In this document: in pieces, positions 1 to 40,009 of the stretch
How positions within the stretch are numbered: position 1 is the stretch's first letter
Layout: the number at the start of each line of letters is the position of its first letter
Assembly: GCA_903839695.1 (NCBI GenBank)
Contig: CAIMDI010000006.1
Span: 1-40,009 of the forward strand
Source of the DNA: Candidatus Tayloriibacteriota bacterium
GTDB lineage: Bacteria; Patescibacteriota; Minisyncoccia; Phycocordibacterales; PALSA-1337
DNA: 40,009 nt
Reading direction: 5' to 3'
The notes under the pieces: generated by a model
What the model was told of the DNA's origin: nothing
Seen by the model: the letters and a program-made list of their open reading frames with translations, nothing else
The model's database searches: none
Made by a program: the position numbers and the translations under genes

Positions 1-33
1 TATTTTTATTATAACTTAATATGATTTAACTCA

Positions 34-42
34 TGATATAAT
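34..42 (+). promoter_or_regulatory. Extended -10 promoter of MFS gene, leaderless
   Basis: TGATATAAT with a perfect TATAAT hexamer at 37-42 and 7 nt before the ATG at 50. The predicted transcription start falls on or next to the start codon. Confidence 0.65.
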
Positions 43-49
43 TAAAAAT

Positions 50-1246
50 ATGAATGAATTAAATCAAAAACAAAGTTCAAATAAAAGGATTTTCGGACTA
101 AATCGTAATATTTTTTTTCTAGGAATAATTAGTTTTTTCAATGATTTTTCGAATGAAATGATTCTCTCTGCCTTTCCTGCTTTTTTTACATCAGTATTAA
201 AATCCGGTGCAGCTTCGCTTGGTTTGGTAGAAGGGCTTGCTGATGGTGCAGCCAATTTGATAAAAATCTATTCTGGTAATCTTTCAGACAAAATCCACAA
301 GCGCAGAATCTTTATTTTTATAGGCTACGGACTTTCTGTTGCTGTAAGACCTTTTTATATGTTTATGGGAAGCGTAGCGGGCGTATTGGGTCTTAGAGTT
401 GTAGATCGTATCGGTAAAGGGGTTAGAGAAGCTCCTCGAGACGTTATTATTTCTGTATCATCTAACAAATGGGAAACAGGTAGATCATTTGGCTATCATA
501 GAGCGATGGATACTGCTGGTGGTATATTGGGTCCTCTTGCTGCATTTCTAATATTAAAATATTGGCCAGGTCAATGGGGTCTGTTCTTCATGGTCACATT
601 TATGATTGGTCTTATTTCTTTTGCTACAATATTTTTTGTTAAGGAAGTTATAACATCAGTAAATTCAGAAGGTAGAAAAGTTTTTTCTTGGAAGACATTT
701 ACTTCATTTCCAAAATCATTTAGATATTATTTGTTGGCAATTTTTATTCTTTCAATGGGTAGTTTGCCAACTGCAATACTTCTATTAAAAACTATTAGTG
801 TTGGTTTACTTATTGCTTCTATTCCGTTGTTCTATATGGTGTATTCAATTTTCTATACAAGTTTTTCTTATACATTAGGAAAATTGTCTGACAGAATTGG
901 CACATCAAATGTTCTTATTTTCGGATATTTAGTTTTGATAATTTCATATTTAGGAATGATTTTTGCAAATAGCCCAATCCTATTAGGAATATTTTTTGCT
1001 ACTCTCGGACTTTTTTCTGCCTGTACAGACGCTACACAACGTTCACATGTTGCACATTCAGTTCCAGAATATGAGAGAGGAACAGCTTTTGGTTTATTAA
1101 ATGGTGCCATAGGTTTCGGTACTATGATTTCTGGAATAGTTGGTGGACTGATATGGCAAGATATTGGTGCAAATTACGCTTTACTATTATCAGCGTCGAT
1201 CGTTATCATTGGACTTATAATGTTTGGGATTAGTAAAAGAGTGTGA
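50..1246 (+). CDS. MFS transporter
   Basis: Major facilitator superfamily permease of 398 residues with about 12 hydrophobic segments spread along its whole length, so it sits in the cytoplasmic membrane. The loop after the second segment (about residues 74-86, SGNLSDKIHKRR) is an MFS motif A, and a conserved basic stretch RIGKGVREAPRDVII follows at about residues 120-134. That stretch is typical of a subgroup of bacterial MFS proteins annotated as drug or small-solute exporters. The substrate cannot be read from the sequence. The start at 50 is supported by an extended -10 box ending 7 nt upstream. The gene ends in TGA, which shows that UGA is a stop codon here. Confidence 0.88.
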   Translation: MNELNQKQSSNKRIFGLNRNIFFLGIISFFNDFSNEMILSAFPAFFTSVLKSGAASLGLVEGLADGAANLIKIYSGNLSDKIHKRRIFIFIGYGLSVAVRPFYMFMGSVAGVLGLRVVDRIGKGVREAPRDVIISVSSNKWETGRSFGYHRAMDTAGGILGPLAAFLILKYWPGQWGLFFMVTFMIGLISFATIFFVKEVITSVNSEGRKVFSWKTFTSFPKSFRYYLLAIFILSMGSLPTAILLLKTISVGLLIASIPLFYMVYSIFYTSFSYTLGKLSDRIGTSNVLIFGYLVLIISYLGMIFANSPILLGIFFATLGLFSACTDATQRSHVAHSVPEYERGTAFGLLNGAIGFGTMISGIVGGLIWQDIGANYALLLSASIVIIGLIMFGISKRV

Positions 1247-1259
1247 TAGCATAGAAAAC

Positions 1260-1781
1260 ATGAATAACTATAACAAAGGTGGTTTTCGTGGGGGTGGAGG
1301 CGGGGGCTATAAAGGGGGTTTTAAGGGTGGAAGTCGAGGTGGTGACAGAGGTAGCGATAGGGGTGAAAGAGGTCCTATAACAATGCATAGCGCCATTTGC
1401 AGTAGTTGTGGCAAGACATGTGAAGTTCCTTTTAGACCTTCTGGTGAGAAGCCTGTTTATTGCAGAGACTGTTTTGCTGGTAGAAGTGCAATGGGAGGCG
1501 ATCGTTCTCAAAGAAAGGATCCTAGAACATTCTCACAAAATACTTTTCAAAACAATCAATCAAGCCCTAGTTCTCAAAATGTCTCAGGGAATAGTGAAAT
1601 AAAAAAACAAATTGAAGCGATGAATGTAAAATTGGATAAAATCATTTCTCTTTTTCAAGAATCTGTTTTAAAAAGTGCATTAATTAAAGTTACAGATAAG
1701 CCAAAGGAAATTGCAACAGTAACAACTGCAGCGACGGTAGGAAAAGTAATGAAAGTAAAAAAAGCAAAGAAAAGTAAATAA
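1260..1781 (+). CDS. Gly-rich CxxC-x17-CxxC zinc-ribbon protein
   Basis: 173-residue protein with three parts. Residues 1-40 are rich in Gly, Arg and Lys (RGG/GYKGG repeats), as in RNA-binding tails. A C-x2-C-x17-C-x2-C zinc-ribbon-like unit follows (CSSC at about 46-49, CRDC at about 67-70). The C-terminal half is polar, with a short predicted coiled coil and a very basic Lys-rich end. The CxxC-x17-CxxC domain is a recognised small family common in Patescibacteria and Chloroflexi; its role is unknown, and nucleic-acid binding is an inference from composition. I chose ATG 1260 because the protein then begins at the Gly-rich tail and a TGA-TAGCAT box lies 7 nt upstream. An upstream in-frame start at 1224 would overlap the MFS gene. 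Confidence 0.8.
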   Translation: MNNYNKGGFRGGGGGGYKGGFKGGSRGGDRGSDRGERGPITMHSAICSSCGKTCEVPFRPSGEKPVYCRDCFAGRSAMGGDRSQRKDPRTFSQNTFQNNQSSPSSQNVSGNSEIKKQIEAMNVKLDKIISLFQESVLKSALIKVTDKPKEIATVTTAATVGKVMKVKKAKKSK

Positions 1782-1802
1782 GTTTAAATAAAATATATTT
1801 AC

Positions 1803-1841
1803 ACAAAATCATCCCGTTGCGTTGCCGCAACGGGATTTTGT
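1803..1841 (+). terminator. Rho-independent-like hairpin
   Basis: The 3' arm 1827-1841 (GCAACGGGATTTTGT) pairs with 1803-1820, which carries a 3-nt bulge, around the loop 1821-1826. A/T-rich flanks at the stem base make it usable in both directions. It lies between the convergent genes ending at 1781 (+) and 1863 (-). Confidence 0.75.
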
Positions 1842-1862
1842 GCCAAATTTTGGCTTTACTGT

Positions 1863-2093
1863 TTACTGTCGAAACAGTCTGAGGGCTACCAATTCCTCAA
1901 TAGATTCTCTTCTGTAGAGAATGTCACTCTCTTCTGTTGAACGCAATGATCTGCATTTCCACATTCTCGTTACCGGGTCCAAACCCACAACTTGGTAACG
2001 ATGCCCAGCGGGATACTTTCCATCATATAAGATGAAGTCTTGCCCGATTAAACTTCTTTTCCAGACTTTGTTTCCATGGTGTACTTTATTCAC
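1863..2093 (-). CDS. Small protein of unknown function (76 aa)
   Basis: 76-residue basic, largely beta-like protein with no family I recognise. It has several aromatic and charged residues (WKRSLIGQDFILYDGKYPAG near residues 11-30), no membrane segment and no cysteine pair. It starts with GTG at 2093, and a Shine-Dalgarno-like GAGGT lies about 6 nt upstream on the minus strand. This is unlike most genes in the window. Its GC content is visibly higher than that of the neighbouring helicase gene, and it is divergent from that gene. The ribosome-binding site and composition argue for a real, possibly acquired gene. Confidence 0.6.
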   Translation of the reverse strand: MNKVHHGNKVWKRSLIGQDFILYDGKYPAGHRYQVVGLDPVTRMWKCRSLRSTEESDILYRRESIEELVALRLFRQ

Positions 2094-2170
2094 TCTTTAC
2101 CTCATATTACAGTGTTTAACGATACCAACACGAATAATTTAGCATATGTAATTTTAAAAGTAAATTAAGA

Positions 2171-2179
2171 TGTTATAAT
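2171..2179 (+). promoter_or_regulatory. Extended -10 promoter of PIF1-WYL gene, leaderless
   Basis: TGTTATAAT with TATAAT at 2174-2179, 6 nt before the ATG at 2186. No ribosome-binding site is possible if transcription starts at the usual distance. Confidence 0.65.
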
Positions 2180-2185
2180 CACGCA

Positions 2186-3733
2186 ATGAAAAACTTATCC
2201 TGGAACTCACAAGCAAAAGAAGCATTAAGAATAATGAATGAAACTTCAGAAAATCTTTTTCTTACTGGTCGTGCTGGTACCGGTAAGTCTACTTTATTAA
2301 ATGAATTTAAAAGAAATACTAGAAAACGTATTGCTGTATTGGCGCCTACAGGTGTTGCCGCGGTAAATGTTTCTGGCCAGACTATTCATTCCTTTTGTGG
2401 ATTTAAACCAGACATTACTTTAAAGAAGGTAAAAAAATTACCTGATGGAAATAAAAAAGTAAAAGTACTTAGTAAACTCGATGCTATTGTTATTGATGAA
2501 ATATCTATGACTCGTGCTGATCTTTTGGATTGTTTTGATAGATTTTTAAGATTAAATAGAAAAGATTCTGCATTAAAACCTTTTGGTGGTTTACAAATTG
2601 TTTTTATTGGTGATCTTTATCAACTTCCTCCTGTAATTAATTCAGCAGAAAAAAATGCTTTTGAAAAAATCTATGAAAGTCCATATTTTTTTAGTGCAAA
2701 ATGTTTTGTTCCTGAATTATTTAATTTTATAGAATTAGAGCAAGTATATCGTCAGCTTGATAATAATTTTATAAGATTATTAAATACTATTAGAAATAAT
2801 AGTGTGACTTCTGTAGAATTTGATGAATTAAATAAAAGATATATAAAAGATTTTGTAAGATCGAATAATGATAAATTTGTTGTTTGTTTAACATCAACAA
2901 ATGCTAAAGCTAGTGAAATAAATTCATTAAATTTAAATGAATTGGAAGGGGAGGAATTTGCTCGCGTGGCTTCGATCACAGGAAGATTTGAAAGATCACA
3001 TATGCCAACTGATGATGTTTTGCGTTTAAAAATCGGCGCGCAAGTTATGTTACTAAATAATGATTCAGATGGACGATGGGTAAATGGAACCATGGCAATT
3101 GTTCATAAAATTGAAGAAGAAGGCATTTTAGTAAAATTGGAAAATGGTGATTATTATCCGATAAATAAAAATACATGGGATGTTTTTGAATACAATGTAG
3201 ACGGAAAAGGTGTACTTAAAACTAAAACTGTCGGATCATTTACACAATACCCTTTGAAACTCGCATGGGCAATAACAATTCACAAAAGTCAGGGTAAAAC
3301 TTTTGATGAAGTTATGATAGACCTCGGGCGTGGAACTTTTGCACATGGACAACTTTATGTTGCACTTTCACGTTGTCGAACACTTGAGGGTATTACACTT
3401 TGTCAGCCATTACAGAAAAGTCATGTGATTATGGATTGGAGAGTTGTAAAATTTGTAACATCATTGCATTATGCAAAATCAGAAGAAAAGTGTTCTATAG
3501 ATAATAGAATTAAAATAATAAAAAAAGCAATAAAAAATAAATCTGAACTTTCTATAACATATTTAAAAAATAATGATGAAAAATCACGACGGATTATTGA
3601 ACCAAAAAAAATAGGAGAAATGGAGTATAAGGGTATAAAGTATTTGGGCGTAGAAGCATATTGTCAAAACAGGAAATCAATTAGAACATTTCGCGTGGAT
3701 AGAATGGTGGAGATTGGGGAGGGGAAGAAATAG
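2186..3733 (+). CDS. PIF1-family DNA helicase with C-terminal WYL domain
   Basis: 515-residue ATP-dependent helicase of superfamily 1B. Walker A is GRAGTGKS at residues 28-35. The Walker B/PIF1 motif IDEISM is at about 103-108. The TGVAAVNVSGQT motif Ia region follows Walker A, and late helicase motifs are visible in the ITIHKSQGKTFDEV and YVALSRCR stretches. These match PIF1/RecD-like 5'-3' helicases, which act on G-quadruplexes, R-loops and recombination intermediates. From about residue 441 to 510 there is a WYL-type domain (SITYLKNNDE, RRIIEPKKIG, RTFRVDRM), with KYL where WYL is typical. WYL modules bind ligand or single-stranded DNA, and PIF1-WYL fusions are known in other bacteria. It is probably monocistronic. 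Confidence 0.92.
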   Translation: MKNLSWNSQAKEALRIMNETSENLFLTGRAGTGKSTLLNEFKRNTRKRIAVLAPTGVAAVNVSGQTIHSFCGFKPDITLKKVKKLPDGNKKVKVLSKLDAIVIDEISMTRADLLDCFDRFLRLNRKDSALKPFGGLQIVFIGDLYQLPPVINSAEKNAFEKIYESPYFFSAKCFVPELFNFIELEQVYRQLDNNFIRLLNTIRNNSVTSVEFDELNKRYIKDFVRSNNDKFVVCLTSTNAKASEINSLNLNELEGEEFARVASITGRFERSHMPTDDVLRLKIGAQVMLLNNDSDGRWVNGTMAIVHKIEEEGILVKLENGDYYPINKNTWDVFEYNVDGKGVLKTKTVGSFTQYPLKLAWAITIHKSQGKTFDEVMIDLGRGTFAHGQLYVALSRCRTLEGITLCQPLQKSHVIMDWRVVKFVTSLHYAKSEEKCSIDNRIKIIKKAIKNKSELSITYLKNNDEKSRRIIEPKKIGEMEYKGIKYLGVEAYCQNRKSIRTFRVDRMVEIGEGKK

Positions 3734-3754
3734 AATATAATTTATCTCTTTTTG

Positions 3755-3763
3755 TGCTACAAT
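3755..3763 (+). promoter_or_regulatory. Extended -10 promoter of tspO, leaderless
   Basis: TGCTACAAT with TACAAT at 3758-3763, 6 nt before the ATG at 3770. Confidence 0.6.
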
Positions 3764-3769
3764 TGACTT

Positions 3770-4168
3770 ATGAATCAATCTTATAACTGGTATTCTCAAC
3801 TTATTAGACCATCGTGGTCACCACCTTCATGGCTTTTTGGTCCTGTATGGACTTTTCTATATGTTTTGATTGCTGTATCCTTCGGAAAGGTTTTTATGAT
3901 GTTTTTGCAAAAACAAATTCCTTTTATCGTTGTTTTGCCTTTTATTTTAAATTTACTTTTTAATTTTATTTTTACACCTATTCAATTTGGCCTAAAAAAT
4001 AATTTACTTGCAGCTACAGATATTTTACTTGTACTTGGTACTTTGATATGGGCAATGATTGCTATTTATCCTCATATGAAATGGGTGACTTATATTCAAA
4101 TTCCATATTTACTTTGGGTTTGTTTTGCTACTGTATTGCAATTGACTATAACTTGGCTAAATAAATAA
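3770..4168 (+). CDS. tspO: TspO/MBR family membrane protein
   Basis: 132-residue integral membrane protein with five predicted hydrophobic segments, the usual size for the tryptophan-rich sensory protein / mitochondrial benzodiazepine receptor family. The N-terminal signature is visible: WYSQLIRPSWSPPSWLFGPV at residues 6-25, followed by WTFLY. A second conserved Trp-rich patch (LLWVCFATVLQLTITWLN) closes the protein. Family members bind tetrapyrroles and steroids and affect stress responses; the ligand here is unknown. It is preceded by a leaderless promoter. An inverted repeat covers its stop codon. Confidence 0.9.
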   Translation: MNQSYNWYSQLIRPSWSPPSWLFGPVWTFLYVLIAVSFGKVFMMFLQKQIPFIVVLPFILNLLFNFIFTPIQFGLKNNLLAATDILLVLGTLIWAMIAIYPHMKWVTYIQIPYLLWVCFATVLQLTITWLNK

Positions 4169-4189
4169 TTCTAATTTTCTTAGAATTAT
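4165..4189. repeat. Perfect 10-bp inverted repeat
   Basis: ATAATTCTAA at 4165-4174 and its exact reverse complement at 4180-4189, with a 5-nt loop. It overlaps the tspO stop codon and ends 6 nt before the TATAAA-like box of the next gene. No U-tract follows, so it could be an operator or RNA-stability hairpin rather than a terminator. Confidence 0.5.
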
Positions 4190-4227
4190 GATAGTATAAA
4201 AAAAGAGTTTTTAACAAAAGGACAAAT

Positions 4228-5004
4228 ATGAAATGGCCTAAATGGCTGATGTTAGTTCGTCATGATACGTCTATTTACAATCTTTTGAAAAAGGAGAAGG
4301 AAATAGATCCGAAATACGCTGAGTTTTTGAATGAATGGAAAGTCAACCCTCTTTCAAAAAAATCAGAAAATTTCGCAAGACAGATACAAGATATCTATAC
4401 TCCTAAAATAACAGGAGATGCAGACACACCTTTGGCTGATCCGCAGGGATTACAAGCACAAAGAACAGGTGCAGAACTACGTATTCGACATGTTGATTTG
4501 CCAGATGTAGTTTTTGTTTCGCCGTATAGACGCGCTAAACAGACTTTAGCCAGTATGGTCAAGGGATGGCCTGAACTTAGTAGTGTTCATGTTCACGAAG
4601 AAGAAAGAGTTCGGGAACAAGAATATGGCCTGTCTTTGATATACACAGATCGGCGTGTCTTTGAAACGCTGAATCCCGATCAACACAAACTTCGAAAAAT
4701 TGAAGGACCGTATTGGTATCGTTTTCCTCAAGGGGAAAATGTTCCAGACGTGAGAGAGAGAAATCGTTCCTGGATGAATATGGTAGTACAAAACTATTCG
4801 GGAAAAAAAGTCATGGTGATTACACATCACTTAAACATTTTGGCACAAAGGGCGAACTTCGAGGGTTTTGGTGCCGAAACATTTATTCGCCTCGACAGAT
4901 CCGAATGTCCTATCAATTGTGGTGTCACTCTATACAGAGCACAAGATGGTTCGGTTAATGACACACAAATGAACCTCGAGTATTACAATAAAAAGTTTTA
5001 CTAG
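4228..5004 (+). CDS. Histidine phosphatase superfamily protein
   Basis: 258-residue protein of the phosphoglycerate mutase-like branch. The phosphoacceptor motif is LVRHDTSIYN (residues 9-18), with Asp where the usual RHG has Gly. The conserved second-substrate region SPYRRAKQT is at about 93-101, and the distal catalytic His is in VMVITHHLNILAQR (about 194-207). Such enzymes remove phosphate from small metabolites or proteins; the substrate cannot be told here. Unlike its neighbours it has a clear Shine-Dalgarno (AAAGGA, about 6 nt before ATG), a TATAAA box at 4195-4200 and a GC content near 45% in sampled lines, which hints at transfer. Two hairpins follow the stop codon. Confidence 0.85.
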   Translation: MKWPKWLMLVRHDTSIYNLLKKEKEIDPKYAEFLNEWKVNPLSKKSENFARQIQDIYTPKITGDADTPLADPQGLQAQRTGAELRIRHVDLPDVVFVSPYRRAKQTLASMVKGWPELSSVHVHEEERVREQEYGLSLIYTDRRVFETLNPDQHKLRKIEGPYWYRFPQGENVPDVRERNRSWMNMVVQNYSGKKVMVITHHLNILAQRANFEGFGAETFIRLDRSECPINCGVTLYRAQDGSVNDTQMNLEYYNKKFY

Positions 5005-5028
5005 AACTTGTATATATGATTTTATTCA

Positions 5029-5064
5029 AAAAGCGCATTACTTCAAGTTTTGCGCTTTCTTTTT
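5029..5064 (+). terminator. Terminator after phosphatase gene
   Basis: AAAAGCGCA at 5029-5037 pairs with TGCGCTTTC at 5051-5059 (internal loop about 13 nt), followed by a T-rich tail to 5064. It is positioned 25 nt after the stop codon at 5004. Confidence 0.75.
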
Positions 5065-5069
5065 GCAAA

Positions 5070-5096
5070 AAAGCATCACTTTATAGGTGATGCTTT
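5070..5096. terminator. Second hairpin, bidirectional terminator
   Basis: AAAGCATCAC (5070-5079) and GTGATGCTTT (5087-5096) form a perfect 10-bp stem with a 7-nt loop. It sits just after the stop codon of the minus-strand permease gene, so it can serve the convergent pair in either direction. Confidence 0.75.
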
Positions 5097-5109
5097 GTGA
5101 GTATTTTTC

Positions 5110-5661
5110 TCAGCTCGATTGAATACGTTGAATGGCTGAGAGTAGTAATACCATAAAGAGAGAAATGACAAATCCAACAGCGAAAACTATTGATGTCAAT
5201 TTTCCTCCAAGAAATGGTAGACGAAACATGAGTGTGGTCCAATTGACCATGCTCATTGTTATAAGGAATGCGATAATGGAATATTTGTTTCCGTCGCTAT
5301 TCCACTTTGTCTGAAGTATAGGCCCCATCGTCGAACCCCCTGGCGTTAGACATCCGACGATACCTGCTTTGATAACAGACTTACCGGCGACTATTTCACC
5401 GATATGTTGTGGCTTCTTCACAAAGTGTGCATTGAGTTGTCCGCTAATCAACGCGAATACCACAATGATAGGCATAATGCCCAGAAAGAATTTCCAACCA
5501 AAGAAGAGACCGTTGTTTACAAGGCTGGTGCCTCCGATTTTGAAATTTTCATAACAAAACCAGATGAATGCGACGATCAATAGGGCTAAACTAATCATAG
5601 ATATGATTTTCCTTTTAAGTTTTAGGGTAGCTGGTGAAGGGACAATTTGAGTTGCTTTCAT
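5110..5661 (-). CDS. Integral membrane protein, possible half-size permease
   Basis: 183-residue protein with about five hydrophobic segments and a short basic N-terminus (residues 1-18). The central stretch KAGIVGCLTPGGSTMGPIL, a charged loop and then a hydrophobic SMVNWTTLMF segment resemble one repeat of the ArsP/DUF318-type permeases, where two such halves make a transporter. Only one half is present, so it would need to dimerise or pair with another half. The resemblance is from pattern only, and the substrate is unknown. On the minus strand a TGTTATAAA box lies 16 nt before the ATG, so it is not strictly leaderless. Its GC content is higher than that of most neighbours. Confidence 0.6.
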   Translation of the reverse strand: MKATQIVPSPATLKLKRKIISMISLALLIVAFIWFCYENFKIGGTSLVNNGLFFGWKFFLGIMPIIVVFALISGQLNAHFVKKPQHIGEIVAGKSVIKAGIVGCLTPGGSTMGPILQTKWNSDGNKYSIIAFLITMSMVNWTTLMFRLPFLGGKLTSIVFAVGFVISLFMVLLLSAIQRIQSS

Positions 5662-5760
5662 TCGTGAATCTTTTGCGTTTATAACATGAAATAATAAAAA
5701 AGTAAATGGGGGAGGAGAATATGAAATAGGGGATAATAGGTGATTGTGTTTATATACATA

Positions 5761-5797
5761 AGAAAAACCGTCAGAGATTTACTCTAACGGTTTTTCT
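5761..5797. terminator. Near-perfect 16-bp terminator hairpin without an obvious gene
   Basis: 5761-5776 pairs with 5782-5797 with one mismatch and a 5-nt loop, with A-runs at the 5' side and T-runs at the 3' side. It stands in the 476-nt gap between divergent genes. No convincing gene ends here, so it may end a small RNA or be a leftover. Confidence 0.65.
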
Positions 5798-5914
5798 ACT
5801 TTTTACCTCTTTCGAGGCGAGGCCGAAGCCACTTGTACATAGAATATATTAAATCTGGATATTCAATGTCAAATCGCCTCGTTATGAGCAATATAGAAAG
5901 TAATTAAAAAGTCC

Positions 5915-6058
5915 GTGGCGGTTTTGCTCGGACTTCTTAAATCGTCACCGGACAAATATCCGGATCAGTGGGTATTCCCAAATGTAATTACAGTTTATCA
6001 AAATGAAGAATTGGAGTCAATAGGATTTTTGTATAAGGAGTATGTTGAAAAGATGTAA
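5915..6058 (+). CDS. Possible small ORF or gene remnant (47 aa)
   Basis: A GTG-initiated frame of 47 codons that reads like real protein rather than random translation (LLGLLKSSPDKYPDQW, then PNVITVYQNEELES and a charged end). There is no visible ribosome-binding site and no -10 box at the leaderless distance. The same frame is open only back to a TAG just upstream. A separate frame beginning at the ATG at 5884 gives seven codons and then a stop, so a frameshifted remnant of a longer gene is also possible. Confidence 0.25.
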   Translation: MAVLLGLLKSSPDKYPDQWVFPNVITVYQNEELESIGFLYKEYVEKM

Positions 6059-6107
6059 GATATGAAATACTGAAAAATATACATATTTAGCTACATAACC
6101 CCTTCAC

Positions 6108-6125
6108 AGTGAACGCTCGTTCACT
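6108..6125. promoter_or_regulatory. SOS box / LexA operator upstream of dinB
   Basis: AGTGAACGCTCGTTCACT, two perfect 8-nt arms around a 2-nt centre. The core GAAC-N4-GTTC at 6111-6122 matches the Gram-positive (Bacillus-type) LexA consensus. It abuts the -10 box at 6126, so bound repressor would block RNA polymerase. Confidence 0.75.
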
Positions 6126-6131
6126 TATAAT
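6126..6131 (+). promoter_or_regulatory. -10 box of dinB, leaderless
   Basis: Perfect TATAAT, 6 nt before the ATG at 6138 and directly downstream of the LexA-type palindrome. Confidence 0.65.
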
Positions 6132-6137
6132 AGAGGT

Positions 6138-7403
6138 ATGGATAATGGTGTTCAAAAAAATAAGATAAATTCACAAAAAATTAAAACCATATTTCACATG
6201 GATGGTGATGCTTTCTTTGTTGGCGTAGAAGTTGCCAAGAATCCGAAGCTCAAGGGTCTGCCTGTGGTAACTGGCGAGGAGAGAGGAATAGTTTCTGCAC
6301 TTTCTTATGAAGCAAAAGCCCTGGGTATTACTAGAGGTATGCCGATATTTAGAGTTAAAAAAGATTTTCCAAAAGTTTTGATATTACCAGGAGATTATAA
6401 AAGTTATGCGAGATATTCATCAATGATGTTTGATATTGTAAAAAGGTATGCTGATGATGTGGAGGAATACAGTATAGATGAATGCTTTGCTGATCTTACT
6501 GGACTCGAGCCTTCATTAAAAATGACTTATAAACAAATTGCAGAACGTATAAAACTTGAAGTTAATGAAGAACTCGGACTTTCTATTTCTATTGGATTAG
6601 CTCCCACAAAAGTCTTGGCAAAAGTTGCATCAAAATGGATAAAGCCAAATGGTCTGACTATTATAAATAGAGAAAATATTTCTGATTTTCTTATAAAAAC
6701 ACCAATAGAAAAAATATGGGGAATAGGTCCAAGGACTTCTGTGTTATTAAATAGTTATGGAATAAAAACAGCGCAGGACTTTTATTTAAAAAAAATAGAA
6801 TGGATAAGAGAAAAATTATCAAGTCCATATGAAGTCATTTGGCAAGAGCTTCATGGTATTTACACTATGGAAATAGATCCCAAACCTCGCACAGAATATT
6901 CCTCAATACAAAGAACCAGATCATTTCATCCTTTTACAAATGATAAAGTTTTTCTACTTTCTCAATTTTCAAAAAATATTGAGGAGGCATGTACCAAAGC
7001 CAGACATTATTCCTTAATTCCCAAAAAGATTTCATTTTTTCTAAAAACAAAAGATTTTGTTTATATAAATTGCGTAGCAACACTAACTTCACCATCAAAT
7101 GCTCCTGAGATACTTATATCCATTCTTCAGAATAAGTTTAAAGAAATGTATAAAAAAGGAATAATATATAGAACAACCGGAGTTACTTTGCATGATTTAG
7201 TGCCAAGTCATTCATCACAAGCGGACTTATTTGGTGGTACAGAAAGAGCTGGTAAATTTGAACATATACACAAGCATATAGATTTTATTGAAAAAAAATA
7301 CGGAAAACATTTAGTATATTTAGCTTCTACACTTAATGCATTAAAAAATAAAAAGAAGGGAACCGATTCTGATGATTTAGACAGAGACCTATTGTTTTTG
7401 TAA
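6138..7403 (+). CDS. dinB: DNA polymerase IV (Y-family translesion polymerase)
   Basis: 421-residue error-prone polymerase that copies past damaged bases. The catalytic palm motifs are present: FHMDGDAFFVGVE at about residues 16-28 (metal-binding Asp) and YSIDECF at about 111-117 (second acidic pair). The helix-hairpin-helix region IEKIWGIGPRTS follows at about 191-202, and a little-finger domain covers about 250-355. QADLF at 361-365 is a good sliding-clamp binding motif. The window contains no umuD-like or lexA gene. The SOS box overlapping its promoter implies induction by DNA damage. The AGAGGT before ATG resembles a Shine-Dalgarno, but the -10 box leaves no room for it in the transcript. 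Confidence 0.93.
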   Translation: MDNGVQKNKINSQKIKTIFHMDGDAFFVGVEVAKNPKLKGLPVVTGEERGIVSALSYEAKALGITRGMPIFRVKKDFPKVLILPGDYKSYARYSSMMFDIVKRYADDVEEYSIDECFADLTGLEPSLKMTYKQIAERIKLEVNEELGLSISIGLAPTKVLAKVASKWIKPNGLTIINRENISDFLIKTPIEKIWGIGPRTSVLLNSYGIKTAQDFYLKKIEWIREKLSSPYEVIWQELHGIYTMEIDPKPRTEYSSIQRTRSFHPFTNDKVFLLSQFSKNIEEACTKARHYSLIPKKISFFLKTKDFVYINCVATLTSPSNAPEILISILQNKFKEMYKKGIIYRTTGVTLHDLVPSHSSQADLFGGTERAGKFEHIHKHIDFIEKKYGKHLVYLASTLNALKNKKKGTDSDDLDRDLLFL

Positions 7404-7412
7404 AAAAAGTAA

Positions 7413-7418
7413 TATAGT
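7413..7418 (+). promoter_or_regulatory. -10 box for the GTG-started metallopeptidase gene, probably leaderless
   Basis: TATAGT, 6 nt before GTG 7425. One mismatch from consensus, but at the same distance as the other promoters in the window. Confidence 0.45.
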
Positions 7419-7424
7419 TGAGAT

Positions 7425-8009
7425 GTGAAAAAAAATGTAGTTGTTGGTACCAATATAATAGAATACACCCTAAAGATTAGCAAAAAATCTAAAAGTATGA
7501 GAATTTCCGTATATCATGATGGTAGTGTTTTTGTGTCTGTGCCACGTTTTATGAATATAGGTTTTTTAATTGATAATTTTATTAAAAAAAAGGCGGAGTG
7601 GATTATTTCTAAACAAAAACATTTTAAAAATATTGGACCAAAGGTATTTATAAAGAAAACAAAAGCGGAAAAACGTTTGGAGTATTTGAAAAATAAGGAA
7701 GTGGCTATGGCATTGGTGGAAAGAAAGGTTAATGAATATAATAAATTTTATAATTACAAAATCGGGAAAATTACTATTAAAAATCAGAAAACTAGATGGG
7801 GAAGTTGTTCGAAAAGGGGAAATTTAAATTTTAATTATAAATTGGCTTTGATACCAGATAACTTAGCAAATTATATTGTGGTGCATGAGATATGTCATTT
7901 GGGAGAATTAAATCATTCAAAAAAGTTTTGGGATTTGGTTTCAAAGACAATGCCCGAGCATAAAGCGCTTAGAGCGGAATTAAATAAAATTGGGATAAAT
8001 TATCAGTAA
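7425..8009 (+). CDS. YgjP-type zinc metallopeptidase (DUF45)
   Basis: 194-residue soluble protein of the YgjP/WLM-like M48-related group. The zinc site HEICH lies in VVHEICHLGELNHSKKFW (about residues 152-169), giving HExxH plus a downstream His/Lys stretch typical of the family. The preceding TRWGSCSKRGNLNFNYKLAL block (about 125-144) is the other family hallmark. These proteins are often near restriction-modification or stress genes, and their substrate is not established. The start codon is GTG, set by a TATAGT box 6 nt upstream. It follows dinB with a 21-nt gap and may be partly read through from the SOS promoter. Confidence 0.88.
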   Translation: MKKNVVVGTNIIEYTLKISKKSKSMRISVYHDGSVFVSVPRFMNIGFLIDNFIKKKAEWIISKQKHFKNIGPKVFIKKTKAEKRLEYLKNKEVAMALVERKVNEYNKFYNYKIGKITIKNQKTRWGSCSKRGNLNFNYKLALIPDNLANYIVVHEICHLGELNHSKKFWDLVSKTMPEHKALRAELNKIGINYQ

Positions 8010-8011
8010 TT

Positions 8012-8020
8012 TGTTATAAT
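8012..8020 (+). promoter_or_regulatory. Extended -10 promoter of DUF2585 gene, leaderless
   Basis: TGTTATAAT with TATAAT at 8015-8020, 6 nt before the ATG at 8027, overlapping the 3' end of the spacer after the metallopeptidase gene. Confidence 0.65.
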
Positions 8021-8026
8021 ATTTCT

Positions 8027-8635
8027 ATGTCATCAATTTTTACATTTATAAAAAAGCATCGTTTTATTATTCTAAGTATTATTATTGTTTGTGGAACTGT
8101 GGCTGCAATGGAATTAAATAGTGGCCGTTCTCCTTTGGGTCCTGATGGTAAATTTGGTTGGTGGGATGGTGATGTTTGGAGTAGTGAAAATTCCCAAAGA
8201 GTGGCAGATGCATATTCATTCTCTCATATTATTCACGGTATTCTTTTCTATGCTTTTATGTGGCTTATTTCAAAAAGGCTACCAGAGAGATTAAAGAAAA
8301 GATTTCAACATAAACATTGGTTGCTCGCATCTCTTATTATCGAAGCGGTTTGGGAGCTACTGGAGAATTCTCCAATTATTATAAATAGATATAGAGAGGC
8401 TACTATTGCACTTGGATATGTCGGTGATAGTGTTCTAAATTCAACATGTGATGTATTGATGGTGGTTATTGGTTTTTATATAGCTCGATTGTCAAAAGTT
8501 TGGTTTAGTATTTTATTAATAATCGTTCTTGAGCTCGGTTGTTTGTTTTGGGTAAGAGACAATCTAACATTAAACGTAATTATGCTAGTTGCTCCTGTGG
8601 AATCGATAAAAGTATGGCAATCAGAAGGGCATTAA
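8027..8635 (+). CDS. DUF2585 (UPF0314) membrane protein
   Basis: 202-residue membrane protein with about five hydrophobic segments. Recognisable family blocks are SSENSQRVADAYSFSHIIHG (about 50-69), IEAVWELLENSPIIINRYRE (about 105-124) and LGYVGDSVLNSTCDVLMV. The conserved His, Glu and Asp residues lie close to the membrane faces and look like a metal or catalytic site, but the family has no known function. DUF2585 is best known from Alphaproteobacteria, so its presence here may reflect transfer, although base composition and promoter style match the native genes. Confidence 0.8.
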   Translation: MSSIFTFIKKHRFIILSIIIVCGTVAAMELNSGRSPLGPDGKFGWWDGDVWSSENSQRVADAYSFSHIIHGILFYAFMWLISKRLPERLKKRFQHKHWLLASLIIEAVWELLENSPIIINRYREATIALGYVGDSVLNSTCDVLMVVIGFYIARLSKVWFSILLIIVLELGCLFWVRDNLTLNVIMLVAPVESIKVWQSEGH

Positions 8636-8673
8636 GATAAGAATTCTCTCATATTGACTATTTTTGTTTGCTA

Positions 8674-8702
8674 TTTACATTTTTACACTAATATTGTAGT
8701 AT
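8674..8702 (+). promoter_or_regulatory. Classical -35/-10 promoter of gene 8751
   Basis: TTTACA at 8674-8679, a 17-nt spacer and TAGTAT at 8697-8702. This predicts a leader of about 42 nt that carries AGGG at 8741-8744, 6 nt before the ATG. The arrangement differs from the leaderless native promoters. Confidence 0.45.
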
Positions 8703-8750
8703 ATTTTTCGGATAGTGAGGACAAAGTAAATTAAAACAAAAGGGAAAACT

Positions 8751-9929
8751 ATGCGAAAAATGCCGGAACACATTGTTACAGTCCATGGTGAAAAGCCAGG
8801 ATTATTAACGATTTGCTGTGAAGTGAGGATATTAAATCATATCAAGAATGCCAGTGCAGCGTTAGTGCTTGCACTTAAGCATGCAGTAACTTGTCAACCA
8901 AATGGAAAGGCCTCAGCTTTCTCAGAGAAAGTCAGGTCATTCAAGTTGGTCATCAAAGCAAAAATAGAGGGAATACACAGAAACGGAGTCATTGTTAAGA
9001 TAAAGGGCTGGGAAAGAGATATGGTTTGTGTTGATTTTCAGTCCAGACCAGACAATTGCTACACCGGCAAGTTATACGCCTGCGCTAGGAACGGTTCAGT
9101 AATCACCGCCCATGAATTCTACAGTATACTTAAAGATATCTGTGGGTGTGGATGGTTTGATTTTGACCATCCCGAGGATAAAAAAACTCCTGCAGGCTGT
9201 GCCTGTGGAACGGTTCCGTTGCAGAACATTGGTGAGGTTATTGATGATGCAAAACCTGCCTCATTGCTGCCTTACGAAAGTGTTTCGCCTTCACCCTCAG
9301 TTGAAGTACCCGCTGATGTTCCTGCTGAAACACCTGTTAAGTCACTGGTTGTGAGCGAAGACATCAAAAGTGCTAGGGGTTTTTCAAGGGACGAGGCAGC
9401 CATGGAGCTTTTGTTCGAGGGTCTTGGGGAAGTTGCAGTCTCAAATATCATCACCACTCAACAGGTGATTTCTCTTATCAAAGACATCAGCGGTGTTAGT
9501 AACGGCAAAGGTGTCGGACCGATGATTCGTTGTTTTAAGAAGATGGGTTTGCTTTATGAAGCGAAAATTAAGGGTTATGGCCGTGGCAATAATTCTTATC
9601 TCATCACAGAGAAGGCTAGGGAGAAATACAAAATCTCTTCGCCGGCAAGTTCGCCCACGGCACCTACATCGGTACCTGAACCTAAGCCCGAGCCTCAGAT
9701 CAAACCTGAGATAGTCAAAGGTGTTGAGGATAGTAATATCAGCGACGCCCAGTATCTCTTGGCAGAATTCACTGCATCGATTCAGGAACATGTGGAACTG
9801 CTGGAAAGTATTCGTTCAATTAGTGAGCAAATTAAAGGTTTGGAGTCGGAACTTGAAATGCTGAGTGATAAGTTGAGATCACGAAAGCATACTCTGATTA
9901 CGGAAACACTGGCAATGAAGCCTAAATAG
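8751..9929 (+). CDS. Unknown multidomain protein with winged-helix-like and coiled-coil parts
   Basis: 392 residues, no family recognised. Part 1 (about 1-165) is Cys-rich, with cysteines scattered through CCEVR, CYTGKLYACARN, ICGCGWFDFDHPE and GCACG, so metal binding is possible. Part 2 (about 166-205) is a Pro/Ser-rich linker. Part 3 (about 207-292) looks like a winged helix: helices, QQVISLIKDISGVSNGKGVG, then GYGRGNNSYLITEKAREKYK. A Pro-rich linker (about 295-318) follows, then a C-terminal coiled coil (about 329-385). Overall it resembles a DNA- or partner-binding scaffold. GC is about 50% in a sampled 60-nt stretch, against about 23% in a sampled stretch of the FtsQ-like gene. It has a Shine-Dalgarno leader and its own terminator, all signs of acquisition. 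Confidence 0.7.
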   Translation: MRKMPEHIVTVHGEKPGLLTICCEVRILNHIKNASAALVLALKHAVTCQPNGKASAFSEKVRSFKLVIKAKIEGIHRNGVIVKIKGWERDMVCVDFQSRPDNCYTGKLYACARNGSVITAHEFYSILKDICGCGWFDFDHPEDKKTPAGCACGTVPLQNIGEVIDDAKPASLLPYESVSPSPSVEVPADVPAETPVKSLVVSEDIKSARGFSRDEAAMELLFEGLGEVAVSNIITTQQVISLIKDISGVSNGKGVGPMIRCFKKMGLLYEAKIKGYGRGNNSYLITEKAREKYKISSPASSPTAPTSVPEPKPEPQIKPEIVKGVEDSNISDAQYLLAEFTASIQEHVELLESIRSISEQIKGLESELEMLSDKLRSRKHTLITETLAMKPK

Positions 9930-9956
9930 GGTTTCATGCTAAAGAAAAACAAAATG

Positions 9957-9990
9957 GGGCGGAGGATAAAACCTTCGCCCTATTCTTTTA
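9957..9990. terminator. Bidirectional terminator between 8751 gene and dprA
   Basis: GGGCGGAGG (9957-9965) pairs with CCTTCGCCC (9972-9980) with one G-U pair and a 6-nt loop, followed by a T-rich tail. The other flank is A-rich, so it also works for dprA, which converges on it. Confidence 0.85.
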
Positions 9991-9991
9991 C

Positions 9992-10879
9992 TTATTTTAA
10001 ATTAATTAATTCACCTCTTTTTTCAATAATATTTTGTATTTCTAATACTGAAATTATTTCATTTATTTTTCTTGCAGGTATATTGCTTTTTATAATCAAT
10101 TCATCACTATTTAATGGTTTTATTTTTAATATTTCGATTATTGAATTCTCATCTTTATTGAGATTTAAATTTTGTAAAAGACTTTGTTGAGTGACGTTTT
10201 CATATTGTTTGATTCCATCTTGTCTTTCTAGTCCAAGCATTTCCAAAATATCATTGGAATCAGTTATGGGTATGGCACCATTTCTGATTAACGTATGTGG
10301 TCCAATTGATAATGGTGAAAAAATGTGACCAGGCACTGCACCAACTTCACGATTATAATCTGTGGCTAGTTTGGAAGTTATTAATGTTCCAGACTTTAAT
10401 TCAGCTTCTATAACTAGTACAGCTTTCGAAATGCCAGCCATTAATCTATTTCGCATTGGGAAATTCCAAGCAGCGGCTTTTGTATCCATTTCAAATTCAG
10501 AAATAATTGCCCCACCTGCATAAACTATTTCTTCGGCTAGTCTAGCGTGTGAAGCTGGATATAATACATTTTTATTTAATCCAGAACCTGGAAAAGCAAT
10601 TGTCTTTAAACCATTATCCAGAGCTGCTCTATGTGCTATGCCATCTATTCCTAATGCGAGACCAGAAACTATACAAATATTATGACCTTTTAAACCATTA
10701 ATTAATTTTTTGCAAACTTCTTCGCCGTAATTTGAATATTCACGTGCTCCTACAATACATAGAAAAAGTGTGTTTTCTTCTGGAATTTTTCCTTTTATAT
10801 ATAATTTTTTGGGAGGTTTGGGAATTTGTAGTAATTGCTGTGGAATTTGTTCATTTTCTAAAGTGTAAAATTTGTCCAT
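9992..10879 (-). CDS. dprA: DNA-processing protein DprA
   Basis: 295-residue protein that loads RecA on incoming single-stranded DNA during natural transformation. The Rossmann-like core is clear: IVGAREYSNYG at about 43-53, SGLALGIDGIAHRAAL at about 74-89, FPGSGLNKNVLYPASHARLA at about 95-114 and SGTLITS at about 163-169. A C-terminal winged-helix segment spans about 238-293. The N-terminal SAM-like domain of long DprA proteins is missing. Its presence fits a small-genome bacterium that imports DNA through a com system, none of which is in this window. It is divergent from serS. No clear leaderless -10 box was found for it. Confidence 0.93.
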   Translation of the reverse strand: MDKFYTLENEQIPQQLLQIPKPPKKLYIKGKIPEENTLFLCIVGAREYSNYGEEVCKKLINGLKGHNICIVSGLALGIDGIAHRAALDNGLKTIAFPGSGLNKNVLYPASHARLAEEIVYAGGAIISEFEMDTKAAAWNFPMRNRLMAGISKAVLVIEAELKSGTLITSKLATDYNREVGAVPGHIFSPLSIGPHTLIRNGAIPITDSNDILEMLGLERQDGIKQYENVTQQSLLQNLNLNKDENSIIEILKIKPLNSDELIIKSNIPARKINEIISVLEIQNIIEKRGELINLK

Positions 10880-10947
10880 TTTATTTATTAATTAGATTAT
10901 TAAGTTTTTGCATTATATCAGATATTGGATGAAATTTATATTAAATA

Positions 10948-10956
10948 TGCTAATAT
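10948..10956 (+). promoter_or_regulatory. Extended -10 promoter of serS, leaderless
   Basis: TGCTAATAT with TAATAT at 10951-10956, 7 nt before the ATG at 10964. This supports MLDIKFIRENKEVV as the true N-terminus over an upstream in-frame ATG. Confidence 0.55.
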
Positions 10957-10963
10957 ATATCAT

Positions 10964-12235
10964 ATGTTAGATATAAAATTTATAAGGGAGAATAAGGAAG
11001 TGGTTCAAGCAGGTGCAAAGAAGAAACATGTCAATATAAACATTGACGAGCTTATTGACTTGGATGATAAAAGAAAAGAGAAATTATCGTCTATAGAAAA
11101 GAAACGTGCTGAACAAAATCTCATTAGTGAAAAAATTCCTTCAGCTACACCAGAAGATCGTCAGAGAATGATTGATGATATGAAAATTGTCAAAGATGCA
11201 CTTCAAAAAGAAGAAGAATTACTTAAGGAAATAATGAAAAATTGGCATGAGGCTATGCTTCGTGTTCCAAATATTCCCGATATTTCAGTTCCTGAAGGTG
11301 ATACAGATAAAGACAATAAAGAAATTAAAGTTTGGGGCGATAAACCAAAATTCGATTTTGAACCCAAAGATCATGTGGAGCTCATGACAAAGCTGGATAT
11401 GGTAGATTTTGAAAGAGGTTCAAAAGTCCACGGATTCAGAGGGTACTTTTTAACTGGAGATGGAGCTAGACTTTCATTTGCCATTTGGCAATATGCAATG
11501 GAGTTTTTTACAAATGCAAAAGTTGAAAGAAATTTCATTCCTATTATTTCTCCAGCAATTGTTAGAAAAATAAATTTGTATGGAACTGGTCACTTACCCG
11601 GAGATGTAGAAGATTTTTACATGACACAAGATGGGGACGCTTTAGCTGGTACCGCCGAAGTTCCGCTTATGGCTATGCATAGTGATGAAGTTCTTGATTT
11701 AAAATCTTTACCCAAAAAATATTTAGGTTTTTCTCCATGTTATCGTCGTGAGGCAGGTGCTCATAGTAAAGACGTAAAGGGTCTTATTAGAGTGCATGAG
11801 TTTTATAAGTTTGAACAACTTATACTTTGTGAAGCTAGTCACGAAGCAACTGTTGCTTTCCATGATCAAATAAACAGAAATACCGAAGAATTTATCGAGT
11901 CATTGGGAATTCCGTATCATACTGTATTAAATTGTGGTGGAGATTTGGGCTTAGGACAAGTTAAAAAATACGATATTGAATTATGGGTGCCTAAAGAAAA
12001 TACTTATAGAGAAATATCATCAGCATCATATTTTCATGATTTCCAAACTCGTCGTCTAAACATTCGCTACAAAGACTCAGAAGGTAAGCTTCGTTATGCA
12101 CATTCCCTAAACTGTACTGCTATTCCTACTCCTAGAATACTGGTTTCCTTGATTGAAAATTATCAGCAAGCAGATGGATCAATCAAACTTCCTGAGGTTT
12201 TGCAGAAGTATATGGGAAAGGACAGTATAAAATAG
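10964..12235 (+). CDS. serS: Seryl-tRNA synthetase
   Basis: 423-residue class II synthetase charging tRNA-Ser, the normal bacterial length. The N-terminal coiled-coil arm that grips the long variable arm of tRNA-Ser covers about residues 25-100. Motif 2 is seen in LGFSPCYRREAGAHSKDVKG and the following RVHEFYKFEQ. Motif 3 lies near the C-terminus (LNCTAIPTPRILVSLIENYQ). The chosen start matches family N-termini. It is directly followed with no gap by the FtsQ-like gene, so translation and division genes are probably co-transcribed. Confidence 0.95.
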   Translation: MLDIKFIRENKEVVQAGAKKKHVNINIDELIDLDDKRKEKLSSIEKKRAEQNLISEKIPSATPEDRQRMIDDMKIVKDALQKEEELLKEIMKNWHEAMLRVPNIPDISVPEGDTDKDNKEIKVWGDKPKFDFEPKDHVELMTKLDMVDFERGSKVHGFRGYFLTGDGARLSFAIWQYAMEFFTNAKVERNFIPIISPAIVRKINLYGTGHLPGDVEDFYMTQDGDALAGTAEVPLMAMHSDEVLDLKSLPKKYLGFSPCYRREAGAHSKDVKGLIRVHEFYKFEQLILCEASHEATVAFHDQINRNTEEFIESLGIPYHTVLNCGGDLGLGQVKKYDIELWVPKENTYREISSASYFHDFQTRRLNIRYKDSEGKLRYAHSLNCTAIPTPRILVSLIENYQQADGSIKLPEVLQKYMGKDSIK

Positions 12236-13096
12236 ATGATAAACAGCCGTTCTCGCGCATTACAATCACCAAAGCAAATACAAAAGAAGCGAAATAAGTT
12301 AATTATTACTTCGTCATTAATTTTTTTATGTTCAATTATTTTTATTATTCTTATAATTCTTTTTTTTAGATTAGCGTTTTTGCAAATCTCAAATATTATT
12401 GTAAATGGAAATCCCACAATTGCTTTTTCTGAAATAGAAAATGAAACTTATCTTACTTTTAATGGAGAATATTTAAATATTATTCCAAGATCGAGTTCTA
12501 TTTTTTACTCAAAGTCAAAAATTGAGAAAAATTTAATTGATAAATTCAAAAAAATTGATTCATTGAATATAAAACAAAAGGGAATTTCTACTCTTGAAAT
12601 AAATATTAAAGAAAAGGAGACTGTAGCTGTGGTATGTGACGGATTTCATGATGATGATTTGCAAAGTGCTGATCAAAAATGTTATTCAGTAGATAAAAAT
12701 GGCTATGTATTTGAGGAATCAGTGATTTTGTCTGAAAGTGTTTATCCTCATTATTATATTGATTTAAGTAAAAATACAAATATTATTGGTTCAAATTTTA
12801 TTGATAATAAAATGTTTCTTGATTTGCAAAATTTTATAAATATAATTCAAAACTCTCATATTTCTGTAATTGGTATTTTGATTGGAGAAAATGACCAATA
12901 TGAACTTTATGTAAGAAATAAAGATAATACCGAGGCTGTTGTATATTTTGATAATAAGAATCCATTAGAAAAACTTGCTAATAATTTTGTATTATTTTGG
13001 AATGATGCAATGGCAAAAAAGAAAAATCCTACAGTTCCAATATTTGATTATATAAATCTTAAATTCGGAAATAATATCTTTTATGCAACAAAATGA
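12236..13096 (+). CDS. ftsQ: FtsQ-like cell-division protein (POTRA domain)
   Basis: 286-residue bitopic membrane protein. A basic cytoplasmic tail of about 22 residues precedes one strong membrane span (about 23-47). A POTRA-like segment follows directly (LQISNIIVNGNPTIAFSEIE at about 45-64, with the typical beta-alpha pattern to about 120). An FtsQ-type region comes next, where a Tyr-Ser-Val-Asp-Lys-Asn-Gly-Tyr-Val motif (about 150-158) marks the conserved part. FtsQ links early and late divisome proteins at the septum. Sequence conservation is low, as usual for FtsQ. It starts at the base after the serS stop codon and overlaps the carboxypeptidase gene by 14 nt. The usual dcw location is not used. 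Confidence 0.7.
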   Translation: MINSRSRALQSPKQIQKKRNKLIITSSLIFLCSIIFIILIILFFRLAFLQISNIIVNGNPTIAFSEIENETYLTFNGEYLNIIPRSSSIFYSKSKIEKNLIDKFKKIDSLNIKQKGISTLEINIKEKETVAVVCDGFHDDDLQSADQKCYSVDKNGYVFEESVILSESVYPHYYIDLSKNTNIIGSNFIDNKMFLDLQNFINIIQNSHISVIGILIGENDQYELYVRNKDNTEAVVYFDNKNPLEKLANNFVLFWNDAMAKKKNPTVPIFDYINLKFGNNIFYATK

Positions 13097-14072
13097 TTTT
13101 AAGGGCTTGATTCATTCAACAATGACCGCAATAATTGCAGGCATTGTTATTTCTGTCGTCGGAATATTAGTTTTTGAATACTCATCAAATTCATATAAAA
13201 CGGATTTAATTTTGAAACAAGAAAATCAGAATCAACAAGATCAATTAATAAGTAATGAGGAAGATCCAGTTTTCTCCTCTCATATATCTAATGAGATTAT
13301 CTATTCATCAGATAATAATTTTGAAATTTCAAGTAATAGTATAAATAAAGCTCCGACAAAAAGTAAAAAGAAAATAACTGCATTGGCGTATTCAGTTGAA
13401 AACCTTACTGATGATAAAGTTGTACTTCAAAATAATCAATACAAACTTTTACCTATGGCTTCTATAACAAAATTAGTAACAGCAGTTATAGCAAAAAAAT
13501 TTATGGATCAGGATCAATTGATTGATATTACTCCACAAATGGTAGCTACTTATGGAAATGAAGCTCGATTTAGAATTGGAGAAAAAATGACAGTGAGTGA
13601 ATTATTGTACCCATTACTTATGGTATCAAGTAATGATGCATCTGAGGCTTTGGCAATGTCATATCCTAAAGGAAGAAAGGAATTTATAAAGGAGATGAAT
13701 AATTGGACAAATAGTATCGGGGCGTATAGAACATATTTTGCTGATCCCTCCGGTCTTTCATCAGGAAATGTTTCAACTGCAAATGACCTTATGATTATTA
13801 CAAAATGGATTATGAAAAATGATATTGATATTATAAATATTACTTCAAATAAAATTAAAAATTTGAGAACACACACTTGGACTAATCCGACACATTTTCT
13901 AAATTTGAGTATATATCTTGGTGGAAAAAATGGATATACAGTTCAAGCAAATAGAACTGGAGTTTCCATTTTTCAAATTGGAAAATCCAAGAAAGTTTTT
14001 GTGGTAGTTCTTTTGGGAAGCTCAAGTCGAGATATTGATACTCTTGACTTGCTAGATGAGGCCGTGCTGTAG
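13083..14072 (+). CDS. D-alanyl-D-alanine carboxypeptidase (S11 family)
   Basis: 329-residue periplasmic-type penicillin-binding protein that trims the terminal D-Ala of peptidoglycan stem peptides. A membrane anchor or uncleaved signal covers about residues 12-31. The active-site triad is visible: SITK (SxxK) at about 124-127, SSND (SxN) at about 184-187 and KNG in GGKNGYT (the KTG-equivalent) at about 283-289, where Asn replaces the usual Thr. The low-complexity linker at about 40-98 is Asn/Ser/Lys-rich. It overlaps the FtsQ-like gene by 14 nt, so the two are translationally coupled. Confidence 0.9.
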   Translation: MQQNDFKGLIHSTMTAIIAGIVISVVGILVFEYSSNSYKTDLILKQENQNQQDQLISNEEDPVFSSHISNEIIYSSDNNFEISSNSINKAPTKSKKKITALAYSVENLTDDKVVLQNNQYKLLPMASITKLVTAVIAKKFMDQDQLIDITPQMVATYGNEARFRIGEKMTVSELLYPLLMVSSNDASEALAMSYPKGRKEFIKEMNNWTNSIGAYRTYFADPSGLSSGNVSTANDLMIITKWIMKNDIDIINITSNKIKNLRTHTWTNPTHFLNLSIYLGGKNGYTVQANRTGVSIFQIGKSKKVFVVVLLGSSSRDIDTLDLLDEAVL

Positions 14073-14078
14073 TAGTAT
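14073..14078 (+). promoter_or_regulatory. Candidate -10 box of dus
   Basis: TAGTAT, 6 nt before the ATG at 14085. The hexamer is weak but the spacing matches the leaderless pattern. Confidence 0.35.
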
Positions 14079-14084
14079 TGAAAT

Positions 14085-15101
14085 ATGATTAAGAAAAGTG
14101 CAAGTAAAGCCAAACAAAATTTCTGGCAAAAGCTCAAAAAACCTATATTCGTTATAGCTCCAATGGCAAATGTCACTGATGTGGCTTTTCGCGCTATGTT
14201 TGCAAAATATGGTAAACCAGATGTAATGTGGACGGAATTTGTTTCAGCAGATGGATTATGTTCTGCAGGGCGCAAAATGCTTTTACATGATTTAAAGTTT
14301 TCTAAAAAAGAAAAACCAATTGTTGCTCAACTTTTTTCAGCTAATCCTATAAAAATGCGTGAAGCATGTTCTATCGTTTCCAAACTTGGATTTGATGGTA
14401 TTGATATAAATATGGGATGCCCTGATAGATCTGTGGAAAAACAAGGAGCTGGAGCAAGTATGATGAAGAATCCTGCGCTTGCGAAAGAAGTATTAGAAGC
14501 TGCACGAATAGGCGCGCCGTCTTTGCCTATAAGTATAAAAACAAGAATTGGTTATAATAAAGTTGATTTAGAATGGATAGAATTTTTACTTGAACAAAAA
14601 CTACCAGCGCTAACAGTACACTTGCGAACTAGAAAGGAAATGTCAGATGTACCGGCGCATTGGGATTTGATGAAAAAAATTGTAGAAATTAGAGATCGCA
14701 TTTCACCCGATACTATTTTGATTGGAAATGGCGATGTGATGAGTTTAATGGATGCAAAAATAAAGGTAAAAGAAAGTGGTTGTGATGGTGCAATGATCGG
14801 AAGAGGAATATTTGGTAATCCTTGGTTTTTTAAAGGTAAAATGCCAATGGATTTTACTCCAGCACAACGTTTAAAAGTTATGCTCGAACATGCTAAAGCT
14901 TTTGAAAAATATTTAGGAAGTGTAAAGAATTTTGCAAATATGAAAAAGCATTTTAAAGCATATGTATCAGGTTGGGACGGTGCAAAGGAATTACGTGTAA
15001 AATTAATGGAAAGCGATGAATTGAAGGAAGTGGAGGGGATTATAAAAGATTCGTCAAAAATGTTACAATACCCTCATGTCAAAAAAATCAACGGAAAATA
15101 A
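14085..15101 (+). CDS. dus: tRNA-dihydrouridine synthase
   Basis: 338-residue FMN-dependent enzyme that reduces uridines in the tRNA D-loop. The TIM-barrel start is VIAPMANVTDVAFRAMF (about 24-40). The catalytic Cys lies in DGIDINMGCPDRSVEKQGAG (about 104-123). FMN-phosphate-binding loops are visible as NGDVMS and GAMIGRGIFGNPW (about 231-252). The length is normal. The 3' end overlaps dnaX by 26 nt and also contains the dnaX promoter. The subgroup (DusB-like or other) cannot be told safely. Confidence 0.93.
   Translation: MIKKSASKAKQNFWQKLKKPIFVIAPMANVTDVAFRAMFAKYGKPDVMWTEFVSADGLCSAGRKMLLHDLKFSKKEKPIVAQLFSANPIKMREACSIVSKLGFDGIDINMGCPDRSVEKQGAGASMMKNPALAKEVLEAARIGAPSLPISIKTRIGYNKVDLEWIEFLLEQKLPALTVHLRTRKEMSDVPAHWDLMKKIVEIRDRISPDTILIGNGDVMSLMDAKIKVKESGCDGAMIGRGIFGNPWFFKGKMPMDFTPAQRLKVMLEHAKAFEKYLGSVKNFANMKKHFKAYVSGWDGAKELRVKLMESDELKEVEGIIKDSSKMLQYPHVKKINGK
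15061..15069 (+). promoter_or_regulatory. Extended -10 promoter of dnaX inside dus, leaderless
   Basis: TGTTACAAT with TACAAT at 15064-15069, 6 nt before the ATG at 15076. It lies inside the last codons of dus. Confidence 0.55.
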
Positions 15102-16140
15102 TGGCAATTCCTCAGTTTTGTATCGCAAACATCGTCCATATGATTGGTCGGATGTTATCGGACAGGATCATATAGTTAGTGTTTTAGAAAATTCCTTAAA
15201 ATTGAAGAGAATCGCTCATGCGTATCTTTTTTCTGGTAGTCGTGGAACAGGTAAGACTTCTATCGCGCGCATTTTTGCTAGAGCTCTCGAAGTTAGTGAC
15301 AATGATGTTTATGAAATAGATGCTGCTTCAAATCGTGGTATAGATGATATTCGTGAAATTCGTGATGGAGTAAATGTTTTACCTTTTGAATCAATATACA
15401 AAGTTTATATTATAGATGAAGTGCATATGCTTACAAAGGAGGCGTTCAATGCTTTATTGAAAACTCTCGAAGAACCACCTGCTCACGCTATTTTTATACT
15501 TGCTACTACAGAAACTGAAAAGATTCCTGAAACTGTAGTTTCTCGTTGCCAAGTCTTTGCTTTCAAGAAACCCACTAGAGACATTTTAAAAACCCTTGTA
15601 GTAAAAGTAGCTAAGAAAGAAGGATATTCTTTAGAAGCAGGTACTTCCGAACTTATCGCATTACTTGGTGATGGTTCCTTCAGAGATACTCTTGGAATTT
15701 TGCAAAAAGTTATGAGTAATACCGAAGATAAAAAAATCAGTATTAAGGAAATAGAAATGATTACAGGAGCCCCAAAGGGAAGTCTGGTAAATGATTTTAT
15801 TGTCGCACTTGCTCATGGAGAAAAAGAAAAAGCTCTTTCAGTTATATCACAAGCACGTGAAGATAATATTTCAATGAAAACTTTTATTTCACTTGTATTA
15901 GAGAAAGTTCGACTTGTTTTGCTTTTAAAAAATGCTCCAGCTTTAGCAAAGACACTTAAGGAGCAGGTTTCAGAGGATGATTGGAAAATATTAGATATTT
16001 TGGCTACAGAAAAAATAGAGGGAAAAAATGGAATAGACTCGAAACTCCTATTAGAACTATTGAATGCATATGATATGACAGGAAAAGCATATATAGAAAG
16101 TCTGCCGTTGGAGATGGTGGTTGTGGAGGTTGTAAAATAA
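15076..16140 (+). CDS. dnaX: DNA polymerase III gamma/tau subunit, short form lacking zinc module
   Basis: 354-residue AAA+ clamp-loader subunit. Walker A is GSRGTGKT (54-61), Walker B is VYIIDEVH (110-117), and the SRC sensor/arginine-finger motif is in VVSRCQVF (about 152-159). The four-cysteine zinc-binding loop that bacterial DnaX proteins carry between the first helix after Walker A and the EIDAAS strand is absent. ARALEVSDND runs straight into VYEIDAAS. The protein ends shortly after the collar domain and has no long tau tail, so contact with polymerase alpha and DnaB via tau domains IV-V is unlikely. No frameshift site or second product is apparent. Confidence 0.92.
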   Translation: MSKKSTENNGNSSVLYRKHRPYDWSDVIGQDHIVSVLENSLKLKRIAHAYLFSGSRGTGKTSIARIFARALEVSDNDVYEIDAASNRGIDDIREIRDGVNVLPFESIYKVYIIDEVHMLTKEAFNALLKTLEEPPAHAIFILATTETEKIPETVVSRCQVFAFKKPTRDILKTLVVKVAKKEGYSLEAGTSELIALLGDGSFRDTLGILQKVMSNTEDKKISIKEIEMITGAPKGSLVNDFIVALAHGEKEKALSVISQAREDNISMKTFISLVLEKVRLVLLLKNAPALAKTLKEQVSEDDWKILDILATEKIEGKNGIDSKLLLELLNAYDMTGKAYIESLPLEMVVVEVVK

Positions 16141-16169
16141 AGAAATATACAGATAGTATATGTTTGATA

Positions 16170-16862
16170 ATGTCTAAACACGATTTAAAGCAAAAAGCTA
16201 TAAATTTTCGTAGGCAAGGAAAAACTTACTCTGAAATTTTGAAGGAAATTCCTGTTGCGAAATCAACCTTATCTCTTTGGCTTAGAGATGTTGGTTTGAG
16301 TATTGCTCAAAAACAGAATATAACTGAAAAAAGGCAACAAGCACAGAAACGTGGTGCAGATGCGCAGAGGAATAAAAGAATAAAGAAGCAAACGAATATC
16401 ATTGAAACTGCACAAGCGGAAATTGGCAAGATGTCTTTGAGAGAGTTGTGGTTGGTGGGGATTGCATTGTATTGGGCAGAGGGGTCGAAGGAGAAGGAAT
16501 ATAGAACATCTTCTAAAACAAGTTTTTCAAATTCTGATCCAAAAATGATTTTAATATTTTTAATATGGTTAAAAAGGTGTTTAAAGGTTTTTGATGAAGA
16601 TATTAGTTTTGATTTATATATACATGAGTCTCATAAAGATAATGTCACTAACGTTATAAAGAAATGGGCAAGTATTTTAAATCAACCACTTTCAGCTTTT
16701 AAGCATACATATTTTAAAAAAAATAAAATTAGGACAAGAAGAAAGAATACTGGTGACTTGTATATTGGTCTTTTACGGGTTAATATAAGAGCTAGCACCG
16801 ATTTGAACCGCAAGATTGCTGGCTGGATTGGTGGTATTGCAAAATATTGGGGGATCGTCTAA
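16170..16862 (+). CDS. HTH protein with endonuclease-like C-terminal part, overlapping tRNA-Gln
   Basis: 230-residue basic protein. Residues 1-45 form a resolvase-type helix-turn-helix (KAINFRRQGKTYSEILKEIP, then VAKSTLSLWLRD). A basic helical linker runs to about 85. The second half carries LWLVGIALYWAEGSKEKEY, FSNSDPKMILIFLIWLKR and a closing RASTDLNRKIAGWIGGIA block. That pattern recurs in uncharacterised CPR proteins and recalls LAGLIDADG-type homing endonucleases, but I cannot confirm the fold or catalytic residues. The start could be ATG 16170 or TTG 16164. The last five codons lie inside tRNA-Gln. Confidence 0.65.
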   Translation: MSKHDLKQKAINFRRQGKTYSEILKEIPVAKSTLSLWLRDVGLSIAQKQNITEKRQQAQKRGADAQRNKRIKKQTNIIETAQAEIGKMSLRELWLVGIALYWAEGSKEKEYRTSSKTSFSNSDPKMILIFLIWLKRCLKVFDEDISFDLYIHESHKDNVTNVIKKWASILNQPLSAFKHTYFKKNKIRTRRKNTGDLYIGLLRVNIRASTDLNRKIAGWIGGIAKYWGIV

Positions 16863-16921
16863 TGGTAGGACAACGGATTTTGGATCCGTTTATCTAGGTC
16901 CGACTCCTAGTCCCCCAGCCA
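16848..16921 (+). tRNA. tRNA-Gln (UUG)
   Basis: Cloverleaf: acceptor TGGGGGA (16848-16854) with TCCCCCA (16911-16917), anticodon stem ACGGA/TCCGT with loop TTTTGGA giving anticodon UUG, and a T-arm with a GGTCCGACTCC core. Discriminator G is followed by an encoded CCA at 16919-16921. Its first 15 nt are also the end of the HTH gene. The promoter must therefore lie inside that gene, or the tRNA is processed from its transcript. Confidence 0.93.
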
Positions 16922-17071
16922 ACAAGAGTGGATCAAATATGATAAGGTATTTGAGAACTCTAGATGCATAATAAAATGTCAAAAAAACACTTCATTTGTT
17001 ATTAATTCGTGGGGACCGATTGAAGATTTATCTTTTCTATCATCTCTTGTTTCTTTTTAAAAGTAGTAAAG

Positions 17072-17077
17072 TATAAT
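17072..17077 (+). promoter_or_regulatory. -10 box of DUF5672 gene, leaderless
   Basis: Perfect TATAAT, 6 nt before the ATG at 17084. Confidence 0.6.
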
Positions 17078-17083
17078 AAATTA

Positions 17084-17797
17084 ATGATTAAATTACCCAA
17101 TGTAACTCTTCTGGGGATAGACTGTGTAAATGTAGAAAGACTTCAAACTGCGATGGATGTATGTCAGAAAGATATACAGTTTGGTGCGGTGAAATTACTG
17201 ACCTCATTGCCCACTGATGACAAGTATTTGATAAAGATAGAACATATAGGTGATATTAGTGAATACTCAAGATTTTGTGCAGAAGAACTTGTGAAGTATG
17301 TAGATACAGATTATGTATTAATTGTTCAATATGATGGTTTTATTCTGAACCCTCAAAGTTGGAGTAATGATTTTTTGAAATATGATTATGTAGGTGCTCC
17401 GTGGCTTGTTGCTGATTGGTCATTAAAGAATTACAATTTCCCATCAAACTTACTTGGAAAAAGAGTTGTAGGTAATGGAGGTTTTTCATTAAGAAGTAAA
17501 AAATTCCTAGAAGTTTCAGCTAAGTTAATGCGTGAAGGAAAAATTCCTAAAATTCATCTAGAAGATGTATCACTTTGTATATGGCATAAAGATCTATTGG
17601 ATTCTGAAGGTATTACAATAGCACCAGTCGAATTGGCACAAAGATTTAGTATAGAGGGAGATGATGACAAATATGAAAAGCAATTTGGTTTTCACGGATT
17701 TTATTGGACTGATATCGATAAATGGGTGAGTGAGCATTCTGAATATACTTTAATAGTTGATTTATATCGTTCTATAAAAAGGTCAAGGTTAATATGA
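17084..17797 (+). CDS. DUF5672 family putative glycosyltransferase
   Basis: 237-residue soluble protein of the DUF5672 family, predicted glycosyltransferases with a GT-A-like fold. Visible landmarks are a DYVLIVQYDGFILNP strand-loop (about 76-90, possible DxD-like site), the YDYVGAPWLV motif (about 102-111), VVGNGGFSLRSKKFLE (about 127-142) and IHLEDVSLCIW (about 160-170) with an acidic residue suited to catalysis. Its sugar donor and acceptor are unknown. The nearby nucleotidyltransferase gene (18231-18728) suggests a surface-glycan role, but the two are not in one operon. Confidence 0.82.
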   Translation: MIKLPNVTLLGIDCVNVERLQTAMDVCQKDIQFGAVKLLTSLPTDDKYLIKIEHIGDISEYSRFCAEELVKYVDTDYVLIVQYDGFILNPQSWSNDFLKYDYVGAPWLVADWSLKNYNFPSNLLGKRVVGNGGFSLRSKKFLEVSAKLMREGKIPKIHLEDVSLCIWHKDLLDSEGITIAPVELAQRFSIEGDDDKYEKQFGFHGFYWTDIDKWVSEHSEYTLIVDLYRSIKRSRLI

Positions 17798-17844
17798 TCT
17801 TAATTTAGACGAGTAAATATAATTAATAAGATACAGTAATAAAA

Positions 17845-17853
17845 TGCTATAAT
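17845..17853 (+). promoter_or_regulatory. Extended -10 promoter, leaderless
   Basis: TGCTATAAT with TATAAT at 17848-17853, 6 nt before the ATG at 17860. It decides that start over the in-frame TTG at 17857. Confidence 0.6.
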
Positions 17854-17859
17854 ATCTTG

Positions 17860-18234
17860 ATGAAAATTGAATTTAACAAAGTTACAAAATTATCTCAAAT
17901 AGTAGCCATTATTCTTTTTGTTTCTGTTTTCTGTCTCGGTCTTTATTTGGGCAAATTAATTAGCTCAAATTCTATATTGGGTAGTGAAATAAGTAATGTA
18001 AATTTTAATTGCGAAAACAATAAATTAATTCATGCTATTTTTTATAATAACTTTGTTTATATTGATTTAAGCAATGGTCCTAAGGTTTTTCTACCACACA
18101 CGATTTCTGCTTCTGGTGCTCGATATGCAAATAATGATGAATCTTTAGTCTTTTGGAATAAAGGAAATACTGCTTTTGTCACAGAAGGGAATACAAACAT
18201 AAACACATACAATAATTGTATTGTTAATAATTAG
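17860..18234 (+). CDS. Hypothetical single-span membrane protein (124 aa)
   Basis: No family recognised. A single membrane anchor (about residues 14-34) is followed by a small extracytoplasmic domain with two cysteines, one near residue 48 in NFNCENN and one near the C-terminus in NNCIVNN, which could form a disulfide. The rest is short beta-strand-like segments with many Asn and Gly. Its stop codon overlaps the stop codon of the convergent nucleotidyltransferase gene by 4 nt. Confidence 0.65.
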   Translation: MKIEFNKVTKLSQIVAIILFVSVFCLGLYLGKLISSNSILGSEISNVNFNCENNKLIHAIFYNNFVYIDLSNGPKVFLPHTISASGARYANNDESLVFWNKGNTAFVTEGNTNINTYNNCIVNN

Positions 18235-18728
18235 TTTTTTGTTTTTTTACTTTTACAAAATTCTCCCCATTCATGTAGAAAATCTGAACTACTCCAATCT
18301 TTTTTATGGCCTACGCCTGATATGATTTTTATATTGTGTTTCTTACATATATTCCATTCTGGAATACTTTTTTCATCTATTCTATCTCCACCTTTTGTAA
18401 ATATATGTGGTTTAATTTTTTCTAAAGCTACACATACGGTCTGATCATTCTCTATTTCAAATGGTATTACATAATCAACTCCTTTTACATATGAAATTAT
18501 ATGACACCGTGTTTTCAAGTCCATAAATGGTTTTCCTTTTTTATTTGTTAAAAAATTGTCACCATTAACTATTACAACAACAATGTCTCCAAACTTTTTA
18601 GATTCATGAATACATGATACATGCCCTGGATGTACTGGATCATAACCCCCTGAAGTACATACTATTTTCCCTAGTTTTGACTTTATTTTATCGAATTCCT
18701 TAAATGTGATTATTTTTGCAGGTGTCAT
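18231..18728 (-). CDS. Cytidylyltransferase-like nucleotidyltransferase (HldE-C/TagD type)
   Basis: 165-residue enzyme of the cytidylyltransferase superfamily that activates a phosphorylated sugar or alcohol with a nucleotide. The N-terminal phosphate-binding motif is SGGYDPVHPGH (about 26-36) with the HxGH signature. The region KTRCHIISYVKGVDYVIPFE (about 72-91) and the stretch IKPHIFTKGGDRIDE (about 104-118) are closest to HldE C-terminal domains (heptose-1-phosphate adenylyltransferase). No heptose pathway genes are visible here, so the true substrate is open. On the minus strand a TATAAT lies 16 nt before the ATG, giving a short leader. Confidence 0.85.
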   Translation of the reverse strand: MTPAKIITFKEFDKIKSKLGKIVCTSGGYDPVHPGHVSCIHESKKFGDIVVVIVNGDNFLTNKKGKPFMDLKTRCHIISYVKGVDYVIPFEIENDQTVCVALEKIKPHIFTKGGDRIDEKSIPEWNICKKHNIKIISGVGHKKDWSSSDFLHEWGEFCKSKKTKN

Positions 18729-18784
18729 GTTTTTGTTGCTATGAATTATAGCTAATTTGCAAGTTATTACAAATATTCTGTATC

Positions 18785-18793
18785 TGGTATAAT
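18785..18793 (+). promoter_or_regulatory. Extended -10 promoter of sensor kinase, leaderless
   Basis: TGGTATAAT with TATAAT at 18788-18793, 7 nt before the ATG at 18801. Confidence 0.6.
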
Positions 18794-18800
18794 ACTATAC

Positions 18801-20129
18801 ATGTCGCCACAAGCGAAAAATTACACTGCACATGTTTTAGTATCTTTAATTTTACTGAGTATGCTTGTTATTATCTTGTTTTTAACCAAAGGATTTATTC
18901 AAGACTTTTTTGTAAACCCACCTAGCTACTTTATTGAAAATTCTTCTATTGAAGAGGTATATTCAAAATTTATTTTTATATTTATTATAATAGTTATTGT
19001 ATTAATTACCTTCATTTTTTATCTACTATTAACTTTTAATTCTAGATATGAATTAAATGTTTGGAACGAAATAAAAAGTTTGGCAGTTTCAAAACAACAA
19101 TTTAAAATGCTTTATGATAGTGCACCTATACCGTATTTAATATTAGATAAAGATGGAAATATCAATAATCCAAATAAAGCCGCATTGCGTTTTTTTGGAG
19201 CATATCCAGAGGAAATTGAAGGCAAAAACTTTTTTTCATATATCGCCGGCGAATATGCTGATAAAGCTGAGTCATTTTTTCAAAATTATAAATCAAGATT
19301 AGACATAAATAGAAAGGAAGTTCAAATGATATCAAAAAATGGAAACATAAAATCAGTTATGATTTCAATATTTGATTTGCACGGGCCAGGAAGTATTGAA
19401 GCTCAAGGACTAGCTATAATTATTGATATAACCGAACAAAAAATTATTGAAAAAGCGAAAACGGAATTTTTGTCTTTAGCATCACATCAATTAAAAACAC
19501 CCTTAGCTACAACTAGATGGTATTCAGAAATGTTAATGACAGAGGGCACAGGACAACTTACAAATGAGCAAAAGGAATATATAAAAGTATTACATATAGC
19601 AAATCAAAACATGATTGAATTAGTTGATGTGCTATTGAACATTTCAAGAATTGAAATGGGTTCAATGTCTGCGGATAGTGTAGTAACAAATGTAAAAGAA
19701 TTGTCTGATAGTGTTGTAAATGAATTGGCTTTGCAGATTTCAAATAAAAAGTTAAATATAAAATTAGAATACAATAATCTTTTTGAGAATGTAAAAAGTG
19801 ATCCTAAGCTTTTGAGAATTATTATTCAAAATTTGGTTTCAAATTCTGTAAAATATACTCCAGAAGGCGGTATTATATCTATTACTTTCAAAGAAGATAG
19901 TAAAGAAAGAATGATTATCGTGGCTGATAATGGCGTTGGAATACCAAAAGATCAACAAGAACACATTTTTTCAAAGATGTTTAGAGCAGACAATGTTAAG
20001 AGTTTGAGTAATAGTCAAGGTACCGGTTTAGGCTTATATTTGGTAAAATCAATAGCAGTATCATTGGGTGGAGATATCCACTTCTCGTCAGAAGAAAATA
20101 AAGGAAGTGTGTTTACAATAACATTTTAG
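18801..20129 (+). CDS. Membrane sensor histidine kinase with PAS domain
   Basis: 442 residues. Two membrane spans (about 10-31 and 51-75) bracket a short extracytoplasmic loop of roughly 20 residues. A PAS domain covers about 95-210 (FKMLYDSAPIPYLILDKDGN). The dimerisation/phosphoacceptor domain holds the H-box LASHQLKTPL at about 226-235. The ATPase domain has the N-box NLVSNSVKYTPEGG, then DNGVGIP and the GTGLGLYLV G-boxes. The loop is too short for a classic ligand domain, so sensing may be in the membrane or PAS. It precedes a receiver-only regulator by 22 nt and was probably transcribed with it. Confidence 0.93.
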   Translation: MSPQAKNYTAHVLVSLILLSMLVIILFLTKGFIQDFFVNPPSYFIENSSIEEVYSKFIFIFIIIVIVLITFIFYLLLTFNSRYELNVWNEIKSLAVSKQQFKMLYDSAPIPYLILDKDGNINNPNKAALRFFGAYPEEIEGKNFFSYIAGEYADKAESFFQNYKSRLDINRKEVQMISKNGNIKSVMISIFDLHGPGSIEAQGLAIIIDITEQKIIEKAKTEFLSLASHQLKTPLATTRWYSEMLMTEGTGQLTNEQKEYIKVLHIANQNMIELVDVLLNISRIEMGSMSADSVVTNVKELSDSVVNELALQISNKKLNIKLEYNNLFENVKSDPKLLRIIIQNLVSNSVKYTPEGGIISITFKEDSKERMIIVADNGVGIPKDQQEHIFSKMFRADNVKSLSNSQGTGLGLYLVKSIAVSLGGDIHFSSEENKGSVFTITF

Positions 20130-20151
20130 CAAAATTATTAATAATAAATTT

Positions 20152-20547
20152 ATGGAATCAACAAATAATAAAATAAAAATCTTGGTTGTCGATGATGACT
20201 CAAATCTAAATAATGTATTGGTTGATAAATTAAACATATCAGGTTTTGAAGCAGAGGGAGTCTTGGATGGAGAAATAGGTTTAAAAAGAGCTTTAGAATT
20301 TCACCCTGATGTGATTTTGCTTGATTTGGTTATGCCAAAGATTGATGGTTTTGAAGTATTGAAAAGATTAAGAGAAGATTCTTGGGGCAAAGGAGCAAAA
20401 GTTATTATGCTTACCTTGATAGATAGAATGGATTCTATAGCCCAAGCAGTAGACAAAAATGTCGCGGGATATCTTGTAAAGACAAATTTTAGTTTAGACG
20501 AGATTGTTGAGGAAGTAAAAAAAATAATAAAATTTCCTAAATCTTAA
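20152..20547 (+). CDS. Receiver-only response regulator
   Basis: 131 residues, one CheY-like receiver domain and no output domain. The acidic pocket is VVDDDSN (about 12-18), the phosphoacceptor Asp is in VILLDLVMP (about 58-66), the Thr switch is in KVIMLTLIDR and the conserved Lys is in GYLVKTNFSLDE. It is paired with the kinase just upstream. Without a DNA-binding domain it may act by protein contact or as one link in a phosphorelay. Confidence 0.93.
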   Translation: MESTNNKIKILVVDDDSNLNNVLVDKLNISGFEAEGVLDGEIGLKRALEFHPDVILLDLVMPKIDGFEVLKRLREDSWGKGAKVIMLTLIDRMDSIAQAVDKNVAGYLVKTNFSLDEIVEEVKKIIKFPKS

Positions 20548-20646
20548 ATAAAATTATATTAAACATTAATTACCAATACAAACTAACGAAATATTAATTT
20601 AGTCAATACTATCAAATTATCTATTTTCTTGTATTATGTAGATATT

Positions 20647-21894
20647 ATGCGTCAATCACTATTATTTACAAAAACACGTAAAGATGCGCCAAAGGATGAA
20701 ATTGCTAAAAACGCGCAATTACTCATCAGAGCAGGTTTTGTTCACAAGGAAATAGCTGGTGTCTATTCATTTTTGCCTTTAGGACTTAGGGTAATGAATA
20801 AAATCGTTGGAATTATCAGAGAAGAGATGAATTCTATTGGAGGTCAGGAACTATCTCTCACAGCATTGCAAGACAAAAAAATCTGGGAAACTTCAGGAAG
20901 ATGGGATGATTCTGTTGTAGATGTTTGGTTTAAAACAAAATTAAAGAATAATAGTGAATTGGGTTTGGCTTTTACTCATGAGGAACCTCTAACAAATTTA
21001 GTTTCAGAATATGTAAGATCTTTTAGAGATTTACCTGTTTATGTATATCAATTCCAAACAAAGTTCCGCAATGAAACTAGAGCAAAAAGTGGCATAATGC
21101 GCACAAGAGAATTCCTTATGAAAGATTTATATTCATTTTCAAAAAATGAAAATGAGCATATTATTTTTTACGAAAAAGCAAAAAATGCTTATGTCAATAT
21201 TTTTAACAAAGTTGGTCTTGGAGATAAAACTTACATAACTTTTGCTTCAGGAGGATCATTTTCAAAATACTCACATGAATTCCAAACCATTACTGATGCT
21301 GGTGAAGATAATATATTTGTTTGTAAAGATAAAAACATTGCCATAAATAAAGAAGTATTAAATGAAGAAGTTCTAAATGATTTAGGATTGAAAAAAGAAG
21401 ATCTTATTGAGAAAAAGTCAGTTGAGGTAGGAAACATATTTTCATTGGGAACAAAATTTTCTGATGCATTCGAATTAAATTATTCAGATGAATCAGGAAC
21501 AAAAAAACCTGTAATTATGGGAAGTTATGGTATTGGCCCAGCTAGAATTATGGGTACTGTTGCAGAAGTGCTTTCTGATGAAAAAGGCTTAGTGTGGCCA
21601 GATTCTATAGCTCCATTTTCTATTCACCTTCTTCTTTTAGGAGATGGTAATGCAAAAGTTGAATGTGATAATATTTATGAAAAATTATTAAAATCAAATA
21701 TCGATGTTTTGTATGATGATAGGGATATGCGTGCGGGGGAGAAATTTGCAGACAGTGATTTGATTGGTATACCAATGAGAGTTGTTGTTAGTGAAAAAAC
21801 TTTACAAAGTAAGTCTGTGGAAATTAAATACAGAAATTCAGATAAGGTTGAGATTATGGAAATATCTGAATTCCAGAAAAAATTTCTGAAATAA
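20647..21894 (+). CDS. proS: Prolyl-tRNA synthetase without editing insertion
   Basis: 415-residue class II synthetase charging tRNA-Pro. The N-terminus MRQSLLFTKTRKDAP is the standard family start, so an in-frame ATG 18 nt upstream is not used. Motif 2 is FRNETRAKSGIMRTREFLMKD (split about 146-166). The roughly 180-residue INS editing domain of standard bacterial ProRS between motifs 2 and 3 is missing: the region after motif 2 passes quickly to GNIFSLGTKFSDAF and GSYGIGPARIMG. Mischarged Ala-tRNA-Pro would then need a separate deacylase. The C-terminal anticodon-binding domain is present. It starts an apparent operon with mreB 5 nt downstream. Confidence 0.95.
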   Translation: MRQSLLFTKTRKDAPKDEIAKNAQLLIRAGFVHKEIAGVYSFLPLGLRVMNKIVGIIREEMNSIGGQELSLTALQDKKIWETSGRWDDSVVDVWFKTKLKNNSELGLAFTHEEPLTNLVSEYVRSFRDLPVYVYQFQTKFRNETRAKSGIMRTREFLMKDLYSFSKNENEHIIFYEKAKNAYVNIFNKVGLGDKTYITFASGGSFSKYSHEFQTITDAGEDNIFVCKDKNIAINKEVLNEEVLNDLGLKKEDLIEKKSVEVGNIFSLGTKFSDAFELNYSDESGTKKPVIMGSYGIGPARIMGTVAEVLSDEKGLVWPDSIAPFSIHLLLLGDGNAKVECDNIYEKLLKSNIDVLYDDRDMRAGEKFADSDLIGIPMRVVVSEKTLQSKSVEIKYRNSDKVEIMEISEFQKKFLK

Positions 21895-21898
21895 CAAA

Positions 21899-22957
21899 AT
21901 GAAAGAATTAAAAGAAAGAATATACAGATATTTATCGAATGATATCGGAATTGATCTTGGAACTGCCAATACCATAGTTTATTTACGTGGTCATGGGATA
22001 GTAGTAAACGAGCCATCTGTTGTCGCGGTAAATCAGAAAACAGGTAGAGTTGTTGCTGTGGGCTCTGAAGCCAAAAACATGTTAGGAAGGACTCCAGCTC
22101 ATATCACCGCTATTAGACCACTTGTTGATGGTGTTATTTCTGATTTCGAAGTAACTGAAGAAATGATTGTTTATCTTGTTAAGAAAGCAGAAAAATATTC
22201 AAAAAAAATGCTAGGCCCTCGCGTCGTAGTTGGTGTACCTTCTGGTGTAACTAATGTCGAAATCAGAGCCGTTAGAGATGCTACAAAGAATGCAGGGGCC
22301 AGAGAAGTATATATAGTAGAAGAACCAATGGCAGGTGCTATAGGTATTAGACTTCCCATAAACGAGCCTGTGGGAAGCATGATTATAGATATTGGAGGTG
22401 GAACAACTGATATTGCTATTATTTCTCTTGGCGGAATTGTAAGATCAAAAAATATTAAAATTGCAGGTGATAAATTGAATAGTGACATAATGTCATATAT
22501 TAGAAATGAATTTAAGATTTTGATAGGTGAAAAAACTGCTGAGTTTATCAAGGTTACAGTCGGAGCAGTTATACCTGGAGATGCTTTGGAAACTACAATA
22601 CGTGGCAGAGATTTGATAACAGGTTTACCTAGAGAAGTTGTTATAACTGATTCTGATATAAGAGAAGCAATGTCTTCATCTATTGATACTTTGGTAGAAT
22701 CAACAAAAGAGGTTTTGGAAATAACACCGCCAGAAATATTGGCGGATGTTATGCATCGTGGAATATATTTAGTGGGTGGTGGAGCATTAATAAAAGGTCT
22801 TGATGTTTTATTGGCATCGGTAATCAAAATTCCAGTGTATATAGCAGAAGATCCACTTACTGCCATAGCACGAGGTACTGGAATAATCTTAGAGGAATTA
22901 GACAAATATTCTGGAGTGTTAATACAAAATGAAGATGAATTACGAGCTCAAAAGTAG
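21899..22957 (+). CDS. mreB: Rod-shape protein MreB
   Basis: 352-residue bacterial actin that guides lateral wall synthesis under the membrane. The phosphate-1 motif IGIDLGTANTIVYLRG is at about 16-31, the phosphate-2 motif IDIGGGTTDIAII at about 162-174, and the adenosine loop VGGGALIKGL at about 295-304. Length is normal. It begins 5 nt after proS and overlaps mreC by 29 nt, so it is translated in a coupled block. Confidence 0.97.
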   Translation: MKELKERIYRYLSNDIGIDLGTANTIVYLRGHGIVVNEPSVVAVNQKTGRVVAVGSEAKNMLGRTPAHITAIRPLVDGVISDFEVTEEMIVYLVKKAEKYSKKMLGPRVVVGVPSGVTNVEIRAVRDATKNAGAREVYIVEEPMAGAIGIRLPINEPVGSMIIDIGGGTTDIAIISLGGIVRSKNIKIAGDKLNSDIMSYIRNEFKILIGEKTAEFIKVTVGAVIPGDALETTIRGRDLITGLPREVVITDSDIREAMSSSIDTLVESTKEVLEITPPEILADVMHRGIYLVGGGALIKGLDVLLASVIKIPVYIAEDPLTAIARGTGIILEELDKYSGVLIQNEDELRAQK

Positions 22958-23675
22958 TATTCGAAGAAATAAAATAAGTTTACCGGTAAAAATAATAGCA
23001 ATTATCGTTATATTATTGGCTATTTTTCGTATATTTTTTCCTAATTTAATTTCTGATATTATCACATCAATCATTCATCCTTTTTGGAATATAAATAAAG
23101 AGCAAATTCAAAATACAAATCAGCTTTCTGATAATGCAAAAGATATTGTAATAGAAGAATTAACAAAAGAAAATTATTCTTTAAAAGAAATAATGGGAAG
23201 AAGTATTTCTAAAAAAGTTTTAATAGCTTATATTCTAAAAAAACCACCTTTTACAGCATACGATTCTTTTATTATTGATGTTGGATCAAAAAATAATATT
23301 TCAAAAGGAGATAAGGTTTATGTTTCTGGAAATATTTTAATAGGCGAGATATATAGTGTGATGTCTGATATATCAAAGGTAAAACTTTATTCTTCTTATG
23401 GCGAAAAATATGAAATTCTAATTGGAGATAAAAATATTCAAGCAACAGCTATAGGACGAGGCGGTGGATCTTTTGAAACGGTTATACCTCGTGATATTAA
23501 AGTAAATGAAGGAGATAATATAAATATTCCAGATATTTCAAATACTGTTTTCGGAACAGTTGGCAAAATAACAACTGATCCAGCGAGAGCATTTTCTACA
23601 ATAATTTTTTCTCAACCAATAAACATTTACGAACAAAAATGGGTTCAAATATATGAAAAGGCAAAATCAAATTAG
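22929..23675 (+). CDS. mreC: Rod-shape protein MreC
   Basis: 248-residue bitopic protein connecting MreB to the periplasmic wall-synthesis enzymes. One membrane span lies at about residues 20-40. A coiled-coil region with NIVIEELTKENYSLKEI-type heptads covers about 60-95. The C-terminal MreC beta domain carries PFTAYDSFIIDVGSKNNISK and KGDKVYVSGNILIGEIYSV (about 115-150). It begins within mreB, with a second in-frame ATG at 22935, and overlaps mreD by 23 nt. Confidence 0.88.
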   Translation: MKMNYELKSSIRRNKISLPVKIIAIIVILLAIFRIFFPNLISDIITSIIHPFWNINKEQIQNTNQLSDNAKDIVIEELTKENYSLKEIMGRSISKKVLIAYILKKPPFTAYDSFIIDVGSKNNISKGDKVYVSGNILIGEIYSVMSDISKVKLYSSYGEKYEILIGDKNIQATAIGRGGGSFETVIPRDIKVNEGDNINIPDISNTVFGTVGKITTDPARAFSTIIFSQPINIYEQKWVQIYEKAKSN

Positions 23676-23931
23676 AATACTATTTTCAATAATAATGCTA
23701 TGCTCCATCATTTGGTTTTATTGGTGGTTTACCTGGTTATTGGCCGTAGTATTGTTATTTTTCTTTCCATTTTACTTTGAGATTATTTTATGGGGAATAA
23801 TATACGATGCTTTGTATGGGCTAGAATTGAATGGTTTCTGGAATATTGATTATATTTTTACTATAATCTGTATTGTATTATTTCTAATTTCAATCATAAT
23901 TAGAAAGCGATTTATTATTTATGAATCATAG
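23653..23931 (+). CDS. mreD: MreD-like rod-shape membrane protein
   Basis: 92-residue hydrophobic protein with about three membrane spans, positioned between mreC and mrdA where mreD always occurs. It is shorter than typical MreD (about 160 residues) and has little sequence conservation, so the assignment rests mainly on position and hydrophobic profile. It overlaps mreC by 23 nt and mrdA by 11 nt. Confidence 0.65.
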   Translation: MKRQNQIRILFSIIMLCSIIWFYWWFTWLLAVVLLFFFPFYFEIILWGIIYDALYGLELNGFWNIDYIFTIICIVLFLISIIIRKRFIIYES

Positions 23932-25591
23932 AATAAAAAAAAGACACGATATAGCACCAGATGAAATATTTATTGATTCCCACAATCTTCCAGAATTCGA
24001 TACTCAACAATTTGAGGGAAGAATAGATAAACCGATATCAAAATCAAATTTATTTGGTATATTATTTTTTTTCATTTTAATTATTTTGGCTTTTGGTGTT
24101 AAAATTTGGTATTTACAGATCAAAGATGGAAATATTTATAATAATAGAAGTGAAAATAATAGACTTCGAAATACACCGATTTTTGCTGCACGTGGCGTAA
24201 TATATGATAGAAAAAATGTTGAATTAGCTTGGAATGCTCCTAGTGATAATCCTGATATTGCATTAAGAAAGTATAAAGGTGATGATGGATTGGCTCACGT
24301 CATTGGATATGTAAAATATCCATCAAAAGATAAAGCAGGGTTCTATTATCAAGAAGATTTCATGGGTTTAGATGGTGTTGAAAAATATTTTAATTCTGAA
24401 CTTCAAGGTATTAATGGTATTAATCTTATAGAAGTAGATGCTGTGGGAAAAATTCAATCACAAAATATTACACAACCACCAAAGGAAGGGAAAAGTATTG
24501 TATTGTCTATTGATTCAAAATTACAAACCGAGATGTATAATGCGATAAAAGATGTTGCGGACAGAGTAGGTTTTTCTGGTGGAGCTGGAATAATAATGGA
24601 TTCAACAAGTGGTGAAGTTGTGGCTATGACTAGTTATCCTGAATATGATTCAGAAATAATGTCTTCTAAAACAGATACTGCAAAAGTTAAATCATTTTTA
24701 AATAATAAAAATAAACCATTTCTAGATAGAGTAATTGACGGTCTTTATACTCCAGGTTCTATTATAAAGCCGTATATGGCACTTGCCGCATTAAATGAAG
24801 GAGTAATAGATTCAATGACACAAATCTTAAGTACTGGTTCTATTTCTATTCAAAATCAATATTATCCGACACTACAAACTATTTTCAAGGATTGGAAAGC
24901 TCATGGCTGGGTAGATATGAGACATGCAATATCAGTATCTTCTGATGTATATTTTTATGAAATAGGAGGTGGTTATAAAGACAGAAAAGGTTTAGGTATT
25001 GCTAGAATTGAAAAATACATGAAATTATTTGGTTTTGGAGAAAAAGTTGAAAATTCTTTTTTTACGGGATTAAATGGTGTCATACCAAGTCCAGAATGGA
25101 AAAAAGAAAATTTTAATGGAGAGGCTTGGAGTCTTGGAAATACATATCACACATCAATCGGACAATATGGTTTTCAAACTTCACCATTACAAATAGTTCG
25201 AGCAATGGCCTCAATTGTAAATAATGGTGTAGTTCGTGATCCTAGTATTATAAAAGGTGAAAATGGAAAAGTTATAAAAACTGTTGAAATTCCAGAAAAA
25301 TATTTTACAGTAATAAAAGAAGGAATGCGTTTGGGTGTATTAGAAGGTACAGGTAAATCATTGAATGTGCCTTATGTTGAAATCGCGGCAAAGTCAGGAA
25401 CTGCCGAGCTTGGTGTTGAAAAGGCAAGTGTAAATTCATGGATGACAGGTTATTTCCCATATAAAAATCCACATTATGTATTTGCCATTCTACTCGAAAA
25501 GGGCTCTGTTCATAACTTAATAGGCGCAGGATATGCTATGAGACAAATTATAGATTGGATGAATATAAACACGCCAGAGTATTTCAAATAA
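23921..25591 (+). CDS. mrdA: Penicillin-binding protein 2 (elongasome transpeptidase)
   Basis: 556-residue class B PBP that cross-links peptidoglycan during elongation. One membrane span at about 45-68. The pedestal domain includes ARGVIYDRKNVELAWN (about 89-104). Catalytic motifs: SIIK (SxxK) in YTPGSIIKPYMA at about 277-288, SSD (SxN-like) in ISVSSDVYFYEIGG at about 338-351, and KSGTAE at about 491-496. It closes the mreBCD-mrdA block. RodA is not adjacent and must be elsewhere. The overlap with mreD (11 nt) supports coupled translation. Confidence 0.95.
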   Translation: MNHRIKKRHDIAPDEIFIDSHNLPEFDTQQFEGRIDKPISKSNLFGILFFFILIILAFGVKIWYLQIKDGNIYNNRSENNRLRNTPIFAARGVIYDRKNVELAWNAPSDNPDIALRKYKGDDGLAHVIGYVKYPSKDKAGFYYQEDFMGLDGVEKYFNSELQGINGINLIEVDAVGKIQSQNITQPPKEGKSIVLSIDSKLQTEMYNAIKDVADRVGFSGGAGIIMDSTSGEVVAMTSYPEYDSEIMSSKTDTAKVKSFLNNKNKPFLDRVIDGLYTPGSIIKPYMALAALNEGVIDSMTQILSTGSISIQNQYYPTLQTIFKDWKAHGWVDMRHAISVSSDVYFYEIGGGYKDRKGLGIARIEKYMKLFGFGEKVENSFFTGLNGVIPSPEWKKENFNGEAWSLGNTYHTSIGQYGFQTSPLQIVRAMASIVNNGVVRDPSIIKGENGKVIKTVEIPEKYFTVIKEGMRLGVLEGTGKSLNVPYVEIAAKSGTAELGVEKASVNSWMTGYFPYKNPHYVFAILLEKGSVHNLIGAGYAMRQIIDWMNINTPEYFK

Positions 25592-25668
25592 TAGTACACA
25601 TATTTTTTCTTTACTATTTGGCTAATTTAGGATATTATATAGGTCTTATAATAACATTTATCAAAAGT

Positions 25669-26136
25669 ATGAGTGAATCACAACAATATCTTACAAGTGA
25701 GAAATTACAAGAGTTTAGAAAGGAATTAAACATACTAAAAACTGAAAAGAGAAAGCAAATTGCAGAGAATCTCGAATATGCCAAAAAATTGGGAGATCTT
25801 TCTGAAAACGCTGAGTATAATGAAGCTAGACAAGCACAAGCTGAGATAGAAGGTCGTATTAATCATTTGGAAAATTTACTAAAGAACGCTGTTATTGTTG
25901 ATGAACAAAGTGGGGATAGGGTTACTATTGGTACAACAGTAAAATTAAAAAAGGAAGGAGAAAATGAAAACAAAATTTTCAAAATAGTTGGTTCAGAAGA
26001 GGCTGATTCTACGGTTGGTAAAATCTCAAATCTCTCTCCATTAGGTTCAGCATTATTAGGAAAGAAAAAAGGTGAGACTTTTAGTTTTTCTACACCAAAA
26101 GGCAAAGCAAATTATACTTTAATTTCTATCGAGTAA
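25669..26136 (+). CDS. greA: Transcription elongation factor GreA
   Basis: 155-residue factor that stimulates cleavage of backtracked RNA in stalled RNA polymerase. The N-terminal coiled coil is clear (LSENAEYNEARQAQAEIEGR at about 45-64), with the acidic tip residues placed between its helices. The C-terminal FKBP-like domain ends in the family motif GKKKGETFSFSTPKG. Start chosen at MSESQQY because the family N-terminus fits. A TATAAT box at 25647-25652 lies 16 nt before it, so a short leader is predicted. Confidence 0.95.
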   Translation: MSESQQYLTSEKLQEFRKELNILKTEKRKQIAENLEYAKKLGDLSENAEYNEARQAQAEIEGRINHLENLLKNAVIVDEQSGDRVTIGTTVKLKKEGENENKIFKIVGSEEADSTVGKISNLSPLGSALLGKKKGETFSFSTPKGKANYTLISIE

Positions 26137-26144
26137 TAAAAATC

Positions 26145-27614
26145 ATGGCTTCTTTAGACGAAATAAAATCTACAAGAATTGCAAAACTTGAAATATTAAA
26201 AAATGCAGGAATGAATCCTTATCCAAGTAAGGTCCCTAGGTCATTTTGTCTTGCAGATGCAAAAAAGGATTTTATTGAAAATGAAAAAAGTAATAAAGAG
26301 TTTTCTCTAGTTGGAAGAATAATGGCAATAAGGGGTCAAGGAGCCATACTTTTTATTGTTTTATACGATGGAAAAGGCAAATTTCAAGCAGTGTTCAAAA
26401 AAGATGAAATTGATGAAAAATCTTTTCAGCTTTTTGTAGATGCTGTTGATATCGGTGATTTTATTTCAGTTACTGGAAAGTTTTTTTCAACACAGCGCGG
26501 TGAGCAAAGTTTATTGGTAAAGTCATGGGTAATAGCTACAAAATCTCTATTACCATTACCAGAAAAATGGCATGGAATAAAAGACGATGATGAAAGATAT
26601 AGAAAGCGTTATTTGGACATTCTCATGAATGAGGAGCTCAGAGAACTTTTTGTTAAAAAGGCAAAATTTTGGGAATCCACTAGAAATTTCCTTATAGAAA
26701 AAGGCTTTATGGAAGTTGAAACTCCTGTATTTGAAGTTACTACCGGTGGCGCAGAGGCAACACCTTTTAAAACTCATCATAATGATTATGATTTAGATGT
26801 TTATTTAAGAATATCTGTGGGAGAATTATGGCAAAAAAGACTTATGGCTGCAGGTTTTCCAAAAACTTTTGAAATAGGAAGAGTTTTTAGAAATGAAGGA
26901 ACTAGTCCAGAACATGCACAAGAATTTACAAATATGGAATTCTATTGGTCATTTGCTGATTACAATGATGGTATGGATTTAGTTAAGGAAATGTATAAAA
27001 GAATATCAGAGGAGGTTTTTGGAACAACAAAGTTTACTACACGCGGACATACTTTTGATTTAAATGATGAATGGATAAAAATTGATTATTCAGAAGAAAT
27101 AAAAAGACAAACAAATGTAGATATTTCTACCGCTTCAGAATCTGAAATGATAAATAAATTAAAAGAATTAAAGGTTTCATATGAAGGTGAAAATAAAGAA
27201 AGATTAACTGATACTCTTTGGAAATATTGCAGAAAAAATATTTCAGGTCCAGCTTTCCTTGTAAATCATCCATTATTAGTTTCTCCATTGGCAAAAAGTG
27301 TTATTGATAGTAATGGAAAATCATCAGGAACTGCACAAATGTTCCAGCCAATACTCGCTGGAAGTGAATTGGGTAGAGGGTATTCAGAATTAAACGATCC
27401 CATTGATCAACAAAAGCGTTTTGAGAATCAACAAAAGCTCATTGATGCTGGTGATACAGAAGCTATGATGGCGGATTACGAATTTGTTGAAATGCTAGAG
27501 CATGGAATGCCTCCTACATGTGGTTTCGGTTTTGGTGAAAGATTCTTTGCATTTTTGGCTGATAAACCATTAAGAGAATTACAAATGTTCCCACTTATGA
27601 GACCAAAAAAATAA
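26145..27614 (+). CDS. lysS: Lysyl-tRNA synthetase, class II
   Basis: 489-residue synthetase charging tRNA-Lys. An OB-fold anticodon-binding domain covers about 50-150 (VGRIMAIRGQGAILFIVLYD). The class II core holds TPVFEVTTGGAEATPFKTHH (about 193-212), motif 2 FRNEGTSPEHAQEFTNMEFY (about 248-267) and motif 3 GFGFGERFFAFLAD close to the C-terminus. It follows greA by 8 nt and is likely in the same transcript. Confidence 0.96.
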   Translation: MASLDEIKSTRIAKLEILKNAGMNPYPSKVPRSFCLADAKKDFIENEKSNKEFSLVGRIMAIRGQGAILFIVLYDGKGKFQAVFKKDEIDEKSFQLFVDAVDIGDFISVTGKFFSTQRGEQSLLVKSWVIATKSLLPLPEKWHGIKDDDERYRKRYLDILMNEELRELFVKKAKFWESTRNFLIEKGFMEVETPVFEVTTGGAEATPFKTHHNDYDLDVYLRISVGELWQKRLMAAGFPKTFEIGRVFRNEGTSPEHAQEFTNMEFYWSFADYNDGMDLVKEMYKRISEEVFGTTKFTTRGHTFDLNDEWIKIDYSEEIKRQTNVDISTASESEMINKLKELKVSYEGENKERLTDTLWKYCRKNISGPAFLVNHPLLVSPLAKSVIDSNGKSSGTAQMFQPILAGSELGRGYSELNDPIDQQKRFENQQKLIDAGDTEAMMADYEFVEMLEHGMPPTCGFGFGERFFAFLADKPLRELQMFPLMRPKK

Positions 27615-27642
27615 AATATTATAAATAAATAAAAATTATAAA

Positions 27643-28776
27643 ATGAAAACAACAGGACTTTCAGGAAATGAAATATATTGTTTAGATAAAATAGGATATA
27701 AAGCAGGAGATATTTTGGTTGGAAACAGTGTACACGCTTTAGGGGTCGGTAGAAGTATCGGTTCAGCATTTAGAGCTATTGCAGGTGGAGAAGTAACTCA
27801 ATTTACTGATCTTATTTCAGAAGGAAGAGCATCAGCTTTAGACAGAATGGAGAAAGAAGCTTTAGATAGAGGTGCTATAGGTATTACAGGAGTTTCAAGC
27901 GAAATAGTATTTCACGGACAAAATATAGAGTTTTTGTCAGTGGGATCATCATTACATACAAAAGATTATACTAGCGGAAAAGAAAATTTAAAGTTTAGTA
28001 CATCAAATGACGGACAAGATATGTATGCTCAAGTTGATGCTGGTTATGATCCAGTAAAATTTGTTTTTGGAAATGTTGCATATTCTATAGGTATTACTGG
28101 AGGAATTATCGGAGCTTTCAAAACTTTGGGTCGTGGTGAAATAAGAGAATTTTCTGATATTTTTAACAAGACTAGACATCTTGCTTTGGAGAGAATTACA
28201 AATGAAGCAAAAAAACACGGAGCAAATTCTGTTGTTGGTATTGAAACAACTATTCTTCCATTAATGGGAACAGGATTGCAGGAAATGCTTATGTTGGGTA
28301 CCGCATCAATAAATCCTAATCTTCCAAAAGATTCAGTTGTTACAAGTGATTTAACGACTCAAGAAATGTGGAATTTAAATAAAATGGGTTATGCACCATT
28401 AAAAATGTTAATAGGCACTTCAGTATACTCACTTGGATTTATTGGTGGTATTACTTCCGCATTCAAATCATTTGTTAAGGGTGAAATTACTGAACTTTCA
28501 AGTCTGATATATGAAGCTAGAGAAAATGCTTTATCAATAATAAATAAAGAGGCAGAATCTATCGGTGCGGATGAAGTGGTGGGCGTTAAAACCTACGTTT
28601 ACCAACTTGGAAGTGGAGTTATAGAATTTCTTGCTATAGGTACAGCCGTAAAGAAAGTTTCTGGACTCACAAGCAAAAGTACAGAACTTATACCTCAAGC
28701 ATTTACTCAAGATTGGGATACTTTTGTTAATACAGCAGAGTTCAGTTTTGGTTTGGACTTGAATAAGGGATTATAG
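27643..28776 (+). CDS. Triple YbjQ/DUF74 heavy-metal-binding-type protein
   Basis: 377-residue protein made of three tandem copies of the YbjQ/DUF74 domain, roughly residues 1-105, 125-225 and 235-338. Each copy has a GNSVHALGVG- or TSVYSLGFIGG-type start, a GEVTQFTDL-, GEIREFSDI- or GEITELSSL-type block, an ALDRMEKEA- or ALERITNEA-type helix and a closing IEFLSVGSS- or MLMLGTAS-type strand. Single YbjQ proteins form rings; a fused trimer would favour a ring of fixed order. The family was named for a heavy-metal-associated fold, but its role is unsettled. It follows lysS by 28 nt and has its own terminator. Confidence 0.85.
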   Translation: MKTTGLSGNEIYCLDKIGYKAGDILVGNSVHALGVGRSIGSAFRAIAGGEVTQFTDLISEGRASALDRMEKEALDRGAIGITGVSSEIVFHGQNIEFLSVGSSLHTKDYTSGKENLKFSTSNDGQDMYAQVDAGYDPVKFVFGNVAYSIGITGGIIGAFKTLGRGEIREFSDIFNKTRHLALERITNEAKKHGANSVVGIETTILPLMGTGLQEMLMLGTASINPNLPKDSVVTSDLTTQEMWNLNKMGYAPLKMLIGTSVYSLGFIGGITSAFKSFVKGEITELSSLIYEARENALSIINKEAESIGADEVVGVKTYVYQLGSGVIEFLAIGTAVKKVSGLTSKSTELIPQAFTQDWDTFVNTAEFSFGLDLNKGL

Positions 28777-28802
28777 TATTAAATAAATTTTATAAAAAAT
28801 TC

Positions 28803-28829
28803 AAAAAACATCTAACAAAGATGTTTTTT
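28803..28829 (+). terminator. Perfect terminator after YbjQ gene
   Basis: AAAAAACATCT (28803-28813) and AGATGTTTTTT (28819-28829) form an 11-bp stem with a 5-nt loop and an in-stem U-run. It separates the lysS block from the dcw cluster. Confidence 0.9.
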
Positions 28830-28840
28830 GTTGTTAAAAG

Positions 28841-28907
28841 TGGATAACTTTGTTTGCAAAGATATATCTAGTGGGATAAAATGGTATGCAAGTGGGAAGG
28901 AGTAGGA
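28841..28907 (+). promoter_or_regulatory. MraZ operator: TGGGN-type repeats
   Basis: TGGGA at 28872, TGGTA at 28882, TGGGA at 28893 and TAGGA at 28903 are spaced 10, 11 and 10 nt, one helical turn each. A further TGGAT at 28841 is 31 nt upstream. This fits the known MraZ binding pattern of TGGGN units separated by about 5 nt. It lies 61-127 nt upstream of the mraZ start, so MraZ probably autoregulates the cluster. Confidence 0.65.
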
Positions 28908-28967
28908 AAATTGATTTATGTTATCGACACCATAAAAATATTTTTCAAATCAAACCCGCTTACATAT

Positions 28968-29411
28968 ATGTTAATTGGAGAACATCTACACACGATAGAT
29001 GACAAAAGTAGAGTTTCTATACCTTCGAAATTTCGTAAGGAAATAGGCGACACTGTTGTCATAGCTCCCGGAATAGACAGCTGTCTTTTCATTTTTACTT
29101 TGAAAGGATGGAAAGAATTTGCCGAGAGATTGTCGCGTCCAGATTCTTCTTCTGTTTTGCAAGCTGATAATAGAAATTTCAATCGTATAATTTTCGGTAG
29201 GGCAACCGAAGTTGAGGTAGATTCGATTGGAAGAGTTCTTATACCTGTTCATTTATGTGAACATGCAGGTATAAAATCAAAAGTTGCTATTATCGGTGTA
29301 TTAAACAGAATTGAAATATGGGATGAAAAAGTGTGGTCTACATATCGAACTAACGTAGAAAAGAGAACTGATGCGCTAGCAGAAAAACTCGGATCAGTTG
29401 GTATTCTCTAA
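28968..29411 (+). CDS. mraZ: Transcriptional regulator MraZ
   Basis: 147-residue double SpoVT/AbrB-fold regulator that starts most dcw clusters. Each half has the hallmark: LIGEHLHTIDDKSRVSIPSK (about 2-21) and TEVEVDSIGRVLIPVHLCEH (about 83-102). The start is at MLIGEH by family comparison, although an upstream in-frame start exists at 28881. There is no Shine-Dalgarno and no leaderless -10 box. A leader of some tens of nt is likely, downstream of the TGGGN repeats. Confidence 0.96.
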   Translation: MLIGEHLHTIDDKSRVSIPSKFRKEIGDTVVIAPGIDSCLFIFTLKGWKEFAERLSRPDSSSVLQADNRNFNRIIFGRATEVEVDSIGRVLIPVHLCEHAGIKSKVAIIGVLNRIEIWDEKVWSTYRTNVEKRTDALAEKLGSVGIL

Positions 29412-29424
29412 CGATAGAAAAAAT

Positions 29425-30318
29425 ATGATACACAAAACTGTTCTACTAAAGGAATCAATTGACAATTTAAATATTCTCAAAGGAGAAATATACCTTGATG
29501 GCACATTAGGAAGCGCAGGTCATGCTGAATATGCACTTAAGGTGACAGATGGTGATTTGAAAGTTATAGGACTAGATAGAGATACTGAGGCTTTAGAAAG
29601 ATCAAAATCTAGACTAGGTGAATCATCAAATATTATTCTTAGAGAATCGAATTATTGTGAATTAGACAAGGTTTTAGATAGTTTGAAAATTGAAAAGGTT
29701 AATAGAATAATGCTTGATCTTGGCTTGTCCTCTGATCAATTTGAAACATCAAAGAGAGGTTTTACTTTTAAAAATGATGAGCCATTATTAATGACTTTTA
29801 AAAAGAATCCAATTGAAGGAGATTTAACAGCTTATGAAATAGTAAATACCTGGCAAGAGGAAAGTATTGCAGATGTGATATATGGATATGGCGAAGAAAA
29901 ATATTCAAGAAGTATTGCTAGGGGCATAGTCAATTATAGAAAAAAGAAATTAATTGAAACAACAGGTGAGTTGGTGGAAATAATTTCCCAATCAGTACCA
30001 GCTTTTTATAGAAGAGGAAGAATTCATCCATCTACAAGAACATTTCAAGCATTGAGAATAGCTGTAAATGATGAATTAAATGCATTAAAGAGGGGATTAG
30101 CTATAGGATTTGAAAGATTAGAAAAAAATGGAAGAATTGCCGTAATTTCATTTCATAGTTTAGAAGATAGAATAGTAAAAATTTTTAATAAAGAAAAAGC
30201 TGAAAGTAGTGAAGCAAAAATAATTACAAAGAGACCGATAACACCGACGCAAGAAGAAATTTTAAATAATCCAAGATCAAGAAGTGCAAAATTAAGAATA
30301 TTAGAGAAAACAATATAA
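29425..30318 (+). CDS. rsmH: 16S rRNA m4C1402 methyltransferase RsmH
   Basis: 297-residue SAM-dependent enzyme that N4-methylates C1402 in the ribosomal P-site. Motif I is YLDGTLGSAGHAEYAL (about 23-38), DRDTEAL follows, and the catalytic region LDLGLSSDQFETSKRGFTFK (about 96-115) is typical. The C-terminal GRIAVISFHSLEDRIVK (about 235-251) is diagnostic. It follows mraZ by 13 nt in the standard dcw order. Confidence 0.97.
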   Translation: MIHKTVLLKESIDNLNILKGEIYLDGTLGSAGHAEYALKVTDGDLKVIGLDRDTEALERSKSRLGESSNIILRESNYCELDKVLDSLKIEKVNRIMLDLGLSSDQFETSKRGFTFKNDEPLLMTFKKNPIEGDLTAYEIVNTWQEESIADVIYGYGEEKYSRSIARGIVNYRKKKLIETTGELVEIISQSVPAFYRRGRIHPSTRTFQALRIAVNDELNALKRGLAIGFERLEKNGRIAVISFHSLEDRIVKIFNKEKAESSEAKIITKRPITPTQEEILNNPRSRSAKLRILEKTI

Positions 30319-30320
30319 TT

Positions 30321-30650
30321 ATGACACAAGCAATAACAGAAAATATAAATTCAATGTTAAAATATAGAGGAAGAATATTCTACACTCTACTATTTGGTAT
30401 TATTTTTTTAGCAATTGCTTATATTGTATTGGTAAGATCAGCAATAGGTAATGTTGTTGAAAGAGAGAAAGTTATAAAGGAAATTAGAGAAAAATCAACA
30501 ACAGTAAGTGAATTAGAGTCAAACTATTTTTCAATGAAATCAAAAATAAATATAGAACTTGCGCATTCAAAGGGTTTTCAGGACTCAGAAGTAAGTTCAT
30601 TTATATCAAAAAAGCCTGTAACTGCTTTTGTTTCATATAATGGATTATAA
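30321..30650 (+). CDS. ftsL: FtsL-like division protein
   Basis: 109-residue bitopic protein. A cytoplasmic tail of about 18 residues precedes one membrane span (about 20-38), then a coiled-coil stretch (REKVIKEIREKSTTVSELES at about 48-67). Size, topology and position between rsmH and the class B PBP are those of FtsL, which with FtsB activates septal wall synthesis. Sequence conservation is too low for proof. It overlaps ftsI by 11 nt. Confidence 0.7.
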   Translation: MTQAITENINSMLKYRGRIFYTLLFGIIFLAIAYIVLVRSAIGNVVEREKVIKEIREKSTTVSELESNYFSMKSKINIELAHSKGFQDSEVSSFISKKPVTAFVSYNGL

Positions 30651-32349
30651 TTTTTCTAAAAGGATAAGACAAATTTTAGGTTTATTTTTATTATTTGCAT
30701 TAGTAATTATATGCAAATTATTTTGGGTTCAAATCATACGAAATGATTTATATTCACAAAAATCAGAAAATCAGTATTCAAATTCTGTTTCAAATATATT
30801 TGATCGAGGTTCTATATTTTTCGAATCAAAAGATGGCGTAAAGATTGGAGCAGCTACAGTAAAAGAAGGATATATTCTAGCTATTAGTCCAAAAATTTTA
30901 AAAAATGCAAATAGTGTATTTGACACACTTTCTGAATACATCAAAATAGACAAAGAAACATTTATTGAAAAAGCCAATAAAACAGATGATCCTTACGAAG
31001 AAATACAGAAAAAGGTAGAAAAAAGTGTTGGTGAATCAATTTTAAATTTAAAAATACCAGGCGTAATTTTATCAAAAGACACTTGGAGAACTTATCCAGG
31101 AGACTATACCGCAGCACAATCAATAGGTTTGATAGGTTATGATGATAAGAATAATGTTGCTGGAAGATATGGACTTGAAAGATATTATGAAAGTACTTTA
31201 TCAAGAAATAGTCAAGGAATTAAAACAAATATATTTGCTGAAATATTTTCTGAAATTAAAAATACGGTTTTTTCAGATACGAAAAATGAGGGTGATGTAG
31301 TAATTTCTATTGAGCCAACTGTGCAAAACTATTTGGAAAAAACAATTGAGGAAATTCAAACTAAATGGAAATCAGATTCTGTTGGAGCAATAATTATGGA
31401 TCCAAATACAGGTTCTATATATGCATTAGCAAGTAGGCCGACTTTTAATCCGAATAATCTTAAGGATATTAAAGATCCAAAAGTATTTTCAAATCCGCTA
31501 ATTGAGGATGTTAGAGAAATGGGTTCAATTATAAAACCATTAACAATGGCTACAGGAATTGACTCCGGTGCTATTAAAAGTGATAGTACATATAATGACA
31601 CCGGCTCAATGGAATTAAATGGAAAGAAAATATCAAATTTTGATAAAAAAGCTAGAGGTGTTATTTCAATGCCGGAAGTTTTAATGCAATCTCTAAACAT
31701 TGGCGCAGCCACTATCGCTTTAAAAGTGGGTCATGATAATTTCACAAAATATTTTAAAAGTCTTGGTCTTGGAGAATTAACAGGAATTGATCAACCAAAT
31801 GAGCAAAAGGGTATTACAAAAAATCTTGAAAGTACGAGAGATGTTGAAATTGCTACAGCATCATATGGTCAAGGTATTGCTCTTACTCCCATTGAAACAG
31901 TTAGAGCGCTTTCTACACTTGCGAATGGTGGCATGCTAATTGTGCCTCATATTGCCAAAAAAATTGAATATGTTGATGGCTCATCTAAAACAATCGAAAA
32001 CAGTAGTATTAGAATTTTTAAAAAAGAAACCACAGATGATGTGACACGTATTTTGGTAAAATTAGTGGATACAGCATTAAAAAAGGGAAAAGTAAAAATG
32101 GATCACTATAGCATAGCAGCAAAGACCGGAACCGCCCAGATTGCCAATCCGGCCAGTAAAGGATATTATGATGATAGGTATTTGCATTCATTTTTTGGTT
32201 ATTTCCCAGCTTATAATCCACGTTTTATTGTTTTTATTTATCATGTATATCCTAAAAACGTTGAATATTCTTCTGAAACTCTAACCGATCCATTTATACA
32301 AATAACAAAATTTCTTATCAATTATTACGAATTACCACCAGATAGATAA
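30640..32349 (+). CDS. ftsI: Penicillin-binding protein FtsI (PBP3-type)
   Basis: About 569-residue class B transpeptidase for septal peptidoglycan. One membrane span at about 11-30. Catalytic motifs: SIIK in MGSIIKPLTMA (about 290-300), SLN in LMQSLNIGAA (about 342-351) and KTGTAQ (about 491-496). ATG 30640 is chosen because the upstream alternative at 30628 is a TTG deeper inside ftsL. It overlaps ftsL by 11 nt and precedes the Mur ligase by 2 nt. Pedestal sequence is diverged, as is usual in CPR. Confidence 0.92.
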   Translation: MDYNFSKRIRQILGLFLLFALVIICKLFWVQIIRNDLYSQKSENQYSNSVSNIFDRGSIFFESKDGVKIGAATVKEGYILAISPKILKNANSVFDTLSEYIKIDKETFIEKANKTDDPYEEIQKKVEKSVGESILNLKIPGVILSKDTWRTYPGDYTAAQSIGLIGYDDKNNVAGRYGLERYYESTLSRNSQGIKTNIFAEIFSEIKNTVFSDTKNEGDVVISIEPTVQNYLEKTIEEIQTKWKSDSVGAIIMDPNTGSIYALASRPTFNPNNLKDIKDPKVFSNPLIEDVREMGSIIKPLTMATGIDSGAIKSDSTYNDTGSMELNGKKISNFDKKARGVISMPEVLMQSLNIGAATIALKVGHDNFTKYFKSLGLGELTGIDQPNEQKGITKNLESTRDVEIATASYGQGIALTPIETVRALSTLANGGMLIVPHIAKKIEYVDGSSKTIENSSIRIFKKETTDDVTRILVKLVDTALKKGKVKMDHYSIAAKTGTAQIANPASKGYYDDRYLHSFFGYFPAYNPRFIVFIYHVYPKNVEYSSETLTDPFIQITKFLINYYELPPDR

Positions 32350-32351
32350 AT

Positions 32352-33602
32352 ATGAAAAACTTTTTTAAAATTTTAATTACTAAAACTCTAATATTAGAAT
32401 CAAAATTTGTATTAAAAAAATATAATCCAAGCATAATAACAGTAACTGGAAGTGTTGGAAAAACATCTACAAAAGATGCTATTTATACTGTATTGGCAAA
32501 AACCGATCATATTAGAAAAAGTGATAAAAGTTTCAATAGTGAAATAGGTATTCCTTTAACAATTTTGGGATGCAAAAATGGATGGAATGATCCTCTTGTT
32601 TGGTTAAAAAATGTTTTGTATGGAATAGAATTAATATTTTTTAAATCAGAATATCCTAAATGTTTGGTATTGGAAGTCGGCTCAGATCATCCTGGGGATA
32701 TTAGGAAAATGACATCATGGCTCAAATCAGACATTGCTGTTATAACAAAGGTTAGTGAAATTCCAGCGCATGTTGAGTTTTTTAAATCACCTGAAGATGT
32801 TTTTGTTGAGAAATTTTCTTTAGTAAAATCTTTAAAAGAGACAGGAACTTTGATTATTTCAGCAGATGATAAAAGACTTATGGAAGGTGCGAAACAAGTT
32901 AAACAAAAAGTATTAACTTTTGGTATAAATAATTCAGCAAATTTTTATGCATCAGAAATAGAATCAAGCATAAAAAATGGAATTTCATTTAAATTAAATT
33001 ATGAAAATAATTTATACCCAGTAAATATTAATGGCATTATGGGTAATCATTACGTATATCCCTTATTGGCCTCAATTGCTGTAGGTGTTGTTAAAAATAT
33101 TTCAATAGATAAAATAGTTAATTCTTTTTCAAATCACATTTTTCCAAGAGGAAGAATGAATATTATTTCTGGTATAAATAACAGTACAATAATTGATGAC
33201 ACTTATAATTCATCACCAGACGCCTTACGTGAAGCGCTCATTACTCTTTCATCATCAATTACTAATGGAAAGAAAATTGCTGTGCTGGGAGATATGATGG
33301 AATTGGGAAAATATTCATCAGATGAGCATAAGAAGGCTGGTGAATTGGCTTCTAAATCTTGCGATATTTTGATAACAGTAGGACCAAGAGCAAAACAAAT
33401 GAATGAAAATGCTATTCACTTTGATTCATCTGCTGAGGCTGGTGAGTATTTAAAAACAATTATAAACAATGAAGATATTGTACTTTTGAAGGGTTCACAA
33501 TTTATGAGACTTGAAAGAGCTACAAAAGCGATTTTGGCTGAACCAGAAAAGGCAAGTGAGCTATTGGTAAGACAAGATACAACTTGGCTTGCTAAGAAGT
33601 AG
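32352..33602 (+). CDS. murF: MurF-type Mur ligase lacking the N-terminal domain
   Basis: 416-residue ATP-dependent ligase, probably adding D-Ala-D-Ala to the UDP-MurNAc tripeptide. The P-loop TVTGSVGKTST is at about residues 30-40. Standard MurF has it near 110 because a UDP-sugar-binding domain comes first, so that domain is absent here. Central motifs include LEVGSDHPGDIRKM (about 115-128) and the metal-ligand region VITKVSEIPAHVEFF. The C-terminal domain begins with FPRGRMN and IIDDTYNSSPDALREAL (about 282-298), typical for MurF. How the nucleotide substrate is bound without the first domain is unclear. It is the last gene of the visible dcw block. Confidence 0.85.
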   Translation: MKNFFKILITKTLILESKFVLKKYNPSIITVTGSVGKTSTKDAIYTVLAKTDHIRKSDKSFNSEIGIPLTILGCKNGWNDPLVWLKNVLYGIELIFFKSEYPKCLVLEVGSDHPGDIRKMTSWLKSDIAVITKVSEIPAHVEFFKSPEDVFVEKFSLVKSLKETGTLIISADDKRLMEGAKQVKQKVLTFGINNSANFYASEIESSIKNGISFKLNYENNLYPVNINGIMGNHYVYPLLASIAVGVVKNISIDKIVNSFSNHIFPRGRMNIISGINNSTIIDDTYNSSPDALREALITLSSSITNGKKIAVLGDMMELGKYSSDEHKKAGELASKSCDILITVGPRAKQMNENAIHFDSSAEAGEYLKTIINNEDIVLLKGSQFMRLERATKAILAEPEKASELLVRQDTTWLAKK

Positions 33603-33654
33603 TTTTTGTTTTATTGTATTAAGGAAGTTACGAATGGTTAACTTCAATATACAC

Positions 33655-33726
33655 GGCCCTATCGTCTAATGGTTAGGACATCGCCTTCTCAAGGCGGTAA
33701 TCCGGGTTCGACTCCCGGTAGGGTCA
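33655..33726 (+). tRNA. tRNA-Glu (CUC)
   Basis: Acceptor GGCCCTA (33655-33661) with TAGGGTC, including one G-U pair; D-arm GTC...GAC; anticodon stem TCGCC/GGCGG with loop TTCTCAA giving anticodon CUC; T-arm CCGGG-TTCGACT-CCCGG. Discriminator A at 33726. CCA is not encoded, unlike the tRNA-Gln in this window. Confidence 0.94.
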
Positions 33727-33899
33727 CAGATTTTGAATGAGCGCAGCGAATGAAAAAGCTGTGACACTAAGCATGCAAACTGCTTTGCATGCGTCCGGGA
33801 GGAGAAGAGCTTTGCGATATTTATGAGGAACTTTGTTCCGAATAAATCGCAAAGGTGTACTGAAGCTGTAAGCTTCGACTCTAGGTCAGCGTCACCTAG
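33727..33899 (+). ncRNA. Candidate structured RNA downstream of tRNA-Glu
   Basis: No gene reads here, but four complete stems occur in a row, plus one that borrows the tRNA 3' end. They are 33771-33779 with 33784-33792 (9 bp, 4-nt loop); 33810-33831 with 33835-33854 (about 18 bp with a 2-nt bulge and a 2x2 internal loop); 33862-33867 with 33871-33876 (6 bp); and 33881-33886 with 33894-33899 (6 bp). 33723-33729 also pairs with 33759-33765. GC content is above the surrounding genes. No match to tmRNA, RNase P, SRP or 6S RNA could be recognised. It could be a small RNA or repeat elements. Confidence 0.45.
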
Positions 33900-33950
33900 T
33901 AAGAACAACTACCCACACACCCCAGCACAAATACCATTATTGTATTGTTA

Positions 33951-33959
33951 TGTTATAAT
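33951..33959 (+). promoter_or_regulatory. Extended -10 promoter of DHFR-like gene, leaderless
   Basis: TGTTATAAT with TATAAT at 33954-33959, 6 nt before the ATG at 33966. It rules out an upstream in-frame start at 33945. Confidence 0.65.
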
Positions 33960-33965
33960 TTTAAT

Positions 33966-34466
33966 ATGGTAACTTTATACAATGTTATTTCTTCTGATGG
34001 ATTTATCGCTAGACTTGATGGAAGTGAAGATTTTATTCCTGATGAAGTCTGGAATGATTTATTGGATATTTGTAAAAATTACGATACTGTTGTTGTAGGT
34101 AGAAAGACTTATGAGACTATATTGGCGTATCCGCAAGCCATGATTAAAAAATTTGAAGATTTGAAAATTCAAAAAATTGTAGTTACTAATGATAATAATT
34201 TCACAGCAAAACCAGGGTATATTATTACTCATTCTCCTAAGGAAGCTTTTTCAATAGGTCAAAATATTTTGCTTACAAGTGGCCCAACATTAAATAGTTC
34301 AGCATTAAGTGAGGGATTAATAGATAAAGTTATTTTAAATACTCTTCCTGATAAAATAAATGTTGGTATAAAAGTATTTAATAATGATCCAAAGCTTATA
34401 CCATTATCTAGTATAGACAAGCCAAATAATCGTAAATTATGTTTTTATAGTATTTCAAAAATATAA
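33966..34466 (+). CDS. Dihydrofolate reductase / RibD C-terminal family protein
   Basis: 166-residue NADPH-dependent reductase fold. The start TLYNVISSDGFIARLDGSED (about 3-22), the cofactor-binding VVVGRKTYE (about 45-53) and the C-terminal LTSGPTLNSSALSEGLIDKV (about 101-120) match the broad RibD_C/DHFR-like family rather than classical FolA. The substrate is uncertain; it may replace FolA in a reduced folate pathway. Monocistronic. Confidence 0.85.
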   Translation: MVTLYNVISSDGFIARLDGSEDFIPDEVWNDLLDICKNYDTVVVGRKTYETILAYPQAMIKKFEDLKIQKIVVTNDNNFTAKPGYIITHSPKEAFSIGQNILLTSGPTLNSSALSEGLIDKVILNTLPDKINVGIKVFNNDPKLIPLSSIDKPNNRKLCFYSISKI

Positions 34467-34539
34467 ATACAAATATGGGTTTTATGGGTGTTATTATTAT
34501 TTTATATATGCTTGCTAATTGATTACGATACCCCACCCA

Positions 34540-34568
34540 TTGCTATTTTTGTCTATATGTACTAGTAT
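34540..34568 (+). promoter_or_regulatory. -35/-10 promoter of cold-shock gene
   Basis: TTGCTA at 34540-34545, a 17-nt spacer and TAGTAT at 34563-34568. Start of transcription near 34575 predicts a leader of about 40 nt before the ATG at 34616. This gene is therefore not leaderless, as expected for RNA-level control of cold-shock genes. Confidence 0.4.
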
Positions 34569-34615
34569 TTACATACGAGAAAATCGTCGAATTTCTTTAA
34601 AAAAATTATATAAAA

Positions 34616-34813
34616 ATGACAGGAACAATCAAAACTCTTACAGAGAAAGGATTTGGATTCATTGCTCGCGAAGGTGAGACAAAGGATCTATTCTTTCACT
34701 CTAATGACCTTTCTGGCGTCACATTTGCTGAGCTTAAAGTTGGCGATTCAGTCAACTTCGAGATCGTAGATGGACAGAAGGGACCAAGTGCAAAAAATGT
34801 TACACGTGCATAA
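34616..34813 (+). CDS. csp: Cold-shock domain protein (CspA family)
   Basis: 65-residue single-stranded nucleic-acid chaperone, usual family length. RNP1 is KGFGFIAR (about 11-18) and RNP2 is DLFFHS (about 24-29). GC and codon choice are higher than in most neighbours, consistent with strong expression. It has a leader and its own strong terminator. Confidence 0.96.
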   Translation: MTGTIKTLTEKGFGFIAREGETKDLFFHSNDLSGVTFAELKVGDSVNFEIVDGQKGPSAKNVTRA

Positions 34814-34834
34814 TCGCATCTGAAATATTTTAAG

Positions 34835-34862
34835 AAAAGACTCCACTTTTGTGGGGTCTTTT
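34835..34862 (+). terminator. Strong terminator after csp
   Basis: AAAAGACTCCAC (34835-34846) pairs with GTGGGGTCTTTT (34851-34862) through a TTTT loop, with one T-G pair. Confidence 0.9.
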
Positions 34863-34871
34863 CGATTAGTG

Positions 34872-34877
34872 TATAAT
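34872..34877 (+). promoter_or_regulatory. -10 box of gene 34885, leaderless
   Basis: Perfect TATAAT, 7 nt before the ATG at 34885 and just 9 nt after the csp terminator stem. Confidence 0.6.
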
Positions 34878-34884
34878 ATAGTAT

Positions 34885-35484
34885 ATGAAAAAGTCGTTAA
34901 TAATAATTTTCGTTACATTTTTGGCATTAGGATTAGTATCGTATTTGAGATACGAAGTAAAGACTAAATTACTCCATAACACCAATTCAAATTCTTCAAA
35001 AAAAATAAATCAGCCTATTGCTATCAATCAAGACACTTTAGCTGATTATAAAAATATTACTTATACACTAGACGGCCAATCCGTAACTTTTGTAAATGGT
35101 TTGGCTGAAACTGAATTGGTCAAAGATTCAGGAATAAAAAATATATTCAAATATTACGGAAATGAAGTTAAACATGATTTCAATGGAGATGGACTTGAGG
35201 ATATTGCTTTCATTATATCAAATGAAACCGGAGGAACCGGAACATTCTTTTTTCTGGTTGTCGCATTAAATACTCCAAATGGTTATTTTGGTTCAAATGG
35301 ATATTTTATCGGAGATCGTATTATTCCACTTTATACAGAATTGGGTGAGGGGTATTCAATAATCGTAAATTATTTGGATAGAGGAGCTGATGAGCCTTTT
35401 TCTGCTGAACCTGCAATTAAAAAAAGCATAAAATTATTATTAAATACAAATTCAATGGAATTAAATGAAGTAATAAAAAATTAG
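34885..35484 (+). CDS. Exported or membrane-anchored protein of unknown function
   Basis: 199 residues. An N-terminal anchor or signal (about 4-24) is followed by a Ser/Asn-rich spacer and an extracytoplasmic domain. The core holds DFNGDGLEDIAFII (about 98-111), a calcium-loop-like DxNxDG motif, and GGTGTFFFLVVAL, GYFIGDRIIP (about 115-152). These blocks recur in a widespread uncharacterised family of exported proteins in Patescibacteria and other phyla. No catalytic residues are obvious. Confidence 0.75.
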   Translation: MKKSLIIIFVTFLALGLVSYLRYEVKTKLLHNTNSNSSKKINQPIAINQDTLADYKNITYTLDGQSVTFVNGLAETELVKDSGIKNIFKYYGNEVKHDFNGDGLEDIAFIISNETGGTGTFFFLVVALNTPNGYFGSNGYFIGDRIIPLYTELGEGYSIIVNYLDRGADEPFSAEPAIKKSIKLLLNTNSMELNEVIKN

Positions 35485-35502
35485 CCAATATATCCATATT
35501 TC

Positions 35503-35511
35503 TGCTATATT
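35503..35511 (+). promoter_or_regulatory. Extended -10 promoter of valS, leaderless
   Basis: TGCTATATT with TATATT at 35506-35511, 6 nt before the ATG at 35518. Confidence 0.55.
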
Positions 35512-35517
35512 ATACTT

Positions 35518-37686
35518 ATGAATGAAAAATTTTTAAAACCATATAATCCCACTGAAACAGAGGACAATATTTACAAAGAGTGGATTGATAGTGGCTATTT
35601 TAACCCAGATAATTTACCTGAGAGACATAAAACTCCATATTCTATAGTATTACCTCCACCAAATGTAACAGGAACACTTCACATGGGACATGCAGCAATG
35701 TTAGCCATTGAAGATATTTTAATAAGATATAAAAGACTTAGAGGCTACAAAACATTGTGGATACCTGGAACAGATCATGCGGCCATAGCTACACAGTCAA
35801 AAGTTGAAAAAGAAATAGAAAAAAAGGAAGGAAAAAGAAGACATGATATTGGTAGGGAAGAATTATTAAATCGTATAAATATTTTTGCACAACAAAGCCA
35901 CGACACTATTGTAGGACAGGTCAAAAAAATGGGTGCATCTATTGATTGGTCTAGAGAAGCTTTTACATTAGACGAAAAAAGAACAAAAGCTGTTAGAACA
36001 GCATTCAAGATGATGTATGATCTTGGACTTATTTATCGTGGAAATAGAATTATTAATTGGGACCCTAAAGGCCAGACTACTATTTCAGATGATGAAATTG
36101 TATATACAGAAAGACCAACAAAAATTTATACTTTCAAATATTCTAAGGATTTTCCTATTTCAATAGCTACTACACGCCCTGAGACAAAAGTTGGTGATAC
36201 CGCAGTTGCTGTACATCCAGAAGATGCTCGTTATATGGCATATATAGGTAAGACTTTTGAAGTAGATTTTGCAGGTGTGATATTAAAAATAAAAGTTGTT
36301 GGGGATATTGCTGTTGATCCTGCTTATGGTACTGGTGCTGTTGGCGTTACACCAGCACATAGTTCTATAGATGCTGATATAGCTTCCAGACATGGTTTAC
36401 AAAGTATTCAGGTTATAAATGAATTTGCTAAAATGATGCCAAATACCGGCATTGTTAAGGATTTAAAAGTTCTCGAAGCTAGAGAAAAAATAGTTGAATG
36501 GCTTAAGGAAAACAATTTATTAGAAAAAGAAGAGGAAAGTTTACAAAATATTTCCACAGCTGAAAGAACAGGTGCAGTTATAGAACCATTACCAAAATTA
36601 CAATGGTTCATCGCTGTAAATAAAAAGTTTAAAAAAGGCGATAGGGAAGTTACTTTAAAAGAATTAATGATATCTGCCGTAAAGGATGAAAAAATAAAAA
36701 TTGTTCCAGAAAGATTTGATAAAACATATTTTAATTGGATTGATAATCTTCGTGATTGGTGTATTTCAAGACAAATATGGTATGGACACAGAATACCTGT
36801 TTGGTATAAAAATAATGGAAAGACAGACGAAATATTTGTAGGTACAGATGCACCGGAAGGTTTGGAATGGAAACAAGATGAAGATACACTAGATACTTGG
36901 TTTTCTTCTGGCTTATGGACATTTTCTACACTAGGATGGCCAGAAAAGACAAAAGATTTAGAGGAATATCATCCAAATGCTGTTCTTGAAACTGGATATG
37001 ATATTTTGTTTTTTTGGGTGGCAAGAATGATTCTTATGACTGAGTGTTTATTGGATACTATTCCTTTCAAAACTATTTATCTACATGGTTTAGTTAGAAC
37101 TGCGAAAGGTGAGAAAATGTCAAAATCAAAACCTGAAACAAATATAGATCCATTGGATATGATTAAAAAGTACGGAGCTGATGCCACGAGACTATCTTTG
37201 ATTATAGGTAATGGACCGGGAAATGATCTTAAAATTTCTGAGGACAAAGTAAAAGGTTATAAACATTTTGCAAATAAAATATGGAATATTACACGTTTTG
37301 TTTTAACTTCAGTAGAAAATGAAAAAATTGAGAAAGACTTTTCAAAATATTCTATAAAGGATATTGAATTAATCAAAGAAATAGATGGTATAATTTCAGA
37401 AATTACCAATGACATAGAAAATTTCCGCTTATATCTAGCTGCTGAAAAGCTTTATCATTATACATGGCATAGATTTGCAGATATTATTCTTGAAGAAAGC
37501 AAAGAAATACTTAAGTCCGGATCAGATGAAGAAAAAAAGTCTCGCAAACAATTTTTGCTACACACCCTATCAACATTACTCATAACTCTTCATCCATTTA
37601 TACCTTATGTTACAGAAGAAATATGGAAGGATATGCCGATTGAAAATAGGGGAATGTTAATCATAGCTCAATGGCCAATAAAATAA
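35518..37686 (+). CDS. valS: Valyl-tRNA synthetase, short form
   Basis: 722-residue class I synthetase charging tRNA-Val. HIGH-type motif HMGH in TGTLHMGHAAM (about 56-66). The editing domain (CP1) carries IATTRPETKVGDTAVAVHPE (about 217-236). KMSKS lies in GEKMSKSKPETN (about 530-541). Anticodon-binding helices follow, but the C-terminal coiled-coil tRNA-binding tail of full-length ValRS (about 850-950 residues) is missing. It is followed without a gap by a small membrane-protein gene. Confidence 0.96.
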   Translation: MNEKFLKPYNPTETEDNIYKEWIDSGYFNPDNLPERHKTPYSIVLPPPNVTGTLHMGHAAMLAIEDILIRYKRLRGYKTLWIPGTDHAAIATQSKVEKEIEKKEGKRRHDIGREELLNRINIFAQQSHDTIVGQVKKMGASIDWSREAFTLDEKRTKAVRTAFKMMYDLGLIYRGNRIINWDPKGQTTISDDEIVYTERPTKIYTFKYSKDFPISIATTRPETKVGDTAVAVHPEDARYMAYIGKTFEVDFAGVILKIKVVGDIAVDPAYGTGAVGVTPAHSSIDADIASRHGLQSIQVINEFAKMMPNTGIVKDLKVLEAREKIVEWLKENNLLEKEEESLQNISTAERTGAVIEPLPKLQWFIAVNKKFKKGDREVTLKELMISAVKDEKIKIVPERFDKTYFNWIDNLRDWCISRQIWYGHRIPVWYKNNGKTDEIFVGTDAPEGLEWKQDEDTLDTWFSSGLWTFSTLGWPEKTKDLEEYHPNAVLETGYDILFFWVARMILMTECLLDTIPFKTIYLHGLVRTAKGEKMSKSKPETNIDPLDMIKKYGADATRLSLIIGNGPGNDLKISEDKVKGYKHFANKIWNITRFVLTSVENEKIEKDFSKYSIKDIELIKEIDGIISEITNDIENFRLYLAAEKLYHYTWHRFADIILEESKEILKSGSDEEKKSRKQFLLHTLSTLLITLHPFIPYVTEEIWKDMPIENRGMLIIAQWPIK

Positions 37687-38115
37687 ATGTTTAATAAAAA
37701 ACTATCATTTTTTTCAGAAAAAACAGGAACATTCAATGTTTGGAGACAATTAACAAACTTTTGGACATTTGTATTTTTTACTGCAATAGTCTATGACTTT
37801 TTTCATGAAAATATTTTAGTGGAAGCAGACATAATGATAGCAATAGCAGCGATATATGCAGCTTCACTCGCTATCTATAGTGCAGAAAAAGAGTTTAGAC
37901 GATGGCATAACATGCATGACTCTATTCATCCAGGAGAGTTATATGCGATTGTTTGGACAATATTGGTAATACTTATAGTTATTGGAGATATATTTTATGG
38001 TTCAAAGTATCATATACCAGCAGAAATAAGTGCATCATATATAGCTGTAATAAGTATATTGGCCATAACTAGAGAGTCAAAGAACTTCTATAAAAAGAAA
38101 GTAAAAAAGGAGTAG
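37687..38115 (+). CDS. Small membrane protein of unknown function (142 aa)
   Basis: Three predicted membrane spans at about 24-38, 48-64 and 88-106, plus a possible fourth near 115-130. A charged, His-containing loop (EKEFRRWHNMHDSIHPGELY, about 67-86) sits between spans 2 and 3. It holds three His that could bind a metal. The gene starts on the base after the valS stop codon, so translation is coupled to valS. No family recognised. Confidence 0.6.
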   Translation: MFNKKLSFFSEKTGTFNVWRQLTNFWTFVFFTAIVYDFFHENILVEADIMIAIAAIYAASLAIYSAEKEFRRWHNMHDSIHPGELYAIVWTILVILIVIGDIFYGSKYHIPAEISASYIAVISILAITRESKNFYKKKVKKE

Positions 38116-38174
38116 GGAGTTTATAGAATGGCGGGGATATTTACCACCATTGCTTTATTTCAATAAGTGTTATA

Positions 38175-38180
38175 TAATAT
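38175..38180 (+). promoter_or_regulatory. -10 box of plsC-like gene, leaderless
   Basis: TAATAT, 7 nt before the ATG at 38188. A TATAAT overlapping at 38173-38178 would leave 9 nt. Confidence 0.5.
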
Positions 38181-38187
38181 TACCACA

Positions 38188-38886
38188 ATGAATGTACAAG
38201 CCATAAAAAAAATAGCTGTTAGTGCTGAAAAAACAAAGCCCGAAATATACTATACTTTAATGAAATATTTCGCTGGAATTACTCAATTTTTAGCATGGCC
38301 TATTGCTTTTACTTATTTTCATCTATTTTTTAAATTAAAAATTACCGGAAAAGAAAATTTAAATAGCGTTTCTTCACCTTTTATTATAATTTCAAATCAC
38401 GTTGCTTTTTATGATAGTTTCGTTTTTAGAATTGTATTTGGAGCATGCACAAAAAAATTACCATTAAGATTTATGGCTGTGAATCAGTTTAGAACTTTGT
38501 ATTTAAATTTAGCTTCTAAATTATTTATTACAAATATTGTTTATGCTATTTTTGGAGTATTCGTTGTTGTGAGAGGAAGAGGAATAGATAAAAATTTAGA
38601 GGAAGCTGTAAGAATAATGAAAAATGGAGGTAATGTTGTTGTGTATCCTGAAGGAAGTATTATACATGGTGATGAAATAGGTCCATTTAAACTTGGCGCA
38701 GCAGCTTTGGCAATAAAAACTTCCGCATCTGTAATCCCAATCTCTATGAGAGTAGGTACAAAGGGTATTAGAAAAGAATACACTATTAATATCGGTGAAC
38801 ATATTAATGTCGATACTTCATTATCTAGAAAACAAGTTTCTGATATATTTTATAATAAAATAAAAAGTTTACACGACTATAAATAG
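38188..38886 (+). CDS. plsC: 1-acyl-glycerol-3-phosphate acyltransferase-like protein
   Basis: 232-residue acyltransferase that would form phosphatidic acid. HxxxxD is in ISNHVAFYDS (about 69-78), and the second site VVYPEGSIIHGDE is at about 150-162. Hydrophobic stretches near 32-47 and 112-130 place it at the membrane. CPR bacteria often lack full lipid synthesis, so it may remodel host or scavenged lipids (inference). It overlaps the convergent gene at its 3' end by 18 nt. Confidence 0.88.
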   Translation: MNVQAIKKIAVSAEKTKPEIYYTLMKYFAGITQFLAWPIAFTYFHLFFKLKITGKENLNSVSSPFIIISNHVAFYDSFVFRIVFGACTKKLPLRFMAVNQFRTLYLNLASKLFITNIVYAIFGVFVVVRGRGIDKNLEEAVRIMKNGGNVVVYPEGSIIHGDEIGPFKLGAAALAIKTSASVIPISMRVGTKGIRKEYTINIGEHINVDTSLSRKQVSDIFYNKIKSLHDYK

Positions 38887-39258
38887 AATTATAAATATTA
38901 AAACTGTAAATAATATTAAAAAGAAGGTAGGTTTTTTTGCCTCAGAATATACTTTTAGCTCAAGCTCTCTATCAATAGTGGGCATTTTTAATGAAGGAAT
39001 TATTTCATCAATAAGCAAACCCCAACCATAAGCAAAAGCAAGAATTGTGTATAAATTGTTTTCTACAAAAACAGTATAAATAGTAGATATAAAAATAATA
39101 AGTATTCCCCAATGACCATGATGAATTTGTAAACCACTTTTTTCTCTTGATGCAGATAGTTTTTCAAAGCTATGCCTATTTAACATAAATTTACTCCTTT
39201 GATACACAGAAGGGGCTATAAAAACTATTAAAAATGCAATAAATTCAGTAATTTTCAT
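38869..39258 (-). CDS. Membrane protein with HHGH and DE motifs (129 aa)
   Basis: 129 residues with about three or four membrane spans (about 4-18, 46-62, 68-85 and 110-128). A conserved-looking LQIHHGHWGILI (about 43-54) faces a GLLIDEI (about 79-85) on the next span. His and acidic residues set in the membrane recall metal-dependent membrane hydrolases, but I recognise no named family. It lies 12 nt after the histidine kinase on the same strand. Its leaderless promoter overlaps the kinase stop codon. Confidence 0.65.
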   Translation of the reverse strand: MKITEFIAFLIVFIAPSVYQRSKFMLNRHSFEKLSASREKSGLQIHHGHWGILIIFISTIYTVFVENNLYTILAFAYGWGLLIDEIIPSLKMPTIDRELELKVYSEAKKPTFFLILFTVLIFIILFIVV

Positions 39259-39264
39259 AAATAA

Positions 39265-39273
39265 ATTATATCA
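39265..39273 (-). promoter_or_regulatory. Extended -10 promoter on minus strand, leaderless
   Basis: On the minus strand TGA-TATAAT ends 6 nt before the ATG at 39258. The TGA is also the stop codon of the upstream kinase gene. Confidence 0.6.
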
Positions 39274-40009
39274 CAAATTTCCCAATTCCAAATTTAAATC
39301 CCTCATAAAATCTAAAGGTAAAGAAAAGATAACTTTCGCACCCATATTTTCTCCCTCAGATGAAATATAAAGTTCACCGTGATGTGCTTTAACTATGGCT
39401 TTGGCAATGGAAAGTCCGACGCCCATACCAATAGGATTTAGAGATTTTGCTTTTTCACTTCTATAAAATATTTTTCCAAATAATTTATTTTTATCAGAAT
39501 ATGTAATACCAATTCCAGTATTAATAATTGTGATTTCAAAAATATTATTAATATTTTTTGTACTAATTCTGACCGTACCATTTTTAAAATTATAGCGAAT
39601 AGCATTTTCAATAATAATCAATAAGGCCTCGTGAATTTTACCTGAGTCCATAAGGATTTCCGGCCAATGGTCTTGATCATCAATTATAATTTCAATATTT
39701 GAATTTCTAATATCAACTTTAAGATCAGATAAAATATTTTCAAGAATGGGTTTAATATTGGCATTAGTAATAGTAAGAATTTGGGAGCCAACTTTTAATG
39801 TAGAAATATTAACAAAATCATCAATAATTTTGCCAAGGCGAAGGGAAGTAGATCTAGTGCCTTTTAACGATTCAATAATCTCAGCTGAAGTATTTTTGTC
39901 TAATTTAGAAATAGCATTTTCAATTTCACTTTTAATTTCATAAACAGGGGATCTAATATGATGTTGAGTTATAAGGATAAACTGGTCTTTAGTTTCAATG
40001 AGTTTCTCA
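39271..40009 (-). CDS. Sensor histidine kinase, C-terminal part (partial, runs off the window)
   Basis: The frame stays open to the window end, so the N-terminus is missing. The visible part of about 245 residues begins within the phosphoacceptor domain. Its H-box ITQHHIRSPVYEIKSEIE has a His as expected, but in an unusual HHIRSPV form. The ATPase domain follows, with the N-box IIENAIRYNFKNG, INTGIGI and GMGVGLSIAKAIV. The sensor part and any partner regulator are outside the window. It ends in TGA. Confidence 0.9.
   Translation of the reverse strand, partial: EKLIETKDQFILITQHHIRSPVYEIKSEIENAISKLDKNTSAEIIESLKGTRSTSLRLGKIIDDFVNISTLKVGSQILTITNANIKPILENILSDLKVDIRNSNIEIIIDDQDHWPEILMDSGKIHEALLIIIENAIRYNFKNGTVRISTKNINNIFEITIINTGIGITYSDKNKLFGKIFYRSEKAKSLNPIGMGVGLSIAKAIVKAHHGELYISSEGENMGAKVIFSLPLDFMRDLNLELGNL

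Follow-up and report, generated by a model that had tools for sequence, protein, structure and literature searches.

The window (the whole stretch of 40,009 nucleotides that was analysed) comes from an uncultured bacterium of the Patescibacteria (Paceibacteria; 33% GC), and it carries a series of genes whose start codons are closely preceded by TATAAT-like -10 boxes. The original prediction listed 15 such starts, each with a box ending 6 or 7 nt upstream; a base-by-base reading bore this out for 14 of the 15, the exception being the start at 38188. Its counts of ten perfect TATAAT boxes at these gaps and of 11 TGn extensions among the listed starts were correct, and the claimed spacing is present at three weaker cases (1260, 7425 and 14085). 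The boxes (from base reading, with gene identities from Pfam) and one associated palindrome are as follows.

37 to 42, plus strand: TATAAT, TGn extended, 7 nt before ATG 50 (MFS transporter)
2174 to 2179, plus strand: TGTTATAAT, 6 nt before ATG 2186 (PIF1-like helicase with WYL domain)
3758 to 3763, plus strand: TGCTACAAT, 6 nt before ATG 3770 (TspO)
6109 to 6124, no strand: palindrome GTGAACGCTCGTTCAC, one base before the -10 box of the Y-family polymerase gene
6126 to 6131, plus strand: TATAAT, 6 nt before ATG 6138 (Y-family DNA polymerase)
8015 to 8020, plus strand: TGTTATAAT, 6 nt before ATG 8027 (DUF2585)
10951 to 10956, plus strand: TGCTAATAT (TAATAT), two mismatches to TATAAT, 7 nt before ATG 10964 (seryl-tRNA synthetase)
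15064 to 15069, plus strand: TGTTACAAT, 6 nt before ATG 15076 (DNA polymerase III delta-prime/AAA)
17072 to 17077, plus strand: TATAAT, 6 nt before ATG 17084 (DUF5672)
17848 to 17853, plus strand: TGCTATAAT, 6 nt before ATG 17860 (MliC)
18788 to 18793, plus strand: TGGTATAAT, 7 nt before ATG 18801 (PAS histidine kinase)
33954 to 33959, plus strand: TGTTATAAT, 6 nt before ATG 33966 (RibD_C)
34872 to 34877, plus strand: TATAAT, 7 nt before ATG 34885 (gene without Pfam family)
35506 to 35511, plus strand: TGCTATATT, 6 nt before ATG 35518 (leucyl-tRNA synthetase)
38173 to 38178, plus strand: perfect TATAAT, gap 9 to ATG 38188 (acyltransferase), with an overlapping TAATAT at gap 7
39265 to 39270, minus strand: TGATATAAT, 6 nt before ATG 39258 (gene without Pfam family)

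The same spacing recurs across the genome. In a sample of 339 kb (46% of the genome, made up of the window and 16 further stretches), for which gene starts were picked by coding score alone, blind to upstream sequence, a TATAAT-like box with at most one mismatch was found at gap 6-7 in 74 of 259 genes, against a mean of 13.8 for other gap pairs; the genome-wide peak at 6-7 nt, by which the original prediction was to be judged, is thus present. The window alone contributes 12 of 36 genes (against 1.4) and the remaining stretches 62 of 223 (against 12.4). When perfect TATAAT alone is counted, gap 6-7 holds a box in 25 of the 259 genes, compared with 1.3 per gap pair elsewhere, and the strict pattern TATAAT-N6-ATG is found 61 times in the whole genome versus 22 for the reversed pattern. 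A 5'-terminal ATG is strongly favoured in leaderless bacterial genes, and ATG is used by 72 of the 74 boxed starts and by 146 of the 185 others. It might be supposed that TATAAT-like words simply fall near ATG codons at 33% GC and that the starts had been fitted to them; the genome is indeed AT-rich, and most gaps have a low background of one-mismatch boxes. This explanation, to which we assign a negligible probability, is refuted by the sharp peak retained with upstream-blind starts (47 boxes at gap 6 versus 6 at gap 5, with a steep fall below 6), by dinucleotide shuffles (20.3 +/- 4.3 boxes at gap 6-7, with a maximum of 33 in 300 shuffles, versus the real 74), and by a Clostridium control of similar GC (five loci), where boxes at gap 6-7 number 0 of 54 against 3.8.

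Several features make the boxes look like promoter elements. A TG at the extended position, which played no part in box selection, accompanies 34 of the 74 boxes (background 5.6%), and T-rich positions stand at the -35 place, approximately 17 bp upstream; matches of at least 4 to a -35 element occur at 24 of the 74 boxes versus 7-16 at eight control offsets, a weak signal. The palindrome before the Y-family polymerase gene, which we take from its form to be a LexA-type operator, has just one other perfect copy in the genome, 261 bp before a lexA-like gene, and the junction GTTCAC-T-TATAAT is identical in the two places, in one of which 34 nt separate the box from the first ATG. (GAAC-N4-GTTC alone would be expected 0.29 times in the window.) A search allowing two mismatches returned 7 places versus 13 for the reversed control, and therefore only the two perfect copies carry weight. 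The alternative, in which the box would serve translation as an AU-rich contact for the ribosome or S1 within an ordinary mRNA leader, can draw on the SD-poor Flavobacteria with their A-rich 5' UTRs (PMC3522020) and on the enrichment of an AATTAA/TAATTA motif upstream of non-boxed starts in the present genome. It is nonetheless highly unlikely, given the TG extension and the -35 place at promoter spacing, the repeated palindrome/-10 junction with its one distant ATG, and the extended -10 found (at gaps 10-27) before 5 of 12 tRNA genes, which are untranslated, although the other 7 of 12 have none.

If the boxes are promoter elements, the mRNA of a boxed gene would be expected to begin at its AUG. 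As to how widely this applies, the leaderless share, after correction and at the loosest threshold, is 25-29% when all genes are counted and 30-34% among operon heads; for same-strand genes lying close together it is 21-25%, nearly the level of the heads. Leaderless transcription of the boxed genes, as originally proposed, is thus well supported by the sequence, whereas its description as the ‘main mode’ of the genome does not agree with these shares and is, in our judgement, improbable. Speaking for it is the fact that, where a head gene has a strong -10 no more than 60 bp away (43 genes), gap 6-7 is the commonest place (24 of 43), with weaker boxes uncounted; weighing against it, besides the shares themselves, are the 69 of 112 head genes that lack a strong -10 over this distance. 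About 70% of all genes have no box at gap 6-7 (at most one mismatch).

Of greater weight is a finding from outside the window, the loss of the anti-Shine-Dalgarno (anti-SD) sequence from 16S rRNA. Examination of the 16S 3' end, a check proposed with the original prediction, identified a single such end in this genome, GGATTATTTCAAAT, which lacks the CCUCC anti-SD. Of 33 genomes examined from the order, 26 could be read at this end, and all 26 are without CCUCC at that position; the seven others (G005, G006, G007, G009, G010, G011 and G176) have no readable 16S end. The mature 3' end was placed where conservation stops, and would be expected near GGAUUAUUUCAA(A). Outside the class, 207 genomes were matched and 139 tails read (129 + 10) among the matches listed; CCTCC is kept in 121 of the 139, and variants with one or two core changes account for the other 18. 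The 16S end was also read in 8 of 11 genomes from other orders of the class. In a family of the same phylum (f38), all ten ends read keep CCTCC. G012 carries a CCTCC in the spacer, roughly 27 nt beyond the aligned position, and in two genomes (G172 and G197) there is a second 16S end that differs in type, that of G197 being foreign in type and carrying CCTCC; these second ends were taken as contamination.

Usage of Shine-Dalgarno (SD) motifs was compared between the region near the start and a region farther upstream. The earlier observation, made on operon-internal starts, that no Shine-Dalgarno is present is upheld: AGGA, GGAG or GAGG occurs at -18..-4 in 9 of 259 genes and at -48..-34 in 21 of 259, with no enrichment, and seven other genomes of the order likewise have none (20 versus 21 of 321). 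Seven anti-SD-keeping genomes outside the class, a pooled set that leaves out G184 and G179, have SD 4-mers in 98 versus 35 of 357 genes. Little SD use is also found in several anti-SD-keeping genomes, namely G139, G184 (6% versus 22% of 32 genes, with two of its four stretches reading N), G193 and two that belong to the class, G093 and G291 (6 versus 7 of 64). With regard to initiation factors, a further suggested check found IF3 present but with a diverged C-domain (IF3_C scores of 39-50 bits in all 8 genomes compared from the order, versus 53-116 in all 12 others), and bS21 scored above the cut-off in none of the eight order genomes, four of which have sub-threshold matches. The 16S tail is conserved within the order and often reads UUC(A/C)A, which, together with the AATTAA/TAATTA enrichment upstream of non-boxed genes, might suggest that it has become a new anti-SD with a new partner motif, rRNA pairing being retained. 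Such a replacement appears very improbable, and its tail-complementary form was rejected: complementary 5-mers are barely enriched (67 versus 55 and 49, in 167 genes), 6-mers number 14 versus 21 and 14 in the same genes, and AATTAA can pair, by eye, with no more than about four tail bases.

The leuS gene allowed the promoter placement to be followed among relatives, in a set of 80 loci (73 from Patescibacteria, and seven from Firmicutes, of which five are the Clostridium control loci). In the main count of 64 Patescibacteria loci, an extended -10 lies at gaps 6-9 in 39, with TGNTANNNT at gap 6 in 16, gap 7 in 12, gap 8 in 5, gap 9 in 6, and none below 6; an SD 4-mer is present at 1 of the 64. 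Three of the nine remaining Patescibacteria loci have no usable start, and in the six examined later the extended -10 is found twice (gap 6 or 7) and is lacking in four, for a total of 41 of 70. The count is lower for TATAAT boxes at gap 6-7 with no more than one mismatch: 21 of 70 leuS loci, the 70 including six Firmicutes with none. In comparison genomes (sampled at 33-80 kb each), other members of the order display a weaker signature, with an excess of 6-20%, measured on small samples and dependent on GC. Many genomes outside the class exceed the reversed-pattern control, and these multi-genome counts, which depend on GC and genome size, were kept out of the main claims. One genome of the anti-SD-keeping family, G262, has a strong signature (12 of 51 genes with a box at gap 6-7, versus 1.3). 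Because that family (f38) keeps CCTCC, there is no one-to-one correspondence between leaderless genes and anti-SD loss, and a strict link between leaderless share and anti-SD loss was rejected.

Deinococcus-Thermus and Actinobacteria retain SD-led genes and an anti-SD. Their ‘TA-led’ genes likewise carry, some 10 bp ahead of the start codon, a Pribnow-like box (Zheng et al. 2011, PMC3160421); the accessible portion of that paper describes these as approximately 20-40% of genes in the two groups, mentions a TG peak in some low-GC genomes, and does not name Patescibacteria among its groups. Genomes whose 16S lacks CCUCC and which have lost SD-like motifs, as here, have also been described (Lim et al., PMC3522020; PMC10783764), and anti-SD loss has been published for individual CPR species: the available text of PMC10783764 gives Campbellbacteria, Wolfebacteria and Absconditabacteria as SD-scarce and without CCUCC, with one or two genomes per CPR entry and leaderlessness tied only to Nanoarchaeia. 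The present case differs in that the loss extends to all 26 readable genomes of an order and stands alongside a leaderless promoter signature. Bacteroidota/Flavobacteria share genes naturally without SD but, according to the abstract of PMC6847099, their ribosomes keep the anti-SD, which here is gone while leaderless promoters are common. Mollicutes, also with reduced genomes, have on average about 18% leaderless mRNAs but about 80% SD-bearing mRNAs, according to the accessible part of PMC4014445, unlike the order studied here with its lack of an SD signal. Among the matches listed from the open-licence literature, no report was found of leaderless transcription in Patescibacteria, of the leaderless signature described here, or of an anti-SD loss extending through an order; in the available text of PMC12641178 (CPR ribosome biogenesis) leaderless mRNA is mentioned just for YchF, and in that of PMC6851277 in reference titles only.

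The reading that we favour, and consider very probable, is that sigma-70-type extended -10 elements give rise to leaderless mRNAs for roughly one gene in four and one operon head in three, in an order whose readable 16S genes lack the anti-SD and in which initiation should be independent of SD. Such elements would start transcription at, or 1-2 bases from, the start codon, and it is from this placement that the leaderless mRNAs, and their share, follow; the readable 16S ends without anti-SD, taken with the missing SD signal in the sampled genes, imply that initiation should not need SD pairing. Leaderless mRNAs may then load on 70S ribosomes or on IF2/fMet-tRNA-loaded ribosomes that choose the 5'-terminal AUG, and operon-internal and leadered genes may begin through AU-rich, S1-dependent or re-initiation routes. 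A broader version, for which the chances seem to us slightly less than even, is that the whole order gave up SD: the anti-SD would have been lost at or before its base, with operon heads becoming largely leaderless, internal and leadered genes relying on a UUAAUUAA-like element rich in A and U, and both IF3 and bS21 being remodelled accordingly.

Leaderless-type starts are already abundant in a family of the same phylum that keeps its anti-SD, and the order of events (whether leaderless use came before or after anti-SD loss) becomes testable. In genomes of this kind, start codons may be wrongly assigned by gene finders that rely on SD motifs. Across its readable members, the order offers a natural case of ribosomes apparently unable to use SD pairing, and since related genomes are still SD-capable, the choice of start codon without such pairing becomes open to test.

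The window comes from a genome of 732 kb in 36 contigs, and its leucyl-tRNA synthetase, whose nearest relatives are found in Taylor-, Nomura- and Zambryskibacteria and in MAGs (top identity 69%), places it within the Patescibacteria, in the class Paceibacteria. A Pfam scan of 30 window proteins returned chiefly ordinary housekeeping, membrane and signalling genes. The original prediction held that a TATAAT-like -10 box ends 6 or 7 nt before the start codon at 15 starts, ten of the boxes being perfect and eleven carrying a TGn extension, and suggested that leaderless mRNA is the main mode of expression. Reading 50 bases upstream of each start bore out both counts and 14 of the 15 positions (the box at 10964 being TAATAT); at the remaining start, 38188, a perfect TATAAT ends 9 nt upstream of the ATG.

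In order to avoid choice by eye, genes were called with a codon-position Markov score over 339 kb (the window and 16 further stretches of the same genome), and each start was picked by coding score alone. Among the resulting 259 genes, perfect TATAAT was found at a gap of 6 nt in 14 and of 7 nt in 11, with 0-4 at any other gap. Boxes with at most one mismatch stood at gap 6-7 in 74 of the 259, as compared to 13.8 at other gap pairs and 20.3 +/- 4.3 in dinucleotide shuffles (maximum 33 in 300); excluding the window left 62/223 versus 12.4. Five control Clostridium loci of similar GC content (0.31) gave 0/54 such boxes versus 3.8, and SD (Shine-Dalgarno) motifs in 25/54 versus 7. ATG was the start codon of 72/74 boxed and 146/185 non-boxed genes.

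Features independent of how the boxes were selected point to their being promoters. Of the 74 boxed genes, 34 have TG where an extended -10 would carry it (background 5.6%), and T-rich positions lie upstream, where a -35 element would be expected; the -35 signal itself is modest, with at least four matches to TTGACA at 16-18 bp in 24/74 boxed genes versus 7-16 at eight control offsets. Among 12 tRNA genes, an extended -10 was present at gaps of 10-27 in five, never at 6-7, and none was seen in seven.

The share of leaderless genes was estimated, after correction for background, with a PWM trained on the boxed genes, at several thresholds. At the loosest threshold the arrangement accounts for 25% of all genes when the start is taken from the coding score and for 29% when any start within 60 nt is allowed; among operon heads the share is 30-34%, and among same-strand genes lying close together 21-25%. 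At the strictest threshold the corresponding figures are 13-14%, 16-17% and 9-11%. A strong -10 within 60 bp was present at 43 of 112 head genes, 24 of them at gap 6-7. These corrected shares argue for leaderless mRNA as a major mode, but probably not as that of the majority of genes.

The same geometry recurs at leuS across the phylum. In 64 Patescibacteria loci the extended -10 TGNTANNNT was found at gaps of 6 (16 loci), 7 (12), 8 (5) and 9 (6), with 14 at remaining gaps up to 51 and none nearer than 6, a floor expected for leaderless mRNA because a nearer box would put the transcription start within the gene. Including six initially omitted loci, 41/70 carry it at gap 6-9. An SD 4-mer (AGGA, GGAG or GAGG) occurs at 1/64 of these starts, and five Clostridium leuS genes have clear SD sequences.

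Two perfect GTGAAC-N4-GTTCAC palindromes, both reading GTTCACTTATAAT, are present in the genome:

Window 6109-6124: palindrome just upstream of the Y-family polymerase gene's -10 box
Contig C30 (G000:C30:17459-17474): palindrome 261 bp upstream of the genome's sole Peptidase_S24/LexA-like gene; an open frame of 69 codons lies in the interval

The polymerase ATG lies 6 nt downstream of its box and the first ATG at the C30 site 34 nt past an identical one, so the same palindrome/-10 module seems to be used once leaderless and once leadered, which also speaks for the box being a promoter. Its form, of the LexA operator type, and its placement mark the palindrome as a putative LexA site; with up to two mismatches allowed, such palindromes were not commoner than a reversed-pattern control (7 versus 13). 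The pair may mark an SOS regulon in this Patescibacterium with its reduced genome.

The anti-Shine-Dalgarno (ASD) end of the 16S rRNA, to which the original prediction had drawn attention, is indeed altered: it reads GGAAGCTGCTCGTGGATTATTTCAAATTG, with helix 45 and the GGA intact, but the usual CACCUCCUUA is gone. Neither CCTCC nor CTCC occurs in the 300 nt downstream; past the tail, a leader/trailer stem for processing is predicted. The gene lies in two pieces at contig ends (G000:C20:14670-15755 and C23:1-938; L001, L002) whose overlap differs at several positions, which probably marks an assembly edge; C23 alone supplied the 3' end. Throughout the order, CCUCC is missing at this position in 26/26 readable genomes (12, 11 and 3 from successive surveys; 33 examined, 7 unreadable), one of which (G012) has CCTCC about 27 nt beyond the aligned position, within the spacer. 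UUCAA is common to 11/12 aligned tails and conservation ends after it, which suggests a mature 16S 3' end nearby. Second 16S 3' ends of a different type, at G197:C6:263 and G172:C1:5403, are probably contamination of those bins. Other orders of the class kept CCUCC in 2/8 read tails and lost it from 6; outside the class, among the matches listed, 121/139 retain it and the remaining 18 have 1-2 changes in its core. Three identical TATAATATACCCATG sites elsewhere in the genome (G000:C24:2741, C24:4225 and C36:101) suggest a repeated gene or element.

SD use was counted as 4-mers in -18..-4 versus -48..-34, giving 9 versus 21 of 259 genes in the genome itself, 20 versus 21 of 321 in seven further genomes of the order, and 98 versus 35 of 357 in seven ASD-keeping genomes outside the class, where top words include AGGAG and AAGGAG; three ASD-keepers (G139, G184, G193) have few or no SD motifs, and two inside the class gave 6 versus 7 of 64. 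Leaderless boxes do not depend on ASD loss: genomes of the Patescibacteria family f38 retain CCTCC and one, G262, has boxes at 12/51 starts versus 1.3. Three more members (G125, G170, G296) top the phylum draw for TATAAT-N6-7-ATG (for instance 175 versus 15 in G125), and G125 and G262 also carry SD motifs. Within the class, in small samples, boxes numbered 0/64 versus 1.8 in two ASD-keepers and 6/63 versus 1.6 in two ASD-losers.

Leaderless genes of this box geometry are described in PMC3160421, and joint loss of CCUCC and SD in PMC3522020; PMC10783764 reports the latter for individual CPR species (Campbellbacteria, Wolfebacteria, Absconditabacteria). Each element alone is known; no paper among the matches listed for Patescibacteria/CPR (including Parcubacteria and Saccharibacteria) combined leaderless genes with ASD loss.

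Non-boxed genes of the window and the 16 further stretches carry AATTAA/TAATTA in -18..-4 in 20 of 167, versus 3 in -48..-34 and 12 in -33..-19; in seven relatives, with 253 such genes, the counts were 13 versus 2 and 5, and in ASD-keepers outside the class, with 311, they were 5 versus 2 and 10. Upstream of the genome's own non-boxed genes, words able to pair with the new 16S tail showed no clear enrichment. The AU-rich words may represent a candidate ribosome or S1 contact at leadered or operon-internal starts.

The genes for initiation factor IF3 and S1 were also singled out originally. An S1-domain protein having four domains within a 400-residue frame is retained, and IF3, present in 20/20 genomes tested, is diverged in its C-domain within the order.

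G000:C9:25428-25643 (L210): the genome's own IF3; order relatives L211-L217; C-domain diverged in 8/8

The C-domain scored 39-50 bits in the eight genomes of the order. Four further members of the class reached 53-74 bits, and eight genomes from outside the class 54-116. The motif GRxK(Y/F)(M/L) occurs in 8/8 order genomes and 0/10 other aligned genomes, where the matching site has GRE or GRQ followed by different residues. Ribosomal protein bS21 exceeded the cut-off in 0/8 order genomes (four sub-threshold matches), 1/4 other class members and 5/8 outside. These changes in IF3 and bS21 would be compatible with ribosomes having given up the handling of SD duplexes.

What the first reader, a model, noticed from the sequence alone, without database searches (positions are those of the whole stretch)
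33723..33899. Run of inverted repeats after tRNA-Glu: possible new structured RNA
Five pairings occur in about 180 nt, including a 9-bp perfect stem and an 18-bp interrupted stem, directly downstream of tRNA-Glu with no open reading frame that makes sense. One stem uses the tRNA 3' end (33723-33729 with 33759-33765), so folding could compete with tRNA maturation. I could not match it to any RNA class I know.
Basis: seen in the sequence. Interest (0 to 1): 0.6.

Follow-up and report, generated by a model that had tools for sequence, protein, structure and literature searches.

The report
tRNA-tail-copying folded DNA repeats
The hairpin cluster behind this tRNA gene is a worn copy of a previously unreported family of about 170-base repeats that sit behind almost any tRNA gene in these tiny bacteria, each carrying a forward and a reversed copy of its own tRNA's end, which suggests folded pieces of DNA that use tRNA ends as docking sites.

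Summary
The inverted repeats are real. They form one copy of a large family I could match to nothing known. Each unit sits directly behind a tRNA (or tmRNA) gene and runs: hairpin H1; A', reverse complement of the acceptor 3' strand; hairpin H2; T', reverse complement of the T-loop/T-stem 3' strand; hairpin H3; hairpin H4; then a direct copy of the tRNA's last ~18 nt. All copies are tailored to their own tRNA.

In 113 distinct copies, 91.8% of paired cells are standard pairs and 34 of 36 pairs show changes on both sides. The model hits 41 of 60 relatives, up to 40 copies per genome; Rfam has no match. The same tRNA locus is empty, type I or type II in different species of the genus. Some units are tandem or close a segment carrying genes.

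G-U pairs are about three-fold rarer than in tRNA stems, and terminator-like hairpins often lie between tRNA and unit. I therefore favour DNA that folds as a single strand, a recombination site like integron attC or CTX-phage attP that uses tRNA tails as targets, perhaps via the single host Xer. The architecture is shown; the mechanism is inferred, with moderate confidence.

The parts
33655..33727 (+). tRNA-Glu(ctc) gene, the docking locus; its tail 33707-33727 (TTCGACTCCCGGTAGGGTCAC) is the sequence copied by the unit
   Evidence: ARAGORN, Rfam RF00005 62.6 bits
33728..33760 (+). H1, variable segment with a palindrome (GAATGAGCGCAGCGAATG); in other copies an intrinsic-terminator-like hairpin or a gene
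   Evidence: sequence; comparison
33761..33769 (+). A' (GTGACACTA), reverse complement of the acceptor 3' strand plus discriminator of this tRNA, one mismatch
   Evidence: family rule
33770..33794 (+). H2, conserved hairpin placed at the T-stem/acceptor-stem boundary of the inverted tRNA tail
   Evidence: 9-bp perfect stem; covariation, 96.8% of cells paired in 113 copies
33795..33806 (+). T' (CCGGGAGGAGAA), reverse complement of T stem 3' strand and T loop, two mismatches (decayed)
33808..33856 (+). H3, long hairpin with a 2x2-type internal loop
33862..33876 (+). H4, hairpin GAAGC-TGTAA-GCTTC, the most conserved part of type I units
   Evidence: exact pattern found only in Patescibacteria/Paceibacteria and unnamed bins
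33877..33895 (+). right-hand direct copy of the tRNA tail from R57 to the 3' end (GACTCTAGGTCAGCGTCAC), decayed
   Evidence: (family D1)
33769..33887 (+). match of covariance model R1 (type I unit)
   Evidence: 100.2 bits, E 2.5e-24; this copy was one of the 25 used to build the model

Best explanation
This is a partly decayed member of a family of non-coding DNA units that insert directly behind tRNA genes. Shown: each unit carries a direct and a split inverted copy of its own tRNA's 3' tail around a covarying hairpin core; units occur behind nearly all isoacceptors, in tandem arrays, present or absent at the same locus in related species, and sometimes at the end of a segment that carries genes. 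Inferred: the unit acts as single-stranded DNA. The inverted copy (A'-H2-T') pairs with the direct copy (T-A), so the folded strand shows a double-stranded copy of the tRNA tail, with H2 bulging from one strand at the T/acceptor boundary and H3/H4 at the tip. A tyrosine recombinase, most simply the single host XerA-like enzyme, would treat this folded site and the matching tRNA tail in the chromosome as partners. One-strand exchange would leave a tail copy on each side and preserve the tRNA. This is the logic of integron cassettes (folded attC into double-stranded attI) or of CTX-phage integration, with tRNA tails in place of attI or dif.
For: Covariation: 113 copies, 91.8% of cells paired against 61.9% shuffled, 34/36 pairs with two-sided changes (same in the 25-sequence alignment). 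Site: 87/113 copies have a tRNA or tmRNA ending <80 nt upstream, 15 more within 3 kb. Tailoring: right copy identical over 20/20 nt in 36/82, mean 15.9 against 10.8 for other tRNAs; T' perfect 11/11 in 49/82 against 2.2%; A' >=7/8 in 40% against 4%. In one nearly complete genome 18/34 tRNA/tmRNA genes have a tail copy within 500 nt against 3.6% in controls, and about 30 of 32 model hits follow tRNAs. Same tRNA-Glu locus in the genus: empty in two, type I in one, type II in three, one of them broken by IS110. Tandem units. Gene-bearing segments closed by a unit and a perfect tail copy. Within a genome H3-H4 is 84-99% identical behind different tRNAs while T', H2 and tail differ. G-U scarcity. 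CTX attP(+) is ~150 nt, two inverted att sites 90 bp apart, folded single strand, Xer (PMC4246890).
Against: No dedicated mobility gene was found, and copy number does not track Xer: nearly every genome has one, including genomes without units, and two genomes without a detected Xer have units. Most units carry no gene, so 'cassette' fits only a minority. Right tail copies of about 40% of units are decayed, and at least one (G038 tRNA-Phe) carries a tail resembling that of tRNA-Lys, which a simple one-site exchange does not predict. How a unit changes its A', T' and tail to suit a new tRNA is not explained. G-T exceeds A-C among imperfect pairs, which a top-strand RNA would also give. No recombination was observed.
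Confidence: 0.45

Rival explanations
1. Structured RNA: the unit is transcribed with the tRNA as a 3' trailer, and A'/T' pairs with the tRNA 3' end in cis or trans to control maturation, a switch between tRNA fold and trailer fold.
For: Strong covariation; the joint fold takes up the tRNA 3' end (z -5.26); G-T pairs outnumber A-C, as expected if the top strand folds.
Against: G-U much rarer than in tRNAs; the other strand folds as well in the window copy; terminator-like hairpins between tRNA and unit in many copies; present in some and absent in other species of one genus at the same tRNA; the need for a second, direct copy of the tail and for gene-bearing segments is unexplained.
Confidence: 0.2
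2. Host-maintained DNA structure at tRNA loci that is not mobile itself, e.g. an insulator, terminator or decoy that offers invading integrases a spare tail copy.
For: About half or more of the tRNAs of some genomes carry one; mobile elements are seen inside or next to units (IS110 in G004; serine integrase and Rep in G031); cores homogeneous within a genome.
Against: Close relatives lack them entirely; tandem arrays and gene-bearing segments; a decoy does not need the inverted copy or H2-H4.
Confidence: 0.15
3. Insertion by an RNA-guided or target-primed process: the unit's A'-H2-T' is a split guide that pairs with the tRNA gene, and the tail copy is a target-site duplication from a staggered cut.
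For: Perfect tail duplications and complementarity of A' and T' to the target.
Against: Reverse transcriptase absent from the genomes richest in units (G057, G038, G049, G045, G046); IS110 in 6/60 with no link; Y1 transposase absent from G038 and G045. A' and T' pair with the same strand, unlike the dual guides of TIGR (PMC12045711) or, from general knowledge, IS110 bridge RNAs.
Confidence: 0.12
4. Ordinary remnants of tRNA-integrated islands or phages (tail copy = attR) with chance hairpins.
For: Tail duplication is the normal scar of tRNA-targeted integration; a 5.2 kb region with integrase and Rep lies between two units in G031.
Against: The covarying structure, the inverted tail copy and the constant spacing recur at dozens of isoacceptors and in many families; most units are ~170 nt with no island.
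Confidence: 0.05

Closest known systems
Integron gene cassettes and attC sites
   Same: Unit at the 3' end of a mobile segment; imperfect palindrome with conserved fold and little sequence conservation, 57-142 nt for attC (PMC2727003); tandem arrays; split inverted repeat with extra bases on one strand; inserts beside a double-stranded partner site.
   Different: No integron integrase, R'/R'' motif or single array platform; the partner sites are the tails of all tRNA genes and the arms are tRNA-specific; most units carry no gene; recombination not shown.
CTX-phage attP(+) integrated by host Xer
   Same: About 150 nt, two inverted att copies about 90 nt apart that anneal in single-stranded DNA to make the site; uses a host Xer recombinase (PMC4246890).
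   Different: Target is a tRNA tail, not dif; no phage genome in the typical unit; many target sequences instead of one; Xer involvement here only inferred.
tRNA-targeted integrative elements (islands, tycheposons, casposons)
   Same: Insert at tRNA 3' ends and leave a direct copy of the tail.
   Different: Those carry an integrase or casposase and no inverted tail copy (general knowledge); these units are ~170 nt, gene-less as a rule, and occur at most isoacceptors and at tmRNA.
REP/BIME palindromes with RAYT, and IS200/IS605-type hairpins
   Same: Short multi-copy palindromic DNA hairpins recognised as single strands.
   Different: Y1 transposase absent from several unit-rich genomes; units are tied to tRNA tails and carry tRNA copies.
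T-box and other tRNA-binding RNAs
   Same: Complementarity to a tRNA 3' region.
   Different: No anticodon reading, not upstream of amino-acid genes, no Rfam match, evidence for DNA rather than RNA.

Membership tests
Known Rfam RNA family | match at or above gathering score | tested here: not met
   only tRNA found; permissive search gave chance-level matches
Integron attC | integron integrase in the genome | tested here: not met
   one tyrosine recombinase in most genomes; the two inspected are XerA type, far below the integron-integrase cut-off
Integron attC | imperfect palindrome with conserved single-strand fold and variable sequence | tested here: met
Integron attC | R''/R' boxes RYYYAAC/GTTRRRY | tested here: not met
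   ends of the units are tRNA tails; no such boxes conserved in the aligned copies
Integron attC | recombination of one folded strand | not testable with these tools
   needs a strand-specific delivery assay
CTX-type folded attP with host Xer | two inverted att copies that anneal in one strand | tested here: met
   A'-T' against tail copy; T' >=11/12 in 73% for own tRNA vs 6.6% for others
CTX-type folded attP with host Xer | host dif as the target | tested here: not met
   target is the tRNA tail
CTX-type folded attP with host Xer | dependence on Xer | tested here: inconclusive
   units in 2 of 6 genomes without detected Xer and 39 of 54 with it
tRNA-targeted integrative element | encodes its own integrase | tested here: not met
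   typical unit is ~170 nt with no gene
tRNA-targeted integrative element | direct copy of tRNA 3' end at the far boundary | tested here: met
REP/RAYT or IS200/IS605 | Y1 transposase in unit-rich genomes | tested here: not met
   absent from G038 (32 copies) and G045 (20 copies)
IS110 bridge RNA or TIGR dual guide | associated IS110 transposase or Tas protein, and guides to opposite strands | tested here: not met
   IS110 in 6/60 genomes with no link; A' and T' pair with the same strand; Tas was not searched
Retroelement / reverse-transcribed unit | reverse transcriptase in unit-rich genomes | tested here: not met
   RVT_1 absent from G057, G038, G049, G045, G046

The most novel reading that the evidence does not exclude
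A Patescibacteria-wide integron-like system without a dedicated integrase: every tRNA gene's 3' tail serves as an attachment site, folded single-stranded DNA units whose arms can be re-tailored to any tRNA recombine there through the single host Xer, and passenger genes are collected and shuffled in tRNA-anchored arrays.
Probability: 0.35. Interest if true: 0.92.

Novelty: categorically new. Interest (0 to 1): 0.8.

Why it matters
Patescibacteria have small genomes and few known routes of gene capture. A phylum-wide family of structured units, up to 40 per genome, that copies the tails of nearly all tRNAs would be a new way for DNA to find a target (self-tailored to the host tRNA). It would explain tail duplications behind tRNAs and mark where such genomes gain genes. 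If the folded-strand model holds, it links integrons, CTX-type phages and tRNA islands, and makes the origin of integron-like recombination testable with one host enzyme. The arms, which change while the core stays constant, also pose a clear open question: what rewrites them?

Tried and rejected
Rfam at gathering and permissive thresholds: only the tRNA. Exact core pattern in IMG/VR: no hits, so no viral carrier found. Gene families as the mobiliser: Phage_integrase, IS110, reverse transcriptase, Y1 transposase: none tracks copy number; IS110 in the G004 unit is therefore an incidental insertion. TIGR-Tas considered because it occurs in parasitic bacteria; guides there address opposite strands, here both arms address one strand. 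tRNA mimicry (A' as a copy of the tRNA 5' strand) rejected: in L002 A' is TTGACCCTA, the exact complement of the tail TAGGGTCAA, whereas the tRNA 5' strand reads TGGCCCTA. Fixing the crossover point from near-identical units gave conflicting hints: the G031 pair suggests the T/acceptor boundary, the G038 tRNA-Phe unit suggests the 3' end. Literature searches found no description; bioRxiv and most subscription papers are not in the library.

Full report
What is in the window. Nothing in Rfam matches except the tRNA. Read against relatives, the region resolves into H1 (33728-33760), A' (33761-33769), H2 (33770-33794), T' (33795-33806), H3 (33808-33856), H4 (33862-33876) and a direct copy of the tRNA tail (33877-33895). 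A' and T' are the reverse complement of the tRNA-Glu tail, split by H2. This copy is decayed: T' and the right tail copy have mismatches and one extra base.

A family. The 177-nt region is unique in its own genome by BLAST, but short matches occur in half of 60 relatives, nearly all directly behind tRNAs on the same strand. A covariance model from 25 copies finds units in 41 of 60 relatives, with 40, 32, 24 and 22 copies in the richest genomes. The own genome has three model hits. Two follow tRNA-Ser(tga) and tRNA-Ser(gct); the tRNA-Arg(gcg) beside the first carries a type II unit the model does not hit. An exact core pattern searched in about 85,000 species genomes hits only Patescibacteria/Paceibacteria (Taylor-, Nomura-, Kaiser-, Lloyd-, Yonathbacteria) and unnamed bins, and none in IMG/VR. 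In a phylum-wide sample 7 of 145 match. Several weak hits in other classes show the same layout with different cores, including exact-looking tandem units of 117 and 123 nt. So at least three core types share one architecture.

Structure is selected. In 113 distinct copies 91.8% of cells pair against 61.9% after shuffling, 34 of 36 pairs have two-sided changes, and sliding the partners destroys the signal. The alignment was fitted to the model, but the original 25-sequence MAFFT alignment gives the same picture.

Tailored to the tRNA. Of 113 copies, 87 have a tRNA or tmRNA ending within 80 nt upstream and 15 more within 3 kb, covering some 38 isoacceptor classes and one tmRNA. Against its own tRNA the right tail copy matches a mean of 15.9 of 20 nt (36 of 82 perfect), against other tRNAs 10.8. 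T' is a perfect 11-nt complement in 49 of 82 against 2.2%. A' matches at least 7 of 8 in 40% against 4%. Position by position, the copy runs from R57 of the T loop to about position 73/74. H2 sits at the T-stem/acceptor-stem boundary of the inverted copy in the copies listed. A genome fetched nearly whole (G038, 685,693 bases) has 34 tRNA/tmRNA genes; 18 have a tail copy within 500 nt (3.6% in controls), and by my count about 30 of 32 model hits follow tRNAs.

Insertion and arrays. At the tRNA-Glu(ctc) locus next to murF, seven genomes of the genus show: type I (this window), nothing (G001, G002), no unit before the contig end (G005), type II (G003, G006), and type II interrupted by IS110 (G004). 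Each right tail matches its own tRNA, e.g. GACTCCC in G003 and GATTCCC in G006. Tandem units occur behind tRNA-Trp, -Lys, -Leu, -Gln and others. Some segments carry genes: behind a Kaiserbacteria tRNA-Gln, tail copies at +153, +1314 and +2284 enclose a 283-aa protein with no Pfam match and an AAA_18-like protein; behind tRNA-Asn a DUF4260 protein precedes the unit. These are a minority. Within a genome H3-H4 is 84-99% identical behind different tRNAs, while H1, A', H2, T' and tail differ, so the core spreads or is homogenised, and the arms are re-tailored by an unknown process.

DNA or RNA. G-U pairs make up 2.6% (H2), 2.0% (H3 base), 4.0% (H3 upper) and 0.7% (H4) of standard pairs, against 6.6% in tRNA stems of the same loci. 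That is low for an RNA. G-T still exceeds A-C among non-Watson-Crick cells outside upper H3, which hints that the tRNA-sense strand folds. H1 is a hairpin in 83 of 88 copies, with a T-run in 36, so many tRNA transcripts should end before the unit. I conclude DNA more likely than RNA (about 3:1), not proven.

Mechanism (inferred). In single-stranded form A'-H2-T' can anneal to T-A, giving a double-stranded replica of the tRNA tail with H2 extruded from one strand and H3/H4 at the tip. Integron attC sites and CTX attP(+) work this way: structure over sequence, one reactive strand, partner site in the chromosome (PMC2727003; PMC4246890). The only recombinase common to the unit-rich genomes I tested is a single XerA-type enzyme. 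Reverse transcriptase, IS110 and Y1 transposases do not track the units. Xer does not track copy number either, since almost all genomes have it. Two observations restrain the model: the G038 tRNA-Phe unit ends in a tail resembling that of tRNA-Lys, and about 40% of right tails are decayed or cut.

Verdict. Confidence that the family is real and tRNA-tailored: above 0.95. Confidence in inserted, mobile DNA units: about 0.75. Confidence in folded-strand recombination: 0.45. Xer as the enzyme: about 0.3.

Noticed in passing
L042/L139 (G031:C22), L042:1387-6865: Two near-identical tRNA-Tyr-type units flank 5.2 kb with a large serine recombinase, a rolling-circle Rep of the G2P type and unknown proteins, possibly a ssDNA phage or plasmid that used or hit the unit; the second unit is at a non-tRNA site.
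   Followed up: partly
L041 (G004:C9), 2803-3873 +: IS110-family transposase inserted inside a type II unit behind tRNA-Glu(ctc), same locus as the window.
   Followed up: yes
L074, upstream of 3132 (- strand): An XRE regulator and a second protein that looks Fic/DOC-like by eye lie between tRNA-Tyr and a unit, framed by long inverted repeats and a duplicated H1.
   Followed up: no
L123 8238-8825 (G049:C2): A unit behind tmRNA with a tail copy matching the tmRNA 3' end, so the target is anything with a T arm.
   Followed up: partly
L040 1360-1560 (G045:C10): A unit behind an orphan T-arm-like sequence at the 3' end of an ORF with no tRNA detected; its right tail is of tRNA-Asn type.
   Followed up: partly
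G000:C2:870-1525: RVT_1 domain of the window's genome appears in two pieces in different frames, possibly a broken reverse transcriptase gene.
   Followed up: no
L128 1740-1810 (G000:C9): Behind the tRNA-Ser(gct) unit a second unit has lost its middle, apparently by deletion between AGCGAG repeats.
   Followed up: no
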